The notes under the pieces: generated by a model
Databases searched by the model: none
Told to the model about the DNA's origin: nothing
Seen by the model: the letters and a program-made list of their open reading frames with translations, nothing else
Made by a program: the position numbers and the translations under genes
Source of the DNA: Paramacrobiotus metropolitanus
Taxonomy: Eukaryota; Tardigrada; Eutardigrada; Parachela; Macrobiotidae
Length of the DNA stretch: 64,000 nucleotides
Assembly (NCBI RefSeq): GCF_019649055.1
Contig: NW_026570306.1
Span: forward strand, 1-64,000
Direction: 5' to 3'
Shown: one piece after another, positions 1 through 64,000 of the stretch
Layout of the letters: each line of letters opens with the position of its first letter
Position numbering within the stretch: the first letter of the stretch is position 1

Positions 1-3000
1 GTTGACTGGCCATCCGCCGAGTGGTTCTCCGGCGGCTTCGAGAGTATGCCATTCTTTCGCTTGGCCGTCCAGTTCGGCTATCAAGTCGGACATGAAGGTC
101 TGATCGTCTTCATACCATCGTTGGGCTTGACGATACAGGCTTCGGATCTGCTTAAGCCACCCATGAAGTTTGGTGTGGTCCCCGTCGAACGGTGGTAAGG
201 GTTGCCGACGTCCGTGGGCTATTGCTCGTACCAAAGCAATGTGTGCTGGGTTTTGTTCCAGGGGATTTGGGTGTGCCGCCGGCGCAGCTTGTTGTGCCGC
301 CGGGGCGGGTGGTGGATTGACGTATGGCATGTGACCTTGTTGGTCTTCGTACGCCTCCTGTTGGTAGGCGTCGTCGTCATGGCCTTCGTATCCGTCCTGT
401 TGCGGATGCCGGGCCTGAGCCTGGCCTGCGTGACGGGGCTGTTGCGGCTGTCCTTCATACTGTTGTGATGGAGGTGCTCGATTTTGTCTCGGCGCCTGCG
501 GATAGAATCCACTTGGCTGGTCGTAGACTCTTCCATACCGGTCGGGCTGTGTTCCCTGAGCCGGCATCCAACTTTGTGTAGGTCGGTTTGGGGGCCTTCG
601 GCCTTGTTGGTCGGAGCTATCTTCTCCGTTTCGTCCGTCCTGCTGCTGGTCAGCCGTGTTGAATGACCGAGCTCGCCCGCGTTCAAGGTCGAACTGCGGG
701 TTCTGGCGGAGCAAGTTCGGGTTGGAATTCGTCCGTGGTGGCCGGTATGCCTCCATGCCAGGTCTTGGTGGCTGGATTGGAAGGCGTTCGGCGTCCGTTG
801 TCCAGTCTCTCCTGGCGTTAGGTACCGGCGCGTACATTGTTGTCCGCGTCGCGTACGAGGTGCTGGTATATGCACCGGTTGACGTCGTTGTCGCCACGTT
901 CGTCGTTGGCACTCGTGGTGCCGCGGTCGACGTGTTGTGTTCCGGTTCCGGAGCACTCGGTACTGCTGGTGGTTGTGGGATTGTTCCCACACTCGGGTCG
1001 GTTGTTACGACTCCGACGAAGTAGGAGGTGATCTCCTTCTTCACCATTTCCTGGGTCGGGTTAATTCCCCACAGGATGTCACTTATTGTTCGTGACGGCT
1101 GTTGATCCTGTGCCATGGACGTCCGGTATGAGGGCGGTTCAACCCGACTATATTCTTGGTATGGGGGAAGTTCGACCTGGCTTTGTTCCAGGTGTTTCTT
1201 TTCTTCCCTCAGACATCTTGTTTCGATGTCCATTTCGTCCATTTGCCGCATCATATCTGTGAGATTGCGAGCGGCCTGTTCGCCGAAGTCATACAGTTCG
1301 ACTTCACGGGCCTCCAGGTAAAGGATGCGACTGTGTTGCGCCTCGTTTACCTTTTGGGCCTCGTTCAGGTTGTACTCGAGTTGAGCTCGGAGTTTCTGTT
1401 CCTCCTTAAGGACTTGGTTCAGTCCATGGACCTGGTCAGCCAGCTGGGCGTTTGCTTCCACCAGGTCGACATCGGCTGTCCTTTGGTTAGGAAAGCCCAT
1501 GTCCCGAGAGTTCTCGTCGATGAACCGTCGTCCCATTCTGGTGAAGACGAGTTCGATTTCCGACTCGAGCTCGTCTACTCTGTGTGTTAGGCGGTCGATC
1601 TCGTCATCGGCCTTCTTCAGTTCCACCGCATATCTATCGACTTCGTTTCGATAGACCTCGGCTTCTTCGTTGGCCGTGTTGAGTTGCTGGTGGAACGCTC
1701 CAGCTGCCTGCTCGGACTCGACCAGTGCGGTTTGTACGTCGGCCAGGTCTTTTTGGGCTTCTTCGAGCGCTTTGTTCGCTTCGGCAAGTTTTCGGTTCAG
1801 CTCGTGAACCGCATCCATGGATCGATCCAACATGCCCTTGAGTGTAGTGGCTTCGTCGATGTCGTGCCGACACGGTTGGTCGGTACGCTTCAATATGGCA
1901 TTCAGCCGGTCGATTTCCCGTTGTTGGATGGCGATGCCTTTGTTGGCGTCGGCCATTTCGCGTTCCCATTTGCTTCGTTCGAGCCGATGGGTATCTTCCG
2001 AGTTTCGGAGCGATTTTCCCGCCGAGTCGATAATTCTGTCTGCCAAAGCGATCTGAGTGATCAGTCTACGGCATCTCGAGCGGAGTAGGTCGACGTCTAC
2101 GATCCTTTCAGGCGGTGTTGCCGCTATCCACTTCTCGGCCGTATATTCGAGTGAAGTGGCTTGATGAGGGAGGTCGTCCTTGTTGGACCCCAGTGGCGTC
2201 GTGAAGAATCCGTCCGCGCTATTCGGTCTTGACGCTGTTGTTGCGTCAAAGACTTCGTTTGTCGGTGACGGAGTACTACCGAGTTCGCCCGTTTCGAACA
2301 TCGGTGGTGACGATCTGATTTTCAGGTCGACAGGTCGACTTTGTGTCGCCTTAGTCGGCTTCACCGTTTGTTGAGCTTCAGTTACTCGAGTCGACTCGCT
2401 TCCAGTTGGCGACGGTCGGCTCAACGGTGAAATGATCCGTTCGGTGGGCGCCGGTATACTGGTCGGCGATCCAGCTGGGTGGGGGCCGCTCTGTGGCGGT
2501 ACCTCGGGATCTTCTGTTCCGATCGGTAGTTTAGTCGGCTGGACGGCCGCATCCGACTTTGTGTCGGTTGGTTGCCGTTCCAGGGAAGTTGGTTGCTTGT
2601 TGCCGACTTCCTTTTCTCCGACTTTCGAGGTCGGTGAAATCCTTCCGACCTGTGTGGTCGGTTGGACGTTGCCGACCTCTGTTGTCGGCTTATCCATTCC
2701 GGTCGAAGTCGGTTGTTCGGCCCCGTGAGTTTGTGGCAGGTCGGCCTGCTGTTGACCGACTTCTTTTGCCGGCGGCTGGTCGACCATTTGTTGGTCGGCC
2801 ACCGTAGGTTGTTGTTCACCGACTTGCTTAGTCTGAGATTTTCGCTCGGCCTGTGTGGTCGGCGATTTCCTTCCGACTTGGTTAGTCGGAACGTCCATGT
2901 TGGGCGAAGTCGGCTTCGGCACCTCTTGCGTCCTGTTGGGTGAATGCCGTCCGAGCTCGGTTGTCTTTGTGACTACCGAGCCTTGAGCTCTGTGTGAGCT

Positions 3001-3347
3001 CGACTCCAGGTCGGTATGAGACAATGTGGTCTCGGCTTGCAGCTGTTCCACATCCCCCTTGGTCGGGTGGGACGGGGCTGCTGTGTCAGCGGGGCTTCCA
3101 GGAATGTTTTATCCCGGGCGTCCTCGAAACTGTCATCCGAAGTCGGATTCGAGTCGGCAAGGAGGATCCGCTCGTTGCGCTTCTCCCTTGCTTCAGCCGA
3201 CTTAGTCGAGTCGGTTGAAGACGGCTGACTTTTGTCTTGACCGGCGTACCGAAGTGAGTACTTCCCGGTCATGTTCGCACGCCGAGAATAGTCCGTGTTG
3301 AACTTTCTCGCGTACTGATCTTCTCGGGGATTCGACATTGTTGTCAA
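1..3347 (-). CDS. Retrotransposon Gag-like polyprotein, 3' end beyond window
   Basis: Reading the minus strand, the frame whose codons begin at positions divisible by 3 is open without a stop from 3108 to the window edge. It encodes, in order, a disordered Pro/Thr/Lys-rich stretch (about 3060-2100), a long charged heptad-type coiled coil (about 2060-1170, e.g. LREEKKHLEQSQ), a Gln/Pro/Gly/Arg-rich linker (1140-230), and a domain at the left edge resembling LTR-element Gag cores (PPFDGDHTKLHGWLKQIRSL, then aromatic WY/EW residues). The natural start appears to be the ATG at 3347 (MTTMSNPRED), but that frame must switch to the main frame between about 3108 and 2975, a -1 shift near homopolymer runs. 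This is a frameshift mutation, a sequence error or an unusual recoding site; no classical slippery heptamer is visible. Any protease/RT would lie left of the window. The Gag assignment rests on the last ~75 residues and on likeness to the element at 6.3-10.2 kb. Confidence 0.68.
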
Positions 3348-5100
3348 GTCAGGTCGGCTCTGGTGGAGCCCTAATAGTTTAGTCAGTTAGAAAGAGAAAG
3401 TCGAACAATCTTCTGTGTGAAGATGTTCGGTAAAGTCAGAAACGTCTTTTTGTTCAGGAACTTCCAAGGGTCAGGAACGTCCGGTGAGATGTTGTTGTTA
3501 TTGTTGATGTGTCTGTTGGTGACTCAGTACACAGGATGTTAATATACAGTACGATGGTACAGTACAGTACGTAATAGTAGTACGGTGTAGTACGTCCTAT
3601 GTTACTGTGCTGACCAGTGTGACGTAACAGGTTAAGTGGTCTTGCACTTCTGCCTACGTCACAGAATGCGAGCCGCGTGCAAAATTTGCAAAAAACGATG
3701 AATCACGCCTATGTTAAGCTATGGGAACTTTCCCCTGCACGCTGATTGGCTGCCTCTTAAGTACTGATAAGCGGTCGTTATGACGTCACAAGGAAGTTCG
3801 GGAATTTTCGCGCTATTTCCCGCGAGAAAAACAAGTTATTTTTGCTCGGCTAGAAGGTCGATCTAGCTCGGATTTTTAAGTTTTTAACCGTTAGAAATTA
3901 TTTTTATTAATTAAGAAAATTTTCTGGTGGTTGAAACACCGTTGGAAATCAAAATAAAGAGAATTTCCGACCTGTTGCCGGTTAGCCTTTGTCTAACTGT
4001 CTAGACAGGTTCGTTGACCTAGCAGGTCGGTTCTCGACCAAAAGCAAAATTCCGAGTCGGTTTCTCCGTCAGAAATTACTTTTCGTCCGTCAAAAAGTTA
4101 AATTTTACGGCTAGAAATAGTTTTCTACCGTTGAAAAGTGAAATGCCGACCTAGTTTCGGCTTAAATCGACCTAGAACCGTTACTTTACCAGTGTCGGTG
4201 TCGGTGTCGGTTCCGCTCGATTTCCTCCGTCCGAGGTCGGAAATCCGTCGTTTCCGTGCTGAAATCCGCTGTTAAAGTTGCGGGTCGCTGTTCAAAGCGA
4301 AGGTCCCCGTATTATTGGAGTAATCCTATCGCGCTGCAGACTCTCGTTCGAGTCTGTTCCGTCGGTTGGGAGAAGAAAATGTCCGTACGTTCGGGAAACT
4401 GAGATTCCGCTCTTCAATGTGGGAGAGACCAAGGAACTGTGCTCACCAGCTGGGCAAGAATCACTTCAGTGATCCTCGTTTTCCTCAGCTGTAAGACGAT
4501 GCGATCAATCCGATCAAAGTCAAGGGCAGAGATTGCTTCAGCAATCTATCTGACAGTGACTTTCAGGTTCCTCACGAGTTCTCCGTAAATTGAGCCTTCA
4601 CCGTCTCCTCAAAGGGTCCGTTGAAAGAAAACCAAACGATTCTGCTTACCATGTAACAGGCAAGCGCGAGGAGATCACGAGTGTGCTTTATTGACAAATA
4701 AAGGGACAATACTGCGTAATAGCAGGGAATGCAAGAACCAAAAGCACTGATGGCTAAGCAAGTGAATGCTAGAAAAAGCTCTTGAGCGTTCGCCAAGGCG
4801 TGAAAGAAGCAACTGGCGGCAAGCACGTGCTGTGTGCCATCAGCTGTGTGATGATGCGCAGACTGGACTCAATCCAACGCGAGCGTATGAATGCTGAGTC
4901 ATACTGCGAGAGAGGGACGAGAGAGCAAGTATGCTCAGTGTGTGCGCCGCGTATATCCGCTTCAGCGGATATGAGTGCAGTGCAGCAGCACACATACGTA
5001 CAGCGAGAGAGGCGATATGGCAAGCATGAGTGCTAATACGTCCATGGTGGGCCGTATGCACCAGGCGCAGTCGTGTGCCTCTGACATTACGGTTTAACAA
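3348..5100 (-). other. Leader/possible 5' LTR of the minus-strand Gag element
   Basis: No convincing gene. The part near the Gag start keeps the GTCGG-rich composition of the element to about 4300, then becomes mixed. A minus-strand sequence starting TGTCAGAGGCACACG near 5085 would suit the TG start of an LTR, but I could not find a matching second copy in the window, a primer binding site or a target duplication. A dyad at about 4951-4970 (ATATCCGCTTCAGCGGATAT) and short GTAC-rich repeats at 3545-3595 are the only other structures. Confidence 0.25.
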
Positions 5101-5800
5101 TACCGTTGCCGTTTATTGGTAAGATCTTGGAACTGTCTTCAAGGACATTGCAGTGCAGTGCACAGACTTTTTATATCAGCATCGTTTGCCATAAATGAAA
5201 TCTGTGCTACAATAAATTATTAAATCTTTTCTAAATCAATTATTAACCGGTCTGCGTTCTGGTTGCTTATGGAACAAAGCAAAAACCAAAATACCATAGA
5301 TGCCGAAATTGTGGAGTTAACGTGCAGAGTATCTTAACGGTGTAAGTTATTGTTAACCCACAATTAAACAAGTACAAACTGTCTAAGTACTAATCTAAAG
5401 TCTAAACCAATATCTTGCGCGAATTAGGGCAGTTGCTCGATCTAGTTCATTAACCAAGAAGAGCGCCAAATAACTAAAGTTTTAGTTCGCAGTTTTTTAC
5501 AATACGGAAATGCAGATAAACATTAAAAATCAAAAGTTGCGGAATTTCATAGAGTTTTGACTTCGTAACATAATAATAATAATGGAGTATATTGTCCTTG
5601 CACGGAGTGGTTGCCCCCTTTAAGCTTCAGACAGTAAAACAGTGGTAAGAAAACATACTCGCCCAGAATATAACAACAACATCGTGAAGCAGTAACAGAA
5701 AACACAAAGTCATCCCATATTGAAGTAACAGTGTGAAAAACATGTAAGTCAGTGTGTAACAAACAACAAGTCATATACTTAACATGAAAAGGCTGGAAAA
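5101..5800. other. Intergenic, AT-rich
   Basis: Only short frames without family resemblance or coding-like composition. I see no RNA gene and no repeat. Confidence 0.4.
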
Positions 5801-5804
5801 AGTG

Positions 5805-5995
5805 GGTATTTTTTATCGGAGTGGCTATTTTGCCCCAGTGTGTGGGGGGAAAATAACTACTGGGCTATTTTGCCCCAGTGGGGCCCGTCAAATAGTTAGT
5901 TGGCTATTTAGCCCCATACTGGGGTTTCATAGTCCTTGGCTATTTAGCCCCATTGTGGGCGTCTGAGTAGCCTTCCGGCTATTTAGCCCCATAAC
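5805..5995 (+). repeat. Minisatellite, GGCTATTTNGCCCCA units
   Basis: About five imperfect units of roughly 35-45 bp, each containing GGCTATTTTGCCCCA or GGCTATTTAGCCCCA, in direct tandem. The same unit occurs in inverted orientation at 12785-12975, so the two arrays face each other across 7 kb. Confidence 0.8.
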
Positions 5996-6329
5996 ACTCT
6001 TCGAAGATAACGGAAAAAACGTTATAGGTTGGTACATTGCCGTGGCCATCCTGGAGTTTTTGGTATGTCATGTGCAAATATTCAGTTATTAACTTCACCA
6101 GTGATATCGGATAGAAATCCAAACGGGAGTGCGCCGGTAAAACATTATAACCTGCTTGTAGCCATCTCTCTTGCACTGTTCCCGTTGAGAACGTCGTATA
6201 TTAAACTCCAAGGTCAGATGCAAGAAATGGCAATAAATTGCATAACGATTGTTTTGAAGTCGCAGCAGCTCATTTACAAAATAATCGGAAAATGTTGAAA
6301 AAATGCCATAAGATGCGGGCCCGGTGTAA

Positions 6330-9226
6330 ACTCTCAACAGATAAACAAACTGTTTGCTCGGCTGGCCGGAAGTCGAATCATCATCGACGAAACTGACTCT
6401 GAAGCGGACCGCCTTCGGACAGAAAACGATCGTCTTATCGACGACATGTCCAAGTTGCAGGACCAGATCAACCGCCTGCGCAACGGATATCACCTGCTGT
6501 ATGAAAATCATCAAACTTTCGTCCAGGTGACCCAACAAAGACGACTATTGGACCAAACGGTTCAACAGAAGGCAGCACAGATCGTGCAACTCCAGTAGCA
6601 GGTCGCTGCCCTCCAGAGCCAGCTCAGTACCGACTCAACGATTCGAGCCAAACTTGTACAAAACAGTGCCATTAGACAACAGAATTTTGTCCAATTGGAG
6701 CAGGCCTTCAGCCAAGTCAAACAGGTGATTCAGGGCAACCACGACCGGATCATCAAATTAGAGGCCAGCTATGCTGGCCTGGTCAAAGACTACCAAGCGG
6801 CCACCCAACGTATTACTGAACTCAACGAGGACCTGGAAAGGCTAAGCACGGAGAACGCCTGCTTAGGTGCGGGAAAATCACAGCCAGTGCATCATCATCA
6901 ACGTTGCCACGTCAATGTGCTTCAAACGCAGCCATCAACGGGACAACCGCCGACCATGCCGACGCCCTTGAGTCCAGTGGACCAGGGATCATCAACGGCG
7001 ACAGTAACGCTGCCACCAAAACCAATCCCGGTCACCACATCGGCAACTATGGGTCAATCGACCATACTGACGCCCGCCACACAGACTCAACCGTCCGTGC
7101 CAACCGGACCATTCTTTAGCCCGAGCCAGCCGACGTCTCAGAACCAGACGCCGAGCCAAGGATATTTAAGGCCACGTCCATTGTACCCATCTCTGTTCCC
7201 GAATATAAACATACCTGAGCCCACATCTGGTCCCACATCTGGTCTCAGGTCAGGCTCCAACAAGCGGCTCGGACCCAAACCGGACCAACCCGACCAACCC
7301 GCCAATGTTTGGGCCATCAGCCACACAGTGACAAATAGAAGGCCAAAGTGGCACACCAACGGTCCAACGGACACTCCATAAGCCAACACAGCCTAATTGG
7401 TCCTCCTATCCTAGCGGCAGCCCCAACTGCCCAAGCCCAACCACAGCCGGGCCAGAATGTGCCCCCGGGCCAGAATGTGCCCAACCCACCCGGCGCACCG
7501 CCAACGGCGGCGAGCCACCCGGACCGGCAGCTCAGCCAAACCAGGGCCAGAATGCGCCCATGCTAGTTCAGCTGCCCAATAGAACATACGGGTGGATGGC
7601 GTCCAACTGAGCCTTCCAATACCAACTAAAATTGTTGTTGAACTTTCAATAGGGGCATCAGCCGGGCCCAGCGCCACGGGCAATGCAGCCAACGGCACAA
7701 TTAGTGGTGCAGCAGATAACGCCTGCACCGTCGCCAAGGGTTAGTTCGCCAGTGCATAACCTGGTACACATGCAGATGCTGGCCGACTCGTATGCGAAGG
7801 CTAATGCAAAGGCCAACGCCCGGACCACCCAGTCGACCTTCGACGGTGACAAGACAGCCGTGAAAGAATGGATTGCCCAGATCAGAAGGATCTGTAAGCA
7901 GTCGTCCGACTTTATCAAGCCGGACCCAGACTTCATGAGCAGCATTTTCGCATCCTTTTCCAAACCGGTCAAGGAATGGTACACTGGCCAGGTAAAGCGT
8001 GAAGAAGGCGACGGCTGGACAGTCGACGAGTGGCTTCAGAAGTTTGCCGCTCGATACGACGACGTGAACCAACAGGCCAATGCTCTTGAAGACATCTCGT
8101 ACCGTACCTCCTGGCACGGTTTCGAGACGCCAGAGCAATACTATGACGCAATCTTAACTTTCCAGGCGCGCGCCAACTTAGACGACACCATGACTTTTCA
8201 TTTTCTGGAGCCAATATGACTGAGCCAGAAATGCGCCGTGCCCTGGACATCCGGCTGCCGAAGTCTCTGACAGAATTTCGGGACTATATTCGGCAGTTTA
8301 TGGCAGGTAATATTGAATACGACGGGAAGGCGGGCCAAGGATACCCCACCATCCGGGCGGCCGCACCAACGCCAGCTGCCCACGTCGTAGCGCAACAGCC
8401 AACATCACCGGCTTACTATCCTCCACAGACGCTAACACCAACCCAAATCCAAGTTGAAGTAACATATGCCGCTATCGCGGCTATGAACTTGGGTTCCCAC
8501 GGTGGTGGTGGTGGTTATGGTCAGGCCCGGAACCAGGGCAATTCTGGTTATAGCCAGGGCAACGGTGGCGGTGGAGGGCAAAGAGGCGGATATTCGGGAG
8601 ACCAAAACGCCAGCTTCAGGGAAAAGCGTGACGGCCGCAATAGTGGCTCCGGACGACGAGGCCAAGGAGGCAGCGCAGACCAGAGCGACCAACGCCAAGC
8701 ACCAAACTCCAAAGAGGACCGCAAACAAGTGGACATGTACATCGATCGGATCCGGCGCATGTTCGAACGGTGGAACAGAGACGGAACCATAACTTGCAAT
8801 TACTGTCTCTGGGGAAACCAAAAAACTGAAGGACGCGGCCACGCCAATAGAGATAACATGGACATTCCTAATCGGATATGGCACCCTGATTGGCGGAGTC
8901 GATATCAGAAGGGATTCCCGACGGAGTCAGTGCCTCCGTCGGGAATCTTAGTAAATCCCAACCGCTTCGGCTTGGTGCCACCCAAACAACCCCGACCACA
9001 ACGTGGCAACGGGCGGAATGGTAGCCGAAGCCAGTCCACCGGCTCAGGCCGAAATGGGAACGGTGGCGGAAATCGACAAAGCGGCGCAAAACGGTATGGA
9101 GCACGGGGATTACAAACACCCGCCAACGAAAGGACCGCCTTTCCGCCATTGACCGATCAGCAGTTGAAGCCGAACAGCAACGGCGGCGGCTCTATTCGGG
9201 CCACCCCAACTGCGGGAAACGCCTAA
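6330..9226 (+). pseudogene. Decayed LTR-retrotransposon gag (coiled coil + Gag core + RGG/zinc tail)
   Basis: Fragments in several frames form one Gag protein. First comes a coiled coil (about 6340-6860, e.g. LQDQINRLRNGYH) interrupted by an in-frame TAG at 6596-6598. Next is a Pro/Gln/Thr-rich linker to 7640. Then the Gag core (about 7840-8300: TFDGDKTAVKEWIAQIRRIC, later EWYTGQV) breaks frame at 8216-8219, where a TGA overlaps an ATG; the homology resumes as MTEPEMRRALDIRLP. The C-terminus is Gly/Arg-rich (8490-8700) with a possible zinc-binding CNYC...H near 8800. Layout matches the minus-strand Gag at 1-3347, but the two are divergent. The stop and several frame changes mark this copy as dead. 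Family (Ty3/Gypsy-like) is inferred from layout and the downstream protease. Confidence 0.75.
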
Positions 9227-9315
9227 AGTCAGGGAGTAACGGCAACCCCCCTGACCTGTTACCGGAACCAAAACTGCCGGATATACCAAACCCTCGTGTA
9301 CAGTCACTAACCGCA

Positions 9316-10205
9316 ATGGATCCCAAATCGGCCGCCCAGTGGCCCGCCGGCGGATCCTGGTTTAGCACCCAACCGGTGACTAAGCCACGTGACTTCAGAA
9401 GTGCGGTCGTGCCAGGACGTGTAGAAATCACGCCTGGACCATCAGGTTCAAGAAGTGAGACCCGACCGACAGTCGTCCAATCAGCGATCAAGTCGATTTT
9501 CGGAGCCCCATTTAACCCTAAGGCCAACCGATCACGTGGGAACGCGAGACGTCGCACCACGAACATGACGTATCCTAGATCGGCGTCAGAAACATCCTCC
9601 GACTGCGCATTAGAAGGATGGTCCGTAGGAAGCATAGACAGTGAGGTCGACCCACCAGAAGAGTGGACAGCCAAAACTCTGGAGGTGTCAGGTCCCGGCA
9701 CCTGCTGGCTCCAGACCGGTGGACGACCTCTCTGAGCCGCACCGACAGTGCGGACCATCAACAGTTCAAAAACGTTCTTTCTGAACACTAAAAATATGTT
9801 TTCGACCCTACGGGAACCGGAAGCATTAAAGCCCAGAAGATTAGTCCAACAGGAGCCCTTGATAATCAAGAATGCTTCGCAAGATGCTGCGCAAGATCCG
9901 GGACTAGCGTCCCTAATCCCCATTATACCGGTGATGCGGGATGTTACAGTTGGTTTGACGAGAACCGTAAACCAAAAACCGTCCAATTTGGACCAGTCCA
10001 CACGCTCGCTATGCTGGACACTGGAGCGGAAACCTCCCTCATTATCGAGCAATTTAGAGCCAATTGCATCCAAACGGAGCTATTGGGGGGAACACCAAAA
10101 TCCTTGGTGTGGCGGACAAATCGCCTTTGTGGTTAGAGGTAAAAGTGCCCATACAAAGAACTCATTCTAGAAAACGTAATCGTTATTTGCAAAATTTAAG
10201 TTTTT
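9316..10205 (+). pseudogene. Retroelement aspartic protease region, frameshifted
   Basis: Continuation of the 6.3 kb element. After a disordered stretch (9316-9735), a frame distinct from the longest ORF reads a Cys/His-containing segment (about 9870-9950) and then the retropepsin active site MLDTGAETSLI, with D-T-G-A at 10017-10028. About 25 codons later the frame breaks in a run of six G (10084-10090) and continues one frame over as ILGVADKSPLWLEVKVPI, the expected flap/strand region of a protease. No reverse transcriptase, RNase H or integrase follows, so the pol remainder was lost. Known of the family: DTGA/DTGS supplies the catalytic aspartate of a homodimeric protease. Confidence 0.72.
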
Positions 10206-10256
10206 GCTGAAAGTTCATAGAGGAGGTGAAACTCTAGAAATTTCCGAAAAGTCACC

Positions 10257-10589
10257 ATGTTTTGTGAGTTTTTGTGGATCTCGTTTATATCCGGCATCTT
10301 CGCTGTATTGCTGACGATCTGGAATATATTCGCTACATTGCGGCAAGGGTGTCATTCAGATGGTGTTCTGTTCCTGCCTTTTGCTGTCGGAGAGGCCCTG
10401 AATGCTTGCATCGACATATCGTCCGTCGGAAGTTTCCACTGTGATGGATCCTGGAAAAGTGACTGCAGGGGTTGTCTATGGTTCCTCTACCTGGACTCCA
10501 TGGGAGCTGCCTCGTTGTCTTTAATTATTGTTGGCTTAAAGAGAATGCTTCAGCGGCGCTGGATTTTGCTAAGGAATGGTAATAGTTAG
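10257..10589 (+). CDS. Possible exon of a small multi-pass membrane protein
   Basis: A 110-codon frame with a reasonable start context (gtcaccATG). It shows three hydrophobic stretches, about residues 5-27, 39-56 and 79-96, separated by short polar loops with Cys pairs. The frame could splice at a GTAATAG donor near 10579 instead of ending at 10589. No family was recognised. It may be one exon of a receptor-like gene or a chance frame. Confidence 0.3.
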   Translation: MFCEFLWISFISGIFAVLLTIWNIFATLRQGCHSDGVLFLPFAVGEALNACIDISSVGSFHCDGSWKSDCRGCLWFLYLDSMGAASLSLIIVGLKRMLQRRWILLRNGNS

Positions 10590-11600
10590 GTTGCGTTTTG
10601 CGCGGCTTTAAGATAAACGGCAAAATTGACAATAATTTTAGCCTTCGGTAATCTGCTTTTGATGACGGTTTTAGAGCAGGATTTGTACGCACGGTAAATA
10701 TGATCCCTACCCCTTCCCCTTAATCTCCCCTTGGGCAGTTACCGGCACATCAGAAGATTCAGATTTGAGTATTCCTGAATCCGCTTTAACAAGTTACACC
10801 ATAAACATGCAAAGAGGAAAACATAACGATGCAAATAAGAATTTTTGAATTGTTTTGTGCAACTGCCCGCGTGTGGTGGAGCAGAGCTGTAATAGCCCGA
10901 TATATGTCAGGTAGGTATCACCGTGAACAAATTTTTAACAAATTTTACAACAAATTAAATAATCATGCTCAATAAATACCTTTAGAGCTGTCTGACCGCA
11001 GCAGCATACAGCAAAGACTCTGCACTACGGCTGATACCAAAGATAAAATTCTGATAAGATGTGGACCGTATGAGATAAATACATGGGTGGCCGGCAAGAA
11101 TATCCCCCCACTCCCCCAGGACATTTGTCCCCCCTGCCACCATCGCCAAAACAGTAACCCTTCGGCCAGAATGGTGACATGGGTACCATAGAAAGCTGAT
11201 TTTTAGGTCAATCCTTGAACTTTGAAAAACCGCCACCAGCGTTACCATAGCGTTACCAATGAAAAACAACTGTAATAAATGGTGACTCGATGGACATTAC
11301 TGCTACAGTAAAAGCTCTATAAAATACACGCACGGTTACACCGATTTCGTATGCTATGACGAGGTGTATTTTATAAAGAACAACAGCCCCCAGAGCCGGA
11401 GCTGAATGTTATGTCCAGGTTTTCTACATCGGTAAGACTGCGTTCGGTTCCGCGGAAAGTGTATGTAACCCTTACAAAGAGGGGAATGTTATAAAGATAA
11501 TCCCCCTATGATATACTCTACGAGACAATCCGGTTCCTTGGAGTGCGAATGTTATACAGGAGTGTATTTAAGGAAAGGTTTTACTGTACAACACTTTTCT
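10590..11600. other. Intergenic
   Basis: No coding frame with recognisable features; short poly-C stretches (11104-11135). Nothing else seen. Confidence 0.4.
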
Positions 11601-11604
11601 TGTT

Positions 11605-11805
11605 AACCGACATGGGGGACATTATTGCCGGAACGAATTTAGTGGTATCCGGCATGGGGGACATTAATACCGGAGTGAATTCATAGTTGTCCGGCATGGG
11701 GGTTATTATTGCCGGAATGAATTCATAGTTGTCCGGCAATGGGAGACATTAATGCCGGACTGAATTCATAGTTGTCCGGCATGGAGGACATTAATGCCAG
11801 AGTTC
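11605..11805 (+). repeat. Tandem repeat, ~43-bp units
   Basis: Five consecutive units of the form GTCCGGCATGGGGGACATTA, TTGCCGGAATGAATTCATA, with point differences only. GCCGG...CCGGC inside each unit can pair. Confidence 0.85.
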
Positions 11806-12613
11806 TGCATTTCGTTGCTGGTGTCCCTTCGTCGGCCCTGTTCAGGATGTGGGCCGCTACTGAAGCGCACTCTGGTTGCTATGTGTGGTGCTGCTTCTGG
11901 CAATGGTTCAGGTATGGTCCTGACGTTGGTCAGGCCCAAGTCGTACATGGGCCATACGCTGGCGGTTACGCTAGGTTGTTGGGCAAATTTTTTTCAGGTT
12001 TTATAATGTCATTGAGGAGGTTCGAGCACATCCGTTGGAGTGCTTTCGGAGTTTCCATGTGGTATTCTCTATAGTCCCACAATAGGACTAGACGTTCGTC
12101 TTCCCTTAGTGCTCACTCTTCTTGAAGATTGTCCAGTTCTTGGGCAAATGTTCCATATTGTTCGGCTATCTGCGCCCACGTTAGTGGTGCACCTGTTTTT
12201 TCCAGCCAGCCATTTACTAGGGCAAGGAGTTGGTGGGCGCGGTATTCGAGGAAATTTCTCACCCCCGTGAACCATGTTTTGTATCGCTGGACCAGTTTCC
12301 CGTGAGTACTGTCAGGCACCGGCAGTTTGCCCGGTGCCACTGGTATCAGGATATTTTTTACTATCCCTTGATCTGGCTTCAGTATGCCGGCGCGAAATTG
12401 GGTCGTGTAGCGCTCAATTGCATTATGGACGCGCAGTTCCTAAATGAGGCTCTCGATGTTATCCAGGCATTCTTAGTAGGTAGAAGCAGGAGTTTTCTGG
12501 TATTCAAGCCGGTTGAATCTCGCTTCATCATCGGGTCCCGGTGCCTCTGGTACCGGGATAGACTTTACCGCGTCCCAAGCGATTTCTTTGTTTGGCTTAA
12601 GGATAAAGGGTGA
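11766..12613 (-). pseudogene. Broken minus-strand gene of unknown family
   Basis: One minus-strand frame reads a protein-like sequence from about 12605 (KPNKEIAWDAVKSIPVPEAP) through ELRVHNAIERYTTQF to GTFAQELDNLQEE, stop at about 12113. It has in-frame stops at about 12475 and 12438. A further coding-like piece in another frame (WPMYDLGLTNVRTIPEPLPE) runs to 11766 and ends inside the tandem repeat. The Pro-rich and amphipathic composition and the setting between repeats suggest a second transposon structural gene, but I do not recognise the family. Confidence 0.4.
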
Positions 12614-12784
12614 ACTTGAGGGTAAACTTGGAGTGGAGATAGTCACAACCAAGTAGAACCTGCACGTCCGTTAACGTTGGTTAGACGAAGAACGTGTGGT
12701 GGCTGTTATATCCCTGCAGAGTCTTGGTACGGTGCAGCATTGCCAGCACACTTTAAGGCATCTTGTTTTTGGCAACCAATCAGC

Positions 12785-12975
12785 TGGACTGGTATGGGGC
12801 AAACTAGCCTGAAGGATATCCACCCCCCAGACCGGGGCGAAATAGCCGTCTGGCTGCTTATACGGAGAATTGGGGTAAAATAGCCAGTAGGTTATCCGAC
12901 CCCAGACTGGGGCAAAATAGCCAACCAGCTGTTCCGCCCCCATTAGGCAGTTCTGGGGCTAAATAGCCTTAGCCT
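12785..12975 (-). repeat. Minisatellite, inverted copy of the 5.8-kb array
   Basis: About four units containing GGGGCAAAATAGCC / GGGGCTAAATAGCC, the reverse complement of the 5805-5995 unit. Facing arrays may be subterminal repeats of a 7-kb DNA element. Confidence 0.75.
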
Positions 12976-13596
12976 ATTTTTATTGCGGTTGTGATCAGTT
13001 GATGTTATCGTGGAAAAAGGGAGGCAATGCAACTAAAGAATGAAACTGGCGTGACCTACTCGGCACCTGCCGGTCGAGAAGAACCGGGCTTAACTGACTA
13101 CATTGAGCGATCAAACGTTTTAATCGCTCAGTTTTATGGTGTTTTGGTTCGAAACACTTAAAAATACGCACTTGCGAGGGACATGAATGAGTTGCTTCGA
13201 AACCGCTAAGATACCAACATCAGTAAGCCAAACTTCCAATTGATGTTTATTTGAAAACGAATAACGAGCAGATAGCAGTCCCATCATTTCCGTTTCACAA
13301 GTACAAATACGTTAGATACTTTCTTTATAATATTATGGCTTTAAACGTTATGGGGGATTCCGAACGTTACTACCCACCAGTAGTGCGCGTACGCAACGGC
13401 CATCACGCCACAACACGTCGTCGATAAAAGTTATGAGTCATATACAGACTGTTCGGGTCGTTGCCTACCCTAACTGAGTCGATGATATTCGCAATTTGCA
13501 TTTGCCTATTGGAAATTTGGTTTTCATCGGGTTTCGTGGCAATTTTCTTTACGAGTGTCCATTGTTCAGCTAGCTGTTAAAAACCGGCAGTTCCTG

Positions 13597-15970
13597 ATGG
13601 AGATGAAGGAGAGTTTGCAGGCCAGTGCCAGCCGTTCCTTCAAGGCTGGCGATCGTGTAATGTGCTGTGAGCCCGTTGTGTGGGCCTTGGAAAGCAGCTA
13701 TTACAAAACACGCTGTGCTTACTGTCTGCGCGAAAGCCGAGAACTACGCACCTGCTCAGGATGCAAATTTCACCGCTACTGCAGCGTGGTTTGCCAGGTA
13801 CGACGCTGCTTTTGGAAGTTCTCTGTCAGTAACAGTGGATTTTTCCTTTGTGCAGTCTGCTGACTGGAAGCTAGAGCATAAACTGGAGTGCGCCCTGCTG
13901 AAGACCGAAATTGGTGGTAACATGGAAACGGCGTGCAGACCTCCGGACCCGGCGCGAGTCCTCAGCATCAAGTTAGCCAACAAAATTAAGGTAGCTGTAC
14001 CAGATTTCACAAATTCGGTTTGTGGCTCTTGTAGTTTCCCGACCATTGTAATATCTGGGGTGAAGAAGCTGGGTTAGCTTTGATATAGTAATAGGCTATA
14101 CAGCACAGTAGTATTTGGCTGACATGTATTCCGTTAAGTTGGAGTACCATGGAGAGAGACGGAGGATACTAGCTCGACATTTCTACGTTTTTTTATACAA
14201 GCTGGCTCTTCTCTTTTCTTAGTTAAACACGATGACGGAAATCCCGGGAGCGGGACGAAAATCTGTCAAAGTCTTGTTACTCATGCTGCCAGTCAGTCCC
14301 GAACAATCAGAGCTAGAACGGCTGATGACTTCCGAGTGCGTGATATGAAAGCGAGCCACATCATGCCTAATTATGAGACTTGCTGGTGTTGACAGACTTT
14401 CCGCTGGGAAACCGCCAAATTCCATGCCAATCGGCGTACCAGTAAAAGAATTTTTGACCTATTATGGCATTCTTCTCCATAACGCTATGCGCATTTTCGA
14501 TGCGCTGTATTGGCCCCGTGTACCAATCGGCTTAGCACTGTATCCACAGGTGACGCTGCATCGGATTGACATCGGTGTGCTGGGACGTCAATGTGGTGGT
14601 GGACTACCAAGGGCGACGGCTGCTCATACATGCTGTAGAAGACATTCCACAATACACCGGACTACGAGATGTAAGTCTTGGGAGTCTTATTCTTTCTGTT
14701 GGGATTCTTATTTTCGAGTGGGCCGACTGTAATTTCGCTGGGTATTGCCATACTTAAACACAACTGAGACTAATGAATTTTAATTTCTCAATATGTATAT
14801 ACTATATAGCGAGTATGTAATATAGCATCGCATCGTAATATAATAGCATATGTATGTAGCATCGCTCAGTAATAACAATCAAATGAAGAATTTGTCCCAA
14901 TAACCATGAGAAGGGACTGTGCACAACACACTCGTAGCATCACCACGCATAAACTCTAATGATTGCGTATAATGAGACTAATGATTGCATATAATTAAAA
15001 TAACAGTGCAGTGTATCATGTAATCTTCTTATGACTTGCAGCTGCGATATAACGCTATCAAGGAGCCATTCTGCCAGACAAGGGCGGAGCGGCGCGCTAC
15101 ATTCGAAAAGCTTGTTGGCTATCCGTGTAGTTGCCGCGGATGCACACCAGAATACGTAGCTGCACACCATCTTTAATCCTTTTACCTTGTTGGTATGGTA
15201 ATTAACGGTCTTCCATAAGCGCGGTTTTTTCTTAGGATGCTGAAATTAATCCGTTACGCTGCGTAACACTGGGGTGCACGAAGCGGATTCCCAGCGACAG
15301 CCGTGCACTGCAGCCCTGTTTGGAATGCGGTGCCATCAACAGCGACCGGTTGGGCCAGTTTCGTCGATTTGAGGAGCAATATGAGACCTTAGAAAGAGCT
15401 GCTCGAGAGAGCTGTTTCCTTACATGATCGCGCAGCTGTGCCAGGAGATGGACGCGTCCGGCATCCTGCAGCCGGATGCGCATATTCGCTATGTTTGCGG
15501 CGTGGAATTGCCTGAGAAATTCTTCAATGAGAACCGCTTCGAAGAAGGCTGGGAAATGAGAAAGCAGTTAACTGGTTGCATACGGTGAGCTAGGTTCCCC
15601 CTTCAAAAATCTCATACCATGAGCAGGAGTTACGGTGTAATTGTTGCGGTCTTTCAGAAAGATATACCCAGAGTATGCAATATTTCGTTCTTTCCTGCTA
15701 ATGCAAACGGGACTGTCGGCGCTGGATGCGCTTAGCAAGCATGTGCAGCGCACTAGAATGGATCAGCTCTCGAGATCGGCACGCAATCACCTGGAGGCAT
15801 TAGCGGATGAAGTGTGTTTTCTCGTTATGGATTACTGTGGAGAAGCCATTAAGATCTTGGACAAATTATTTGGTCCCTAGTCCAAGGAGGTCAAGGAAGG
15901 ATATGCTGAATGTAAACAGGCGCTTGCAAAGATGCTCCCTATCAAGCAAGCTCTAGGCACCAAATAGTAC
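13597..15970 (+). pseudogene. SMYD-type (MYND + SET) pseudogene, copy A
   Basis: Seven exon-like blocks match the intact gene at 23112-26361 in order and phase. Exon 1 (13597-13797, 201 nt as in the paralogue) carries a MYND finger with all early zinc ligands (CAYC...CSGC...YCSVVC). Exon 2 (13856-13990) has the closing WKLEHKLEC. The SET block (about 14373-14670) shifts frame near 14560, just before VCWDVNVVVDYQG. The post-SET block (about 15040-15150) has PCSCRGC. The C-terminal block (15238-15590) shifts frame again near 15422. The last exon (about 15660-15967) has an in-frame TAG at 15878-15880. SMYD enzymes methylate lysines on histones and other proteins; this copy cannot make a full product. 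Confidence 0.8.
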
Positions 15971-16484
15971 TACTGAGATTTGCCTTGGTAAATTTGGTTT
16001 AATGCTTTTATTATTTTGCAACGTATCTGTACAGGCAGGTGATGAATAGATTCCGAGAAATAGTTACGTATTCGTTAAAGTTGGTTTATTTGAGCCGAAA
16101 CTGTCTACTTCATCATTTTACATTTTCCTTTATGGATAAAGCTGGATTGAACTGGATAGGTATGGCCTTGTCACCCCGAAGGAGAGTGCAGTGTTTGAGT
16201 ATTTAACCGTGCTATATAGCACCGGATGTCCACGCAAAAGTATCTTTTTCGACCGCAAACTGTGGATAAAAGGAGAAAAATTGTATAACAAAACAAACTG
16301 CTTACACCATCAAGAACTGATAAACTGCGCTCTATAATTTCCTCGTATGTAAGAGCGCTTGAAAATGATCGATGAACATCATGGCTGTGTGAAGTAAACT
16401 TTCCACCTTAAAAGCGCTAGAGTACTATGCGGTGTAATTGCACAAGTAGTGACTATGAAAATAAAACGGTCTGCAAGAAGTTAC

Positions 16485-16705
16485 GCATACATACACGCAG
16501 AGTATCCAGTGTTGCATGCTCGCCTACTGATTTCAGCGGGACTGTCCTTTGTTGATGTGCTCGACAAGGGAATGCATGGGATGTAATCAGTATCGAGACC
16601 GGCGATCGATTATCTGGAACCATCCGCGACCAAAGTGTGGTCTCTCAATATGGCAATATGGATTACTGTAGCGAAACCCGTAGCATTTTAGCTACGTTCG
16701 TATGG
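16485..16705 (+). pseudogene. Third SMYD remnant (last exon only)
   Basis: The frame HAEYPVLHARLLISAGLSFV at about 16491-16550 matches the start of copy A's last exon (PEYAIFRSFLLMQTGLSALD), and 16595-16690 matches the following helical part (RPAIDYLEPSATKVW), with a TAA between. It shows a tandem SMYD array once had at least three members. Confidence 0.6.
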
Positions 16706-17084
16706 TAACTGGTAAGCACTCTAATCTACAGTAGTGAATAAATCCCATCAACCTTCCTGTAGACTGTTCATGGAATCATCAAAAAATGAGAAAAATATAA
16801 ATGCCGATGCAGGCGAAACAAACGGGGATACTTCTACTTTGTACAAATAAACAGTAACTGGTGTACGAACAGGCACTGTAAATACAGTTGCATAGGGCAC
16901 AATTTAATTTTAACGCACAAATTTCATGTTATTATGTTAGTACTTCGTATCGTGTATGTAATACCAAGCAATGTAAACAAATGTCTTGCCCGAATTATTT
17001 GCAAAGAATATGGTCAATACACGAGGACGCCAAATGACCTTTGATTACTTCAAGTTTTATGTTTCAACGCAGCTGCAGTACTCA

Positions 17085-17690
17085 CTACTCACAACTGGAA
17101 GAACCGGCAAATCCCCGCCCACTGCTCGGGATAAGCCAACGTCCGCACCGAGCGCGCATAAACCGCCGTGACCTTTTCCCACATCCGATGCGCCACGACC
17201 GGACAATTGCCATTGACCGCGGCAATGAAGCGTCGACACTGTTATGTTGTCGTTTCCGTGCTACAGAAGCGCAGCAGCGGGATGCACACATCCAGGCGCC
17301 CTTCGCCGTCAGCCCGGAAAAACACATTCTGGCTTTCCGGCAACGTTATCCCGTCCATGCGCAACAAAGACTTGCTGCCGGTTGCGTCGGATGCGGTGTA
17401 GTTAACCAGCACCATCGTCTCACATACGGTCATCCATTGCGATAGTCCAAGGCATTCGAACAGCCTACTGGAAATGTTCCACGATGCGGCGGTCTCGTAG
17501 CCATTCTTGGCGATGAACAGAGGCAGACGGATAGCCTTCTAATGCAACTGATGGAAAATCGTCCACATTTTTTTAGCCAAATCCTTTTCGTGCCCCTCAT
17601 GCAGTCTGTCACTAGGCGCTCTTTCGTCGAACCAATGCCACCGCGCGTGTCTCTTGGGAAAGGGTTCGTTCCAGCATCGTTAGAAGTTTG
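17085..17690 (-). pseudogene. Pseudogene, unknown family
   Basis: On the minus strand, DERAPSDRLHEGHEKDLAKK leads via an in-frame TAG (about 17540) to a long good-looking stretch (RLPLFIAKNGYETAASWNIS ... LLRFCSTETTT) ending at a TAA near 17242. The sequence continues one frame over (RRFIAAVNGNCPVVAHRMWE ... WAGICRFFQ). The W-rich helical character looks like a real cytoplasmic protein, but I do not recognise the domain. At least one stop and one frameshift make it non-functional. Confidence 0.5.
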
Positions 17691-17759
17691 TAGTCTGTGA
17701 TAGCGCTTAAAGCATAACATATCGAGCAATCCCAATATTCCGTGGCAAATAGGCAAGGG

Positions 17760-19290
17760 ATCACAAGGATGACATGACGATTCCTGACATAATCACGCGA
17801 AATCAGCTTCTACAATGCACACATCCGGCAGTTATCCGGTAGCACGACGATAACCTAAGGTACTATGAAACTATCTGTACTGCGTATGCTCAAAGTAACC
17901 TCTATGATCGCAACCATTTAAAAAAGTCACCACTCGTAATGACTATCCACTGGTTTACTATGAAAGTACGAATAGGAGCACCCAAAAAGACCGGAAGAGG
18001 ATCAGTTCGGGTGAAATATGTTTTAAAGTGCCTAATCGAAGTTGCGTCGCTCTTTCACGGATAAGTAAAGGTGGATCACGTTTATCAGTGAGAAAGCGGC
18101 GCTGGTCACGTTATGTGGTCACACTGGTCATCGTGGCCCAGTCGATATTCGTTACGACTACAAGTGATTACCGAGCATGAACATCTGCATTGTTATACTG
18201 CTGACAAACTACTGTAACTAAAACGCTACCAAAAGGCACTAAACCGTACTGGCTCATACGTAATTGAGAAATGACATCCAGCACGTTGGTGAGGATCGAA
18301 GACGGAATACCGAATATGGGCATTTCTTCCATTTCTGCAACATATTTAGATATAGGTATAAGGTAACTGCAGCAAGAGTTACCGTACATACTGTGAAGAA
18401 ACTTCTAGCAAACATATGTTGCGGCAACATACGAGTACCAGAAACAGTAGAGAGTAGAAACATTAGTAGTCTACAGATACTTGTACTTTAAAGCCTAACA
18501 ACTACAACTTTTATTTAGAAATTGCGAAATATTGAGAAATCAGAATTTAAATTACATAGAATCGCTTCCTCAATTTAACTGCTGTCTGCTGCGGAAATAA
18601 AAGCGATAAAAGAGGTTTTGACTTTTCATTCAGAAGCATCCTCCAACATTTTTTAAAATAACAATTTACTAAAATGTCAGATCTCGGTATACTTTATAGG
18701 TATTTCAACCTACAATGTCCTACATAACTTTATAATTATGCTGTGAACATTGGTTTTTTGAATAATACCAACGAAATGACCACCATTTTGTTTAGCCAAC
18801 TGGCATGTGTGACGTGCGGCATTTACATCCTTCTGGAAAATCTTCCAAGTTTAGAAATTTCTGAGATCACAGAATGATGACTGTTCTACCGGTCACTCCA
18901 GCAGACAACCTGGAATCCGGAAGTCTAATCTATTTTTTTTTGTTTTCATAAACATAAATTAACTTTAATCCCACACAAAAGGCAATGAATGACGTGAAAA
19001 TTGCTCTGTTTCTTTAAGTCGGTATATGTGTTTCACATAATTACTAACATTAATCATTGGTCTCCTACACGTAAATCAGTCATAACTCACGAAATGCCCA
19101 GAGGCGGATTCAGTTGATAATCGGCTCTACGTCTACTTATTGTATCATGCGTCTCGATTTTTAAGCTGTCTAGAAAAACTGTTGCACAACTTCTTGTGTC
19201 GCTTAACGCTCTTATTTCAGCAGCAGTCCAACCGTGGGAACCGATTGCAGTCACTACCAGTTGTATTAAACTAATTTGGATGAAATTATA
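17760..19290. other. Intergenic
   Basis: AT-rich, no coding frame I can support. A pyrimidine-rich acceptor-like site at about 19215 (cttatttcag) may belong to a 5' non-coding exon of the serpin gene. Confidence 0.4.
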
Positions 19291-21338
19291 ATGATGTTAG
19301 ACCTAAGCCCTACGATCAACAATGTCTCGCTGGCTCTCTATGGAGGCGCGACGTCGATGGTGGAATCGGGAAATTTCTTGGTGTCACCCATCAGTATTCT
19401 GTACGCCATGGTGTTGGTCTACCTAGGAGCACGCGGCCCCACCCGGGATAATTTATATGAAGCGCTGGATTTCAAGGAATTCTCCAAATCAGGAGCGGAT
19501 GCAGACGTTGCCGGAGCGTTTGGGCAGCTGATGAACGACTTAAAAGTGAAAACGATGCCGAATACGCCGGCAAAAAACACCGGAAAAAACAGCAAGCTTC
19601 CTGGTTTCAGTGCTCCTCAACCGAAGGATGATGCATTCCAGTTAGCGCTTGCCAACGGGGTAAAAAAGTGTTTGAAGTATTGTAAACGTTAAAGTGCTTG
19701 TACTTTGAGTACCTCAACCTATTTGTGCCGATTATAAGTACTTATTAAAACCAGTTTTTTAACGTTCGGTGTAGTGGACAGCGTCTAATAAACTTAATTT
19801 TAATGCAAAATTTTTATTGAGATAAACGTAACATGAATTGGGCTTGTAGAGTTTCCTGTAATTATTCAAAATACTGTAAATGATGCGGGTTATTTTTTCG
19901 AAAAATTTGCTGGAAAGTGGCACACACATTGATGAGGTGTTTGTATTTCGCAGAAAACCAAATGAAAATGATTATTGAGTTAATTTATTTAATTGTGGCA
20001 TATTACTCTAGAACAGGCTCACAACAACATATCGTGGGTTTAATAACAAAAGCCTGCTTTTCCTTCTAAAGATAGTTTACCTACGATTACACAACAAGCC
20101 AAAAGAATGTCTCCTTGTGTCAAGGTCAAACCTTTGCACTACCTATAATACATCCATCACAGGATGGCTCCAGGATGACTCCAGGATGTCGCCCTAGGAA
20201 ATACGACCGCAACTATGACTTGTTGCCGGTTGCATAACATAAATATGGTTATTGCAACACCTGTATGTGCTACGCTTTATATGTTAATGAGTTTTTGATA
20301 TACTAATATCCAACAGGTGTTTCTGCGCAAGGGTATGGAGTTTGATCAGAATTACCTGTCCATGGCCAGTCAGCAACTCAAATCTACCATTCAGACCGAG
20401 GACTACGCGAGCAACCCGGCAGCAGCGGCCGACGACATCAACAAGTGGGTCGCCGAGCGGACCGGAGGGGAAATCTCAGATTTAATTCCACGAGGAGGCT
20501 TAGACGTTGACACCGTGGCCATCTTAGCCAACGCGGTGTACTTCAACGCCCAGTGGTATACCGTGTTTCCTCCCCAGTCCGTCGACCCGCAAGCCGACTT
20601 TCAATTGCTGGATGGAACATCAACAACCGTGTCCATGATGGAAGTTATTGATAAATTTCGATACGTAGAAGATAACCAGCTGGATTTGAAGTACCTGGAA
20701 ATTCCCTATGCCAACAACGAAGCCTCTCTGCTGGTGTTCTTGCCCAATGAGAACACCGGGTTGCGCCGTCTGGAAAAATCCATGACCATGGAGGTTTTAC
20801 GCCGCCTGCAGAGCAAAGCCGACCAAGGATCCCCGATGTTCGTTCAGCTAAAGCTGCCGAAATTTAAAGTGGAGAGTGCGTTTGACTTGCGTGAACTGCT
20901 ACGAAGAATTGGTGTGACGAAAGTATTCGCAGCAGACGCCGACCTGACGGGAATGGTGCTGGATGGCGACGCGCATGTGGATCAGGCCTTCCATCAAACT
21001 TTTATTGGTAGGAGAACAATGTGCGCTTGTATGAACTGTTACACAATTGATTGCGCTTTCCGCGATAATTCGGAGCAAAAAAGTTGACCATTGCGTGCTT
21101 TTTGATGCACTTAATGAGATACAAATATTCTTTTAATTTTTCAGATGTTAGCGAGAAAGGGACTAAGGCCGTAGCCAGTGCAGTAATAACTACCAATCGG
21201 GACGCCTTCTCAATAACTCCAGATTATCCAGAATTTTTTGCCGATCATCCATTTTTGTATGCCATTCGTCACAATCGTGCCAAGGCTATCTTGTTTATTG
21301 GACGGTTTGAGGCTCCTGTCATCTCGCCGCATGAATAA
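19291..21338 (+). CDS. Serpin (serine protease inhibitor family)
   Basis: Three exons join in phase: 19291-19659, 20317-21007 and 21145-21338, giving 417 residues, a normal serpin length. Signatures: SPISILYAMVLVYLGARGPT, KWVAERTGGEISDLI, ANAVYFNAQW, hinge EKGTKAVASAV, and the C-terminal signature FFADHPFLYAIRHN...ILFIGRF. In inhibitory serpins the hinge (E-G-T-small residues) inserts into sheet A after cleavage; here Gly-Thr and the small residues are kept but Lys replaces the usual Glu at P13, so inhibition is likely but not certain. P1 cannot be fixed; candidates lie in NRDAFSITPD. No signal peptide follows the first in-frame ATGs (19291/19294), so the product may be intracellular or a leader exon lies upstream. 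The gene sits between two SMYD loci. Confidence 0.93.
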
Positions 21339-21374
21339 GCGCTTTTGCGGCCACAAAGTCAAATTTACTTGTGC

Positions 21375-21565
21375 GAGGACATTTGGTTGCTGTGAAGTGT
21401 GAACATACCCTGCACGATTAGGCTGCGATGAACAGCTGGTTAGCCGTAGCTCGCAACGCTACTGATATCACAGTCTGAATGCAAACGGCTATAAATTTAG
21501 CCGGCTGTTCATCGCAGCCTAATCGTGCAGGGTATGTTCACAGCACCCAAATGTCCTCGTATAAA
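21375..21565. repeat. Long inverted repeat (hairpin/MITE-like)
   Basis: Arms of about 75 bp: CGAGGACATTTGG...GTGAACATACCCTGCACG at the left is repeated in reverse complement at the right (CGTGCAGGGTATGTTCAC...CCAAATGTCCTCG), with a loop of roughly 30-40 bp. It begins about 40 bp after the serpin stop codon, so it may be in its 3' UTR. Confidence 0.85.
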
Positions 21566-22249
21566 AGGAAAAGCAGTAGCGGGCTACTACTGAAATATTC
21601 AATAATAATCAATTGCTTTTGCACGGTGTTTTTAATGCCTGCAGGTCAGCGTACTTGAAGGAACATTTTATTTTGTGTGGGTTTTTTTTGCAACAGAATA
21701 TAAATGATGCGTCTTTACAAAGCCGTGAGGCATCCCTTGGCTGATTGCACTACGGTTTTATTGTCGCCATATCCCTCGTTAGTTGCCCGCGAGTAAAAAT
21801 TGATACAGATTTTCCGAAATATGTGAGCTAATTATTTTGTGGGCTTCATCGCCTTTGTTGTTGCTTAAGTCCATGTAGTACCTTAGTACCTACATCTTGC
21901 TCGCCCCGGTAACATCAGCAGTTAAGTTGAAATTCGAAGAGGATTAAGTAGGATAATTAAATTTTCTTTGTGAAATATTGTAAAATATGAAGTGTATACG
22001 TAATAATATTGCATTTTAGTAAGTACAGTAAAGTACTTGTCATAAACAGTAGGCAGCTACTGACTAATTGTACTGACTGCTTCAGATCGTGGTTGACACT
22101 TGACAACACCATCTACAGTAAGTTCTAGTAATCAAGCAAGTCTAGAATACTTGTATGCAAGCTGCAAGGTAATACTACTGAATACTCGCAACAAGGAGGG
22201 ACGTGCATGCATCTCATTAATGTACCGAGCAAGTCTGAAAGTTGTGACG

Positions 22250-22610
22250 CTCAACTTCTACAGTACTTCGCATGGGGCCTTAAGTTTTCCCCTCATTCAG
22301 TACGGGAAATTTTGTTTTCCCCCGCAACATGTGCCGCTATCGCTTATGTTACATACACGAGTGCAGCCTAAAAAGCTGGCTGCAGCTAAAAACCGGTTTC
22401 TGGCCAACTCGGCATATCCGATTGCGCAACTGAGCAAGAAAGAGCAGAGGCAACTCAGATGAGTTGCCGCAGCGCACGCGGCTTTAAACTGCAGTCAGCT
22501 TTAAGCGTGTAAGCGACTAAGCGGCACATGTGCGGGGGAAAACAAAATTTCCCGTACTGTATGAGGGGAAAACTTAAGGCCCCATGCGAAGTACTGTACA
22601 TGTGGCTCCA
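22250..22610. repeat. Inverted repeat with ~90-bp arms
   Basis: TACAGTACTTCGCATGGGGC...CGGGAAATTTTGTTTTCC...ACATGTGCCGC at 22258-22340 returns in reverse complement at 22512-22600. Likely a non-autonomous hairpin element. Confidence 0.8.
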
Positions 22611-23111
22611 GGAAGAGGAAATGCAACAAGAATTAACTTCTGTCCCTATTAAAGCGAAGTATCTAGCAAGTCGTACAGTACTGACCACTGCAGGCTGTAG
22701 CTGTGTCACTGTGTGTAATACAAACTGCGAGAGTCACAGGATTTCTCGGCCACTATATGACACAGTTGTGTTAAAAATCCGGAATCCGTTTTCCGTCCTT
22801 TATGTGCTATGTACCGTATCGCACGCACTTGACCTCGTTGTCGAGTGCGTTCTCGCTCTCGGACAGAATGTGTTGAAGCTATCTAATTCCGGAGTGATGA
22901 CAATGCGGCCCATAATCGCGTTGACAGATATCGCAGGTAGTCTCAAACCGAATCTCTGTCTGTCTGACCGTCAGAAGACTGAGAACAATCTCACAGCAGT
23001 AAGCAATCTCTCCACTGAATGCTGTGTAATTACAAATCTGAATTCAGTTTTCATGTACTTTTGCTTTCCTTAACTCGATTTTCCGCGGGTTATTACTCCT
23101 TTATTGTGAAA

Positions 23112-26100
23112 ATGGAAAGCTGTAGTGGTCTACCGGAAGTTGGCCGTCGTTCTTTCGCTGCGGGGGATGTTGTCATGTCGTGTGATCCCTTCGTTTGGGC
23201 ACTGGAAGGCAGCGCCTACAAAACGCATTGTGCCTTCGGTTTTTCTAAGAGCAAGTCGTTGCGAACCTGTGCCGGGTGTCGTTTGCACCGCTACTGCAAT
23301 GTCTCCTGTCAGGTAAGAAAACAGGTCGCAGAAGCAACGGCAGCAGGATTCCCTACAGTGCTTTCGTAAACCTGTCTGCCTCTCTGAACACGGTCACACG
23401 AAAAACGGCTGAACGTTATTCATTTGTCTCCTGCAAAAACCTTCGAAAACCTGAAATATGTTTAATACAGCTTGTATGACTATGATAACTGCCTGTATGA
23501 CTGACTCTAGACTGCCGACTGGAAACTGGAGCACAAACTGGAGTGCGCCACACTGGCCAAGATGGGCACTGGAACGAAGGTGGAGCCGGTACGCCAGACG
23601 TCGGGCTGCGGAACAGTTTACAGCTTTAAACCCCCTCCGGAATTAGCCATAAAGATGGCTAATAAAGTCCGAGTAAGATGGCTTACTTTGCCACCCGTTT
23701 GTTTTGAGGCATTATGTTTGAAATGAGCACGACCATCCTCGGTTATGGAAGCAAGGAATCAAATAAATAAATCAATCAATAAAAAGGACATTTTTAAGAA
23801 AAAATAACCCTTTTGGTATTATTTATGGTTTCTGCACTTAGTGCACTAGCCAAGTCTTTTTTGCGCAGCATAAGTTGAACGCAGGTAATGTATTCTAACC
23901 CTGCACTTGAAGGAAATTTGTAGTGCAGCCACAGTGCTGCCACACGCACTTGTACGAGCCAATTCACCATTCACATACGCGGCTTGCAGCTAGTGCGTGT
24001 TTAAACGTGAATGGGTTGAATGTTTATCCGGCTATACAGCACCGTGTCGCTCATAGCGTACAAATTTCCTTCAAGTGCAGGGCTAGGGTACAGTATGTTC
24101 AGGTTTTTCGAATTTTTTTAACATGGTTGTGATGGGATGGCCATAATTGTGGACTTTTTGTGATCGCATTTGCTGCGGAACTCATTAGCAAAAAAAATTC
24201 AGAAGGTGCTAAATTTAATGTCAGAAAAAATAAGGCAGCATCTCAGCGATGTCCATAAGCTTTGCTTAGGCGCCTTTCCCTGCCGGCTGCCGCTGGCGGC
24301 AGGAATAGAATTTAAAAAGAGCAGCTGATTGCAAAATTATGAACAATAAACTGAAAGATGGTTGCAGTAGCCAAAAGGACGTGCAATGGGGTGACAATAG
24401 TCAAAAGAAAGTCCAGGGGGGGTGACAATAACCAGTTCCATTTTATTTATTAATACGTAATACATCTTTTTTCTTGGGCACACGATTGTTCGTACCTGTA
24501 ACTGTTCTGCCTTTATCTAAAGAGACGTCGTACAATACTTCTTGTTGACCACTTATTTCTAGCTGAACGCAACGGTAAATATCCCCGGCCAGGGACAGCG
24601 TCCAGCGCGGGAACTGGTGGACATGCTACCCCAGCATCCGGCGTTGCAGGATAAAGAGAGCCAGATTAAGGAGATGGGGTTCGTTCTTTCTGTAATTTGT
24701 TTTTCCTGCTTTTGTCGTGCTCCGTAATTTTTCGCGTAGGTTGCCGGTTGTAGACCCGGAATCGGGGATTCCTGTGGTGGATCTCCTGACCTATCACGCC
24801 ATTGTCGCCTACAGCACGCAGACCATCTACAGCTTGGCTAGTGGCAGTGCACCCATTGGGTTCGCCATATACCCGGTGACACCGCTATGCCACATGACGC
24901 CGGTGTGCTGGGATGTCAATGTGGTCATCAACTTCCGCGGTCGACGCCTGTTCATCCACGCTACGGAAGACATTCCCGTGTACACCGGGCTGAAGGATGT
25001 GAGTTAATTTTCTTCTCCGTTCACTTGCTGGGGAGATGCACATACACACTTTCCATCAGTTTGTGACCCTCTTCAAATGCCCACTGGTCGTTTTCGCATA
25101 CTTCCACCTTTAAGAATTTGTTTTCACAACAAAAGATAAATTCGTGCTAATGGAAAATACTTAAAAAGGTTCAAAATCTACTAAATCAAATTGGAAATAG
25201 TCGTTTGTAACGGTTACAGTCGTTGCTCTGGTAAAGCGTTGGTTTTTCTTACAGCTACGCTTCAGTGACGTACAACAGCAATATTTCACGACGTTAGACA
25301 GACGCCGAAACGATTTTCGGAAGGCTCACGGATATCCATGCATGTGCCGGAAATGTACCGACGAATATGTACGGTTGTCGACTGCGCAGCAGTAAAGTTT
25401 CCAATTTCAAGGTGTCCCTAATCGTGGTCAAAATGTGAGACGGTGTCTGTCGTTTTCACAGGATGCGGAAATTAATCCGCTGAAGTGCATAACGGCCGGA
25501 TGCCGCAACCGGATTCCCAGCGACAGTCGGGCGATGGCGGCGTGTACGGAATGCGGCGCCGTCAACGGAGAACGTCTCAAGCAATTTCGCCATTTCGTGC
25601 AGCGTTTCGTGGCCCTCAAGGCCCGCTATCCCACGCAGCCAGCCAAAAGCAAAGACCTGGGGATGGTGTTGTGTGCGGAGATGGACGCTGCCGGCATTTT
25701 GCAGCCGGATGCGCATTTCCGGTTTGTCTGCGGCTGGGAGCTGCCTCGCAAGTATTTCGCGGAGGACCGCTTTGAGGATGGCTGGAATATGACACAGGAA
25801 GTAGTCGTCTGTATGCGGCAAATATGCATTTTAAATTTATGATTTGTATTGTTTTGAGCTCTAGAGTAGTCTATTGCTTACGCGGTGTGTACGTATTTCG
25901 TTTTTTTTTTAAATTATGACTACCTCTACAAGATTGCGATTACGAAACACAAAGTCACGGCGCATCTGACGATGGTTTCTTTTTTTGCGGCTTCGAAAAG
26001 GTTTAGTATTTAATGGCTTTCATAAACTATTGCGCTAAATTGGCATTTTAGGAGCATCCATCCGAAGTACGATACGTACGGCGCTTTGTTGCTGGAGATT

Positions 26101-26361
26101 GCCACGATGTGTGCCGCTGAGGCTTTAGAGCAGCACGTGCTGGATAAAATTAAGAAGCTGTCGAAAGCGGCGAAGGAACGACTGGCAAAGCTGTCCACCG
26201 AAGTCTTTACCGTGCTGTTCGGATATTCACGGGCGGCCATTCACATCATGACAGTAGTGTATGGAGAGGGATCCGAAGAAGCTGTGGTCGCCAACAGACA
26301 ACTGGTTGGTATAACCAACCAGTCGCGAAGGATCGGGGCCATGCTTTGCTGCAATAAATGA
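23112..26361 (+). CDS. SMYD-like protein (MYND finger + SET), copy B
   Basis: Seven exons join in phase to 505 residues: 23112-23312, 23511-23672, 24563-24678, 24740-24998, 25255-25368, 25462-25817, 26052-26361. The last intron appears to use a GC donor (25818). Domains: MYND finger in exons 1-2 (about 47-80), split SET (about 160-246), post-SET Cys cluster PCMCRKC, then a helical C-terminal (TPR-like in the family). SMYDs transfer methyl from SAM to lysine. Two oddities: the second MYND cysteine is Gly (CAFG; copy A has CAYC), and the SET NHSCxPN signature is replaced by residues 210-215 CHMTPV, removing the usual SAM-contacting Asn. It may bind peptides without methylating. Copy A (13.6 kb) has the same exon lengths where preserved. 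Confidence 0.85.
23895..24092. mobile_element. MITE-like element in intron 2 of SMYD copy B
   Basis: About 190 bp with 24-bp terminal inverted repeats, CCCTGCACTTGAAGGAAATT and TGTA at the left, the reverse complement at the right (TACAAATTTCCTTCAAGTGC, AGGG), flanked on both sides by TA. Internal GC-rich dyads. It lies wholly within intron 23673-24562. Confidence 0.8.
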
Positions 26362-26459
26362 ACCGAAAGGTCACGGCGAAATTTAATAGTTACAGAATGC
26401 TTCTTCGGTCTAAACGAATTCGCCAGCGCAACCTTTACGTTACGTACGAGAGCGTGCAA

Positions 26460-26835
26460 TTTCATTTTTCAAGTTGGAAAGCGGTTTTTCAAGTTCGCTG
26501 TATTCTGCATCAGTTTCAGTAAATGCAAGGAACTCACTTCTTTCGCTGGAATTTTTGTTTTACGGGTTTCGTTCTTCTGATTTTTGATTTCGTAACATCT
26601 AAAAGCGCAAAATCTTCTTGGTTGCTTCGGGAAAATCTTCTTACCATGGCACATAGGGGTATGGAGAGCCGACCACGCCAGTTCGGCTTGACATCGGTTC
26701 GAAATTTCGTTCAGTGCGATCGAAATTTTTTTCCGTTTCTTGAGGCATCGAGTTGGGACTTTGAAAATTTTCAACTTTTTCGCTGTTCCACTACCACATA
26801 CCAGTAAACTACTGTAGCGGAATTCTCATTAGTTT
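26460..26835 (-). repeat. Interspersed repeat, copy 1
   Basis: About 26655-26815 is closely similar, in reverse complement, to 59675-59830, including AAAATTTTCAAAGTCCCAAC and CGATGCCTCAAGAAACGG. The short frames it contains are a by-product of the repeat. Confidence 0.75.
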
Positions 26836-27416
26836 TTTAGTGGAACCCGTGTTTACATATTTTTGCTGACGAAATCCAGACTAATTAATATCTATTTGTA
26901 CTAGAAACGCAATATTGTAAATTCATCTGCTTCATTACTGTAGCGTGTTCATGGAATAAATCATATTTTTTTGAGAAATATGAGATTTGATTGGTCACTG
27001 ATTGCTTTGTGTGATCCGGCGGATTATACTGAGGTCCTTTGATCGAACGTAGAGTTCTGCGTTGGTTCCCGATATATTATTGGTAGGAATCACTATGGTT
27101 CCCGATATTAATGGTGCGAGCCACATTTAGCGCTAGACAACGGACGCTTTAAGGTAAAGTAAAACTGAAGAGATAGCGAATTTTATTAAATTAACTGTTA
27201 AATGCAATTGATCACTTTTGGTAATGCGTTGTGTTGACTTAGGTGAATAGCGATAGGAATTAAGAAGCATGACACTATGTTGTTTTGTACAAATCATTTA
27301 TTTTTTCCTCCTTCCGTAGCATTCAAAAATCATGCTTAAAAAAAATTGAGGCAGCAGGATTAAAAAGTATTTAAAATAATAATAATTCCCGCAGGTAAAA
27401 ATGATTAGTATCAGTC

Positions 27417-27434
27417 TAACCACCGTGTCACCAC
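27417..27434 (-). promoter_or_regulatory. Copy of the recurrent 18-bp element
   Basis: Minus strand GTGGTGACACGGTGGTTA, one of about 17 matches to GTGGTGAYAYNNTGGYAA between 27 and 59.5 kb. It lies about 95 bp beyond the stop of the winged-helix gene. Confidence 0.5.
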
Positions 27435-27528
27435 ATGCAAGTAAACATAGGGAATTCAGCGCATGAGATAGAAATATAAGACTTATCATTATCAGCATCG
27501 TGCTTTAAAAGTTTGAGCGAATAAGGTT

Positions 27529-28813
27529 TTATTTTCCCAATTGTTTGGATATACTGAGATACTGGAGACAGGAGGGCAGCGATTTATTTTCGTGGCAGCC
27601 ATGGCGCTGAAGGTGTTCGGAGATTTTGGCAAATTGCTTTGAGCGGAAGCTGCACTTATTGCACTGGACCATTTTCCCTTTCACAATGCGGTGATGGTCA
27701 GCACTCAGAGTATGCAGAATTAGATGAGACTTTTTATTGGTAGAGTATCTGCAGGGCTCGCAATGGTGTTTGGCGTGACGCTGTTCCTTACGGCGGTTGT
27801 TTTGTGGAGAACGGAAGGTTGGTTCAATGTTTTGCTCCTTGTTGACAATGCTAGTTTGGGATGCACGTTTGCCCTTGGGTCGACCGCGTTTTCGTTTAAT
27901 GGGCGCAGAATCGACGACGGCAGCAGATAATGTATGACAAGCAAGCGGTTGCAGAGTGGCAAGAACAGCGTCGTCCGTCTTGGTGTGGATCTGGTTGGTA
28001 GCATTGTGCGAAGAGCAGTGGATGTAGCGCTGGGAAGGAGATAGCCGAAGGCAGTTTCTTTGTAGGAGTCTGTCCAAGGCGTGCAGAATTTCATCGTGCA
28101 AGTGGTCAGTTTGCACACTTAAAAGATAAAATTTGCAAATAAGCTCAAGCAAGATTAACCAGTTATCACATAGTTGTATTGACATTTTTAGTTTATCAAA
28201 ATTTCGTTAAAATCGATTGATTACCGCATAATGCTAATTTGAACCGTATTTGTATAAAGTGCTCTAAATAAATTGTCAAATGGCAATTATTCATATTCTA
28301 TACTAATGTAAGAATTTCGGATAGTTCTGACTTTATAAGGTTGATGGTGTAAATGTCGATCCGCGTAACTTACTTGTAGGAATACCGAATGTATCGTTCA
28401 GTCTCCATCAGGGATGATCCCACTGGGTCTCCTATTTCCCGGACAGCTGATTTTACTGCTCGCAGTACGCAACCCTTGATGTTTCCGTCGCAGATCACAA
28501 ACGTTCGCAAACTTCGCAAACTGTCCGGATCCTTGTAGCACTGGAGTCCTTCAGTGTATACAAGTAATAGCACGCCATTTGTTGTAGCTAAATCTAGCTC
28601 TGTCCGAATTAGGGAGTCATCGTGGATATTGTGATACATTCTAAGTGTCTGAACGATACGGTCAAAGCCAGGCCGCTGCTTTTGCGATTTTATACGCCGA
28701 ATAGCTTCCTTGAATACGTGCAACAGTGAACAAGATTCTGGATTCTGTGGTTCCTTAGATTTGTCGGAGTTTACAAGGAATATGTTTCCGTTTTGCAGCT
28801 CAGTGCTGTTCAT
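27529..28813 (-). CDS. Winged-helix (KAT6/SAMD1 type) + H15-like + AT-hook + C2H2 protein
   Basis: Two exons, 28813-28374 and 28117-27529, join in phase (donor GTAAGTT, acceptor TTTTAAG) to 342 residues. Residues about 30-92 match the SAMD1/KAT6 N-terminal winged helix (EAIRRIKSQKQRPGFDRIV ... GLQCYKDPD), known to bind unmethylated CpG DNA. Residues about 108-146 (VKSAVREI...GSSLMETERYI) resemble the H15 linker-histone fold that follows it in KAT6 proteins. Exon 2 adds an AT-hook (KRKRGRPKGKR, about 219) and two C2H2 fingers (CEPCRYSTNK...H; CNKCSFRSKQ...H). No acetyltransferase domain is present, so this is a stand-alone DNA/nucleosome-binding nuclear protein, probably a regulator. The exon join is inferred; the two parts could be separate genes. 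Confidence 0.65.
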
Positions 28814-29577
28814 CTTTGCATATAAAAGCTGCGGAAGTATAAGAAAAAGAATGAATTTCTTTAACAGAAAATAGGGAAATATATTTATTCAAAAAATGTG
28901 TCACGTATTACGAGCTTTGTGCAAAAATGTCTGTGTGCAGGCATATGTAACCAAGTTGTGACTTGAGCGTTCGGTCTTCGTCCTATTGGATCACAATGGG
29001 GCAGTACGTACTGTTGACTGTCATATAATTAATACGTACTGCGTGCTATGCATACTCAGCAAGGGTGCCTGGTGATGTGCACTCAGTGTGAACAAAGTTT
29101 TTGTAAATTCCCGGTCATTGTGCCAATCGGCGAATTAAGTGAATCTGCAGTGCGGATAATTCTTTTTTGAATTACTTTTATATTTCCTTCCTTGTTTAGA
29201 GGTAGCAAATGAAGGTCTGCTGTGGTGGCACATTTTGACATTTGGTTTGTATTTCATAAGAGAAAAGATTGGGGGTTTGTTTTTTTTTGATATACTAATA
29301 GCTTACATCTTTGGATTTGGAATAATGGATATCGCAGCGGGTGCGGAAATGTATAAGTTTAAGAAATATTCGACAGTAATATACGCTTCCGTGTTGAAGG
29401 TGGGGTGCTCCGCGTTCTGATCTAGCGCCAAAGTCGTGTACGCCAGGCAAGGAGATTCATTTGGGCGTTGTTTTATTGTACGATTTAAGGTAACTTACCT
29501 CATTGTATAGAGATTCCTGTTTTCAAAGGTTGATCGGTTTTAATTTAATCGTTGAGCATGTTTTTTCATTTGATAGC

Positions 29578-31353
29578 ATGAAGGCGGGAAAAAACAAATT
29601 CGGGAAAGAGGTTCTGGAGAAGCTGGAGCTGGTATGTGCAAGCATTTTTTTGAATTCATTTTTGTTGAATTTAGCTATTTTTTGCGTATTTTATTACAAA
29701 ATAAAGCCACTGTAAAATGCATGTAGGTTATCTACAAATTTATGCTTTCATTTAATGTTTGTAATTTCAGTTTTTCTACGCATATGTGCGGAGATTGAAT
29801 TTGCGTATTTTGATAAAGGGATAATAGGATAAGATTAAATGGTGCTTAATTATAGGTGAAATCAAAAAAGAATATGACTTTGGAAGTTGATCCTTTCACT
29901 ATTAATGCCAGAGACGTGTCCGAGTTTGTATTAAACGAAGTTCGTTTGACGGAGGAAGACGTGAAGGTATCAGCTTGTTCTAGAATATTAAAAAAGGATG
30001 TCCATAATTTTTTGTTACGCGAAATCTGTGGCATATAATTAAGATTATTGAATGCTTTCAGATGATTCTTATCGAGGGAAAACAAGCCGTTTCGGACAGC
30101 ACAATGATATCGGAGTTAATTAGTCGGGGCGCACTCAAGCAGGCACTGTTTGTTCATTCGAATAGTTATTTAATAATGACCTTCAAGTCTGAGACTCGCG
30201 ACTTTGAGTATAATATTCGGGTTTTGTGTCAATACTAGTTTTAGGGCACTGTAGTTTTGCGCTTTGTAAATTCTGTCCTTTTATTTGCAGATCGGACAGA
30301 CTTACTTTGTGGAATACCTTATTCTGCCCTTTCCAGAGCTGGTCAACTCGGAAGCAGACTTGCACATTATTTTGAACAGCCTTGTCGGAGAATTGTACGC
30401 GGAAGAAAGCGATGTTATTCCAGCGGGAAAACCGTCGGTCAACTGTACGATGATCTTGAGTTCCACCAGTCCAATTGAGCAGACAATTCAACCGGAGATT
30501 GCAACCATAGGGTTATCAGTAGTCAACAACCTGGACACCTCAAAGGGGATTTCGGCAGCCGGTAGCGACTCTGATCGTATCCGTTTGGGGATTGAAGTCG
30601 ATCTGAAAGTCGAGGCAAACGACGACTTTCGGTCAACAATTTGGATAGTACGGATTCTGCTCCCGTTCCCATCGTATCAACATTTTCAGTTGCCAGAAAG
30701 AAAGAACCAAAGAACAAGCGGATGAAGCTTTTGACACCTAGTATGGCAGTGGCGCCTGCTTGTATTGCCTCAGGAGGAAATTTTGTGGAACATCGTGGAA
30801 TGCTAACTTCCGCGCTGGCGCTTCCAAACGGACAATGCGGTGCAAGTGCGCAAAGTGAGAATGTCATCATGGCTTTTTATTGAGTCTGATTGTCCAATTA
30901 TGCTTTTATTTTATTAGACCGTTGTCTGAACATACCTGTTCCGCGTACATTGCCACCGATGAATAGTAAGGACGTCTTTATGGAAAACAGAGCCTTACAG
31001 TCAATGCCGCCGGCTAACAGTGGTCAGTGGGTTCTTACATCTCGAGAACTTGCGTTAATGTCGCAGTTGGTGGTCGGGCACCGCAAAGTCACAATAACTT
31101 TTGACGACGGCGACGGCAAGTCCAAAACAGTATGTGTAGACAATTGCTCATGATGATTAGATCTCATTGGCTCAATGTGTCCATTTGTCTGCATTTCGGG
31201 TCGATTAATGTTTCCTTTATTCGCGAAATGTCGGTTACTTTTTTCGGTTGTCTAAGTACTTTTGGATTGGCATCTTATTTTCAGTGCCGATTTCTCTTGC
31301 TGTATTCAATAACTTCATACAAGTGGCAATGTTCGTGGGTGTTTGCTGCTTGA
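29578..31353 (+). CDS. Multi-exon gene of unknown function
   Basis: Exons supported by splice sites and phase: 29578-29631 (MKAGKNKFGKEVLEKLEL), 29856-29966, 30062-30142 (followed by a GC donor), an exon from 30291 (IGQTYFVEYLILPFPELV), 30918-31129, and a last exon 31285-31353 ending in TGA. AATAAA follows at about 31410. The large central exon is a puzzle: the frame open from 30291 must change to another frame after about 30595 (RLSVNNLDSTDSAPVP) before a GTGAGA donor at 30855. Neither a good intron nor a single obvious indel explains it. The sequence includes a nearby near-duplicate, LSVVNNLDT / LSVNNLDST. Acidic, beta-rich segments (HRKVTITFDDGDGKSK) but no recognised domain. Confidence 0.55.
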
Positions 31354-32037
31354 GTAAATTTTCGGTTTTACTACATCAGATTACCTCTGTTTATGGTTTC
31401 TTGATTCTGTCAATAAAACCTTGAGAGAGAATGCGGAATGTCAAAAGCATCAGATGACACGGACGGTGAAGTAATATGGAACGCACAATATAGAAAGTTT
31501 TCAAAACATTCAAGGTTAAATTCAGAAACAATGCTCGTATTATTGTTACCGGATTTAAATTATTCGACATAGTTGAAAATGTGAAAACGCAAGCGATTAT
31601 GCACAGAATCAAAGACAAACATCAAGCGTTTGTTTGGCTTTATGCTTCCAGTTTTTGTCAATTATCTGCAGCTTTTAAGTGAGTGCTATCGCTCGATAAT
31701 GTTATGATTTATGACATGGACAAAACGGAAATAAGAAAGGGGTGTGGCTGATCTAAAGGAGCAATTGGCTATGTAGTAGTAATTGCTTATCGCTTGTTGC
31801 GCAATACACAGTCTGCGGACCTGAGATGCCATTCAGTTGTTAGTCTAACTGGGTTTGGAAACAAACAATTAGTTATGCGGGTTCATATTTGCTGGTATAC
31901 ATTGTGATTCTTTAACGTTTTTAACTGCTTTTCAAGTAGTTCTTGAATCTGTTTAAATTCTTCGTGGTACAGATTGGATTACTGCGCTTGCAAAGAGGAT
32001 TTGGTTTGGAAGAGAAAAAGAAGAGAGGTTCAGAAAG

Positions 32038-33198
32038 ATGATGCGACCGTTTAGCTATCGTGACGGAGATGGAGTTTTGCGTGAGTTAAAATGCTTTGGT
32101 GCCTTGCGTGCAAATTACAAATGATGGTTGTGATGAATGTTCTTCAAACTAACACATTTTTACAGGAACGGGACTAAATTCCGTGAAACAGCCACGTATT
32201 ATCGATATTTCGGAGAAGAATCTAAAGATCTCAGGATACACACAAATTCGTATTGTGTGTAAAAACACACTGTACGCGGTATAAATGCGATTTTAATCCA
32301 GATTTAATATAGCTGTAATGGGAGTACCTGTCGTTGCATTTGCAGCGAGTGTAAAGGCCAAAAACTGGACTCCCACCTGCACGAATCCATCAAGAAGGTG
32401 AGATATGTATTTGGTTTCAGCTTATTTTAAACGGACGCTTTTCGAAAGAAACAGTAATTGTACTCTCTGTTTTATTTTTTGTTTTTGCTTTTGGGATACA
32501 TGTCATCTATAAAGATTAGCATTGGTAATTTAACAGTTATTGTGTTTATTGACAAAACGAACTTCTTTACTGAAATTCTAAAATTAGCACCAAAAATAAT
32601 ACTATGCATTCTGCTGAATAACAGCTCCAATCTCGCCATCTGGTCACATTGTGCGATAATCGATTGACTGTGGAAGAGCTATCGGAGGACCTCAGAGAAC
32701 GTTATCAATTAGGAGGAGCGAAAATGGTATGTGGGCATCTTGTATAACAAATTCTTTAAAACGGATAAATTCGGTAATTTGTTTTTTTATCAGGAATTTA
32801 AGAAAAACGATGAAACACTGAAAAGTTCAGAGACTATTCAAGATTGGGTCAACTGTATGAAGTGGAAAAAGGTCAGTTTCTTTTATTGCATGGCAAGTTA
32901 ATTACTGCATATTTGATCTCTTAATAATTTACTTAAGATAAAAATATTCCATTATTTTGCGTGCTTTCGTGTTTTTTTGTTGATCAGCAAAAATTTTTTA
33001 AATTTAAAGGAACCCGGATTGTACGGAGAGGTCTGTTACAGTGTCGATTTGGAGATTTGCGCTGCTGGTGGACGCCCTCCTGTTATTCCAAGTTTTTCTG
33101 AACTGTTAGAAAGTGTGGCTGATAAAAACATCAAGCGCATAGTTGTGGAAATCGGTTTCGAAGACGGCACAAAAATGGTCATCACTGGACAGTTTTAG
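32038..33198 (+). CDS. Small multi-exon gene of unknown function
   Basis: Six exons join without a break: 32038-32080, 32166-32271, 32346-32397, 32625-32726, 32794-32871 and 33010-33198, giving 189 residues if the ATG pair at 32038/32041 is the start. The open frame reaches back to an acceptor at 31972, so a longer N-terminus is possible. Features: ECKGQKLDSHLHESIKK with Cys/His, a charged helical middle (LTVEELSEDLRERYQL), and a C-terminal strand-turn-strand IKRIVVEIGFEDGTKMVITG that resembles HRKVTITFDDGDGKSK in the gene just upstream. The pair may therefore be tandem relatives. No family recognised. Confidence 0.6.
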
Positions 33199-33820
33199 TA
33201 GACTTAAGGTACAATCAAATTTGGTTATCTAAAAAATTGGTTGTGTGTTGTCAAAATTTTAATCTGTTGGCCAACACTAAGAATCCGATAATTTTTATAC
33301 ATCGCAGTGCTTACAAATAGTCGTGTTGCTGATATAGTGTAATGCAAGTTTTCAAGATTCGGCAAATTATGGTTTTGGTTTCTGATCTTTGTTGTTTGCA
33401 GTGGATTCCAGTTACCCAAACGGAACATTTCTGTGCTGAAATTATTCTTCTAATCTTAATGGCCTTTTACTCTTTTTATTTGTATAAGATTGTAACACTT
33501 TATGTTACTCTGTATCATAAAAATAGATTTTTGGGTATGTTCGTGAACTAAAAATATTGATGGAAATGTGTTCAGCCTTCAGCGTTCTAATTCAAGGTTA
33601 TATTAATATGGCTTCCTAATTTTGCATTTTGGATGACAAGTATATTGCTTGCAACCGTTTTTATTTGTCATTTCATATAACGTGCTGTACGAAGTAAAAT
33701 TGATCCACTCTTATGTAATAGCCAGTAATGCTTCGTAGTCTTTGATTTCGAGTTACAAACAAAAAAATCGAAGCATAAACGGAGTTTTTCAGATTTATAT
33801 AAACAAATATAAAATAGCTT

Positions 33821-33875
33821 TTCACCGTCGTGTCACCACACAGTGATAGTAGGTGTTTCTCCTTCGTATCACCAC
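33821..33875 (-). promoter_or_regulatory. Two copies of the recurrent 18-bp element
   Basis: Minus-strand GTGGTGACACGACGGTGAA (33839-33821) and GTGGTGATACGAAGGAG (33875-33859), spaced 36 bp, about 400 bp upstream of the plus-strand gene at 34255. Confidence 0.5.
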
Positions 33876-34254
33876 TTGTGTTTCCGCTCTCGGGGAGCAC
33901 GTATGCTGGAGCCGAACTGAAATGAATTCAGTATCCTGGTTCTTAAATTTCAGTGGCTGTTTACCACCAGTTGCAGTATCTTCAAAGTTTTGATTGGTTA
34001 CACTTTCTTCAGCGTTTTCCCTTGTTGCCCAGGCAGTGCACAGTACGTGATTTTGGGCATTTTGCTGTAGAACTCAAATTTTCTAGAAACTGGATTTATT
34101 TTGGCGATATCATCGTTGAGTGATTTTTTGCGCTATCATTGTTGAATGTTGTTTTAGTGGCTGATCATTTGCTTTTTACGCAAATAAGGTTTATGTATGT
34201 AAAAAGGGACGGTTAAACACAATTCGTTGAATACTGGAAAACTGACATGATCCT

Positions 34255-35750
34255 ATGATGTCTGGGGCACGTAATCGAGCTCAACCGCAGTATGCTGATT
34301 TCCTTAGCGTCGAGGATTATTCGGAGGCCGTACGACAATATGAAGATGCCGTAAATCAGGTAAATGGTTTTCTTAATAGCGGTTATGAAGTGTAAAACTT
34401 TAAATGCCTTAATATATGTGCGGAATGTAGGCAAATGTTGGTAGCGGGTCAATAGCTGCCAAAGATTCTGGTACACGAAGATCCAACCAAGACAGCAGGA
34501 CGACATCTCGTCGTACGGGTGATGGAGGTCGTAACCACACAGCGACCGCAGCAGCGCCTGCAGTAGGAATTCGAGAAAACCCCTCGAAAAAAGCGATGAG
34601 AAGAGTGCAAACTGCTCATTTTTTTGTAATACTATATGGTTTGGGTTGTTATATAAGTTTTACCCGGGCTTTTGAACTGATATTACACCGTTTCAATTTT
34701 AAATAGGCTTCAACTGCAGTGCAAAACAGCAGAAACGGTCAAGTGGAGCAGTTGTCCGGACGTACAAGAGAACGAAGCGCTCAAATGCATCAGAGTTCTC
34801 TTGGAAAAATGTTTTTACTGCAGATTTAGTGAAATACTTCCGAATTTCTTTCTTTAATAATTGTAAGGATGTGGAAAAATTATTCAGCGGCCAATAAGCG
34901 GCAGCTAATTGGCTTTAAACCACGGAAGGCGGGTGTCCTTAAGTTGGATCGCGGCGATGAATCGTCCGATACCGAGTTATCGGAGAACTCAGAAGATGAC
35001 GAAGAGGATTACTGGTTTCGTAAAGCCAAGAAAAGGATCGAACATCGTAAAGATCCATTCGATAGTGACAGCGAAATTGTATGTCCCCAATTTTACTATG
35101 GCATAATTTTAAACCGGTTTGGTAAAACTGTAAAAATTACATTGCAGGAGCCGCAGAGTGAAGCTGCGTCACAGAGTGGAGATGGTGATGTCCATGTAGA
35201 TCCTATGTATGAAATATGTACAGACGGCTACTCAGCTGTTGAAATAAATGGTATTAAGTATCAAGCCGCGGTTTGGAAGCAGGAGCCGTATCTATTTGAA
35301 TTATCCAAAATCAATATGGGCGGCGTTCCAGTGAAGATGGCAAAACCCGGCGCTCCTGAATATAGTTTTCGGAAGTGGAAGGATGTGGAAAAGGAGGCCA
35401 GTGAAGCCGCCGCTGCAACAGATCGCCATGTGAAATCAGGAAAACCTTATTACGTGTGTCCTTATTGTTCGAAGAAATATGCGACCAAAAGGGAGGATCA
35501 GGCAAAAGGCAGCCTAAAGCGGCATGTTTACGGATCACCAGCGACTCCTACCTGTCGAAAGCATAACGTTTGTGCAAAATATTATGAGGTGGAAAAGCAC
35601 ACGGTCGATAATGATCTACCATGCCTGCGACAAATGATTCGGATTGAAAACGGCGTGAAGACGACAATTGACTACCTGCAGCGAAATTTCAAGCCCCATA
35701 AATTACCTGCCGCAAATCTCCGACGAAACAACATAAACCGGAGTTCGTAA
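34255..35750 (+). CDS. CPYC/RHVYGSPAT zinc-finger family protein, member 1
   Basis: Starts MMSGARNRAQPQYADFLS (34255 or 34258); exon 1 ends at a GTAAAT donor near 34360. Two short Ser/Arg/Gln-rich exons follow (34432-34600; 34708-34810) and a last exon from 34868 to the stop at 35750; the third join uses a weak donor. The C-terminal ~180 residues form a module shared with the genes at 56.0 and 58.1 kb: a strand-rich part (IKYQAAVWKQEPYLFEL), then VCPYCSKKY, LKRHVYGSPAT, CRKHNVC and a tail MIRIENGV...DYLQ. Spaced Cys/His (CPYC, RH, C...H..C) suggests a zinc-binding, possibly nucleic-acid-binding fold. An acidic stretch (SSDTELSENSEDDEEDYW) and basic patches precede it. I do not know this family. 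Confidence 0.7.
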
Positions 35751-36129
35751 TTGGTAGAGACAATATGGAAATATTAAATTTGCTTGAAAACACTTTTTCG
35801 TTCTATTGGTTTTAACTTTCATGAAAATGGTTTGCATTAACTTAAATCTCTCTTTTTGCAGACATGTCCGTATTTTCTTGGATATGTCTGATGCACTAAA
35901 ATTTTATGATTTTAAACTGAACTTTTGTTCCATATACAATAAGATTAGCAACAGTTGATTATAATGTAATTTCTGCATTTTTGAAGAAGTGTGCGTTTGA
36001 TAACACTGAATTAGTATGCAAACAAGAGTTGGAAGCATGTTGGTTAACGTACAATACTTTGTAGACTAGTAAAAGTTAAATTAAAATCTACTCAAGTCAA
36101 ATCGCAACATGCTTTGGTTCTTTGAGGGG

Positions 36130-36385
36130 CATGAGTAACTTCGGTTAGCCGACGTGGGATGTACGGTCATGTAATTTTTAATACGGTGATGTGTAGTGAC
36201 ATAGTGGTGACACGTGGTAACATGTGCGTTTTCTGAAAATTGGACAAAGTACTGTATGGTGCCGTCATTTTATTTTGTACATCCGATCAGTACTAAATAA
36301 CATTATACAGCCACTAGGATTGCGGTTTATTCAGTCGCGTTGATATCTCACTGGCAATGGTATCGAAATTAAATTGAAGTAGGTT
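36130..36385 (+). repeat. Duplicated promoter-like module, copy 1
   Basis: Contains CCGACGTGGGATGTACGG, GTGGTGACACGTGGTAA (36204-36220), a GGACAAAGTACTGTATGGTG segment, CCGATCA and GAAGTAGGTTAAGAAG. The same ordered blocks recur at 36985-37190 and part of them at 41960-42090. No open gene follows here. Confidence 0.65.
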
Positions 36386-36984
36386 AAGAAGCTCATTTAA
36401 ACATTTTTTTCGTTGCATCGAACTCTTCTGGTTAATTATTACTACTTGACTAGAGCGCTAAAACTAAAAGCAGTAAAAGCATAATAACCTGCCTTATGAT
36501 ATTAGGCCTATATATGCACTGGACGCCAGTAATCTAAATTTACATAATATAGCTATGCTGATGGAAATAAAACAGCAAAAATATAAGAAAGGTCACGGAG
36601 CTATTTATTCTGCATGTATTCGCACACTAAATGGCAAAAATGGCTGGACATACCTCGGTAAGATGGACGACCCATGCTCGCTACTGACTAGCAGCTCACC
36701 TTAACATTAACGGGAAATGTGTTTAAGTCTATACTTGTGGAAGGACTAAGATCGAAGTACCAGAAAATTTTTTATATAGACAACCCGAATGCACTGTAGA
36801 GGGACAATTAAATGATTTCAACATTCATATAACAAAACTTATATCGGCTTATCCCTATTAGTCTCTTTATCGGCTTATGTGCGGTTGGGTATTGGACGAC
36901 AAGTTAAATGTTGTAGTGGAAACCTATGCCGATCTCTTCGAAAATGGTTTATGATCGTGAGTCTTATGAGCATGGGTCTGCGCG

Positions 36985-37190
36985 GATAACCGACGTGGGA
37001 ATGTCCGCTTAAACAGTTTGTATTGCGATCATGAGTGGTGATACGTGGTAACATGTGCGTAATTTTGTTCTATACAGCCGATCAATTAATTAATAACATA
37101 AATGCTATAAATATGTCTGGTTATTCAGTTGCGTTTTACTTTTAGTAACGATGTTATCCTAAATAACTGAAGTAGGTTGAGAAGTTATCA
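36985..37190 (+). repeat. Duplicated promoter-like module, copy 2
   Basis: CCGACGTGGGAATGTCCG, GTGGTGATACGTGGTAA (37035-37051), TATACAGCCGATCA, GGTTATTCAGTTGCG and GAAGTAGGTTGAGAAG in the same order as copy 1, 850 bp away. Confidence 0.65.
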
Positions 37191-37894
37191 AACGTGCTGC
37201 TAATGCCGTAGTTTCGAATGCACATTTCACCATAACGTAGCCACTTTGAGAAGAACGTCTTCGTGCATATGCTGGTCGTATTTTAAAGTTTGACGATGCC
37301 GTCATTTAAAACCGGTACATGTATTGCAGGGAATTGGTTTGGGAAAATTATTTTTGTTTGTACTTAAACAGTAAACAGAAACACTGAGACATGATTATGC
37401 CGCTAATTTATTTATCGGTACAAAAAACCGATCCATCAGCATGCCATCACCTTATCCAACCGTTTCACAAACAAAATTAAGCATAAAATTTAAAATATAC
37501 TGTCAAAATTACTTATAGTTGCCGTGGCGGTTCAATATAACTTATTACAGACGCCACTTAGCTGAATCTTAACAAAACAATTAAGTTTAAAAAAGCGGAA
37601 AGCTGAAAGTAAAGGTCAATTTTGGAGCCAGGACCGGTATGTTTAGCACCTTTGCGCTTTCAAAGCTACGCAGTTTTTCTCTTTTACTTTCGGAGTTCTC
37701 AAATGACTTTCTTATTCCATTCGTAACCTGCAATAAAATAAAAAAGATAATGTCAATTGGAAAGAGTCAGATTAAACATGTCTATGATAATTCTATAAAG
37801 AATTAGTGGCTAGTGATACTATTTCGTCTAAATAAAATACAGTTGCTGCTGCGTGTGGATGTGGCGTACATGAGCGACTAACATCAGGATTTTA

Positions 37895-39983
37895 TCAGCC
37901 GATTATGCCCTTGCATCCTTCGCCGCCACATAAACATCGAGGAAGGTTTTTGTCAGTTGTCCAATTATAAGAATAGGTAACTTCTTCTCCCTTTTTTATA
38001 TTTTGATGTGCTTTCAGGACAAGGAGGACGTCCTCACCCACGCACCACTTCTCCATAGTTGAATTTGGATTACAACTATGATTTGCGAATCGGGAAATCG
38101 TGCCATAATATTCGGCGTCAATAACAAATCCCGTGGAAGGTAAGTCCATGAAATAATAATTTTCATCTTTATTTTCCCGTTTTTTTGCCATTCGGCTAAT
38201 CATCTCGTCTTTGGAAATCACTTCACCGCGATATTCCGAGATTAATGCACCCTATGAATTGGACAGTTGGATTATCTGATTACAATAAAATAAGTCAATA
38301 AATCTCACAAAGCGTACTCGGGAAATATTTTCTTCAGCAAACAATCCCGCTCCTTTTGTGGCTGTTTTTTGTACGGAAAGTTTAGCGCGATGTAGGCGGG
38401 ATACTTCCCGATTCTGACAACGTGGTCCACACAAGCAAGCGTCGTCATCGCAATCGATAAAACGAATCCGATTCTCACAGCCCGAGTCAATTTCGCAGTT
38501 GCTTCCCACAGAATTGCAGCCACACGGAGTATATTCTCTTTTACGGCCTTTTATCAGAGTTGTTGTGAACGGCATTATAAGGCCATCCATGATTACAATA
38601 TTATGCTGTAGAGAAAAAAATACACTATCTCCAGCTGTACTAATCGGTTTTCTTTATTTACCTCGTATTCTTTTTCCAGCGACAATGCTGATGGTTTCAC
38701 GACCAATTTTTCGACTACACAAGTTTCTTCCGCATGCAGGCTATGAAACAACAGTTTACAATTGCCAGAAAAAAATAGAAATATCCATTGCAGAACGTAC
38801 AAAAAAAGAAAGCATGCGGAAAAAGTCTGAACTATTGACAAAATGCAATACAACGATCATTTCTACCATGCGGCATGTTTCGACGGGAGTGAGAACTATT
38901 TATTTATGTTCTGACAACTTACTCGTGAAGACGCTGAACAAGAAAATGGTATTTTCCGCTCATGTCTATTCCACCCAGAATGCAAAACGATCGTAGTTTC
39001 AAAAGCTCTTCAATTTTATTTTCCACATCCTGGTCTAACGGCTCAGGATCTTCCTTGTTTTCAATTGTCACTGAACGAGTTTGACCCTTTTCGGTTTTCA
39101 CTGTGTACATCATGGTGTGAAATGGCTTTGCCAACTCTTTCAGAATCCTCATTTCTTTTGTGGAAATGAAAAACGGTCCAAGCGCGTCGAAGAGCATTTG
39201 CAAATTATAACGTGGTTTCAGAATTTGGAGCGCGGGATCATATCTGTTCGGCACCATTTTCAGCTTCTGCAGATCTTCGTGCAACTTGTCTAAGATTCCT
39301 TGTCCCGGTACACCTGGTTGCTCTCCGTGTATTATGTGGAAGAAATATTCAATTTTGTATCCAACTTCGTTATCCAAGTTAACCTAGTAATGCTTTAAAA
39401 AATGTAATTACTGTGCATTTTATTACAAAATAATTTATACCTCGCACAAAGCGCTCCCGTCGCTGGACTCGATAAACATCTGTAGGGTCAAATCCAGCGG
39501 TAGTGCGACATTGCCCGCAAACAAAAATGTCTAATCGGACAAAATGATTTAATTCATAAAGCAGAATTGGACAAATACACATTTTTTACCGTCAGTCCCG
39601 CTTCAGTACAGTTCGTCCGTGAATCAACCATTTCTTTCAGGTCTGACAATTGAATCTCTGATGGGTTAACCGTAAATGCAAGTGGTTCCGTACAATCCCG
39701 AATCTATATAACACAAATTTTTAAAAGTCCCTGCAACAACGAACCTGGTAAACCTTACTTCTTCTTCGACACGATCCTCAGCATCAGTTCCATACAAATC
39801 AAGAGGACATTTAGCCAAGCGCCTAAAAAAGTCAAACTGGTAAGAGGTTGTGTTCACAAAAACGTGGGAATATATCCAAACAAGTTGGTGGTAAAAAGCT
39901 CCAGGAACTTACCAAAAATCACTGTTATGATAACAATAAAGATGGACAAATTCCATGCCAACGTCATTCGCATGCTGCTCCAT
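37895..39983 (-). CDS. SET-domain histone methyltransferase (ASH1/NSD-like AWS-SET-postSET)
   Basis: Eight exons on the minus strand, start MEQHANDVGMEFVHLYCYHN (39983), join in phase to about 513 residues. The C-terminal half has an AWS/pre-SET cysteine cluster (CGCNSVGSNC, CENR, DDDACLCGPRCQNRE), SET (GAGLFAEENISRGALISEYR; SRFANHSCNPN; EEVTYSYNW) and post-SET CLCGGEGCKGIIG. NHSCNPN and the catalytic-region Tyr are intact, and the GIIG end is typical of ASH1-type enzymes, which methylate H3K36; specificity here is inferred. The N-terminal ~300 residues (LFAGNVALPLDLTLQMFIES, IEYFFHIIHGEQPG) match nothing I know and lack the bromo/PHD/BAH modules of ASH1. It ends with the canonical SET stop at 37895. 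A recurrent-element-like site lies 200 bp upstream. Confidence 0.85.
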
Positions 39984-40176
39984 TCTAGGTTTAACACAGC
40001 CAAAGAACTCAAACCAAGACAAAGAGTCTTCTAATCTCGAATCTCAAAGAGTCTGGAAGGCTTTTTATAAAATCGATGTCCAACCAAAAGCGATATCAAA
40101 ATGCAACAAAACGGATTACTGCAGAAAACCATCTTATGAAAAATTAAGTAAACTGTCAATGGCTAAATTGACATCA

Positions 40177-40190
40177 GTGGTGATATGCTA
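40177..40190 (+). promoter_or_regulatory. Partial copy of the recurrent element
   Basis: GTGGTGATATGCTA, about 195 bp upstream of the SET gene start, opposite strand to the gene. Weak 3' half. Confidence 0.3.
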
Positions 40191-40500
40191 CTTCCGATTG
40201 CAACAGCATAGCATAAGTGTGAGTGGCAAAATGCCTACGGGAATAGTACTGCTTGCGCATTCGACAATTTCTCATGTTATACTGAAAAGCCATCAGATCT
40301 ATGGGTAAACGTAACTTAAGCGGACTTTATTTATTGTTTGTCTTGCCCATAAAAACCGTTGCATATGCACCAAACAGAAGACAACAAAGTGCTAAAGGAA
40401 ATGCGTGATTTTAAAAAAAGTACAGTTGCAATATTTAAACTTCAAACATAATTATTCTCAAACGGTAAAACGTCGACAAAAGGTCAAAAACGACGTTGAA

Positions 40501-41717
40501 CTATTTTTGCTTCGGCGTTAAATTAATCGATTCCAATGAACCGTCATAATTTTTCGCAACTATCACAACAATTGGGCAAAACCAAAACCGTTTGTTTACA
40601 ATCGCCTTAAGGTCCACTTTGTGATCGTTCAGCATTCCCCGGTGACCATTGAGGACTTCCTTCTTTCTGCAAACAAAAACTCCGCATGTCTTCTCCGTTT
40701 TGGAGAATGTTAGGCTGAGCCATTGCCGCTGGCTCATTATTTCCAGAATGGCTGACAACTGTGAATAGGACAAGAGGTTTCTTGGATTTCTTTTGAAACT
40801 TTGTGGTGAAACTTGAACGACAAATTCCCGCTCCTCAAATATATTTCCGCTTCCATCAATTACTTCACTGGTCAGTTCTGGTGTCGGCGTTAATTCAGAT
40901 GTAATCATTCTGGAGTTTACAATTCGCTGAATCGCAGGCCATGCACGTATGTGGTGATAGTGTGGTAGCATCATGACGAACTGCATCCTGTATATTTCAA
41001 CGTAGTCGTTGGAAGCCGAGTCCTACAATGTGATAACTGATAAGTAATGCATTTGGTTTCCGAACAATGTTAGGCAAACATTTAGTACCTTTTGAAACCC
41101 ATTTTGCCCAAGTCTTCCGCCGAATTAAGTTCCCACTCCTGAGGAATCACGAAAGAGTCCCGCAACAGAAACAGCTGTACATCGATTACAATTACTTTTT
41201 ACTTTAAAATACAATACATACACACCGCGCAACAGAAAGATTGATCGACACACACCCTAATATTCTTATTCAGGAAGGGAAAACCAGCTTCGCCGAAAAC
41301 CTTTTCGGCAATAGTCGAAAACGAAAATCCGGGAAATATCATGGGTATCTTAATTGTCCGGCGTTCGACCTAAGCAAAATTTTGATTTCGTTTTAGAAGA
41401 TGCATCGCAGTGGACAGTGAACAGAAGTTAAAAAACTACCTCTTGGAGAATGGCATCAAAAAAGGTGTGAGCGTAGAAGCACATCGCACATCGTAACTTG
41501 CGGCTAAGCGATAAAAGTTCATAAACACTCAACACAGAATGCGAAGTGCATTAGCACAGACTTACGTCAAACCAGAATTGGCAGTCACATGGAAAACGTG
41601 CTGTTTCCCCGCGTAGGACCTTCGCGGTCTTTTTGTGGAGGTTCCGTCACGGCTGTTGTCCAAAGGCTTCCACACTGGGGACGCTGTGCAATTGATTTCA
41701 GGACTACTCCGAGACAT
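40501..41717 (-). CDS. Multi-exon gene, unknown function
   Basis: Minus-strand start MSRSSPEINCTASPVWKPLD at 41717. Inferred exons follow: 41717-41567 (donor GTAAGT), about 41506-41444 (KLRCAMCFYAHTFFDAILQE), about 41369-41230 (IPMIFPGFSFSTIAEKVFGE), about 41174-41089 (LFLLRDSFVIPQEW), and a last exon from about 41024 with the stop at 40501 (MQFVMMLPHYHHIRAW ... INLTPKQK). The first four joins keep phase; the fourth-to-last does not, so a small exon or other splice site is missing. CAMC with a nearby His could bind metal. It lies head-to-tail with the SET gene 520 bp downstream. No family recognised. Confidence 0.55.
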
Positions 41718-41968
41718 ACTGAAAACGCTTAATCTTCATCTGAAATAATCTAAAAGGAAGACCAGAAGATGTAAGTAAGTATTAACGATAAACAGAATTT
41801 TGGACTAACAAATGATGAGCACCGATGGTCAGCAGTTTGCAAAAGTGCACAGGCAAAAACGTGATTAATCTGATGCTGTCGTGTCTCTGTCGACTCTGAG
41901 TACAAAATAGTTAGTGCGGTCAGTTGCCATGTACTAGGTATAATGCGTTAAGTTAACAGCATCCGGGC

Positions 41969-41985
41969 GTGGAGACATGTGGTAA
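41969..41985 (+). promoter_or_regulatory. Recurrent element in the promoter of the 42.25-kb gene
   Basis: GTGGAGACATGTGGTAA, 269 bp upstream of the ATG and in the gene's orientation. The following GGACAAAGTACAGTGTGATG segment matches the 36.2-kb module. Confidence 0.55.
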
Positions 41986-42253
41986 ATTGTACGTGCGGAA
42001 AACACCGGACAAAGTACAGTGTGATGCCGTACTATGTGATTCCTTTGACCGTACATGCGATCGATATGAATTAAATTAATTGAGTCGGGTCTTTATAATT
42101 ACATAGGTTTTCCGTTTTCCTTTGTACCTTGTTTGCATTTGTACTGTTGATGGGATTATTAGACTGGTAAATTTAACAGTACAATCTGACAACTGCGTTC
42201 GAAAGAGTGACAGATTTTTAAACTATTGTCACTCTGTCCTGCATAAACTCAGA

Positions 42254-43735
42254 ATGGCTGAAAACCCAGGTTCTTCGGACAAAATCGATTCTGTTGTGCT
42301 GGAAACGGTAAGTCTTCAGCCTTTTTACGACTTCGTTTGATATATTTCTTGGCAAACGCTAAAAAATTTGTAGAACCGATGTCCTGAAGAACATCGTGCG
42401 AGTAATCTGGAACAACAAGTGTATTGGTTGAAGGTGGTGTACCGCAAAAAACTGATGTAAGTTGAAAATGGGTACTTCGAATCCCGAAAATCTGGAGTAA
42501 TTTGAAAAACGAGTTTCAAGTTATTTTTTTCCGGCAGGAAGCATGTAGCGTGCTCCCGCTCAGCAACACCTGAAGAATTGCAAAGAAAAATTGATCAGGT
42601 AATGTTATTTAATTCTGAACGCTACATTGCTTAGATTAAAAGTAATTCAAAAACTTTTCAGTTGGTTCGAAATCCACGAACTCACTTACTGAAACTCCAG
42701 GGATCATATTCTGTCGCGGAGTTGGAGAAATGTCTTCACGATAAGGTGTTGAAGCTCCAGGAGTTTAAACAGACACGATGCAAGGTATGCTTACAAAGCT
42801 TAGATTAAGTTTCCTATGTTGATCTCAAATTAAATATCCCAGGTGGTTTGCTGGAGTGAAGGGAAGGTTTTGAACAGCAATGCCTTAGTAAGTGACTTGA
42901 TGGAGAAAAGTTCACAGGAAGGAGGCTTAGTTAAGGTAAAAAATCTGAAGCAGTCATAGCATTCATTAACACTAATTAATTTTTGTATATTTTAGGAAAT
43001 ATGCGACGGCAATATGTGCGGGAATGTGGATTATATTTTCTTGCAAAGCCATCCATATGGCACAAATAACGGTTGGCAAAATTTTCTGAATAAGGTCCTT
43101 GCTGCTGAAGCGGAACTGGTGAAATGTCAAGCCAAAGTGCAAACAGCAGACGAGCAATGGTGGATGGATAATCTCATGGGGAAATTTCTTGAGGACGTTC
43201 TGCCCAAGTTTCAGGAAGAAGGCGTGCAACCGCGAATGGACCTGATACAGGAGAGGTTTTCCAGCTCGGCGTTTGTGCTGAACGATGAGCTGGTACGTCG
43301 ATTCTTGGTAGAAGGATTAAAAAATGGATTGCTGCAAAAGCGATTCATTAACGGACAGTATGAGTATCATTTGAACTCTAGCGTAAAGCTGTCCCGCGGA
43401 TTTGCTATTACGAATGCGGAGGAGTTGCGAGTAGCATTACTGCAAACCGCGAAGGAGCTGCAGTCGCCCGAAGGACTGGGTACTGAAGAACTGAAGATGG
43501 TGTTGAAAAATTCATGGGATATACGCCTGGAAAACTGGGAGGAGGAGGTGTTCAAGGCACACAAGCAGCTGTTACAAGAAACCGTCTTCAAGAAGTATCA
43601 TGAAACAAAACCATCTAATACCAATCCTGTTACACAAGGAGGGGGTAAGTTTGCAAAATAAGATATTTCATCAAGTGTACAACGTTTATCAATTTATGGA
43701 AGAATTTTTTTACAGAAACCATGGACGCTGAATGA
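42254..43735 (+). CDS. Seven-exon gene, unknown function
   Basis: Complete model with every join in phase: 42254-42307, 42374-42456, 42538-42598, 42662-42784, 42843-42935, 42996-43644, 43716-43735, making 360 residues. Introns are 63-81 nt. The N-terminal third is helical and charged (LQGSYSVAELEKCLHDKVLK), followed by EICDGNMCGNVDYIF with paired Cys. The main exon is mostly helical, including DELVRRFLVEGLKNGLLQKR, NGQYEYHLN, a helix-turn-strand pattern that could be a winged helix. No catalytic motif is seen. A copy of the recurrent promoter-like module lies directly upstream. Confidence 0.8.
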
Positions 43736-44730
43736 GCGGCGGAATTAATGGATACATGTTTGAATGGGGAGAAGTGACTTTCAGCATAGCCGTTGCCTTA
43801 TGTAATTAGGATTTTTCAAAGATTAAGTCCGAAAATATGATGCGTTTATTAGAAATTCATTATTTGATACAGGAAGTCTTACATTTGTGCTTTTTTAAAG
43901 GAAGTTCCAGCGGCGTGTGCGGTGTTTGATGATTTACTAGTTTTCTGGCTTTTGTGCGTATTTCTGTATAAATCTTCAGTTTGGAAAACACTGATGCAAG
44001 TGTATAGGATTTAGACATCGAGATTATTCATTCACCAGAACGTCCAAGAAAATTGCTTGGGTTGTGAAGCATTAAATCACAGGCATGAAAAATGGGTGTT
44101 CAGTAAATTACAACTGAAATTTATTCATAATGATGATCTTGCCAACCTCGCATTCAGCGGCTTGTTTGACTTGTGAAAATAAATTATAAGCCATTTTATT
44201 TCTCTAAAATTAGAAATAGACAATTCAAAACGATGTATTGCAAAGCATTTGTAATAGAATCTATATTTCAAAAAATTCTAAATTATATTAATTTTAAAAT
44301 ACATCCATTTAAACCACGGACAGTTCTTGAGTTTTGCAAGTGCTTACAATGGCCAACTGTACCGGGCATGAACGCATAATCCACTATTTAGCCGATCTTT
44401 TTCTTTACGACTGTAGCGCCGCAAACGACTGTTTTCTGGTACAGTTTAAGATTATGTAATTGTTGGGAATTTTGACAAAATTTGTTATATGCCAAATTTT
44501 TTTCCAGGTGTTACATGAGTTGATGGGATTGTAATTCCTGGATGTATGTCATTGGAATAAAATATTAATAGTAAGCTGGCTAAGAACAGTTGGAAAAAAA
44601 ACAACTTGATTATTTCCAATGCTTTTTATATTGTGATCTACTTTCGAGGGTTTTCGGAAAATGAAAGCGTCAACCATCGACCGCATCGAAAAACCCATTT
44701 CGAAATTATATTCCTACCTGTTTGCTCACG

Positions 44731-44949
44731 GTGGTGACATATGGTAAAAGCGCATCAATTATTAGCGAGGTTTAATACCGAATCACGGAGTGTTACTATT
44801 TCTTTGTGTTTTTGCTATACATCGCTTTCGTTTTCGTCATTAGAGTATTGAATTGAATTCATTGATTCACAAGTGCATTGAATTCATTCAGGAAACAGTG
44901 AAAATATCCGAATTCATGTTAATAGAATGATTTGCCAGTATATCACCAC
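44731..44949. promoter_or_regulatory. Convergent pair of recurrent elements
   Basis: Plus-strand copy at 44731-44747 and minus-strand copy at 44932-44949, facing each other with 184 bp between. The sequence between is AT-rich with no frame of note. Confidence 0.45.
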
Positions 44950-45816
44950 ACTGTGCAATCGATCTAGGCGAGAATTTATCTCAGTTATCTGCTCTGAAAT
45001 AAGTGGATTAACGGCTTTTTAAATTTTTAATTTGGTTGTTGTGTAGTAATGTAAAGTCTTAACGTAAATAGGTTAAAAATTTTGCCGCAGAGCGGAAAAG
45101 CTTTGGTTTTGCGACAGGTGTTACTTTCAGTGTTTGGGAGATGAAACGTGTATATCTCTGGTGTTTAATTCAGTTACTGCTTATTTCGGAACATAAACAG
45201 CTTTTAAAAAATCACAAGCCTCTTGCCCTAATAATTACTAGCAGGCAAACGCATTTTCTTGTCAACTTACTGCCTTCGTAATACCAGATTACTTATGAAA
45301 TAAATGATAATTTTTTGTAATGTACATTCCTGTACCTAATGACCTTTCGCTCGCTGTACGTTAAAATGGCGCTTAATTGTCCTAAAACATGCTGTAATTC
45401 GAAAAGGCGTTGTTTGCTCACCGTTCTCGGCCAACTGACCTAGCATATTCACAGTATCTATTGCAATGTATCGCATGCAGGATCCCGAATATCGTAAGAA
45501 TGTTTTTCTTTTGTTTATTATCAGGAATATGAAAACTGAACTTTGCACAAGTATAATTAATACCATTGAATGCAACCAATAGACACCTCATATTGCAGTT
45601 AAACCACTTAATATGGTAGTAAAACCACATTGTGGTGTTGCTTAATGAACCAAGGCTACAAGAAAAGGAAATTTGAACTAGCATATATAATTTACGCTAA
45701 GGAATGACACATGCAAATTGGACAACAATCCTAATTGATATGAAATATTTTACAACGAATTCGTTTCGTTGATCAAGTTAAATTTACAGTCGGTCTGTAC
45801 ATTGTAGATGGTCATA

Positions 45817-46014
45817 GTGGTGACATAAGGTAAAAATTCATTTGGTATAAAGAGCGCAATGGTATTAACTTATATAATAAATGTCATTTCATATTTTCAT
45901 TGCAAAAACATTGAAATGAAAAATTATAAAAATGTGGACTATATGGAAACGCGTGTACTGTTGAAGCAGGCAAGAAAACTAAGTCAGTTATGTTATTTGC
46001 CAAGATATCACCAC
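45817..46014. promoter_or_regulatory. Second convergent pair of recurrent elements
   Basis: Plus-strand copy at 45817-45833 and minus-strand copy at 45997-46014, 163 bp apart: the same geometry as the pair 1.1 kb to the left. This looks like short inverted-repeat elements whose termini are the 18-mer. Confidence 0.45.
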
Positions 46015-47140
46015 ATGTATCTTGCCGCATTTCGCGGAACAACCTTACTAAACGTACTTATTGAGATGTGCAAGTATTGATGTCTTTCTTTCGGCGAATA
46101 TTCATCAATGTTTTAAGGCATTTGGGTAGTTTGACTCAATCAAAACTTCTTTTCTTGCGGTAGATAACCCTGCACTAGATGTTTCTAACAATAACAACTA
46201 TAAGTGGAACTTTGGATACACAACATAATATGCAACGCGTGAAATGGGCTAACTTTTAAGGTAGATGCAAGGCTGTTCAGCAAATTACATTTTCAGCTGC
46301 AAGAACGTGCTCGTACTCAATGTCACTGAAGTTATTATTTAGATTTGTTTATATTTTGATAAAAGGAACGTACGTTGCTTAATTACACTAATTTCTACGG
46401 TAATTAGTAGTAACTAATCTTATTAACAAAACCTCGTAAAATATTCCAAATATATTTACTTCCTACGTTTCAGTTTTTCATAAGTACCATCATCTGGACT
46501 CATATTCGTGGGTCACTTCTTGTTTAATCACATAAACAAGAAGCGCATCACATAAAGCCTAATTCAGCAGTTCGGTACAATCTTTCACGCTAAAACCCAT
46601 AAATAACTCGTCGCAAATAACCATTATTATTGAATTTAAAGGAAAATCGAAAATTAGGAGTTCTGTAAAAAAGCACAGGCACTGTGAAATGACTTTTACA
46701 CATTCACTCACAAATCCTTTCCTAAAAGGACGCGTGGCAACGCAAAAAATTATCAAACTTGCAAAAAATCCATTCTTAAACACGATTTTCAAATTCCTAT
46801 CTATAAATCCGTGACTTGTCCCGGTCCTCTCTATCGCCGAAACAGTTGACGGAGACAATATCTTCATGCTCAGCTCCGCATTATGTCCATTAATCATTCC
46901 TAGTCCGGTCCGATACCATTATTGAAATGAAATTTTCAGGACCAACTTGCATTAATCTTGATCAGCTTTGTTCCTGTACGAGTTCATACATACGTCCTAT
47001 TTCCGTTAAGCAGGAATGCAGTTTATCCGATGCGTGACCTATAAAAGCAGATTATTTATTAACAATCTCAAAACTGTTTGAAGATTAGCTACACAAAGCT
47101 TATCTTTAAAGTCTCCAACTCGCTAATGACCTTCCGCATC

Positions 47141-50100
47141 CTAGTGTTCCATATGAAGACGTTCGTCGTATTTATTAGCCCAGGGATTATCCACTGATGC
47201 AATTGCGCCTTTTACGGCGTCGTAAAAGGTACATTCATCCGTATAGAGTCGTGCAAACGTGATGATAGCAAAGCAAGTTTCCGCAGTAGGAATGGCATCC
47301 AGGTGCATGAGCGCACCAAATTTGACTTTAATCTTTGGAGCGACGTTGAGGTGAATCGTTCCGGTGATGTATATGCACAGTTTCTGCAGATCTTCCCAAC
47401 TTAACGCATGGATTGTGTTCTTAAACCATTCGTATAACTTCAGATCATCAGCCGATGCGGTGTCCGAAAGGTCTTCTAAGCTGTTGACAAAATCATCCGC
47501 GTTTTTGATCACTTTATACAACAGCTCCGTTTCGATATCGAGAAAATTTCCAAGATACGGCAGCAGTTCCTGCAACCAGCGTATAATTTATTCCGAACTG
47601 CAAATTGTTATGCCGACTCCGTAATACCTGTTTTAGATTCCCCAAGAAAAAGCCTTCCGCTATTAAGTCAAGGTTATGTTTGCGCTTCCCGCACAAATCC
47701 CAGTCGACAATAAGCAGTGCTAACTCTTTCGGATGAATGTGGTAAATACTGGATTCCTGAAAAGAACTTTTTGCATATAAAGAAAAAATATGAAAAGTAT
47801 ACAAATGAAAGCCCTGCAATTTTACCGGGAAGTGTGTTCCTTCCTGCCAGACCAACAACTCTTCAAGCAGTACCGGATTCGTCTGACGAGACAACTTCTC
47901 GGATTCATTCAGCAGTTTATTAACTATCTTCCCGAGTCCTGGACTATTGGAATAAATTTCACAACGCTCAAGTGGAAGGTCCAAAAAATAACGCAACACC
48001 GACTTTCCCCGCCACTCAGGCCATGGACCGTGGTGAATAAACATGTGGAAAATGTATGTTCCAAAGGCTTTGAACAGTTCTCGGTTTTCTTTAGTCACGG
48101 CAGGGACGGCGGTGGGAAAAGCAACGTGTTTGTTTTCGTCGAACATCGGCACTCCCAAGTGGGTACAGAACATCATTCTGAATTCATTTCCAATTATTGA
48201 ATTCCCTTCAATCCAAGGACCTTGAGCATCAATTGCTCTAAAGAAACAGTTAATCAAAATTTGAACGAAAAAGAATTCTATCCTAGCAGTAATTATATCA
48301 GTAACTACCCATCAATATTGAAGTACGTTCTCCGAAAATGATCCGTTTTATAGGTAACGCCGATGCAGTGCTTCACCCATTTTTAAAGCTGTATTTTCTT
48401 CATCAACTTTGATTTCCTTCACACGGGAAAAATCGTACTTGGTTACTGTGCCCCCGGTAACGATCGACGCAATGATTTGCCTGATTTCTGCCGGGCCACT
48501 GTTATTAACTTTTTCCGGAAAATCTTGTGCCAAAAGTTCGTCTCGAAATTTCAGGTCCGAATAATCATCAACTTCAGGAGCGTTAGAATGCTGTTTTTTT
48601 GCGGCTGCATCCATAGTAGGTGTTACAACACTGGCTTCGTTTGCGCCAAAAGCAGCTGTGGCAGACGGCATACAGTTGCCGGAAGTACAGGGTACTGGAC
48701 TTTGGTCCGAGATGGTAATGACTGGAAAATCTTTTTTTGGAACCCGCATACCTTTCTGTTCGCCATCGTCGTCTTCGGAAGGAGAGGAATTAAACATTCT
48801 GTCTTGGGCCGTTGAATACGAAGAAGAAAGCCGACTGACACTCAACGGAATACTTGCCCCACAACCATCATCATCAGTATCTCCAAGAGAGTTTGATTCC
48901 TTCATGGTTTTGTAATCGTGGTCAGATTCAACATCGGACGAGCTTTCTTGCAGCAAACCTTCAAGATAAAAAAAATGAATGAAAAGGATGTTCCTGATTC
49001 ATTTTCAATTGCGTAACATGTACGAAACATTTAGCTAACCGGAATTACCACAACGTCACCACACTGTTCAATGATACTGCACACACTTTTAACTAAAAAT
49101 TTCAACTGTACAACCAATCAACTTACTATCGTCGAATCCACAATTTAGTGCAGACATTTTTATCCGCTCCTTCTGTAAAAAAATTGTATTTTGAACAAAT
49201 GCAAGTAGAAAGTTTTTATCTTCTAACCTCACAAAATACTTTGGCCGATTTCTCGTCGAGCATAATCCGACCGCTTGTTGCCGCGATGTAGAGCCTTGCC
49301 GCTTGATCCTTCGAATTAAAATCCTGGTACCTGCAGATAATTTTGCGTAAATATTAGGAACCGTTGCTTTGGAAAGAATGATAAGTTTACTTTTCAATTT
49401 CCGGATGACCAATTCTTTTATTTCCAAAAGATAATTCGCCAAGGAATTTTGATGTCACTTTATGCTCCGGTTTACATCGACCTAGCATAGTCCATGGCAC
49501 TCCCCGAAGCATCGGAAATGTCGATTGGATTTTCTCTTCGATGACCGGCGGCGTATCACGGATATCGAATGTAACGTACTGCACCAATCTCTGCGTGGCT
49601 AGATAGCGTGTAACTGCACCTTTTCGCCTAAAATTACGCTGTTTCAACGCATGCTCTCGTTCCATTACATGTTTAAATTTATTACTTACAATTTAGAATC
49701 ATTGGGTGGAAGATTTCCGTCTTTTTTCGGAAACAAGTATACACGACATCGGGAATTTCGGATGAACGTACTTGCTGCGGCTTCGGTAGACTTCCGGGGC
49801 CCAGGATGGATTACTCGTTTGTAACGTCCGATGTTTGGCTGGCTTTTGTGGCGGTCTTTCTCGGTAATCCTTCCACGGTTCCAGCCATACACCGATTTTG
49901 GCAACGAAACAGAACGGCTTCCGCTGTGAGCAGACCGAATACCTTCAATCTCCTCTTGGAAATACTTTGACCTCAGCAGCGATCTTCCTAAGTTACGTCG
50001 ATCTTGAAGTCGCGAATCTTTGTGAATTGGCTTTTTCTGCAATCTTGGGAACAGGCCGGACGTCATTCGCTTACCGGTGTATGACGATTCGTCGTCCGAT

Positions 50101-50540
50101 TCAGCTCCGGTCTCCGAAGCCGGCGATTCAAATTGTTCAGCTTTTTCTCCTAAATCACTTTCCCGTCCATCTTCTTCATCAAATTCATAAATGTCTTTAC
50201 CATAACTAGTTCCATCTTTTTGCGAAAAATCAAATGATTGCACTTCTGTTGCGGCAGAGAACACCGAAGATGCCACCGAAGTTTCCCGTCGTGACCCATG
50301 AGACTGCACCACATTTCGATAGCTCGCATCAGTTTCGGCACCTGAATTTACCGTCGCTACAACCCCCGACGTCAATTCTGTCCAATTCTGGATCTTGTGT
50401 GCCGGCAACCAGTGTCCGCATTCCGTTTTCGTACATTTAACCGCATCCAATCCGGTAGCAAAGGTATAGTTTCCTTCCACAGGAAACTCACATGGACACA
50501 ATCTGCATCGCGCTATTTTGAATTCTTGATCGTCTCCCAT
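47141..50540 (-). CDS. HECT-type E3 ubiquitin ligase-like protein
   Basis: About eight minus-strand exons, start MGDDQEFKIARCRLCPCEFP at 50540, stop at 47141, roughly 930 residues. Exons 1-5 join cleanly (introns near 49628-49689, 49331-49390, 49173-49227, 48960-49125); the next intron (about 48240-48362) seems to need a GC donor. The N-terminus has a CRLCPC...C...CGH Zn-type cluster. The middle is long, acidic and Ser-rich. The C-terminal ~330 residues follow HECT order: DAQGPWIEGNSIIGNEFRMM (N-lobe entry), FKAFGTYIFHMFIHHGPWPE, then C-lobe LCIYITGTIHL...IPTAETCFAIITFARLY with the catalytic Cys in TCF. In HECT enzymes this Cys accepts ubiquitin from an E2 before transfer. The N-lobe is divergent and substrate is unknown. 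Confidence 0.75.
49045..49062 (-). promoter_or_regulatory. Recurrent element inside a HECT-gene intron
   Basis: GTGGTGACGTTGTGGTAA on the minus strand, the gene's own orientation, in the fourth intron. It is nearly identical to the copy at 53227. Confidence 0.5.
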
Positions 50541-51051
50541 AATTACGTCGCTGATCAAAATATAACAAGTTAAATTACGAAGGAACAAATAATATAATGA
50601 AAAACAAACAAAACATGAAAAAAAGACTTTTTACATTACAGCCGATCAGTTGGCTGTAATCAGACTAATTTCTAAGAAACCTGACCAACGGACAGCCGGT
50701 CAGATGATACTGTCCACAAATAATTTTTCTGAACTTGTTGAACGAATATGAACAATTGGAACAATGTAATCTCATCGCGGGAAAACTTCATTCCCCTTGC
50801 GATGCCCAAACTACAGTCCCGGACCCCAAAACTGATGCTCGCTTCGCAGCTGCAGGCGTACATTTAGCTCAGCACTGCAAGCTGCACGCGGTGCACGACT
50901 ACGGACCGAGTACCGACTAACAGGAACTTCAGCTACACTATTGAAGTACCTGTATTGCTTTTTTAGGTATCCTTTTCCATATCTACTTTGAAAGCATCGT
51001 TTCTGTTTATTTATATCTGTTTTTCTTATCTTACATTCCTCAACCAGTATT

Positions 51052-52674
51052 ATGCCACCCATTAGGGGAACCTTTAATGGATCTTACTCGCCAGCGATTG
51101 TCAGTTACAGCGGAGTTGATGATTTATCACCCATCAGCTACATTCCCATCGCCCAAGCGGGATACTCAGGTGGATTCGGGTTCTTAGGTAGACTTTATTT
51201 TGTGTGTTTATCCGATAAGTAGAATGCTTGAATTAATATTTCAATCGTTTAGACAGTCGACCAGCAGTATTTGTAAGAAAAACAGCGAAGCGCAAATGAA
51301 TTGAAATGCACTGATATCGTGCTTTTACTAATAATTTTACCGGATTTTTTGCGTCTTTTTTTAATAGGTGGGCCAACCGTGTGGATCTTGTGTGTGCTCA
51401 TTTTGTTCATTTGTTTTTCCGCCATCATGCTTATACATTTGGGATTCAAAATGAGGCAGGTTAAGCTTATCCTTTCAAAAAACCTTTCTGGAGAGGGAAA
51501 GCCTGAATCCTTGAATTTCGCCACCGTAAGCCATAGTTCCAATGTTTTCCCGTTCAGCTGTCTTTCTGTTGTACTGCTCATGACAATGTATTTGTTTTGC
51601 AGAGTACCATCACGACCACACCACAATCCAATGTGCTTTACCTACGAGCAAGAACTGATCTGCTGTATCTTACTTATTCTCGTACGCGCCATCATTTTGA
51701 TGATATTTTTCCGGAATTTATCCGAAAAGTTAGCCAGGGCCACTTTGGAATCGTTTCTGAAATATCAGTGTGTCTGCCTAACGATCGAAAGCCAACAAGA
51801 GTTGCTTTGAAAACTTGTCAAGGTAAGACCGTTAATCGTTAGATACATACTTCTTCAGTTACAGGCTATTAAACTCCATAAAATTTCCAGTGTGTGTCAT
51901 ACTGAACCGTTCTGTTTCCAGATTTGTCGAGCGAGACAAAAGTCTGCAGTCTACAGCACAAAATTGCGACGCTAAAAGCGATTCCCGAGCATCCAAACAT
52001 AATTTCACTCATTGGGTATGTTGATGATAGCATTGTGCCCTATTTCCTGATGGAACTTGCTGTCGGTGATTTGAAAACTATTGTATCTGCGATTTCGCCA
52101 GCGATCTTTGAATTCCAAGATGATTGGCCAGTATTCGTACAGTATGCGATTGATATTGCCACTGGTATGGATTATCTCCAACACCTGAATATAGTTCACC
52201 GCGATTTAGCAGCCAGAAACGTGCTGTTGTCTCACAATGGAAACATAAAGATTTCCGATTTCGGCCACTCCAGAAAAATTTCCGGCAAATATTACATAGG
52301 AAGCGAAGGAGAAGAACTGGCTTGGCGCTGGCGCGCTCCTGAAACCCTGGAAAGCCGTTTGTTTTCCGCATTTTCTGACACATGGGCATTTGGTATTGTG
52401 ATGTGGGAAATCTTTACTTATGGTCAATTGCCTTTTTGCGATGTGGAATCTCCAACTGTTCTGTTTGATCGCCTCGTGCATGGACAATTCCCGCCGCAAC
52501 CAGCATTTTGCTCGGACAGACTGTGCGTATTTTCAGCATACGTTTGTAAGTTATAATAACTACGAGTTATTTTTTAACAGATACAACGTCATGCGATCTT
52601 CGTGGCATCTCATTCCGGATCAGCGCCTCAGCTTTAGAAAAGCAATCACATTGCTGCAGTCAGCAAAAATCTGA
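51052..52674 (+). CDS. Single-pass membrane tyrosine kinase with minimal ectodomain
   Basis: Five exons join in phase (51052-51187, 51368-51525, 51603-51822, 51922-52522, 52581-52674) to 402 residues. About 46 residues precede one membrane segment (WILCVLILFICFSAIMLIHL, about 50-70); there is no cleavable signal peptide, so the segment would be a signal anchor or a leader exon is missing. Kinase domain from about 135: VSQGHFGIV loop, Lys168 in VALK, HRDLAARN (Asp266), DFG 284-286, WRWRAPE, and a PxxR tail WHLIPDQRLSF. The HRDLAARN loop marks it as tyrosine-type. Odd points: the first loop glycine is Ser142, and the alpha-C Glu appears to be Lys185, so activity may be reduced. Ligand and pathway are unknown. 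Confidence 0.88.
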
Positions 52675-53226
52675 TGAAGAATGTTCAGCGATGATAGTTG
52701 TTCAGCGACGGAGTTTACTTGCAGTGATTGTTATAGATCTTCAGTTATTTCCCTCTCGTGTATTAACCAAAAATTTTTAACCTAAATTTTCTGTTGACTT
52801 TCTTCTTCCTATATAAACCGAGCAGTCGACGATGAATACGCGAAACCATTTTTTTACTTGACTTGATGCAGCGAGTTGGTTTAATTGACAGCAAACTGTA
52901 ACTGTACTGAACTTGTATTATAATATACTCATCCAACTAAAAATTTGCACGAATGAAAAATATGACTCTGAACGTGTTTCTCTTTTAACAGTTCTGAATG
53001 TAAAATTATTTGTAGTCAGCGCCTCAAATGTAACCTGCTCCCCCAATGTTAGGAAAACTTACCGTTCAAGACCGAACTGTAACATTATGTCCTAATATTT
53101 ACGGAAACTTGATTGTACGCATTTCTTGTCTCCATTGCAAAATTCACAAAATAGAAGTCTGAAGCAGAGATTTTAGCTAAATTTAAACGCGAAGCATAGG
53201 TGTATATGGATCCATAAAATTATAAC

Positions 53227-53244
53227 GTGATGACATTGTGGTAA
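53227..53244 (+). promoter_or_regulatory. Recurrent element upstream of the integrase gene
   Basis: GTGATGACATTGTGGTAA, 313 bp before the ATG at 53557, same orientation as the gene. Confidence 0.5.
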
Positions 53245-53556
53245 AACAATCAATTTCTAATTTTAATATTAATGAGAAAAGATTAACGTTCCAAAATCTG
53301 TTTACAGCAAAGCTAACAAATTAGCAGTGTTTTAGCATGCATTTCATCCTTTTAGTTGTTCATACAAAATAAAGCCTATCCGGTTTGCAATATCACGTAA
53401 CTCAGTAGGCTTGCCGTTGCCGACTAAAAACTTAAATTTCATTGGGTTTGGCATCAGACGGTCAAATGATTCGAATCATAATTTTGTTTTCTTTTCAAGA
53501 TCTTTAAAAATTAGTGAATATTACTTACATGTTTTCCTTATTCATATGCTTGAGCC

Positions 53557-55204
53557 ATGGAAAATTTCACGGCAGACGTTGCACATTTTACGAATCATGC
53601 TGTATCTGTAATGCGGCGCATTGATCGTTTGATTTCGACAAATTCTACGGAATATGATGCTCTAGACGCATCTTTTGTGGAGCTGGATTATATGAAAAGG
53701 TAAAAGCCTTCGATTTCCTACAAAGCCTTTGATTATATCTGCGTTTTTTAGGTTCACAGCTAATGCAATTGAAAACGTGGCACAGGAATTTGTTGATCAG
53801 CTAGGGTCCCTTTATGATGCCCTAACAAATCAGATGTCCAACCTTGCGAGGATCAACCACGTCAACGAATTAGGAGATGACAACGTATTCCAGCACAGTG
53901 ATTCAAGAAAAAGAAGGAAGAAAGATTGTGGTTTCTTGTGAAATTTTAACGATTTTACGGGAAGAAGGGTTCACGATCCCGCAGATTTCAAAGTTTTTAG
54001 GCATTTCAACTCGAACAACAGATCGCCGATTACAGGAGCACAATTTGACAAACATGGTCAGAAATAAGTACTTTACTATTAGTGAAAAATATACGTAGTG
54101 CGCCGAAAATTTCCTTTGTAGTACGCTGAACTGACGGACGAGGAGACGGACAACATCACAAGAGAAATTTTAACGGAATTCCCACGCTCTGGATATCGGT
54201 TTGTTCAAGCGCGCTTTCAAGTGGCTGGATTCGTAATCCAACGACGACGCATTCGATCTAGCATGGCTCGTGTGGATCCGTTTGGCATTGCCCACCGGTT
54301 TTTCCGCTTTATTCCACGTCGCCGATATTGTGTAGCTGAACCAAACGCTTTATGGCACATGGACGGAAATCATAAGCTGGTGAGATGGGGATTTTATGTT
54401 CATGGAATTATCGATGGTTTTACGAGACTTGTTGTTTCCTTAATTTGCGAAACTAATAACTGCTCCACAACCGTGCTTAAAGCCTTTCTCCAAGCCGCCG
54501 CTTTACACGGCATCCCTTCCCGAATGCGAAGTGACAAAGGCGGTAAGAAAGGCGGTATTATGAAGAATTACCACACTGTATATTCAGTGTAATGGCTTCC
54601 TGTATTTTCTACAGGTGAAAATGTGTTGGTTGGGCGCTGTATGGAGACTCTGATGGGTGAAGGTAGAGGAAGCTTTATCACTGGAAAATCCGTGCACAAT
54701 CAACGAATTGAGCGGCTTTGGGTGGACCTCAGGGTACTAGCGCTGGAAAACTTTAGAGCAACCTTCTATTTTATGGAGAACAATGGGATACTAGATTTAG
54801 ATAATGAATTACACATACTAGCTTTACACCTAGTTTATCTCCCCCGCATTCAAGCCAAACTGAACGATTTTCTGGCAATGTATAACAATCATAAATTGAG
54901 AACGGAACGCTCTCGGACCCCGCGGCAGGTGTTTATGCAAGGATTATTGGAAAACAAGCTACAAGGCATTCCACCGCAAAAAGTCATACGTGATGTCGGT
55001 GCACGAAATGGAGAAACCTGCAGAGAGTTTTTGCTCAGGGAAGCGGCCGGAATAAACGTTACTGATATTCGCGTGAGATATTCTGCGCAGATCGAGCATG
55101 TGATGCAAAACGTCAACCTTTTCCTTGTAGATGGAACTGATGGAATAGACTGCTACGTTAACGTCGTGCAGCACCTTTTTCATTTTGAGCATGCACTGAT
55201 TTGA
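53557..55204 (+). CDS. DDE integrase-core protein (eukaryotic IS3/integrase-like)
   Basis: Exons: 53557-53699 (MENFTADVAHFTNHAVSVMR), 53752 to about 54056, 54122-54542, 54615-55204. After a helical N-terminus comes a helix-turn-helix (ILREEGFTIPQISKFLGIST), then the integrase core with catalytic triad D (LWHMDGNHKL), D (MRSDKGG|GEN across the last intron) and E (HNQRIERLW), and the C-terminal LPRIQAKLNDFLAMYNNHKL. These are hallmarks of the widespread intron-bearing eukaryotic integrase-core proteins related to IS3-type transposases. A frame change in exon 2 (about 53876-53930, purine-rich AGAAAAAGAAGGAAG) is unexplained: a frameshift or a missed splice. No terminal repeats were found around it, so it may be domesticated. 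Confidence 0.8.
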
Positions 55205-55331
55205 CATTTGAAATGCCGTTATGTGGTGTAGATTGGTGTTTTTCATAAAACTTCTTGATGTCCTAACGTGTTTTCTGTTTGTAATATTTATTGCTGCTCT
55301 GTGACCATTACCGTAAATAAGCACGTGAATA

Positions 55332-55348
55332 GTGGTGACATGTGGGGA
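55332..55348 (+). promoter_or_regulatory. Recurrent element copy
   Basis: GTGGTGACATGTGGGGA, 128 bp after the integrase stop. Confidence 0.45.
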
Positions 55349-55594
55349 AAAAAATTAAACCACGAAATACATAAATTACTTTGCGTTGCAGTAAATTTAA
55401 TATACAACTGCGTTTTCTTTAGCTACACGATTGTAAATTTTTATATTATGTGCAATGAAAGCACATTCCAAAAAAATACCAAAACAAAAAATCTTAACTT
55501 TTTTAAATTGCTGCATTAATTAAAACAGCTGTAGCCCTCTTTCGAACTTTCAGCTGAGCAACCCTCTACTGACCAAGAGTCGTTGTTGCAGTCT

Positions 55595-55815
55595 ATAAAA
55601 CCAATTCGATTCAGACAGCCCGGGTCAATTTCGCAGTTACTACCCACAAAATTCCAGCCACATGAAGTGTAGTTCCTTTAACTGCCTTCTGTCGGAGTCG
55701 GTGTGAACGGCATTATAACGCCATCCATAATTACAATATTATGCTGTAGAGAAAAAATACACAATCTGCTGTACTAATCGGCTTTCTTTATTTACCTCGA
55801 TTTTAGCATATTCGT
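55595..55815 (-). pseudogene. Partial duplicate of the SET gene pre-SET exon
   Basis: On the minus strand it reads like the 38.25-38.6 kb exon boundary and following coding part (MDG.IMPFTPT, then a broken GCN...GSNCEID.GC.NRI), but indels break the frame. It is a truncated segmental copy, 17 kb from its source. Confidence 0.6.
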
Positions 55816-56009
55816 TTTCCAACGACAAAGCTTATAAGGAGCTTCAAATCATAAAATCCTAAAACAGCCAATTCGATCAAGAAGATAACAACAAACAAAT
55901 GCATCAACTTATACACGTGTTTCCATTATAGGGTGCCAAATAAGAACTCCAGCAAATTCGGGTCGAGAAAAATTCTCAAATAAGAAAAATTATCAAAACA
56001 ATATCTGAC

Positions 56010-57442
56010 TTATTCTGATTTAGGTTTGAATGCTTTTGTCTTGGGATACTCCACGCGAGTAATCAAACCGCATTCCTTTTTGATTGGCAACAGCTTCGGT
56101 GCAGTTTGGTTTTTATAAGCGCCATCTTTTGCAAATTCTTTACAAATTTGTCTCCCAATCTTGCCCTCTTTTTCGGGTGCGTCTCCAGATAGATGTCGAA
56201 CGACCCCATGCACCGTCGTAAAACTTTTCTCTTTCCCCGCTTCATAGCAAAATGGACATAAAAAGGTGGTCTTCTTTTTTATGGTTCCGTTTTCAACTTC
56301 CTCTGGTTTTTGGCCAAAAACCGGATAACTGACATTTAAGTTTTGGCAAGCCCTTGCAGGAACTTCATCCGGCATCGTCACTTTGCCCGACTCAAAAAGG
56401 TATGGCTCAGGCAAAACAAAACCTGACCGATAGATTTTGCATCCAATTTTGACAAATCTCGATCCACCGGACGAAACCTTTTGCAATCCGTTGTTTGTTT
56501 CAAGGTGATGCACTAAAAGTCCGGATTCCCGATCAATCTCCTCCTTCACGCAACCCTTACAAAAGACAACAGGAAAGTCAGCTGGGTTGTCCACTGTTAG
56601 AATTTCATACAGCTCCACGCAGTTTCGCTACATTCTTTCACTTTATATATTTACAAATTTTCTATTAAACTACATACTTTAAACATTTCCGCACATATCT
56701 CTAAAGCAGTTGCGGAATCTTCCATCTCAAGAACTTCTTTACTATGAACCGACACCTGGAATAGATCAACAAATCATCAAGTTTTAAACACACGTTCTTA
56801 CATTTATCAGAAACTAAAAAAAAACTTTGTAGTCACCATTTCTTTTATTTTGTGATGGTCATGCCGTAAAGCCCACCTTCGCAATGAGCGATTTTCGAGG
56901 CATTCGTCACGATTAACATCCGGTATAGCTTCACCCCGATACTCCGAAACAGCTTTATAAAACAGATCCTCGTTCGAAAATTCGTACAATCGTGGCCAGG
57001 CGCATCCACGGAATCGCTCCAGCTGTTTCTTGTAAGCGAAGATTCCCAAAAAGTTATTCCGTTTAGGCAGTGCCAATAAGTTGTTGTTGCTGTCAACCTA
57101 ATATTGCGATTCATTTGACCATAATGCGCTATTAGAAAATTTTTAAGGTTTCCGAAATGAGACCGTAAAAACTATTACCTGCTCTGCTCTGGTTGACTCA
57201 AAATAAGTAGTTTATAAAGGCCGCCCAGACTAGGATCGCAGAATTATTTCGTATCCGTAACCATCATCATTATAAACGCCAGGGTCCGCTGGAATCGGTT
57301 CTCCAATAAACTGAGATACTGCCGCGTAAAACGATGCGTCCGAATCAGAAAATCTGTAACACGGAAACAGTTCTTGACGTAGGCATACCAAATAGGTAAC
57401 AAATGACTGGAAATCATTAAAATTTTCTCTTGTTAAAATCAT
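56010..57442 (-). CDS. CPYC-type zinc-finger family, member 2 (P1), with an in-frame TAG
   Basis: Minus-strand exons: about 57442-57190, about 57080-56835, about 56757-56690, and 56618-56010. The first two each carry one copy of a short repeat domain (FSDSDASFYAAVSQFIGEPI; FSNEDLFYKAVSEYRGEAIP). The last exon holds the strand-rich part (EPYLFESGKV) and the C-terminal zinc module (FLCPFCYEAG ... VVRHLSGDAP ... ICKEF), in which the VYGSPAT core has changed. In exon 1 the codon aligned with Trp of the neighbouring gene (LRKWSGR) is TAG at 57230-57232 (LRS-stop-SGR), so either a shorter splice is used or the gene is disabled. The recurrent element occurs twice upstream. A tandem relative lies 0.6 kb away. 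Confidence 0.6.
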
Positions 57443-57590
57443 TGGATGCTGGACTTTTATCGCGAACTAAGATTAATTCGAAGCACAAAAGCACACACAT
57501 TGCTTACTGCATCACTTGATTGTTTCAAGCCATCGCGCTGTTATTTAGGAAGTAAACAACTGGCACACTGTACGCATCCAGATTCAGTTT

Positions 57591-57608
57591 TTGCCACCAT
57601 ATCACCAC
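57591..57608 (-). promoter_or_regulatory. Recurrent element upstream of P1
   Basis: GTGGTGATATGGTGGCAA, about 150 bp upstream of the P1 ATG in the gene's orientation. Confidence 0.6.
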
Positions 57609-57665
57609 AAGCATGCGTCTGCTACTTAATATGAACAAGGAAATTTTTGACATAAAATTCCGTTT

Positions 57666-57683
57666 TTGCCACCATGTCACCGC
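57666..57683 (-). promoter_or_regulatory. Second recurrent element upstream of P1
   Basis: GCGGTGACATGGTGGCAA, 75 bp from the first; the flanking TTTTTGCCACCAT...CGCAAGC is also shared, so the pair is a local tandem duplication. Confidence 0.55.
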
Positions 57684-58092
57684 AAGCAGGGCGCCAAAGA
57701 GAACTGCAGTACAAATCATCAAAGAATTCTGTCTGGTTCTATCGACATCAAAGTGTTTAAGAAAGTCAAACAGAAAGGCATATCAAATTTTATAAAGACA
57801 GTTTCATTTTCCTTGAAGGAATAAACTCCACATAAAATAAACACCGCGATCAGTTATATCACATTCAGCACGCCGCTTTTTCATAAGGCACACTCATACT
57901 CTAGTTTAATCAGTCACCCAAAAATCAACAGTATGACTCTACATTCTATCACAAAGCTTATAACAATTTTTTCAATACAAAAAAGACTATGCAATCCAAA
58001 TCTGTTATGCTTTCAGACAAAGACTTTTCATAAGCCATCTAAAACAAACAACAAAACTCAAGAATTCCCATTCTCAACAATAATAACAACCA

Positions 58093-59440
58093 CTACTTTG
58101 TGCGGACGTGAAGTTGCAGGTAATCTGTTTCCATAACTACACCATTTTCCAGTCGAATCCCACGCCGGGAAGCAACAGGCCACCAACTGGAAGTACACTT
58201 TTCCATCTCTTTGTACTCAGGACACGGATGTCTTTCCCGGTCTTTCGCCGTAGCTGGACTACCGTAAACGTGCCGTCCTAATCGCCAGTTCGTTTTTGAT
58301 TCGGTATGGTCTACGATTTTAGTAGAACAATAAGGGCAGACAAGAGTTATCTTTTTTCGGCTTCCGTTTTTCGGTTCATTTCCCATCTCCAGATAATCGA
58401 AAATAGGATACTTTGTTTCTTTTTCCCCAGGACCAGCAAAGCTCAGACCTTCAGCACCTTCCGGGACTAACACTTCGAACAAGCACAGCTGAGGCTTAAT
58501 AACACCAGCTTGATAAATGCCGTCAGTTCTCTTTAGTAATCCAAATCCTTGAGTAGAAATTGAGATTTTTCCAGTTCTGGCCTCATATGTGTCCAGAAAT
58601 CGCTTTTCTAAATACTCCGCACCCGATGGAAAACATGACATGAATAAACTTATGATACAAACATGATATAGATCAACATAAAGATTTTTTAGTAAATAAA
58701 ATGAACATTATGCTCCTAAAGTCAATTCTTCACCACCAAGGGATGTTTTCCTACCGAACATAATTCCTTTGATATTTCAACTGGTGCTTCTGCAGCTGGT
58801 TTCTTCGTTTCCAGTTGGCAAAAGTGTTTAGGATCAGCTAGAGACCAAAGCGCTAACCGCGTGGAACGTAAATCTGAGGAGTCTGAATCAGTTAAATCCG
58901 GGATGTCTTCCGCTATAAAAGTCGAAACAGCATCCAAAACGTCTTTCTCCGATGAATATCTTTCAGCGCATGGCCATTCATTCAATCGGTATTTTTCTAC
59001 TGCCTGCTTAAACGCGTATCTCGACACAAACTCCTCCCGCGACGGCACTGCCGTTTGAAGTTCTGGATTCAAGCTTGCATTAGGTTCAACCTATATCACA
59101 AAAAATTCCCAAATATAAGCAGTCAAACGTAACCGTAACTCATACTGCGAAAACTTCAGTGAACTGGCCTCAAGGTTTACAATCACCATCGATTTCAGAC
59201 TTACCGTTTTTCTAATAAACGAAGAAGCTTTCATGGAACCATAGCCCATCCGACCGGACCATTTTCTGAGCAAACTATCATAATCACTACCATCCCACGT
59301 TTCCTGAGGGTCCTCCGGGATGGGTTCTCCCAAGTAGTTTGATACTTCCCGATAAAACAATGACTCCGTAGGATAATCTGCAAAACGGGAAACGGCCTTC
59401 CCCTATGCAGTTCTAAGGCTGCTTTGAACTGTGGAAACGA
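58093..59440 (-). CDS. CPYC/RHVYGSPAT zinc-finger family, member 3 (P2)
   Basis: Tandem relative of P1. Exons: 5' part to about 59215 (LFYREVSNYLGEPIPEDPQE ... LRKWSGRMGYG, donor GTAAGT); 59090 to about 58752 (YAFKQAVEKYRLNEWPCAER ... STFIAEDIPDL); and a last exon to 58093. The last exon carries the full module: PQLCLFEVLV, VCPYCSTKIV, RLGRHVYGSPAT, RERHPCPEY, GIRLENGVVMETDYLQ. The 5' end is unclear: sequence similar to the P1 start (DYQSFPQFKAALELHRGR) is present but in another frame from LFYREV, so a frameshift or an intron ending TTTTGCAG near 59385 must intervene. It shares with member 1 the strongest match in the zinc module. Role unknown; DNA/RNA binding is a guess from the Cys/His pattern. 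Confidence 0.65.
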
Positions 59441-59456
59441 TTGATAATCCCTCTAC

Positions 59457-59474
59457 GTGGGATTGTATCACCAC
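59457..59474 (-). promoter_or_regulatory. Recurrent element upstream of P2
   Basis: GTGGTGATACAATCCCAC, gene orientation, directly before the first coding-like sequence of P2. Confidence 0.5.
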
Positions 59475-59659
59475 ACACTTCCATAACTGGGACATTTATG
59501 AATCTGATGTACCATCGATAATCAGACCCAAAGTAATAGCACACGAAATCAAATTAATGACAAAATCTTAAAAAGTGTTTTCTTTCCAAAAACGTACATT
59601 TAAGGAACCAAGTTTAAATTTGCAGTGAAAATCCACAATCGTATACCATTAAGGAGTAA

Positions 59660-59835
59660 TGAGAATTCCGTTACAGTAGTTTTACTGGTATGTGGTATTG
59701 GAAGACTGGAAAGGTTGAAAATTTTCGAAGTCCCAACTCGATGCCTCAAGAAACGGAAAAAAATTTTGATCGCACTGAACGAAATTTCGAACCGATGTCA
59801 AGCCGAACTGGCGTGGTCGGCTCTCCATATAGCGG
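59660..59835 (+). repeat. Interspersed repeat, copy 2
   Basis: Reverse-complement match of 26655-26835, running into the left inverted arm of the satellite block. Confidence 0.75.
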
Positions 59836-59974
59836 TCCTCCAAATTCAGAAAAATTTCATGTTTTGTAAAATGGTTGTATACTATCGTAGTATGCTTAAA
59901 AAAATATTTTCATCTGCCATGGTCAAGGGGGCGTAGTCAGACAGCATTTAAAAGTTTGCGTATTATCTCATGCT
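59836..59974 (+). repeat. Left arm of a 4-kb inverted-repeat element
   Basis: GGTCCTCCAAATTCAG, TACTATCGTAGTATGCTTAA, ATTTTCATCTGCCATGGTCA and AGCATTTAAAAGTTTGC are all found in reverse complement at 63822-63962, with few differences over about 130 bp. Confidence 0.9.
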
Positions 59975-60371
59975 ATGCAATGCAGTGAGCGGAGTTATTC
60001 GTAATTAGTTTTATATTGAATTTTTACTGTAGCACCGTGAACTTTTGCAGCTGTCCAGTTGTGATGTAAACCATGCCCACGTGCGGCGGCTCATGTCATT
60101 GCTGCCTGAGTACACATTTTCGAAAATTTTTTATCAGTTAGTATTGTATGTAGTAAACCGTGCAAAAAACTTCTTTTACTAATTGGCAGATATGTACTAC
60201 TGCACTTCATAACAAATTTTCAAAAATATGTATTTAGGAAGCAGTGACACGAGCCGCCGCACATGGTCTTCGTTTACATCACCACTGGACAGCTGCAAAA
60301 GTTCGCGGTGCTACAGTAAAAATTCAATATAAAACTAATTACGAATAACTCCACTCACTGCATTGCATAGT
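59974..60371. mobile_element. Hairpin MITE, ~135-bp terminal inverted repeats
   Basis: Begins CTATGCAATGCAGTGAGCGG and ends with the reverse complement CTCACTGCATTGCATAG. The arms (to about 60110 and from about 60240) match over GAATAACTCC, AATATAAAACTAATTACG, GCTACAGTAAAAATTC and CAGCTGCAAAAGTTC. The loop is AT-rich. It sits just inside the left arm of the satellite block. Confidence 0.88.
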
Positions 60372-60399
60372 CCAGTTTATTAAAGCAGGATTCTCTGTG

Positions 60400-61440
60400 C
60401 GAGACCGATCCCGCCTCCAAATCTGATTGGCCAGAACTAGCCTCACCTTTCTGATTGGCCAGATCTTACTGTACGGCTTTTAAGCTTTTACGGCCTTCTA
60501 AACATGGGCATTTACGCGTTTGCCTTACTAAGCTTTCGAAATCTTAGTATCTGTACTAACTTTGCCTGGCTATCCAGATAGGACCGATCAACCAGATGCC
60601 TCCTCCAGCTTTCGTCCTGACTAAGTTTTCAAAACCTTAGTACCGTAGCAAAGTTTTTTTTTATTTAGCCAATTCAATTAGATCCACCAGAACTACCAAA
60701 TTTGCCAGATCAGCCTGAACTTCCAGTTCAGCCAAAACTACCAGATCAGCCGGAACAAACGAATCTGTCAGATTAGCAGCAACCATCAGATCTGCCAGAA
60801 CTTTCGAATCTACCAGAGTCAGCCTGAACTAACTGATCAGCCTAGACTACTAGGTTTGCCAGTCCTACCAAATCTGCCAGGTTGGCCAGTACAACCAGAA
60901 CCTTAGCAGAGCTACCAGAACCACCCGGTACCCTTTCTTCTAAGTCTTTGGTCACCGATGGCCACGCGTGCGGTACCCGCCTTATTAAGCCTATGGTCAC
61001 CGAAGGCCTTTTAAGCCTTTGGTCACCGAATGGCACGCGTGCGGTACCCGCCTTTTAGCCTTTGGTCACCGAAAGCCACGCGTGCGGTACCCGCCTTATT
61101 AAGCCTTTGGTCACCGAATGCCTTTCAGGCCTTTGGTCACCGAAAGCTTTTTAGGCCTTTGGTCACCGAATGCCACGCGTTCGGTACCCGCCTTATTAGG
61201 CCTTTGGTCACCGAAGGCCTTTTAGGCCTTTGATCACGGAATGCCCCGCGTGCGGTACCTGCTTGGTTAAGCCTTTGGCCACCGAAGGCCTTTTAAACCT
61301 TTGGTCACCGATAACCTTTTAAGCTTTTGGCCACCGAAGGCCTTTTAAGCATTTGGTCACTGAAGGCCACGCGTGTGGTACCCACACTTTTGGGCTGCTT
61401 AAAACCGTAGCCGTGTCAGCGCGGCGCGTAGCGTCGCGCG
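60400..61440 (+). repeat. Satellite block, higher-order unit 1
   Basis: Order: GACCGATCCCGCCTCCAAA head; a CTAAG..TTTCGAAA..CTTAG dyad; a short-period CCAGAACTACCAGATCAG array (about 60680-60910); then an array of AAGCCTTTGGTCACCGAAGG units mixed with CCACGCGTGCGGTACCCGCC (about 60940-61385). It ends in a GCGCGGCGCGTAGCGTCGCGCG palindrome at about 61418. Confidence 0.9.
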
Positions 61441-63815
61441 TCTGCTTGATCCCGCCTCTAAACCATTCGACCGATGATGCCTCCAAACCGATCCCGCCTC
61501 CAAACCATTCGGATTGGCCAGAACCAGCCTTACCTTCTGATTGGCCTGAACCGGTCGTACAGCTTTTAGGCCTGTACAGCCTTTTTGCGTTCGTTGCTGT
61601 CAGGCAGAAGCCTTTACTTAGCTTTCGAAACCTCAGTACCTGTACGAATTTTTACCCGATTAACCAGATCTGCTGGATCCTACCTTCAGCCTAAGGCTTA
61701 CTAAGGTTTCGAAACCTTAGTGTCTGTACGAACTTTTACTTGATTAGCCAGAACTACCAGATCTGCCAGAACCATCAGATCCTCCAGATCACACAGAACT
61801 ACCGAATAAGCCAGATGAACCAAAACTAGCAGGTCAGCCAGACCTACATGATGAACTGGAAGAACCAGGTCTACCAGATCAGCCAAAAATACCAAATCTG
61901 CTGGATCAGCCTCAATTTAAAATCAAACAGAATCACCCGCCCCTTGAGATCAGACTGTACTACCAGTTCATTCAGAACCATCCAGAAGTGCCGTTCCAAA
62001 CTTACTAACATTTTAAATGTTAGTTAGTTCTCTGGAAAGGTTTGTAAATTATACTTTGGACAGCTCAATAAATCAGCCAGAACTGCTAGAAAAACCAGAA
62101 CTGCCAGATCAGCCAGAACTATCAGAACCACCAGATCAGCCAAAGCTACCAGATCTCCCAGAACCACCAGATTTTCCAAGTCAGCTGTACCACATCAGAC
62201 TTTACCAGATCAAACTGTACTACCAGTTTGTCCTGAAGCATCCAGAAATGCCGTGTCCAAACCCACTACTCAGCTTTCAAAAGTTTATTAAAACCATGCT
62301 TTGGAAACCTGTGTAAGCTCAACTTTGGACAACTCAATAAACCTACTAAGCATTATAAATTTTAGTAAAACTATGCTTCGAAAAGCTTCGTGAACCTATG
62401 AAGCTCTGAAAAGCCTAACGAATCCTTCCCGCACCATAGCGCAGCCAGTAGCTTTGCGTGCGGTCCCATCCGCCCTTTTAAGCCTTTGGTAACCGAAGGT
62501 CTTTGTAGCTTTTTGTCGCAGAAAGCCTTTTAAGCCTTTTGTCACCGAAGGTTTTATAAGCTTCTGGTCACCGAAGGCTACGCGTGCGATATCCACCGTT
62601 TCAAGCCCTTAACAACCGAAGGCGGTACCCACTTTTCTAAGCCTTTGGTCACTGAAGGCCTTAGCTTTTAGTAACCGAAAACCTTTTAAGCCTTTGATCA
62701 CTAATGGCCTTTTAGGCCTTCGGTCGCCTAAGGCCACGCATGCGGTATCCAGTACTATCCGCCCTTTTGAGCCTTCGGTAACCGAATTCTTTTAAGCCTT
62801 TTAACACCAAAGGCCCTTCAGGCCTTTGTCCACCGAAGGCAATTAGTCACCGACGGCCTTCTGGGCTTTTATGAACTGAAGTCTTTTTAAGCCTACGGTC
62901 ACCGAAGGCCTTTCAGGCCTTTGGTCATCGAAGGGCTTTTAAGATTTTGGTCCCCGAAGGTTTTTAAAGCCTTTGGTCACCAGAAGCCTTTTAGGCCTGC
63001 GGTCAGCGTAGGCCTTTTAGGCCTTTGTTAACCGAGTATCTTTTAAGCCTTTGGTCACCGAATGCCTCGCGTGCGGTACCCGCCTTAATTTGTCTTTGGT
63101 TACCGAAGGCATTTCAAGCCTTCGGTTACCGAAGGCCACGCGTGCGGTACCCGCGTTAATTTGCCATTGGTGACAGAAGGCTTTTTAAGCCTTTGGCCAC
63201 CAAACGCAACGCGTCCGGTACCTTCTTAATAAGCCTTTGGTCACCGAAGGCCTTTCATGCTTTTGGTTACCGAGGGTCTTTTAAGCCTGTGGTTACCGAA
63301 TGTCACGCGTTCGGGCAGCCTTTGGGCTTTTAGGCTTTGATTACTGAAGCCTTTGGTCACCGAAGGCCACGCATGCGGTAACCGTATCTAGCCGTTGATC
63401 ACCCGAGGCATCTTAAGTCTTTGGTAACCGAAGGCCTTCTAAGCCTTTGGTCACGGTGGCTATTTAAGCCTTTGGTCACTGAAGGCCTTTTAAGCCTTAG
63501 GTCACTGAAGGCCTTTTCCGAGGGTCTTGTGAATCTTTGGTCACCCAGTGCCTTTTAAGCTTTTGGTAACTGAAGTATTTTAAGCGTTCGGTTACCGAGG
63601 GTTCTTTAATTTAATTAAGCCTTTAGTCACCGAAGCCCACGCATGCGGTAGCCGTCTTATTTAGCCTTTGGCCACCGAGGGATTTTAAGCCTTTTGTCAC
63701 TGATGACCTTTTAGGTCTTTGGTCACCGAAGACCACGCGTGCGGTACCCACATTTTTAAGCCGTTTAAAACCGTAAGTTACTTCAGCGCGGCGCGTAAGC
63801 GCCGCGCGTCCTGCT
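61441..63815 (+). repeat. Satellite block, higher-order unit 2
   Basis: Repeats unit 1's order: CCGATCCCGCCTCCAAACC head (61447-61515), CGAAACCTTAG dyads, CCAGAACTACC array (about 61745-61910 and 62070-62180), then a long GGTCACCGAAGG array (about 62455-63770) ending in a GCGCGGCGCGTAAGCGCCGC palindrome at about 63785. Unit spacing of the GGTCACC array is mostly 25-30 bp; GGTCACC is often GGTAACC or GGTTACC. Confidence 0.88.
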
Positions 63816-63821
63816 TGTATG

Positions 63822-63962
63822 TGATAATATGCAAACTTTTAAATGCTTTCTGGCCACGCCCCCTTGACCATGGCAGATGAAAATATTTTTTTAAGCATAC
63901 TACGATAGTATACAGTACCATTTTACAAAATATGAAATTTTCTGAATTTGGAGGACCCCTAT
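63822..63962 (-). repeat. Right arm of the 4-kb inverted-repeat element
   Basis: Inverted partner of 59836-59974; together they enclose the MITE and both satellite units. Confidence 0.9.
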
Positions 63963-64000
63963 GTGCCCTGGTTAGTCGCTTATTTACGTTTACAAAGCAT

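What the first reader, a model, noticed from the sequence alone, without database searches (positions are those of the whole stretch)
27417..59474. An 18-bp element recurs about 17 times across one gene cluster
GTGGTGAYAYNNTGGYAA (either strand) occurs at 27417, 33821, 33859, 36204, 37035, 41969, 44731, 44932, 45817, 45997, 49045, 53227, 55332, 57591, 57666 and 59457, with a partial copy at 40177. I found no good match in the first 27 kb or after 59.5 kb. Copies at 41969, 53227, 57591, 57666 and 59457 lie within about 330 bp upstream of a gene in its orientation. It could be the site of a cluster-specific transcription factor, or the tip of a short repeat that spread locally.
Basis: seen in the sequence. 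Interest (0 to 1): 0.8.

Follow-up and report, generated by a model that had tools for sequence, protein, structure and literature searches.

The report
Repeated motif inside a giant transposon
The repeated 18-letter DNA motif is real, but the "gene cluster" that holds it is a single 33,000-letter jumping-gene element loaded with extra genes, so the motif is probably part of that element's own control system rather than the host's.

Summary
The motif is real and far beyond chance: 11 matches at up to 2 mismatches in the window, 0.18 expected. All 13 window copies of its 10-bp core lie between 27.4 and 59.5 kb.

The "gene cluster" is one insertion, 26660-59829 (33,170 bp). It has 173-bp terminal inverted repeats (94% identical; no third copy found), TATGG..CCATA ends and a 6-bp duplication (TAGGGG/TAGCGG, 5 of 6). 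It interrupts a high-copy repeat whose unbroken junction occurs 36 times exactly. A PF24764 transposase, the ends and the duplication place it in the IS3EU transposon superfamily. Relatives of 14-17 kb in the same genome share the ends, 6-bp duplications and a HECT gene. This member is about twice their size and adds SET, tyrosine-kinase, winged-helix and zinc-finger-like genes.

No relative examined has a good motif copy. Of 99 looser matches elsewhere, 40 were inspected and 37 belong to four repeat families. Most copies share nothing beyond the core, and all 16 strong sites avoid recognised exons; enrichment upstream of gene starts is modest and fragile. Best reading: element-specific operator sites, function untested.

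The parts
26660..59829 (.). IS3EU-type transposon, 33,170 bp, single copy; holds all the motif copies of the window
   Evidence: TIRs, TSD and ends, empty site, transposase and HECT genes
26660..26831 (+). left terminal inverted repeat, starts TATGGAGAGCCG
   Evidence: 94% identical to the right arm over 173 columns; only these two copies found in the genome
59657..59829 (-). right terminal inverted repeat
26654..26659 (+). target-site duplication, left copy TAGGGG
59830..59835 (+). target-site duplication, right copy TAGCGG (5 of 6)
27417..27434 (-). motif, two-base spacing
33822..33839 (-). motif, two-base spacing, 2 mismatches
33858..33875 (-). motif, weaker (16.0 bits, 3 mismatches)
36193..36210 (+). 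motif overlapping the next (19.1 bits)
36204..36220 (+). motif, one-base spacing
37035..37051 (+). motif, one-base spacing; weak convergent partner ending at 37244
41969..41985 (+). motif, one-base spacing, between the divergent SET gene and the gene at 42254
44731..44747 (+). motif, one-base spacing, convergent pair with 44932
45817..45833 (+). motif, one-base spacing, convergent pair with 45997
49045..49062 (-). motif, in an apparent intron of the HECT gene
53227..53244 (+). motif, about 330 bp upstream of the transposase start read by eye
55332..55348 (+). motif, one-base spacing, weaker second half
57591..57608 (-). motif, exact match, upstream of zinc-finger-like gene 2
57666..57683 (-). 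motif, tandem neighbour of 57591
59457..59474 (-). first half of the motif only, upstream of zinc-finger-like gene 3
53557..55204 (+). transposase gene (PF24764 integrase core, D-56-D-34-E in the modelled splice form), several exons; start read by eye
47141..50540 (-). HECT-domain gene, collinear with the HECT gene of the 16-kb relative
27532..28814 (-). gene with SAMD1-type winged-helix domain (PF21524); extent read by eye
34869..35750 (+). zinc-finger-like gene 1 (shared EPYLFE stretch; Pfam C2H2 hit only at E 0.039)
56010..57466 (-). zinc-finger-like gene 2; extent read by eye
58096..59402 (-). zinc-finger-like gene 3; extent read by eye
37895..41722 (-). gene with AWS and SET domains; start read by eye
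51052..52672 (+). tyrosine-kinase gene (PF07714); extent read by eye

Best explanation
The window carries one giant transposon of the IS3EU superfamily, 26660-59829. It inserted into the end of a high-copy repeat, with a 6-bp target duplication. This part is shown, at about 0.95. The 18-bp motif belongs to this element; no other place in the genome was found to hold a cluster of it. Two half-sites in direct repeat, GTGGTGAYAY and TGGYAA, start 11-12 bp apart, about one helical turn. A dimer or a multi-finger protein could read both from one face of the helix (inference). The most likely function is a set of operator sites for a DNA-binding protein that the element itself encodes. Candidates are the three related zinc-finger-like genes or the winged-helix gene. 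Through these sites the protein would coordinate transcription of the transposase and the cargo genes, or keep the element quiet or active as a unit. The binding, the reader protein and the effect are all inferred. The confidence is for the whole statement including function.
For: Element: TIRs 94% over 173 columns, no third copy found in the genome. TATGG..CCATA ends and TAGGGG/TAGCGG duplication. The uninterrupted target junction occurs 36 times exactly, one of them the far end of the same host repeat, with 0 in the reversed control. PF24764 core and HECT gene shared with 14-17-kb relatives that have the same type of ends and exact 6-bp duplications at three loci: GACTGA, ATGAGC and CTGAAA. 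HECT clusters within 12 kb of a transposase cluster: 20 of 21, this element included. Motif: 13 of 13 window cores inside; density about 750 times the rest of the genome. Of 99 looser matches outside the window 40 were inspected: 29 are one coding repeat, 8 fall in three further small families, 3 are single. Flanks mostly unrelated. None of 16 strong sites touches a recognised exon (29% of the element in the model, 39% with frames read by eye). 7 of 19 sites in the 10.8% of the element upstream of approximate gene starts.
Against: Upstream enrichment weakens to P 0.16 with an alternative start for one gene, half-sites dropped and neighbours collapsed. Four of the best copies lie in a roughly 3-kb stretch (43.7-47.1 kb) without a recognised gene. 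Four of ten genes (winged-helix, the 29578 gene, HECT, kinase) have no copy upstream, five if gene 1 starts at 34869. Among the 14 trained sites one-base spacing sits on + (6 of 7) and two-base spacing on - (7 of 7; Fisher P 0.005), which a plain binding site does not predict. No relative examined carries a good copy (C28 has two weak hits of 13 bits), so conservation cannot be shown. Unbiased word counts do not single the motif out, or barely. 59 of the 99 looser matches elsewhere were not inspected.
Confidence: 0.5

Rival explanations
1. The copies are the ends of a tiny internal mobile or repeat unit of about 200 bp with unlike ends: a + end GTGGTGACATNTGGTAA and a - end GTGGTGATATNNTGGCAA. 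It multiplied inside the transposon; single copies are leftover ends.
For: Convergent pairs 44731/44949 (219 bp) and 45817/46014 (198 bp) and a weaker 37035/37244 (210 bp, 13.6 bits against a 99% null of 11.3). Strand-spacing association P 0.005. Duplicated stretches 36204/37035 and 57591/57666, with 41969 sharing a flank with 36204.
Against: Inner sequences of the two good pairs show no clear similarity: score 14, where random 150-bp pairs reach 12.5 at 95% and 17-19 at most. No target duplication seen at them by eye. Of the 14 trained sites only these two pairs and 37035 have a partner above the 99% null. Flanks mostly unrelated.
Confidence: 0.25
2. Replication, insulation or anti-silencing sites: many copies spread along the element recruit a host chromatin factor that keeps the whole 33 kb in one state, as clustered insulator sites do in some retrotransposons (analogy recalled).
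For: Spread over nearly the whole length, both strands, outside recognised exons, including gene-free stretches.
Against: A host factor with so long a site should have other sites in the host genome; 37 of 40 looser matches inspected fall in four repeat families. Modest promoter bias points to transcription.
Confidence: 0.15
3. A host transcription factor site co-regulating an ordinary host gene cluster.
For: Some sites lie just upstream of genes.
Against: The cluster is a transposon insertion. The flanking gene array, 13-26 kb and from 64 kb, has no copy of the core. Elsewhere the genome searches list only scattered matches.
Confidence: 0.05
4. Chance or base composition in a GC-poor stretch.
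For: In an unbiased word count the motif does not top AT-rich words and stays below its null maxima (17 against 18-22); in the two-word test it is only just above (7 against 5-6).
Against: 11 against 0.18 expected with dinucleotides kept; at 10 bits, 20 first-order Markov controls give 0-5 hits where the element gives 20.
Confidence: 0.02

Closest known systems
IS3EU/GingerRoot transposon superfamily (PMC10045372, PMC12730594)
   Same: TA..TA ends (TATGG..CCATA), 6-bp target duplication (5 of 6 here), TIRs over 30 bp, DDE transposase with an integrase-type core, passenger genes including a kinase in fungal members
   Different: 33 kb with about ten genes; HECT gene as regular partner (no held paper contains both IS3EU and HECT); an internal dispersed 18-bp motif
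Styx of Zymoseptoria (PMC10853768, passages)
   Same: IS3EU-like transposase, 6-bp duplication, extra co-opted coding sequences
   Different: about 7.9 kb with four coding sequences, in a fungus; no comparable motif in the passages seen
14-17-kb integrase+HECT elements of the same genome (C4, C2, C3, C28)
   Same: type of ends, 6-bp duplications, transposase, HECT gene
   Different: half the size; HECT at most 32% identical; no good motif copy
Polinton/Maverick
   Same: integrase, TIRs, 6-bp duplication, tens of kb
   Different: no polymerase B or capsid family among 24 element ORFs or exons scanned; TA ends; genes with introns
Subterminal transposase-binding repeats of Ac/Ds, En/Spm and P elements (recalled)
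   Same: many copies of a short site within one transposon
   Different: those crowd the ends (recalled); here copies run along the whole element

Membership tests
IS3EU/GingerRoot | TA..TA termini, TAYGG..CCRTA | tested here: met
   TATGGAGAGCCG...CGGCTCTCCATA; definition in PMC10045372 section 10 and a PMC12730594 passage
IS3EU/GingerRoot | 6-bp target-site duplication | tested here: met
   TAGGGG/TAGCGG, one mismatch; exact at relatives C2, C3 and C28; C4 5 of 6
IS3EU/GingerRoot | TIRs longer than 30 bp | tested here: met
   172-173 bp at 94%; stated for fungal TET-bearing IS3EU in PMC12730594
IS3EU/GingerRoot | DDE transposase grouping with IS3EU transposases in a tree | not testable with these tools
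   no Repbase transposases held; PF24764 hit and D-56-D-34-E spacing are consistent only
IS3EU/GingerRoot | no HHCC domain before the core | tested here: inconclusive
   two relatives show weak HTH hits before the core; the window N-terminus was not scanned spliced
Polinton/Maverick | protein-primed DNA polymerase B, capsid, ATPase, protease | tested here: not met
   none among 24 element ORFs or exons scanned against Pfam; not every small exon was scanned
Host transcription-factor regulon | sites elsewhere in the host genome, not explained by repeats | tested here: not met
   37 of 40 inspected of 99 looser outside matches are in repeat families

The most novel reading that the evidence does not exclude
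A eukaryotic transposon that has become a small self-governing gene island. A 33-kb IS3EU element carries its own chromatin modifier, kinase, HECT protein and several candidate DNA-binding proteins. It also carries its own private operator sequence, repeated 16 times, which ties these genes into one regulon that travels with it, as a phage or conjugative element does.
Probability: 0.3. Interest if true: 0.8.

Novelty: new variant of a known kind. Interest (0 to 1): 0.55.

Why it matters
IS3EU transposons are a minor superfamily; the one with a stated size in the passages I saw is about 8 kb. Here is a 33-kb member with precise ends, target duplication and empty sites, and a transposase-HECT pair that recurs through the genome. 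If its repeated motif is an operator set, it is a testable case of a eukaryotic DNA transposon evolving its own transcriptional circuit, and it would explain how a large cargo can stay expressed as a unit.

Tried and rejected
Inversion breakpoints as the source of the inverted repeats: rejected after the empty site, the target duplication and the relatives with the same kind of ends. A TA duplication was my first reading (note) and is wrong. A snRNA or other RNA gene in the arms: no Rfam match in 26.0-60.4 kb up to E 5 except a mir-87 hit far below its threshold; folding of the arm is modest on one strand and ordinary on the other (z -2.6 and -0.4). The outward extension of the repeat I now read as the host repeat's own terminal repeat. 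A host-wide motif, suggested by 107 against 41 control hits (100 places listed, 8 in the window): 40 of the 99 outside hits were fetched, most from the commonest strings; 29 are one coding repeat, 3+3+2 are three further families, 3 are single; 59 were not inspected. Motif conservation at five loci sharing the start of zinc-finger-like gene 1: these share only a stretch of at most about 400 bp with the element; the best motif hit there is one of 16.5 bits with three-base spacing, L041:6159. A GACATTTGGT word in the 16-kb element does not exceed its null and is not the same site. Isolated exact matches at C47 and C71 (L003, L004): no homology to the element found. My guesses of organism (notes) were never tested and are not claimed. 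The home-made gene model fused some neighbouring genes and missed others; seven of ten starts were read by eye.
Full report
OBSERVATION. With up to two mismatches the window has 11 matches, against a mean of 0.18 in 100 dinucleotide-preserving shuffles; no shuffle reached 11. The 10-bp first half, GTGGTGAYAY, occurs 13 times in the window, all inside 27.4-59.5 kb. A weight matrix built on 14 sites finds 16 sites of 16 bits or more within 26660-59829 and none in the other 30.8 kb of the window. In 157 kb of other loci it finds 4 such sites, all in loci fetched because a motif match was known there. The matrix is circular for its 14 training sites. With the gap free from 0 to 3 the genome has 11 exact matches, 6 here, against 2 in the reversed control.

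GENOME-WIDE. The exact pattern occurs 5 times in 169.8 Mb, 3 here. With one mismatch there are 55, of which 7 here, and 28 in the reversed control, a density about 750 times higher inside the element. A looser form, GTGGTGAYAYN{1,2}TGG, gives 107 (8 here) against 41 in the control, which could have meant a host-wide motif. I fetched 40 of the 99 outside hits, most of them from the commonest letter strings. Twenty-nine are one coding repeat in which the letters fall by chance, 8 belong to three further small families, and 3 are single. I read the excess as repeats; 59 were not inspected. These searches score only the best candidates, so counts are lower bounds.

WHAT THE CLUSTER IS. The motif zone is bracketed by an inverted repeat. 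Aligned, the arms are 26660-26831 and 59657-59829, 94% identical over 173 columns, and the genome search finds only these two copies. The right arm abuts a different, high-copy repeat. The left flank ends in GGCACATAGGGG and the right flank begins TAGCGGTCCTCC. The joined form GGCACATAGGGGTCCTCCAAATT occurs 36 times exactly and 58 times with up to two mismatches, with 0 in the reversed control. One of the 36 is the far end of the same host repeat, at 63945. The 33,170 bp between are therefore an insertion, with a TAGGGG/TAGCGG duplication (5 of 6) and TATGG..CCATA ends. The DNA around it holds a tandem array of related genes on both sides that has no motif core.

WHICH KIND OF ELEMENT. The element encodes a PF24764 integrase core with D-56-D-34-E spacing in a modelled splice form. 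The same family gives 55 hits, in 29 clusters, in the genome. Copies at C4, C2 and C121 belong to one family, about 99% identical in the parts compared. I saw both ends at C4 (16.1 kb) and C2 (16.7 kb, with an extra piece): 437-bp TIRs at 97%, ends TATGGAATTCC, duplication exact at C2, GACTGA, and 5 of 6 at C4. Two more, at C3 (14.5 kb) and C28 (16.5 kb), have TATGG ends and exact duplications ATGAGC and CTGAAA. The window's HECT gene is collinear with the one in the 16-kb element. HECT hits form 21 clusters, the window's included; 20 lie within 12 kb of an integrase cluster, and 20 of the 29 integrase clusters have a HECT partner. The 12-kb limit was set after seeing the element size. The window HECT is at most 32% identical to the others, so this is a remote member.

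LITERATURE. PMC10045372 (abstract and sections 3, 10 and 11) says complete IS3EU families always have TA..TA termini and usually 6-bp duplications. PMC12730594 (passages) gives TAYGG..CCRTA ends and reports kinase and TET genes in fungal members. PMC10853768 (passages) describes Styx, about 7.9 kb. In PMC6431247 the word IS3EU does not occur (passages). A search for IS3EU with HECT found 0 papers in the held library. Searches, on giant transposons or terminal inverted repeats with integrase and HECT, found 0 and 1 paper. That one, and what searches listed beyond the papers above, I saw only as listings. Most subscription papers, and Repbase, are not held, so absence from print is not shown.

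CARGO. Beyond transposase and HECT the element has AWS (E 2e-4, just under its cut-off) plus SET, a tyrosine kinase, a SAMD1-type winged helix, three related genes with an EPYLFE stretch that look zinc-finger-like by eye (Pfam C2H2 only at E 0.039), of which two also share a repeated upstream domain, and two genes without a family hit. Genes have short introns. In all 24 element ORFs or exons were scanned against Pfam; no polymerase B or capsid family appeared.

WHAT THE MOTIF DOES. Flanks of 70 bp were compared for 17 sites. Four of 134 upstream pairs and 6 of 134 downstream pairs exceed the 99% null, against about 1.3 expected for each. Above the largest null score (13.5) are five pairs: 36204/37035 on both sides (counted once), 36204/41969, 36204/49045, 37035/45817 and 45817/57666. 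36204 and 37035 share a 27-bp stretch, and 57591 and 57666 are a 32-bp tandem pair. So most copies share only the core. None of the 16 strong sites touches a recognised exon; exons cover 29% of the element in the model and 39% with frames read by eye. 40951, a weak copy, lies in such a frame. Upstream windows of 450 bp from ten approximate starts cover 10.8% of the element and hold 7 of 19 sites (P 0.003). With an alternative start for one gene, half-sites dropped and close sites merged, it is 3 of 13 (P 0.16). I call this suggestive. Seven of the ten starts were read by eye. The two half-sites start 11 or 12 bp apart in direct repeat, which fits a protein reading one face of the helix (inference). 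No relative examined has a good copy: no core in seven 10-kb pieces around other integrases, no full half-site pair in the 16-kb element (no hit of 12 bits), and at C3 and C28 none of 16 bits, though C28 has two of 13. So the reader protein, if element-encoded, is probably among the genes private to this element (inference).

AGAINST MY READING. Among the 14 trained sites one-base spacing is on the + strand in 6 of 7 and two-base spacing on the - strand in 7 of 7 (P 0.005; sites not all independent). Two convergent pairs of about 200 bp, and a third weak one, hint at an internal repeat unit with unlike ends, although the inner sequences show no clear similarity. Four good copies lie in a stretch without a recognised gene, and four of ten genes, five with the alternative start, have no copy upstream. 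An unbiased 10-mer count does not rank the motif above its null, and a two-word test does so only barely. The strength of the observation rests on the gapped pattern and its confinement.

VERDICT. Observation partly confirmed: the excess and confinement hold, the coordinates and consensus need correction. The setting is a giant IS3EU transposon (about 0.95).

Noticed in passing
59830-63967: High-copy repeat with inverted ends carrying arrays of a 26-bp unit; its end is the insertion target of the 33-kb element.
   Followed up: partly
13000-26300 and L001:600-8500: Tandem array of related genes (SMYD-like by eye, family not scanned) on both sides of the insertion.
   Followed up: partly
55574-55835 and 38436-38692: An 82%-identical second copy of a SET-gene stretch inside the same element.
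   Followed up: no
34869-35252: The 5' part of zinc-finger-like gene 1 is about 70% identical to a stretch found at five other loci, as if a repeat had been recruited as an exon.
   Followed up: partly
genome-wide: HECT and PF24764 transposase genes lie within 12 kb of each other in 20 of 21 HECT clusters; the HECT gene may be a core part of this IS3EU group.
   Followed up: partly
44731-46014: Two convergent motif pairs, 219 and 198 bp across, in a stretch without a recognised gene.
   Followed up: partly
L007 and L008: Integrase copies with an open 436-aa frame at C86:257749 and C158:198217; 2.9 kb shared at 89%; no HECT hit listed near them.
   Followed up: no
11607-11798: 42-bp tandem repeat, 4.5 copies.
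   Followed up: no
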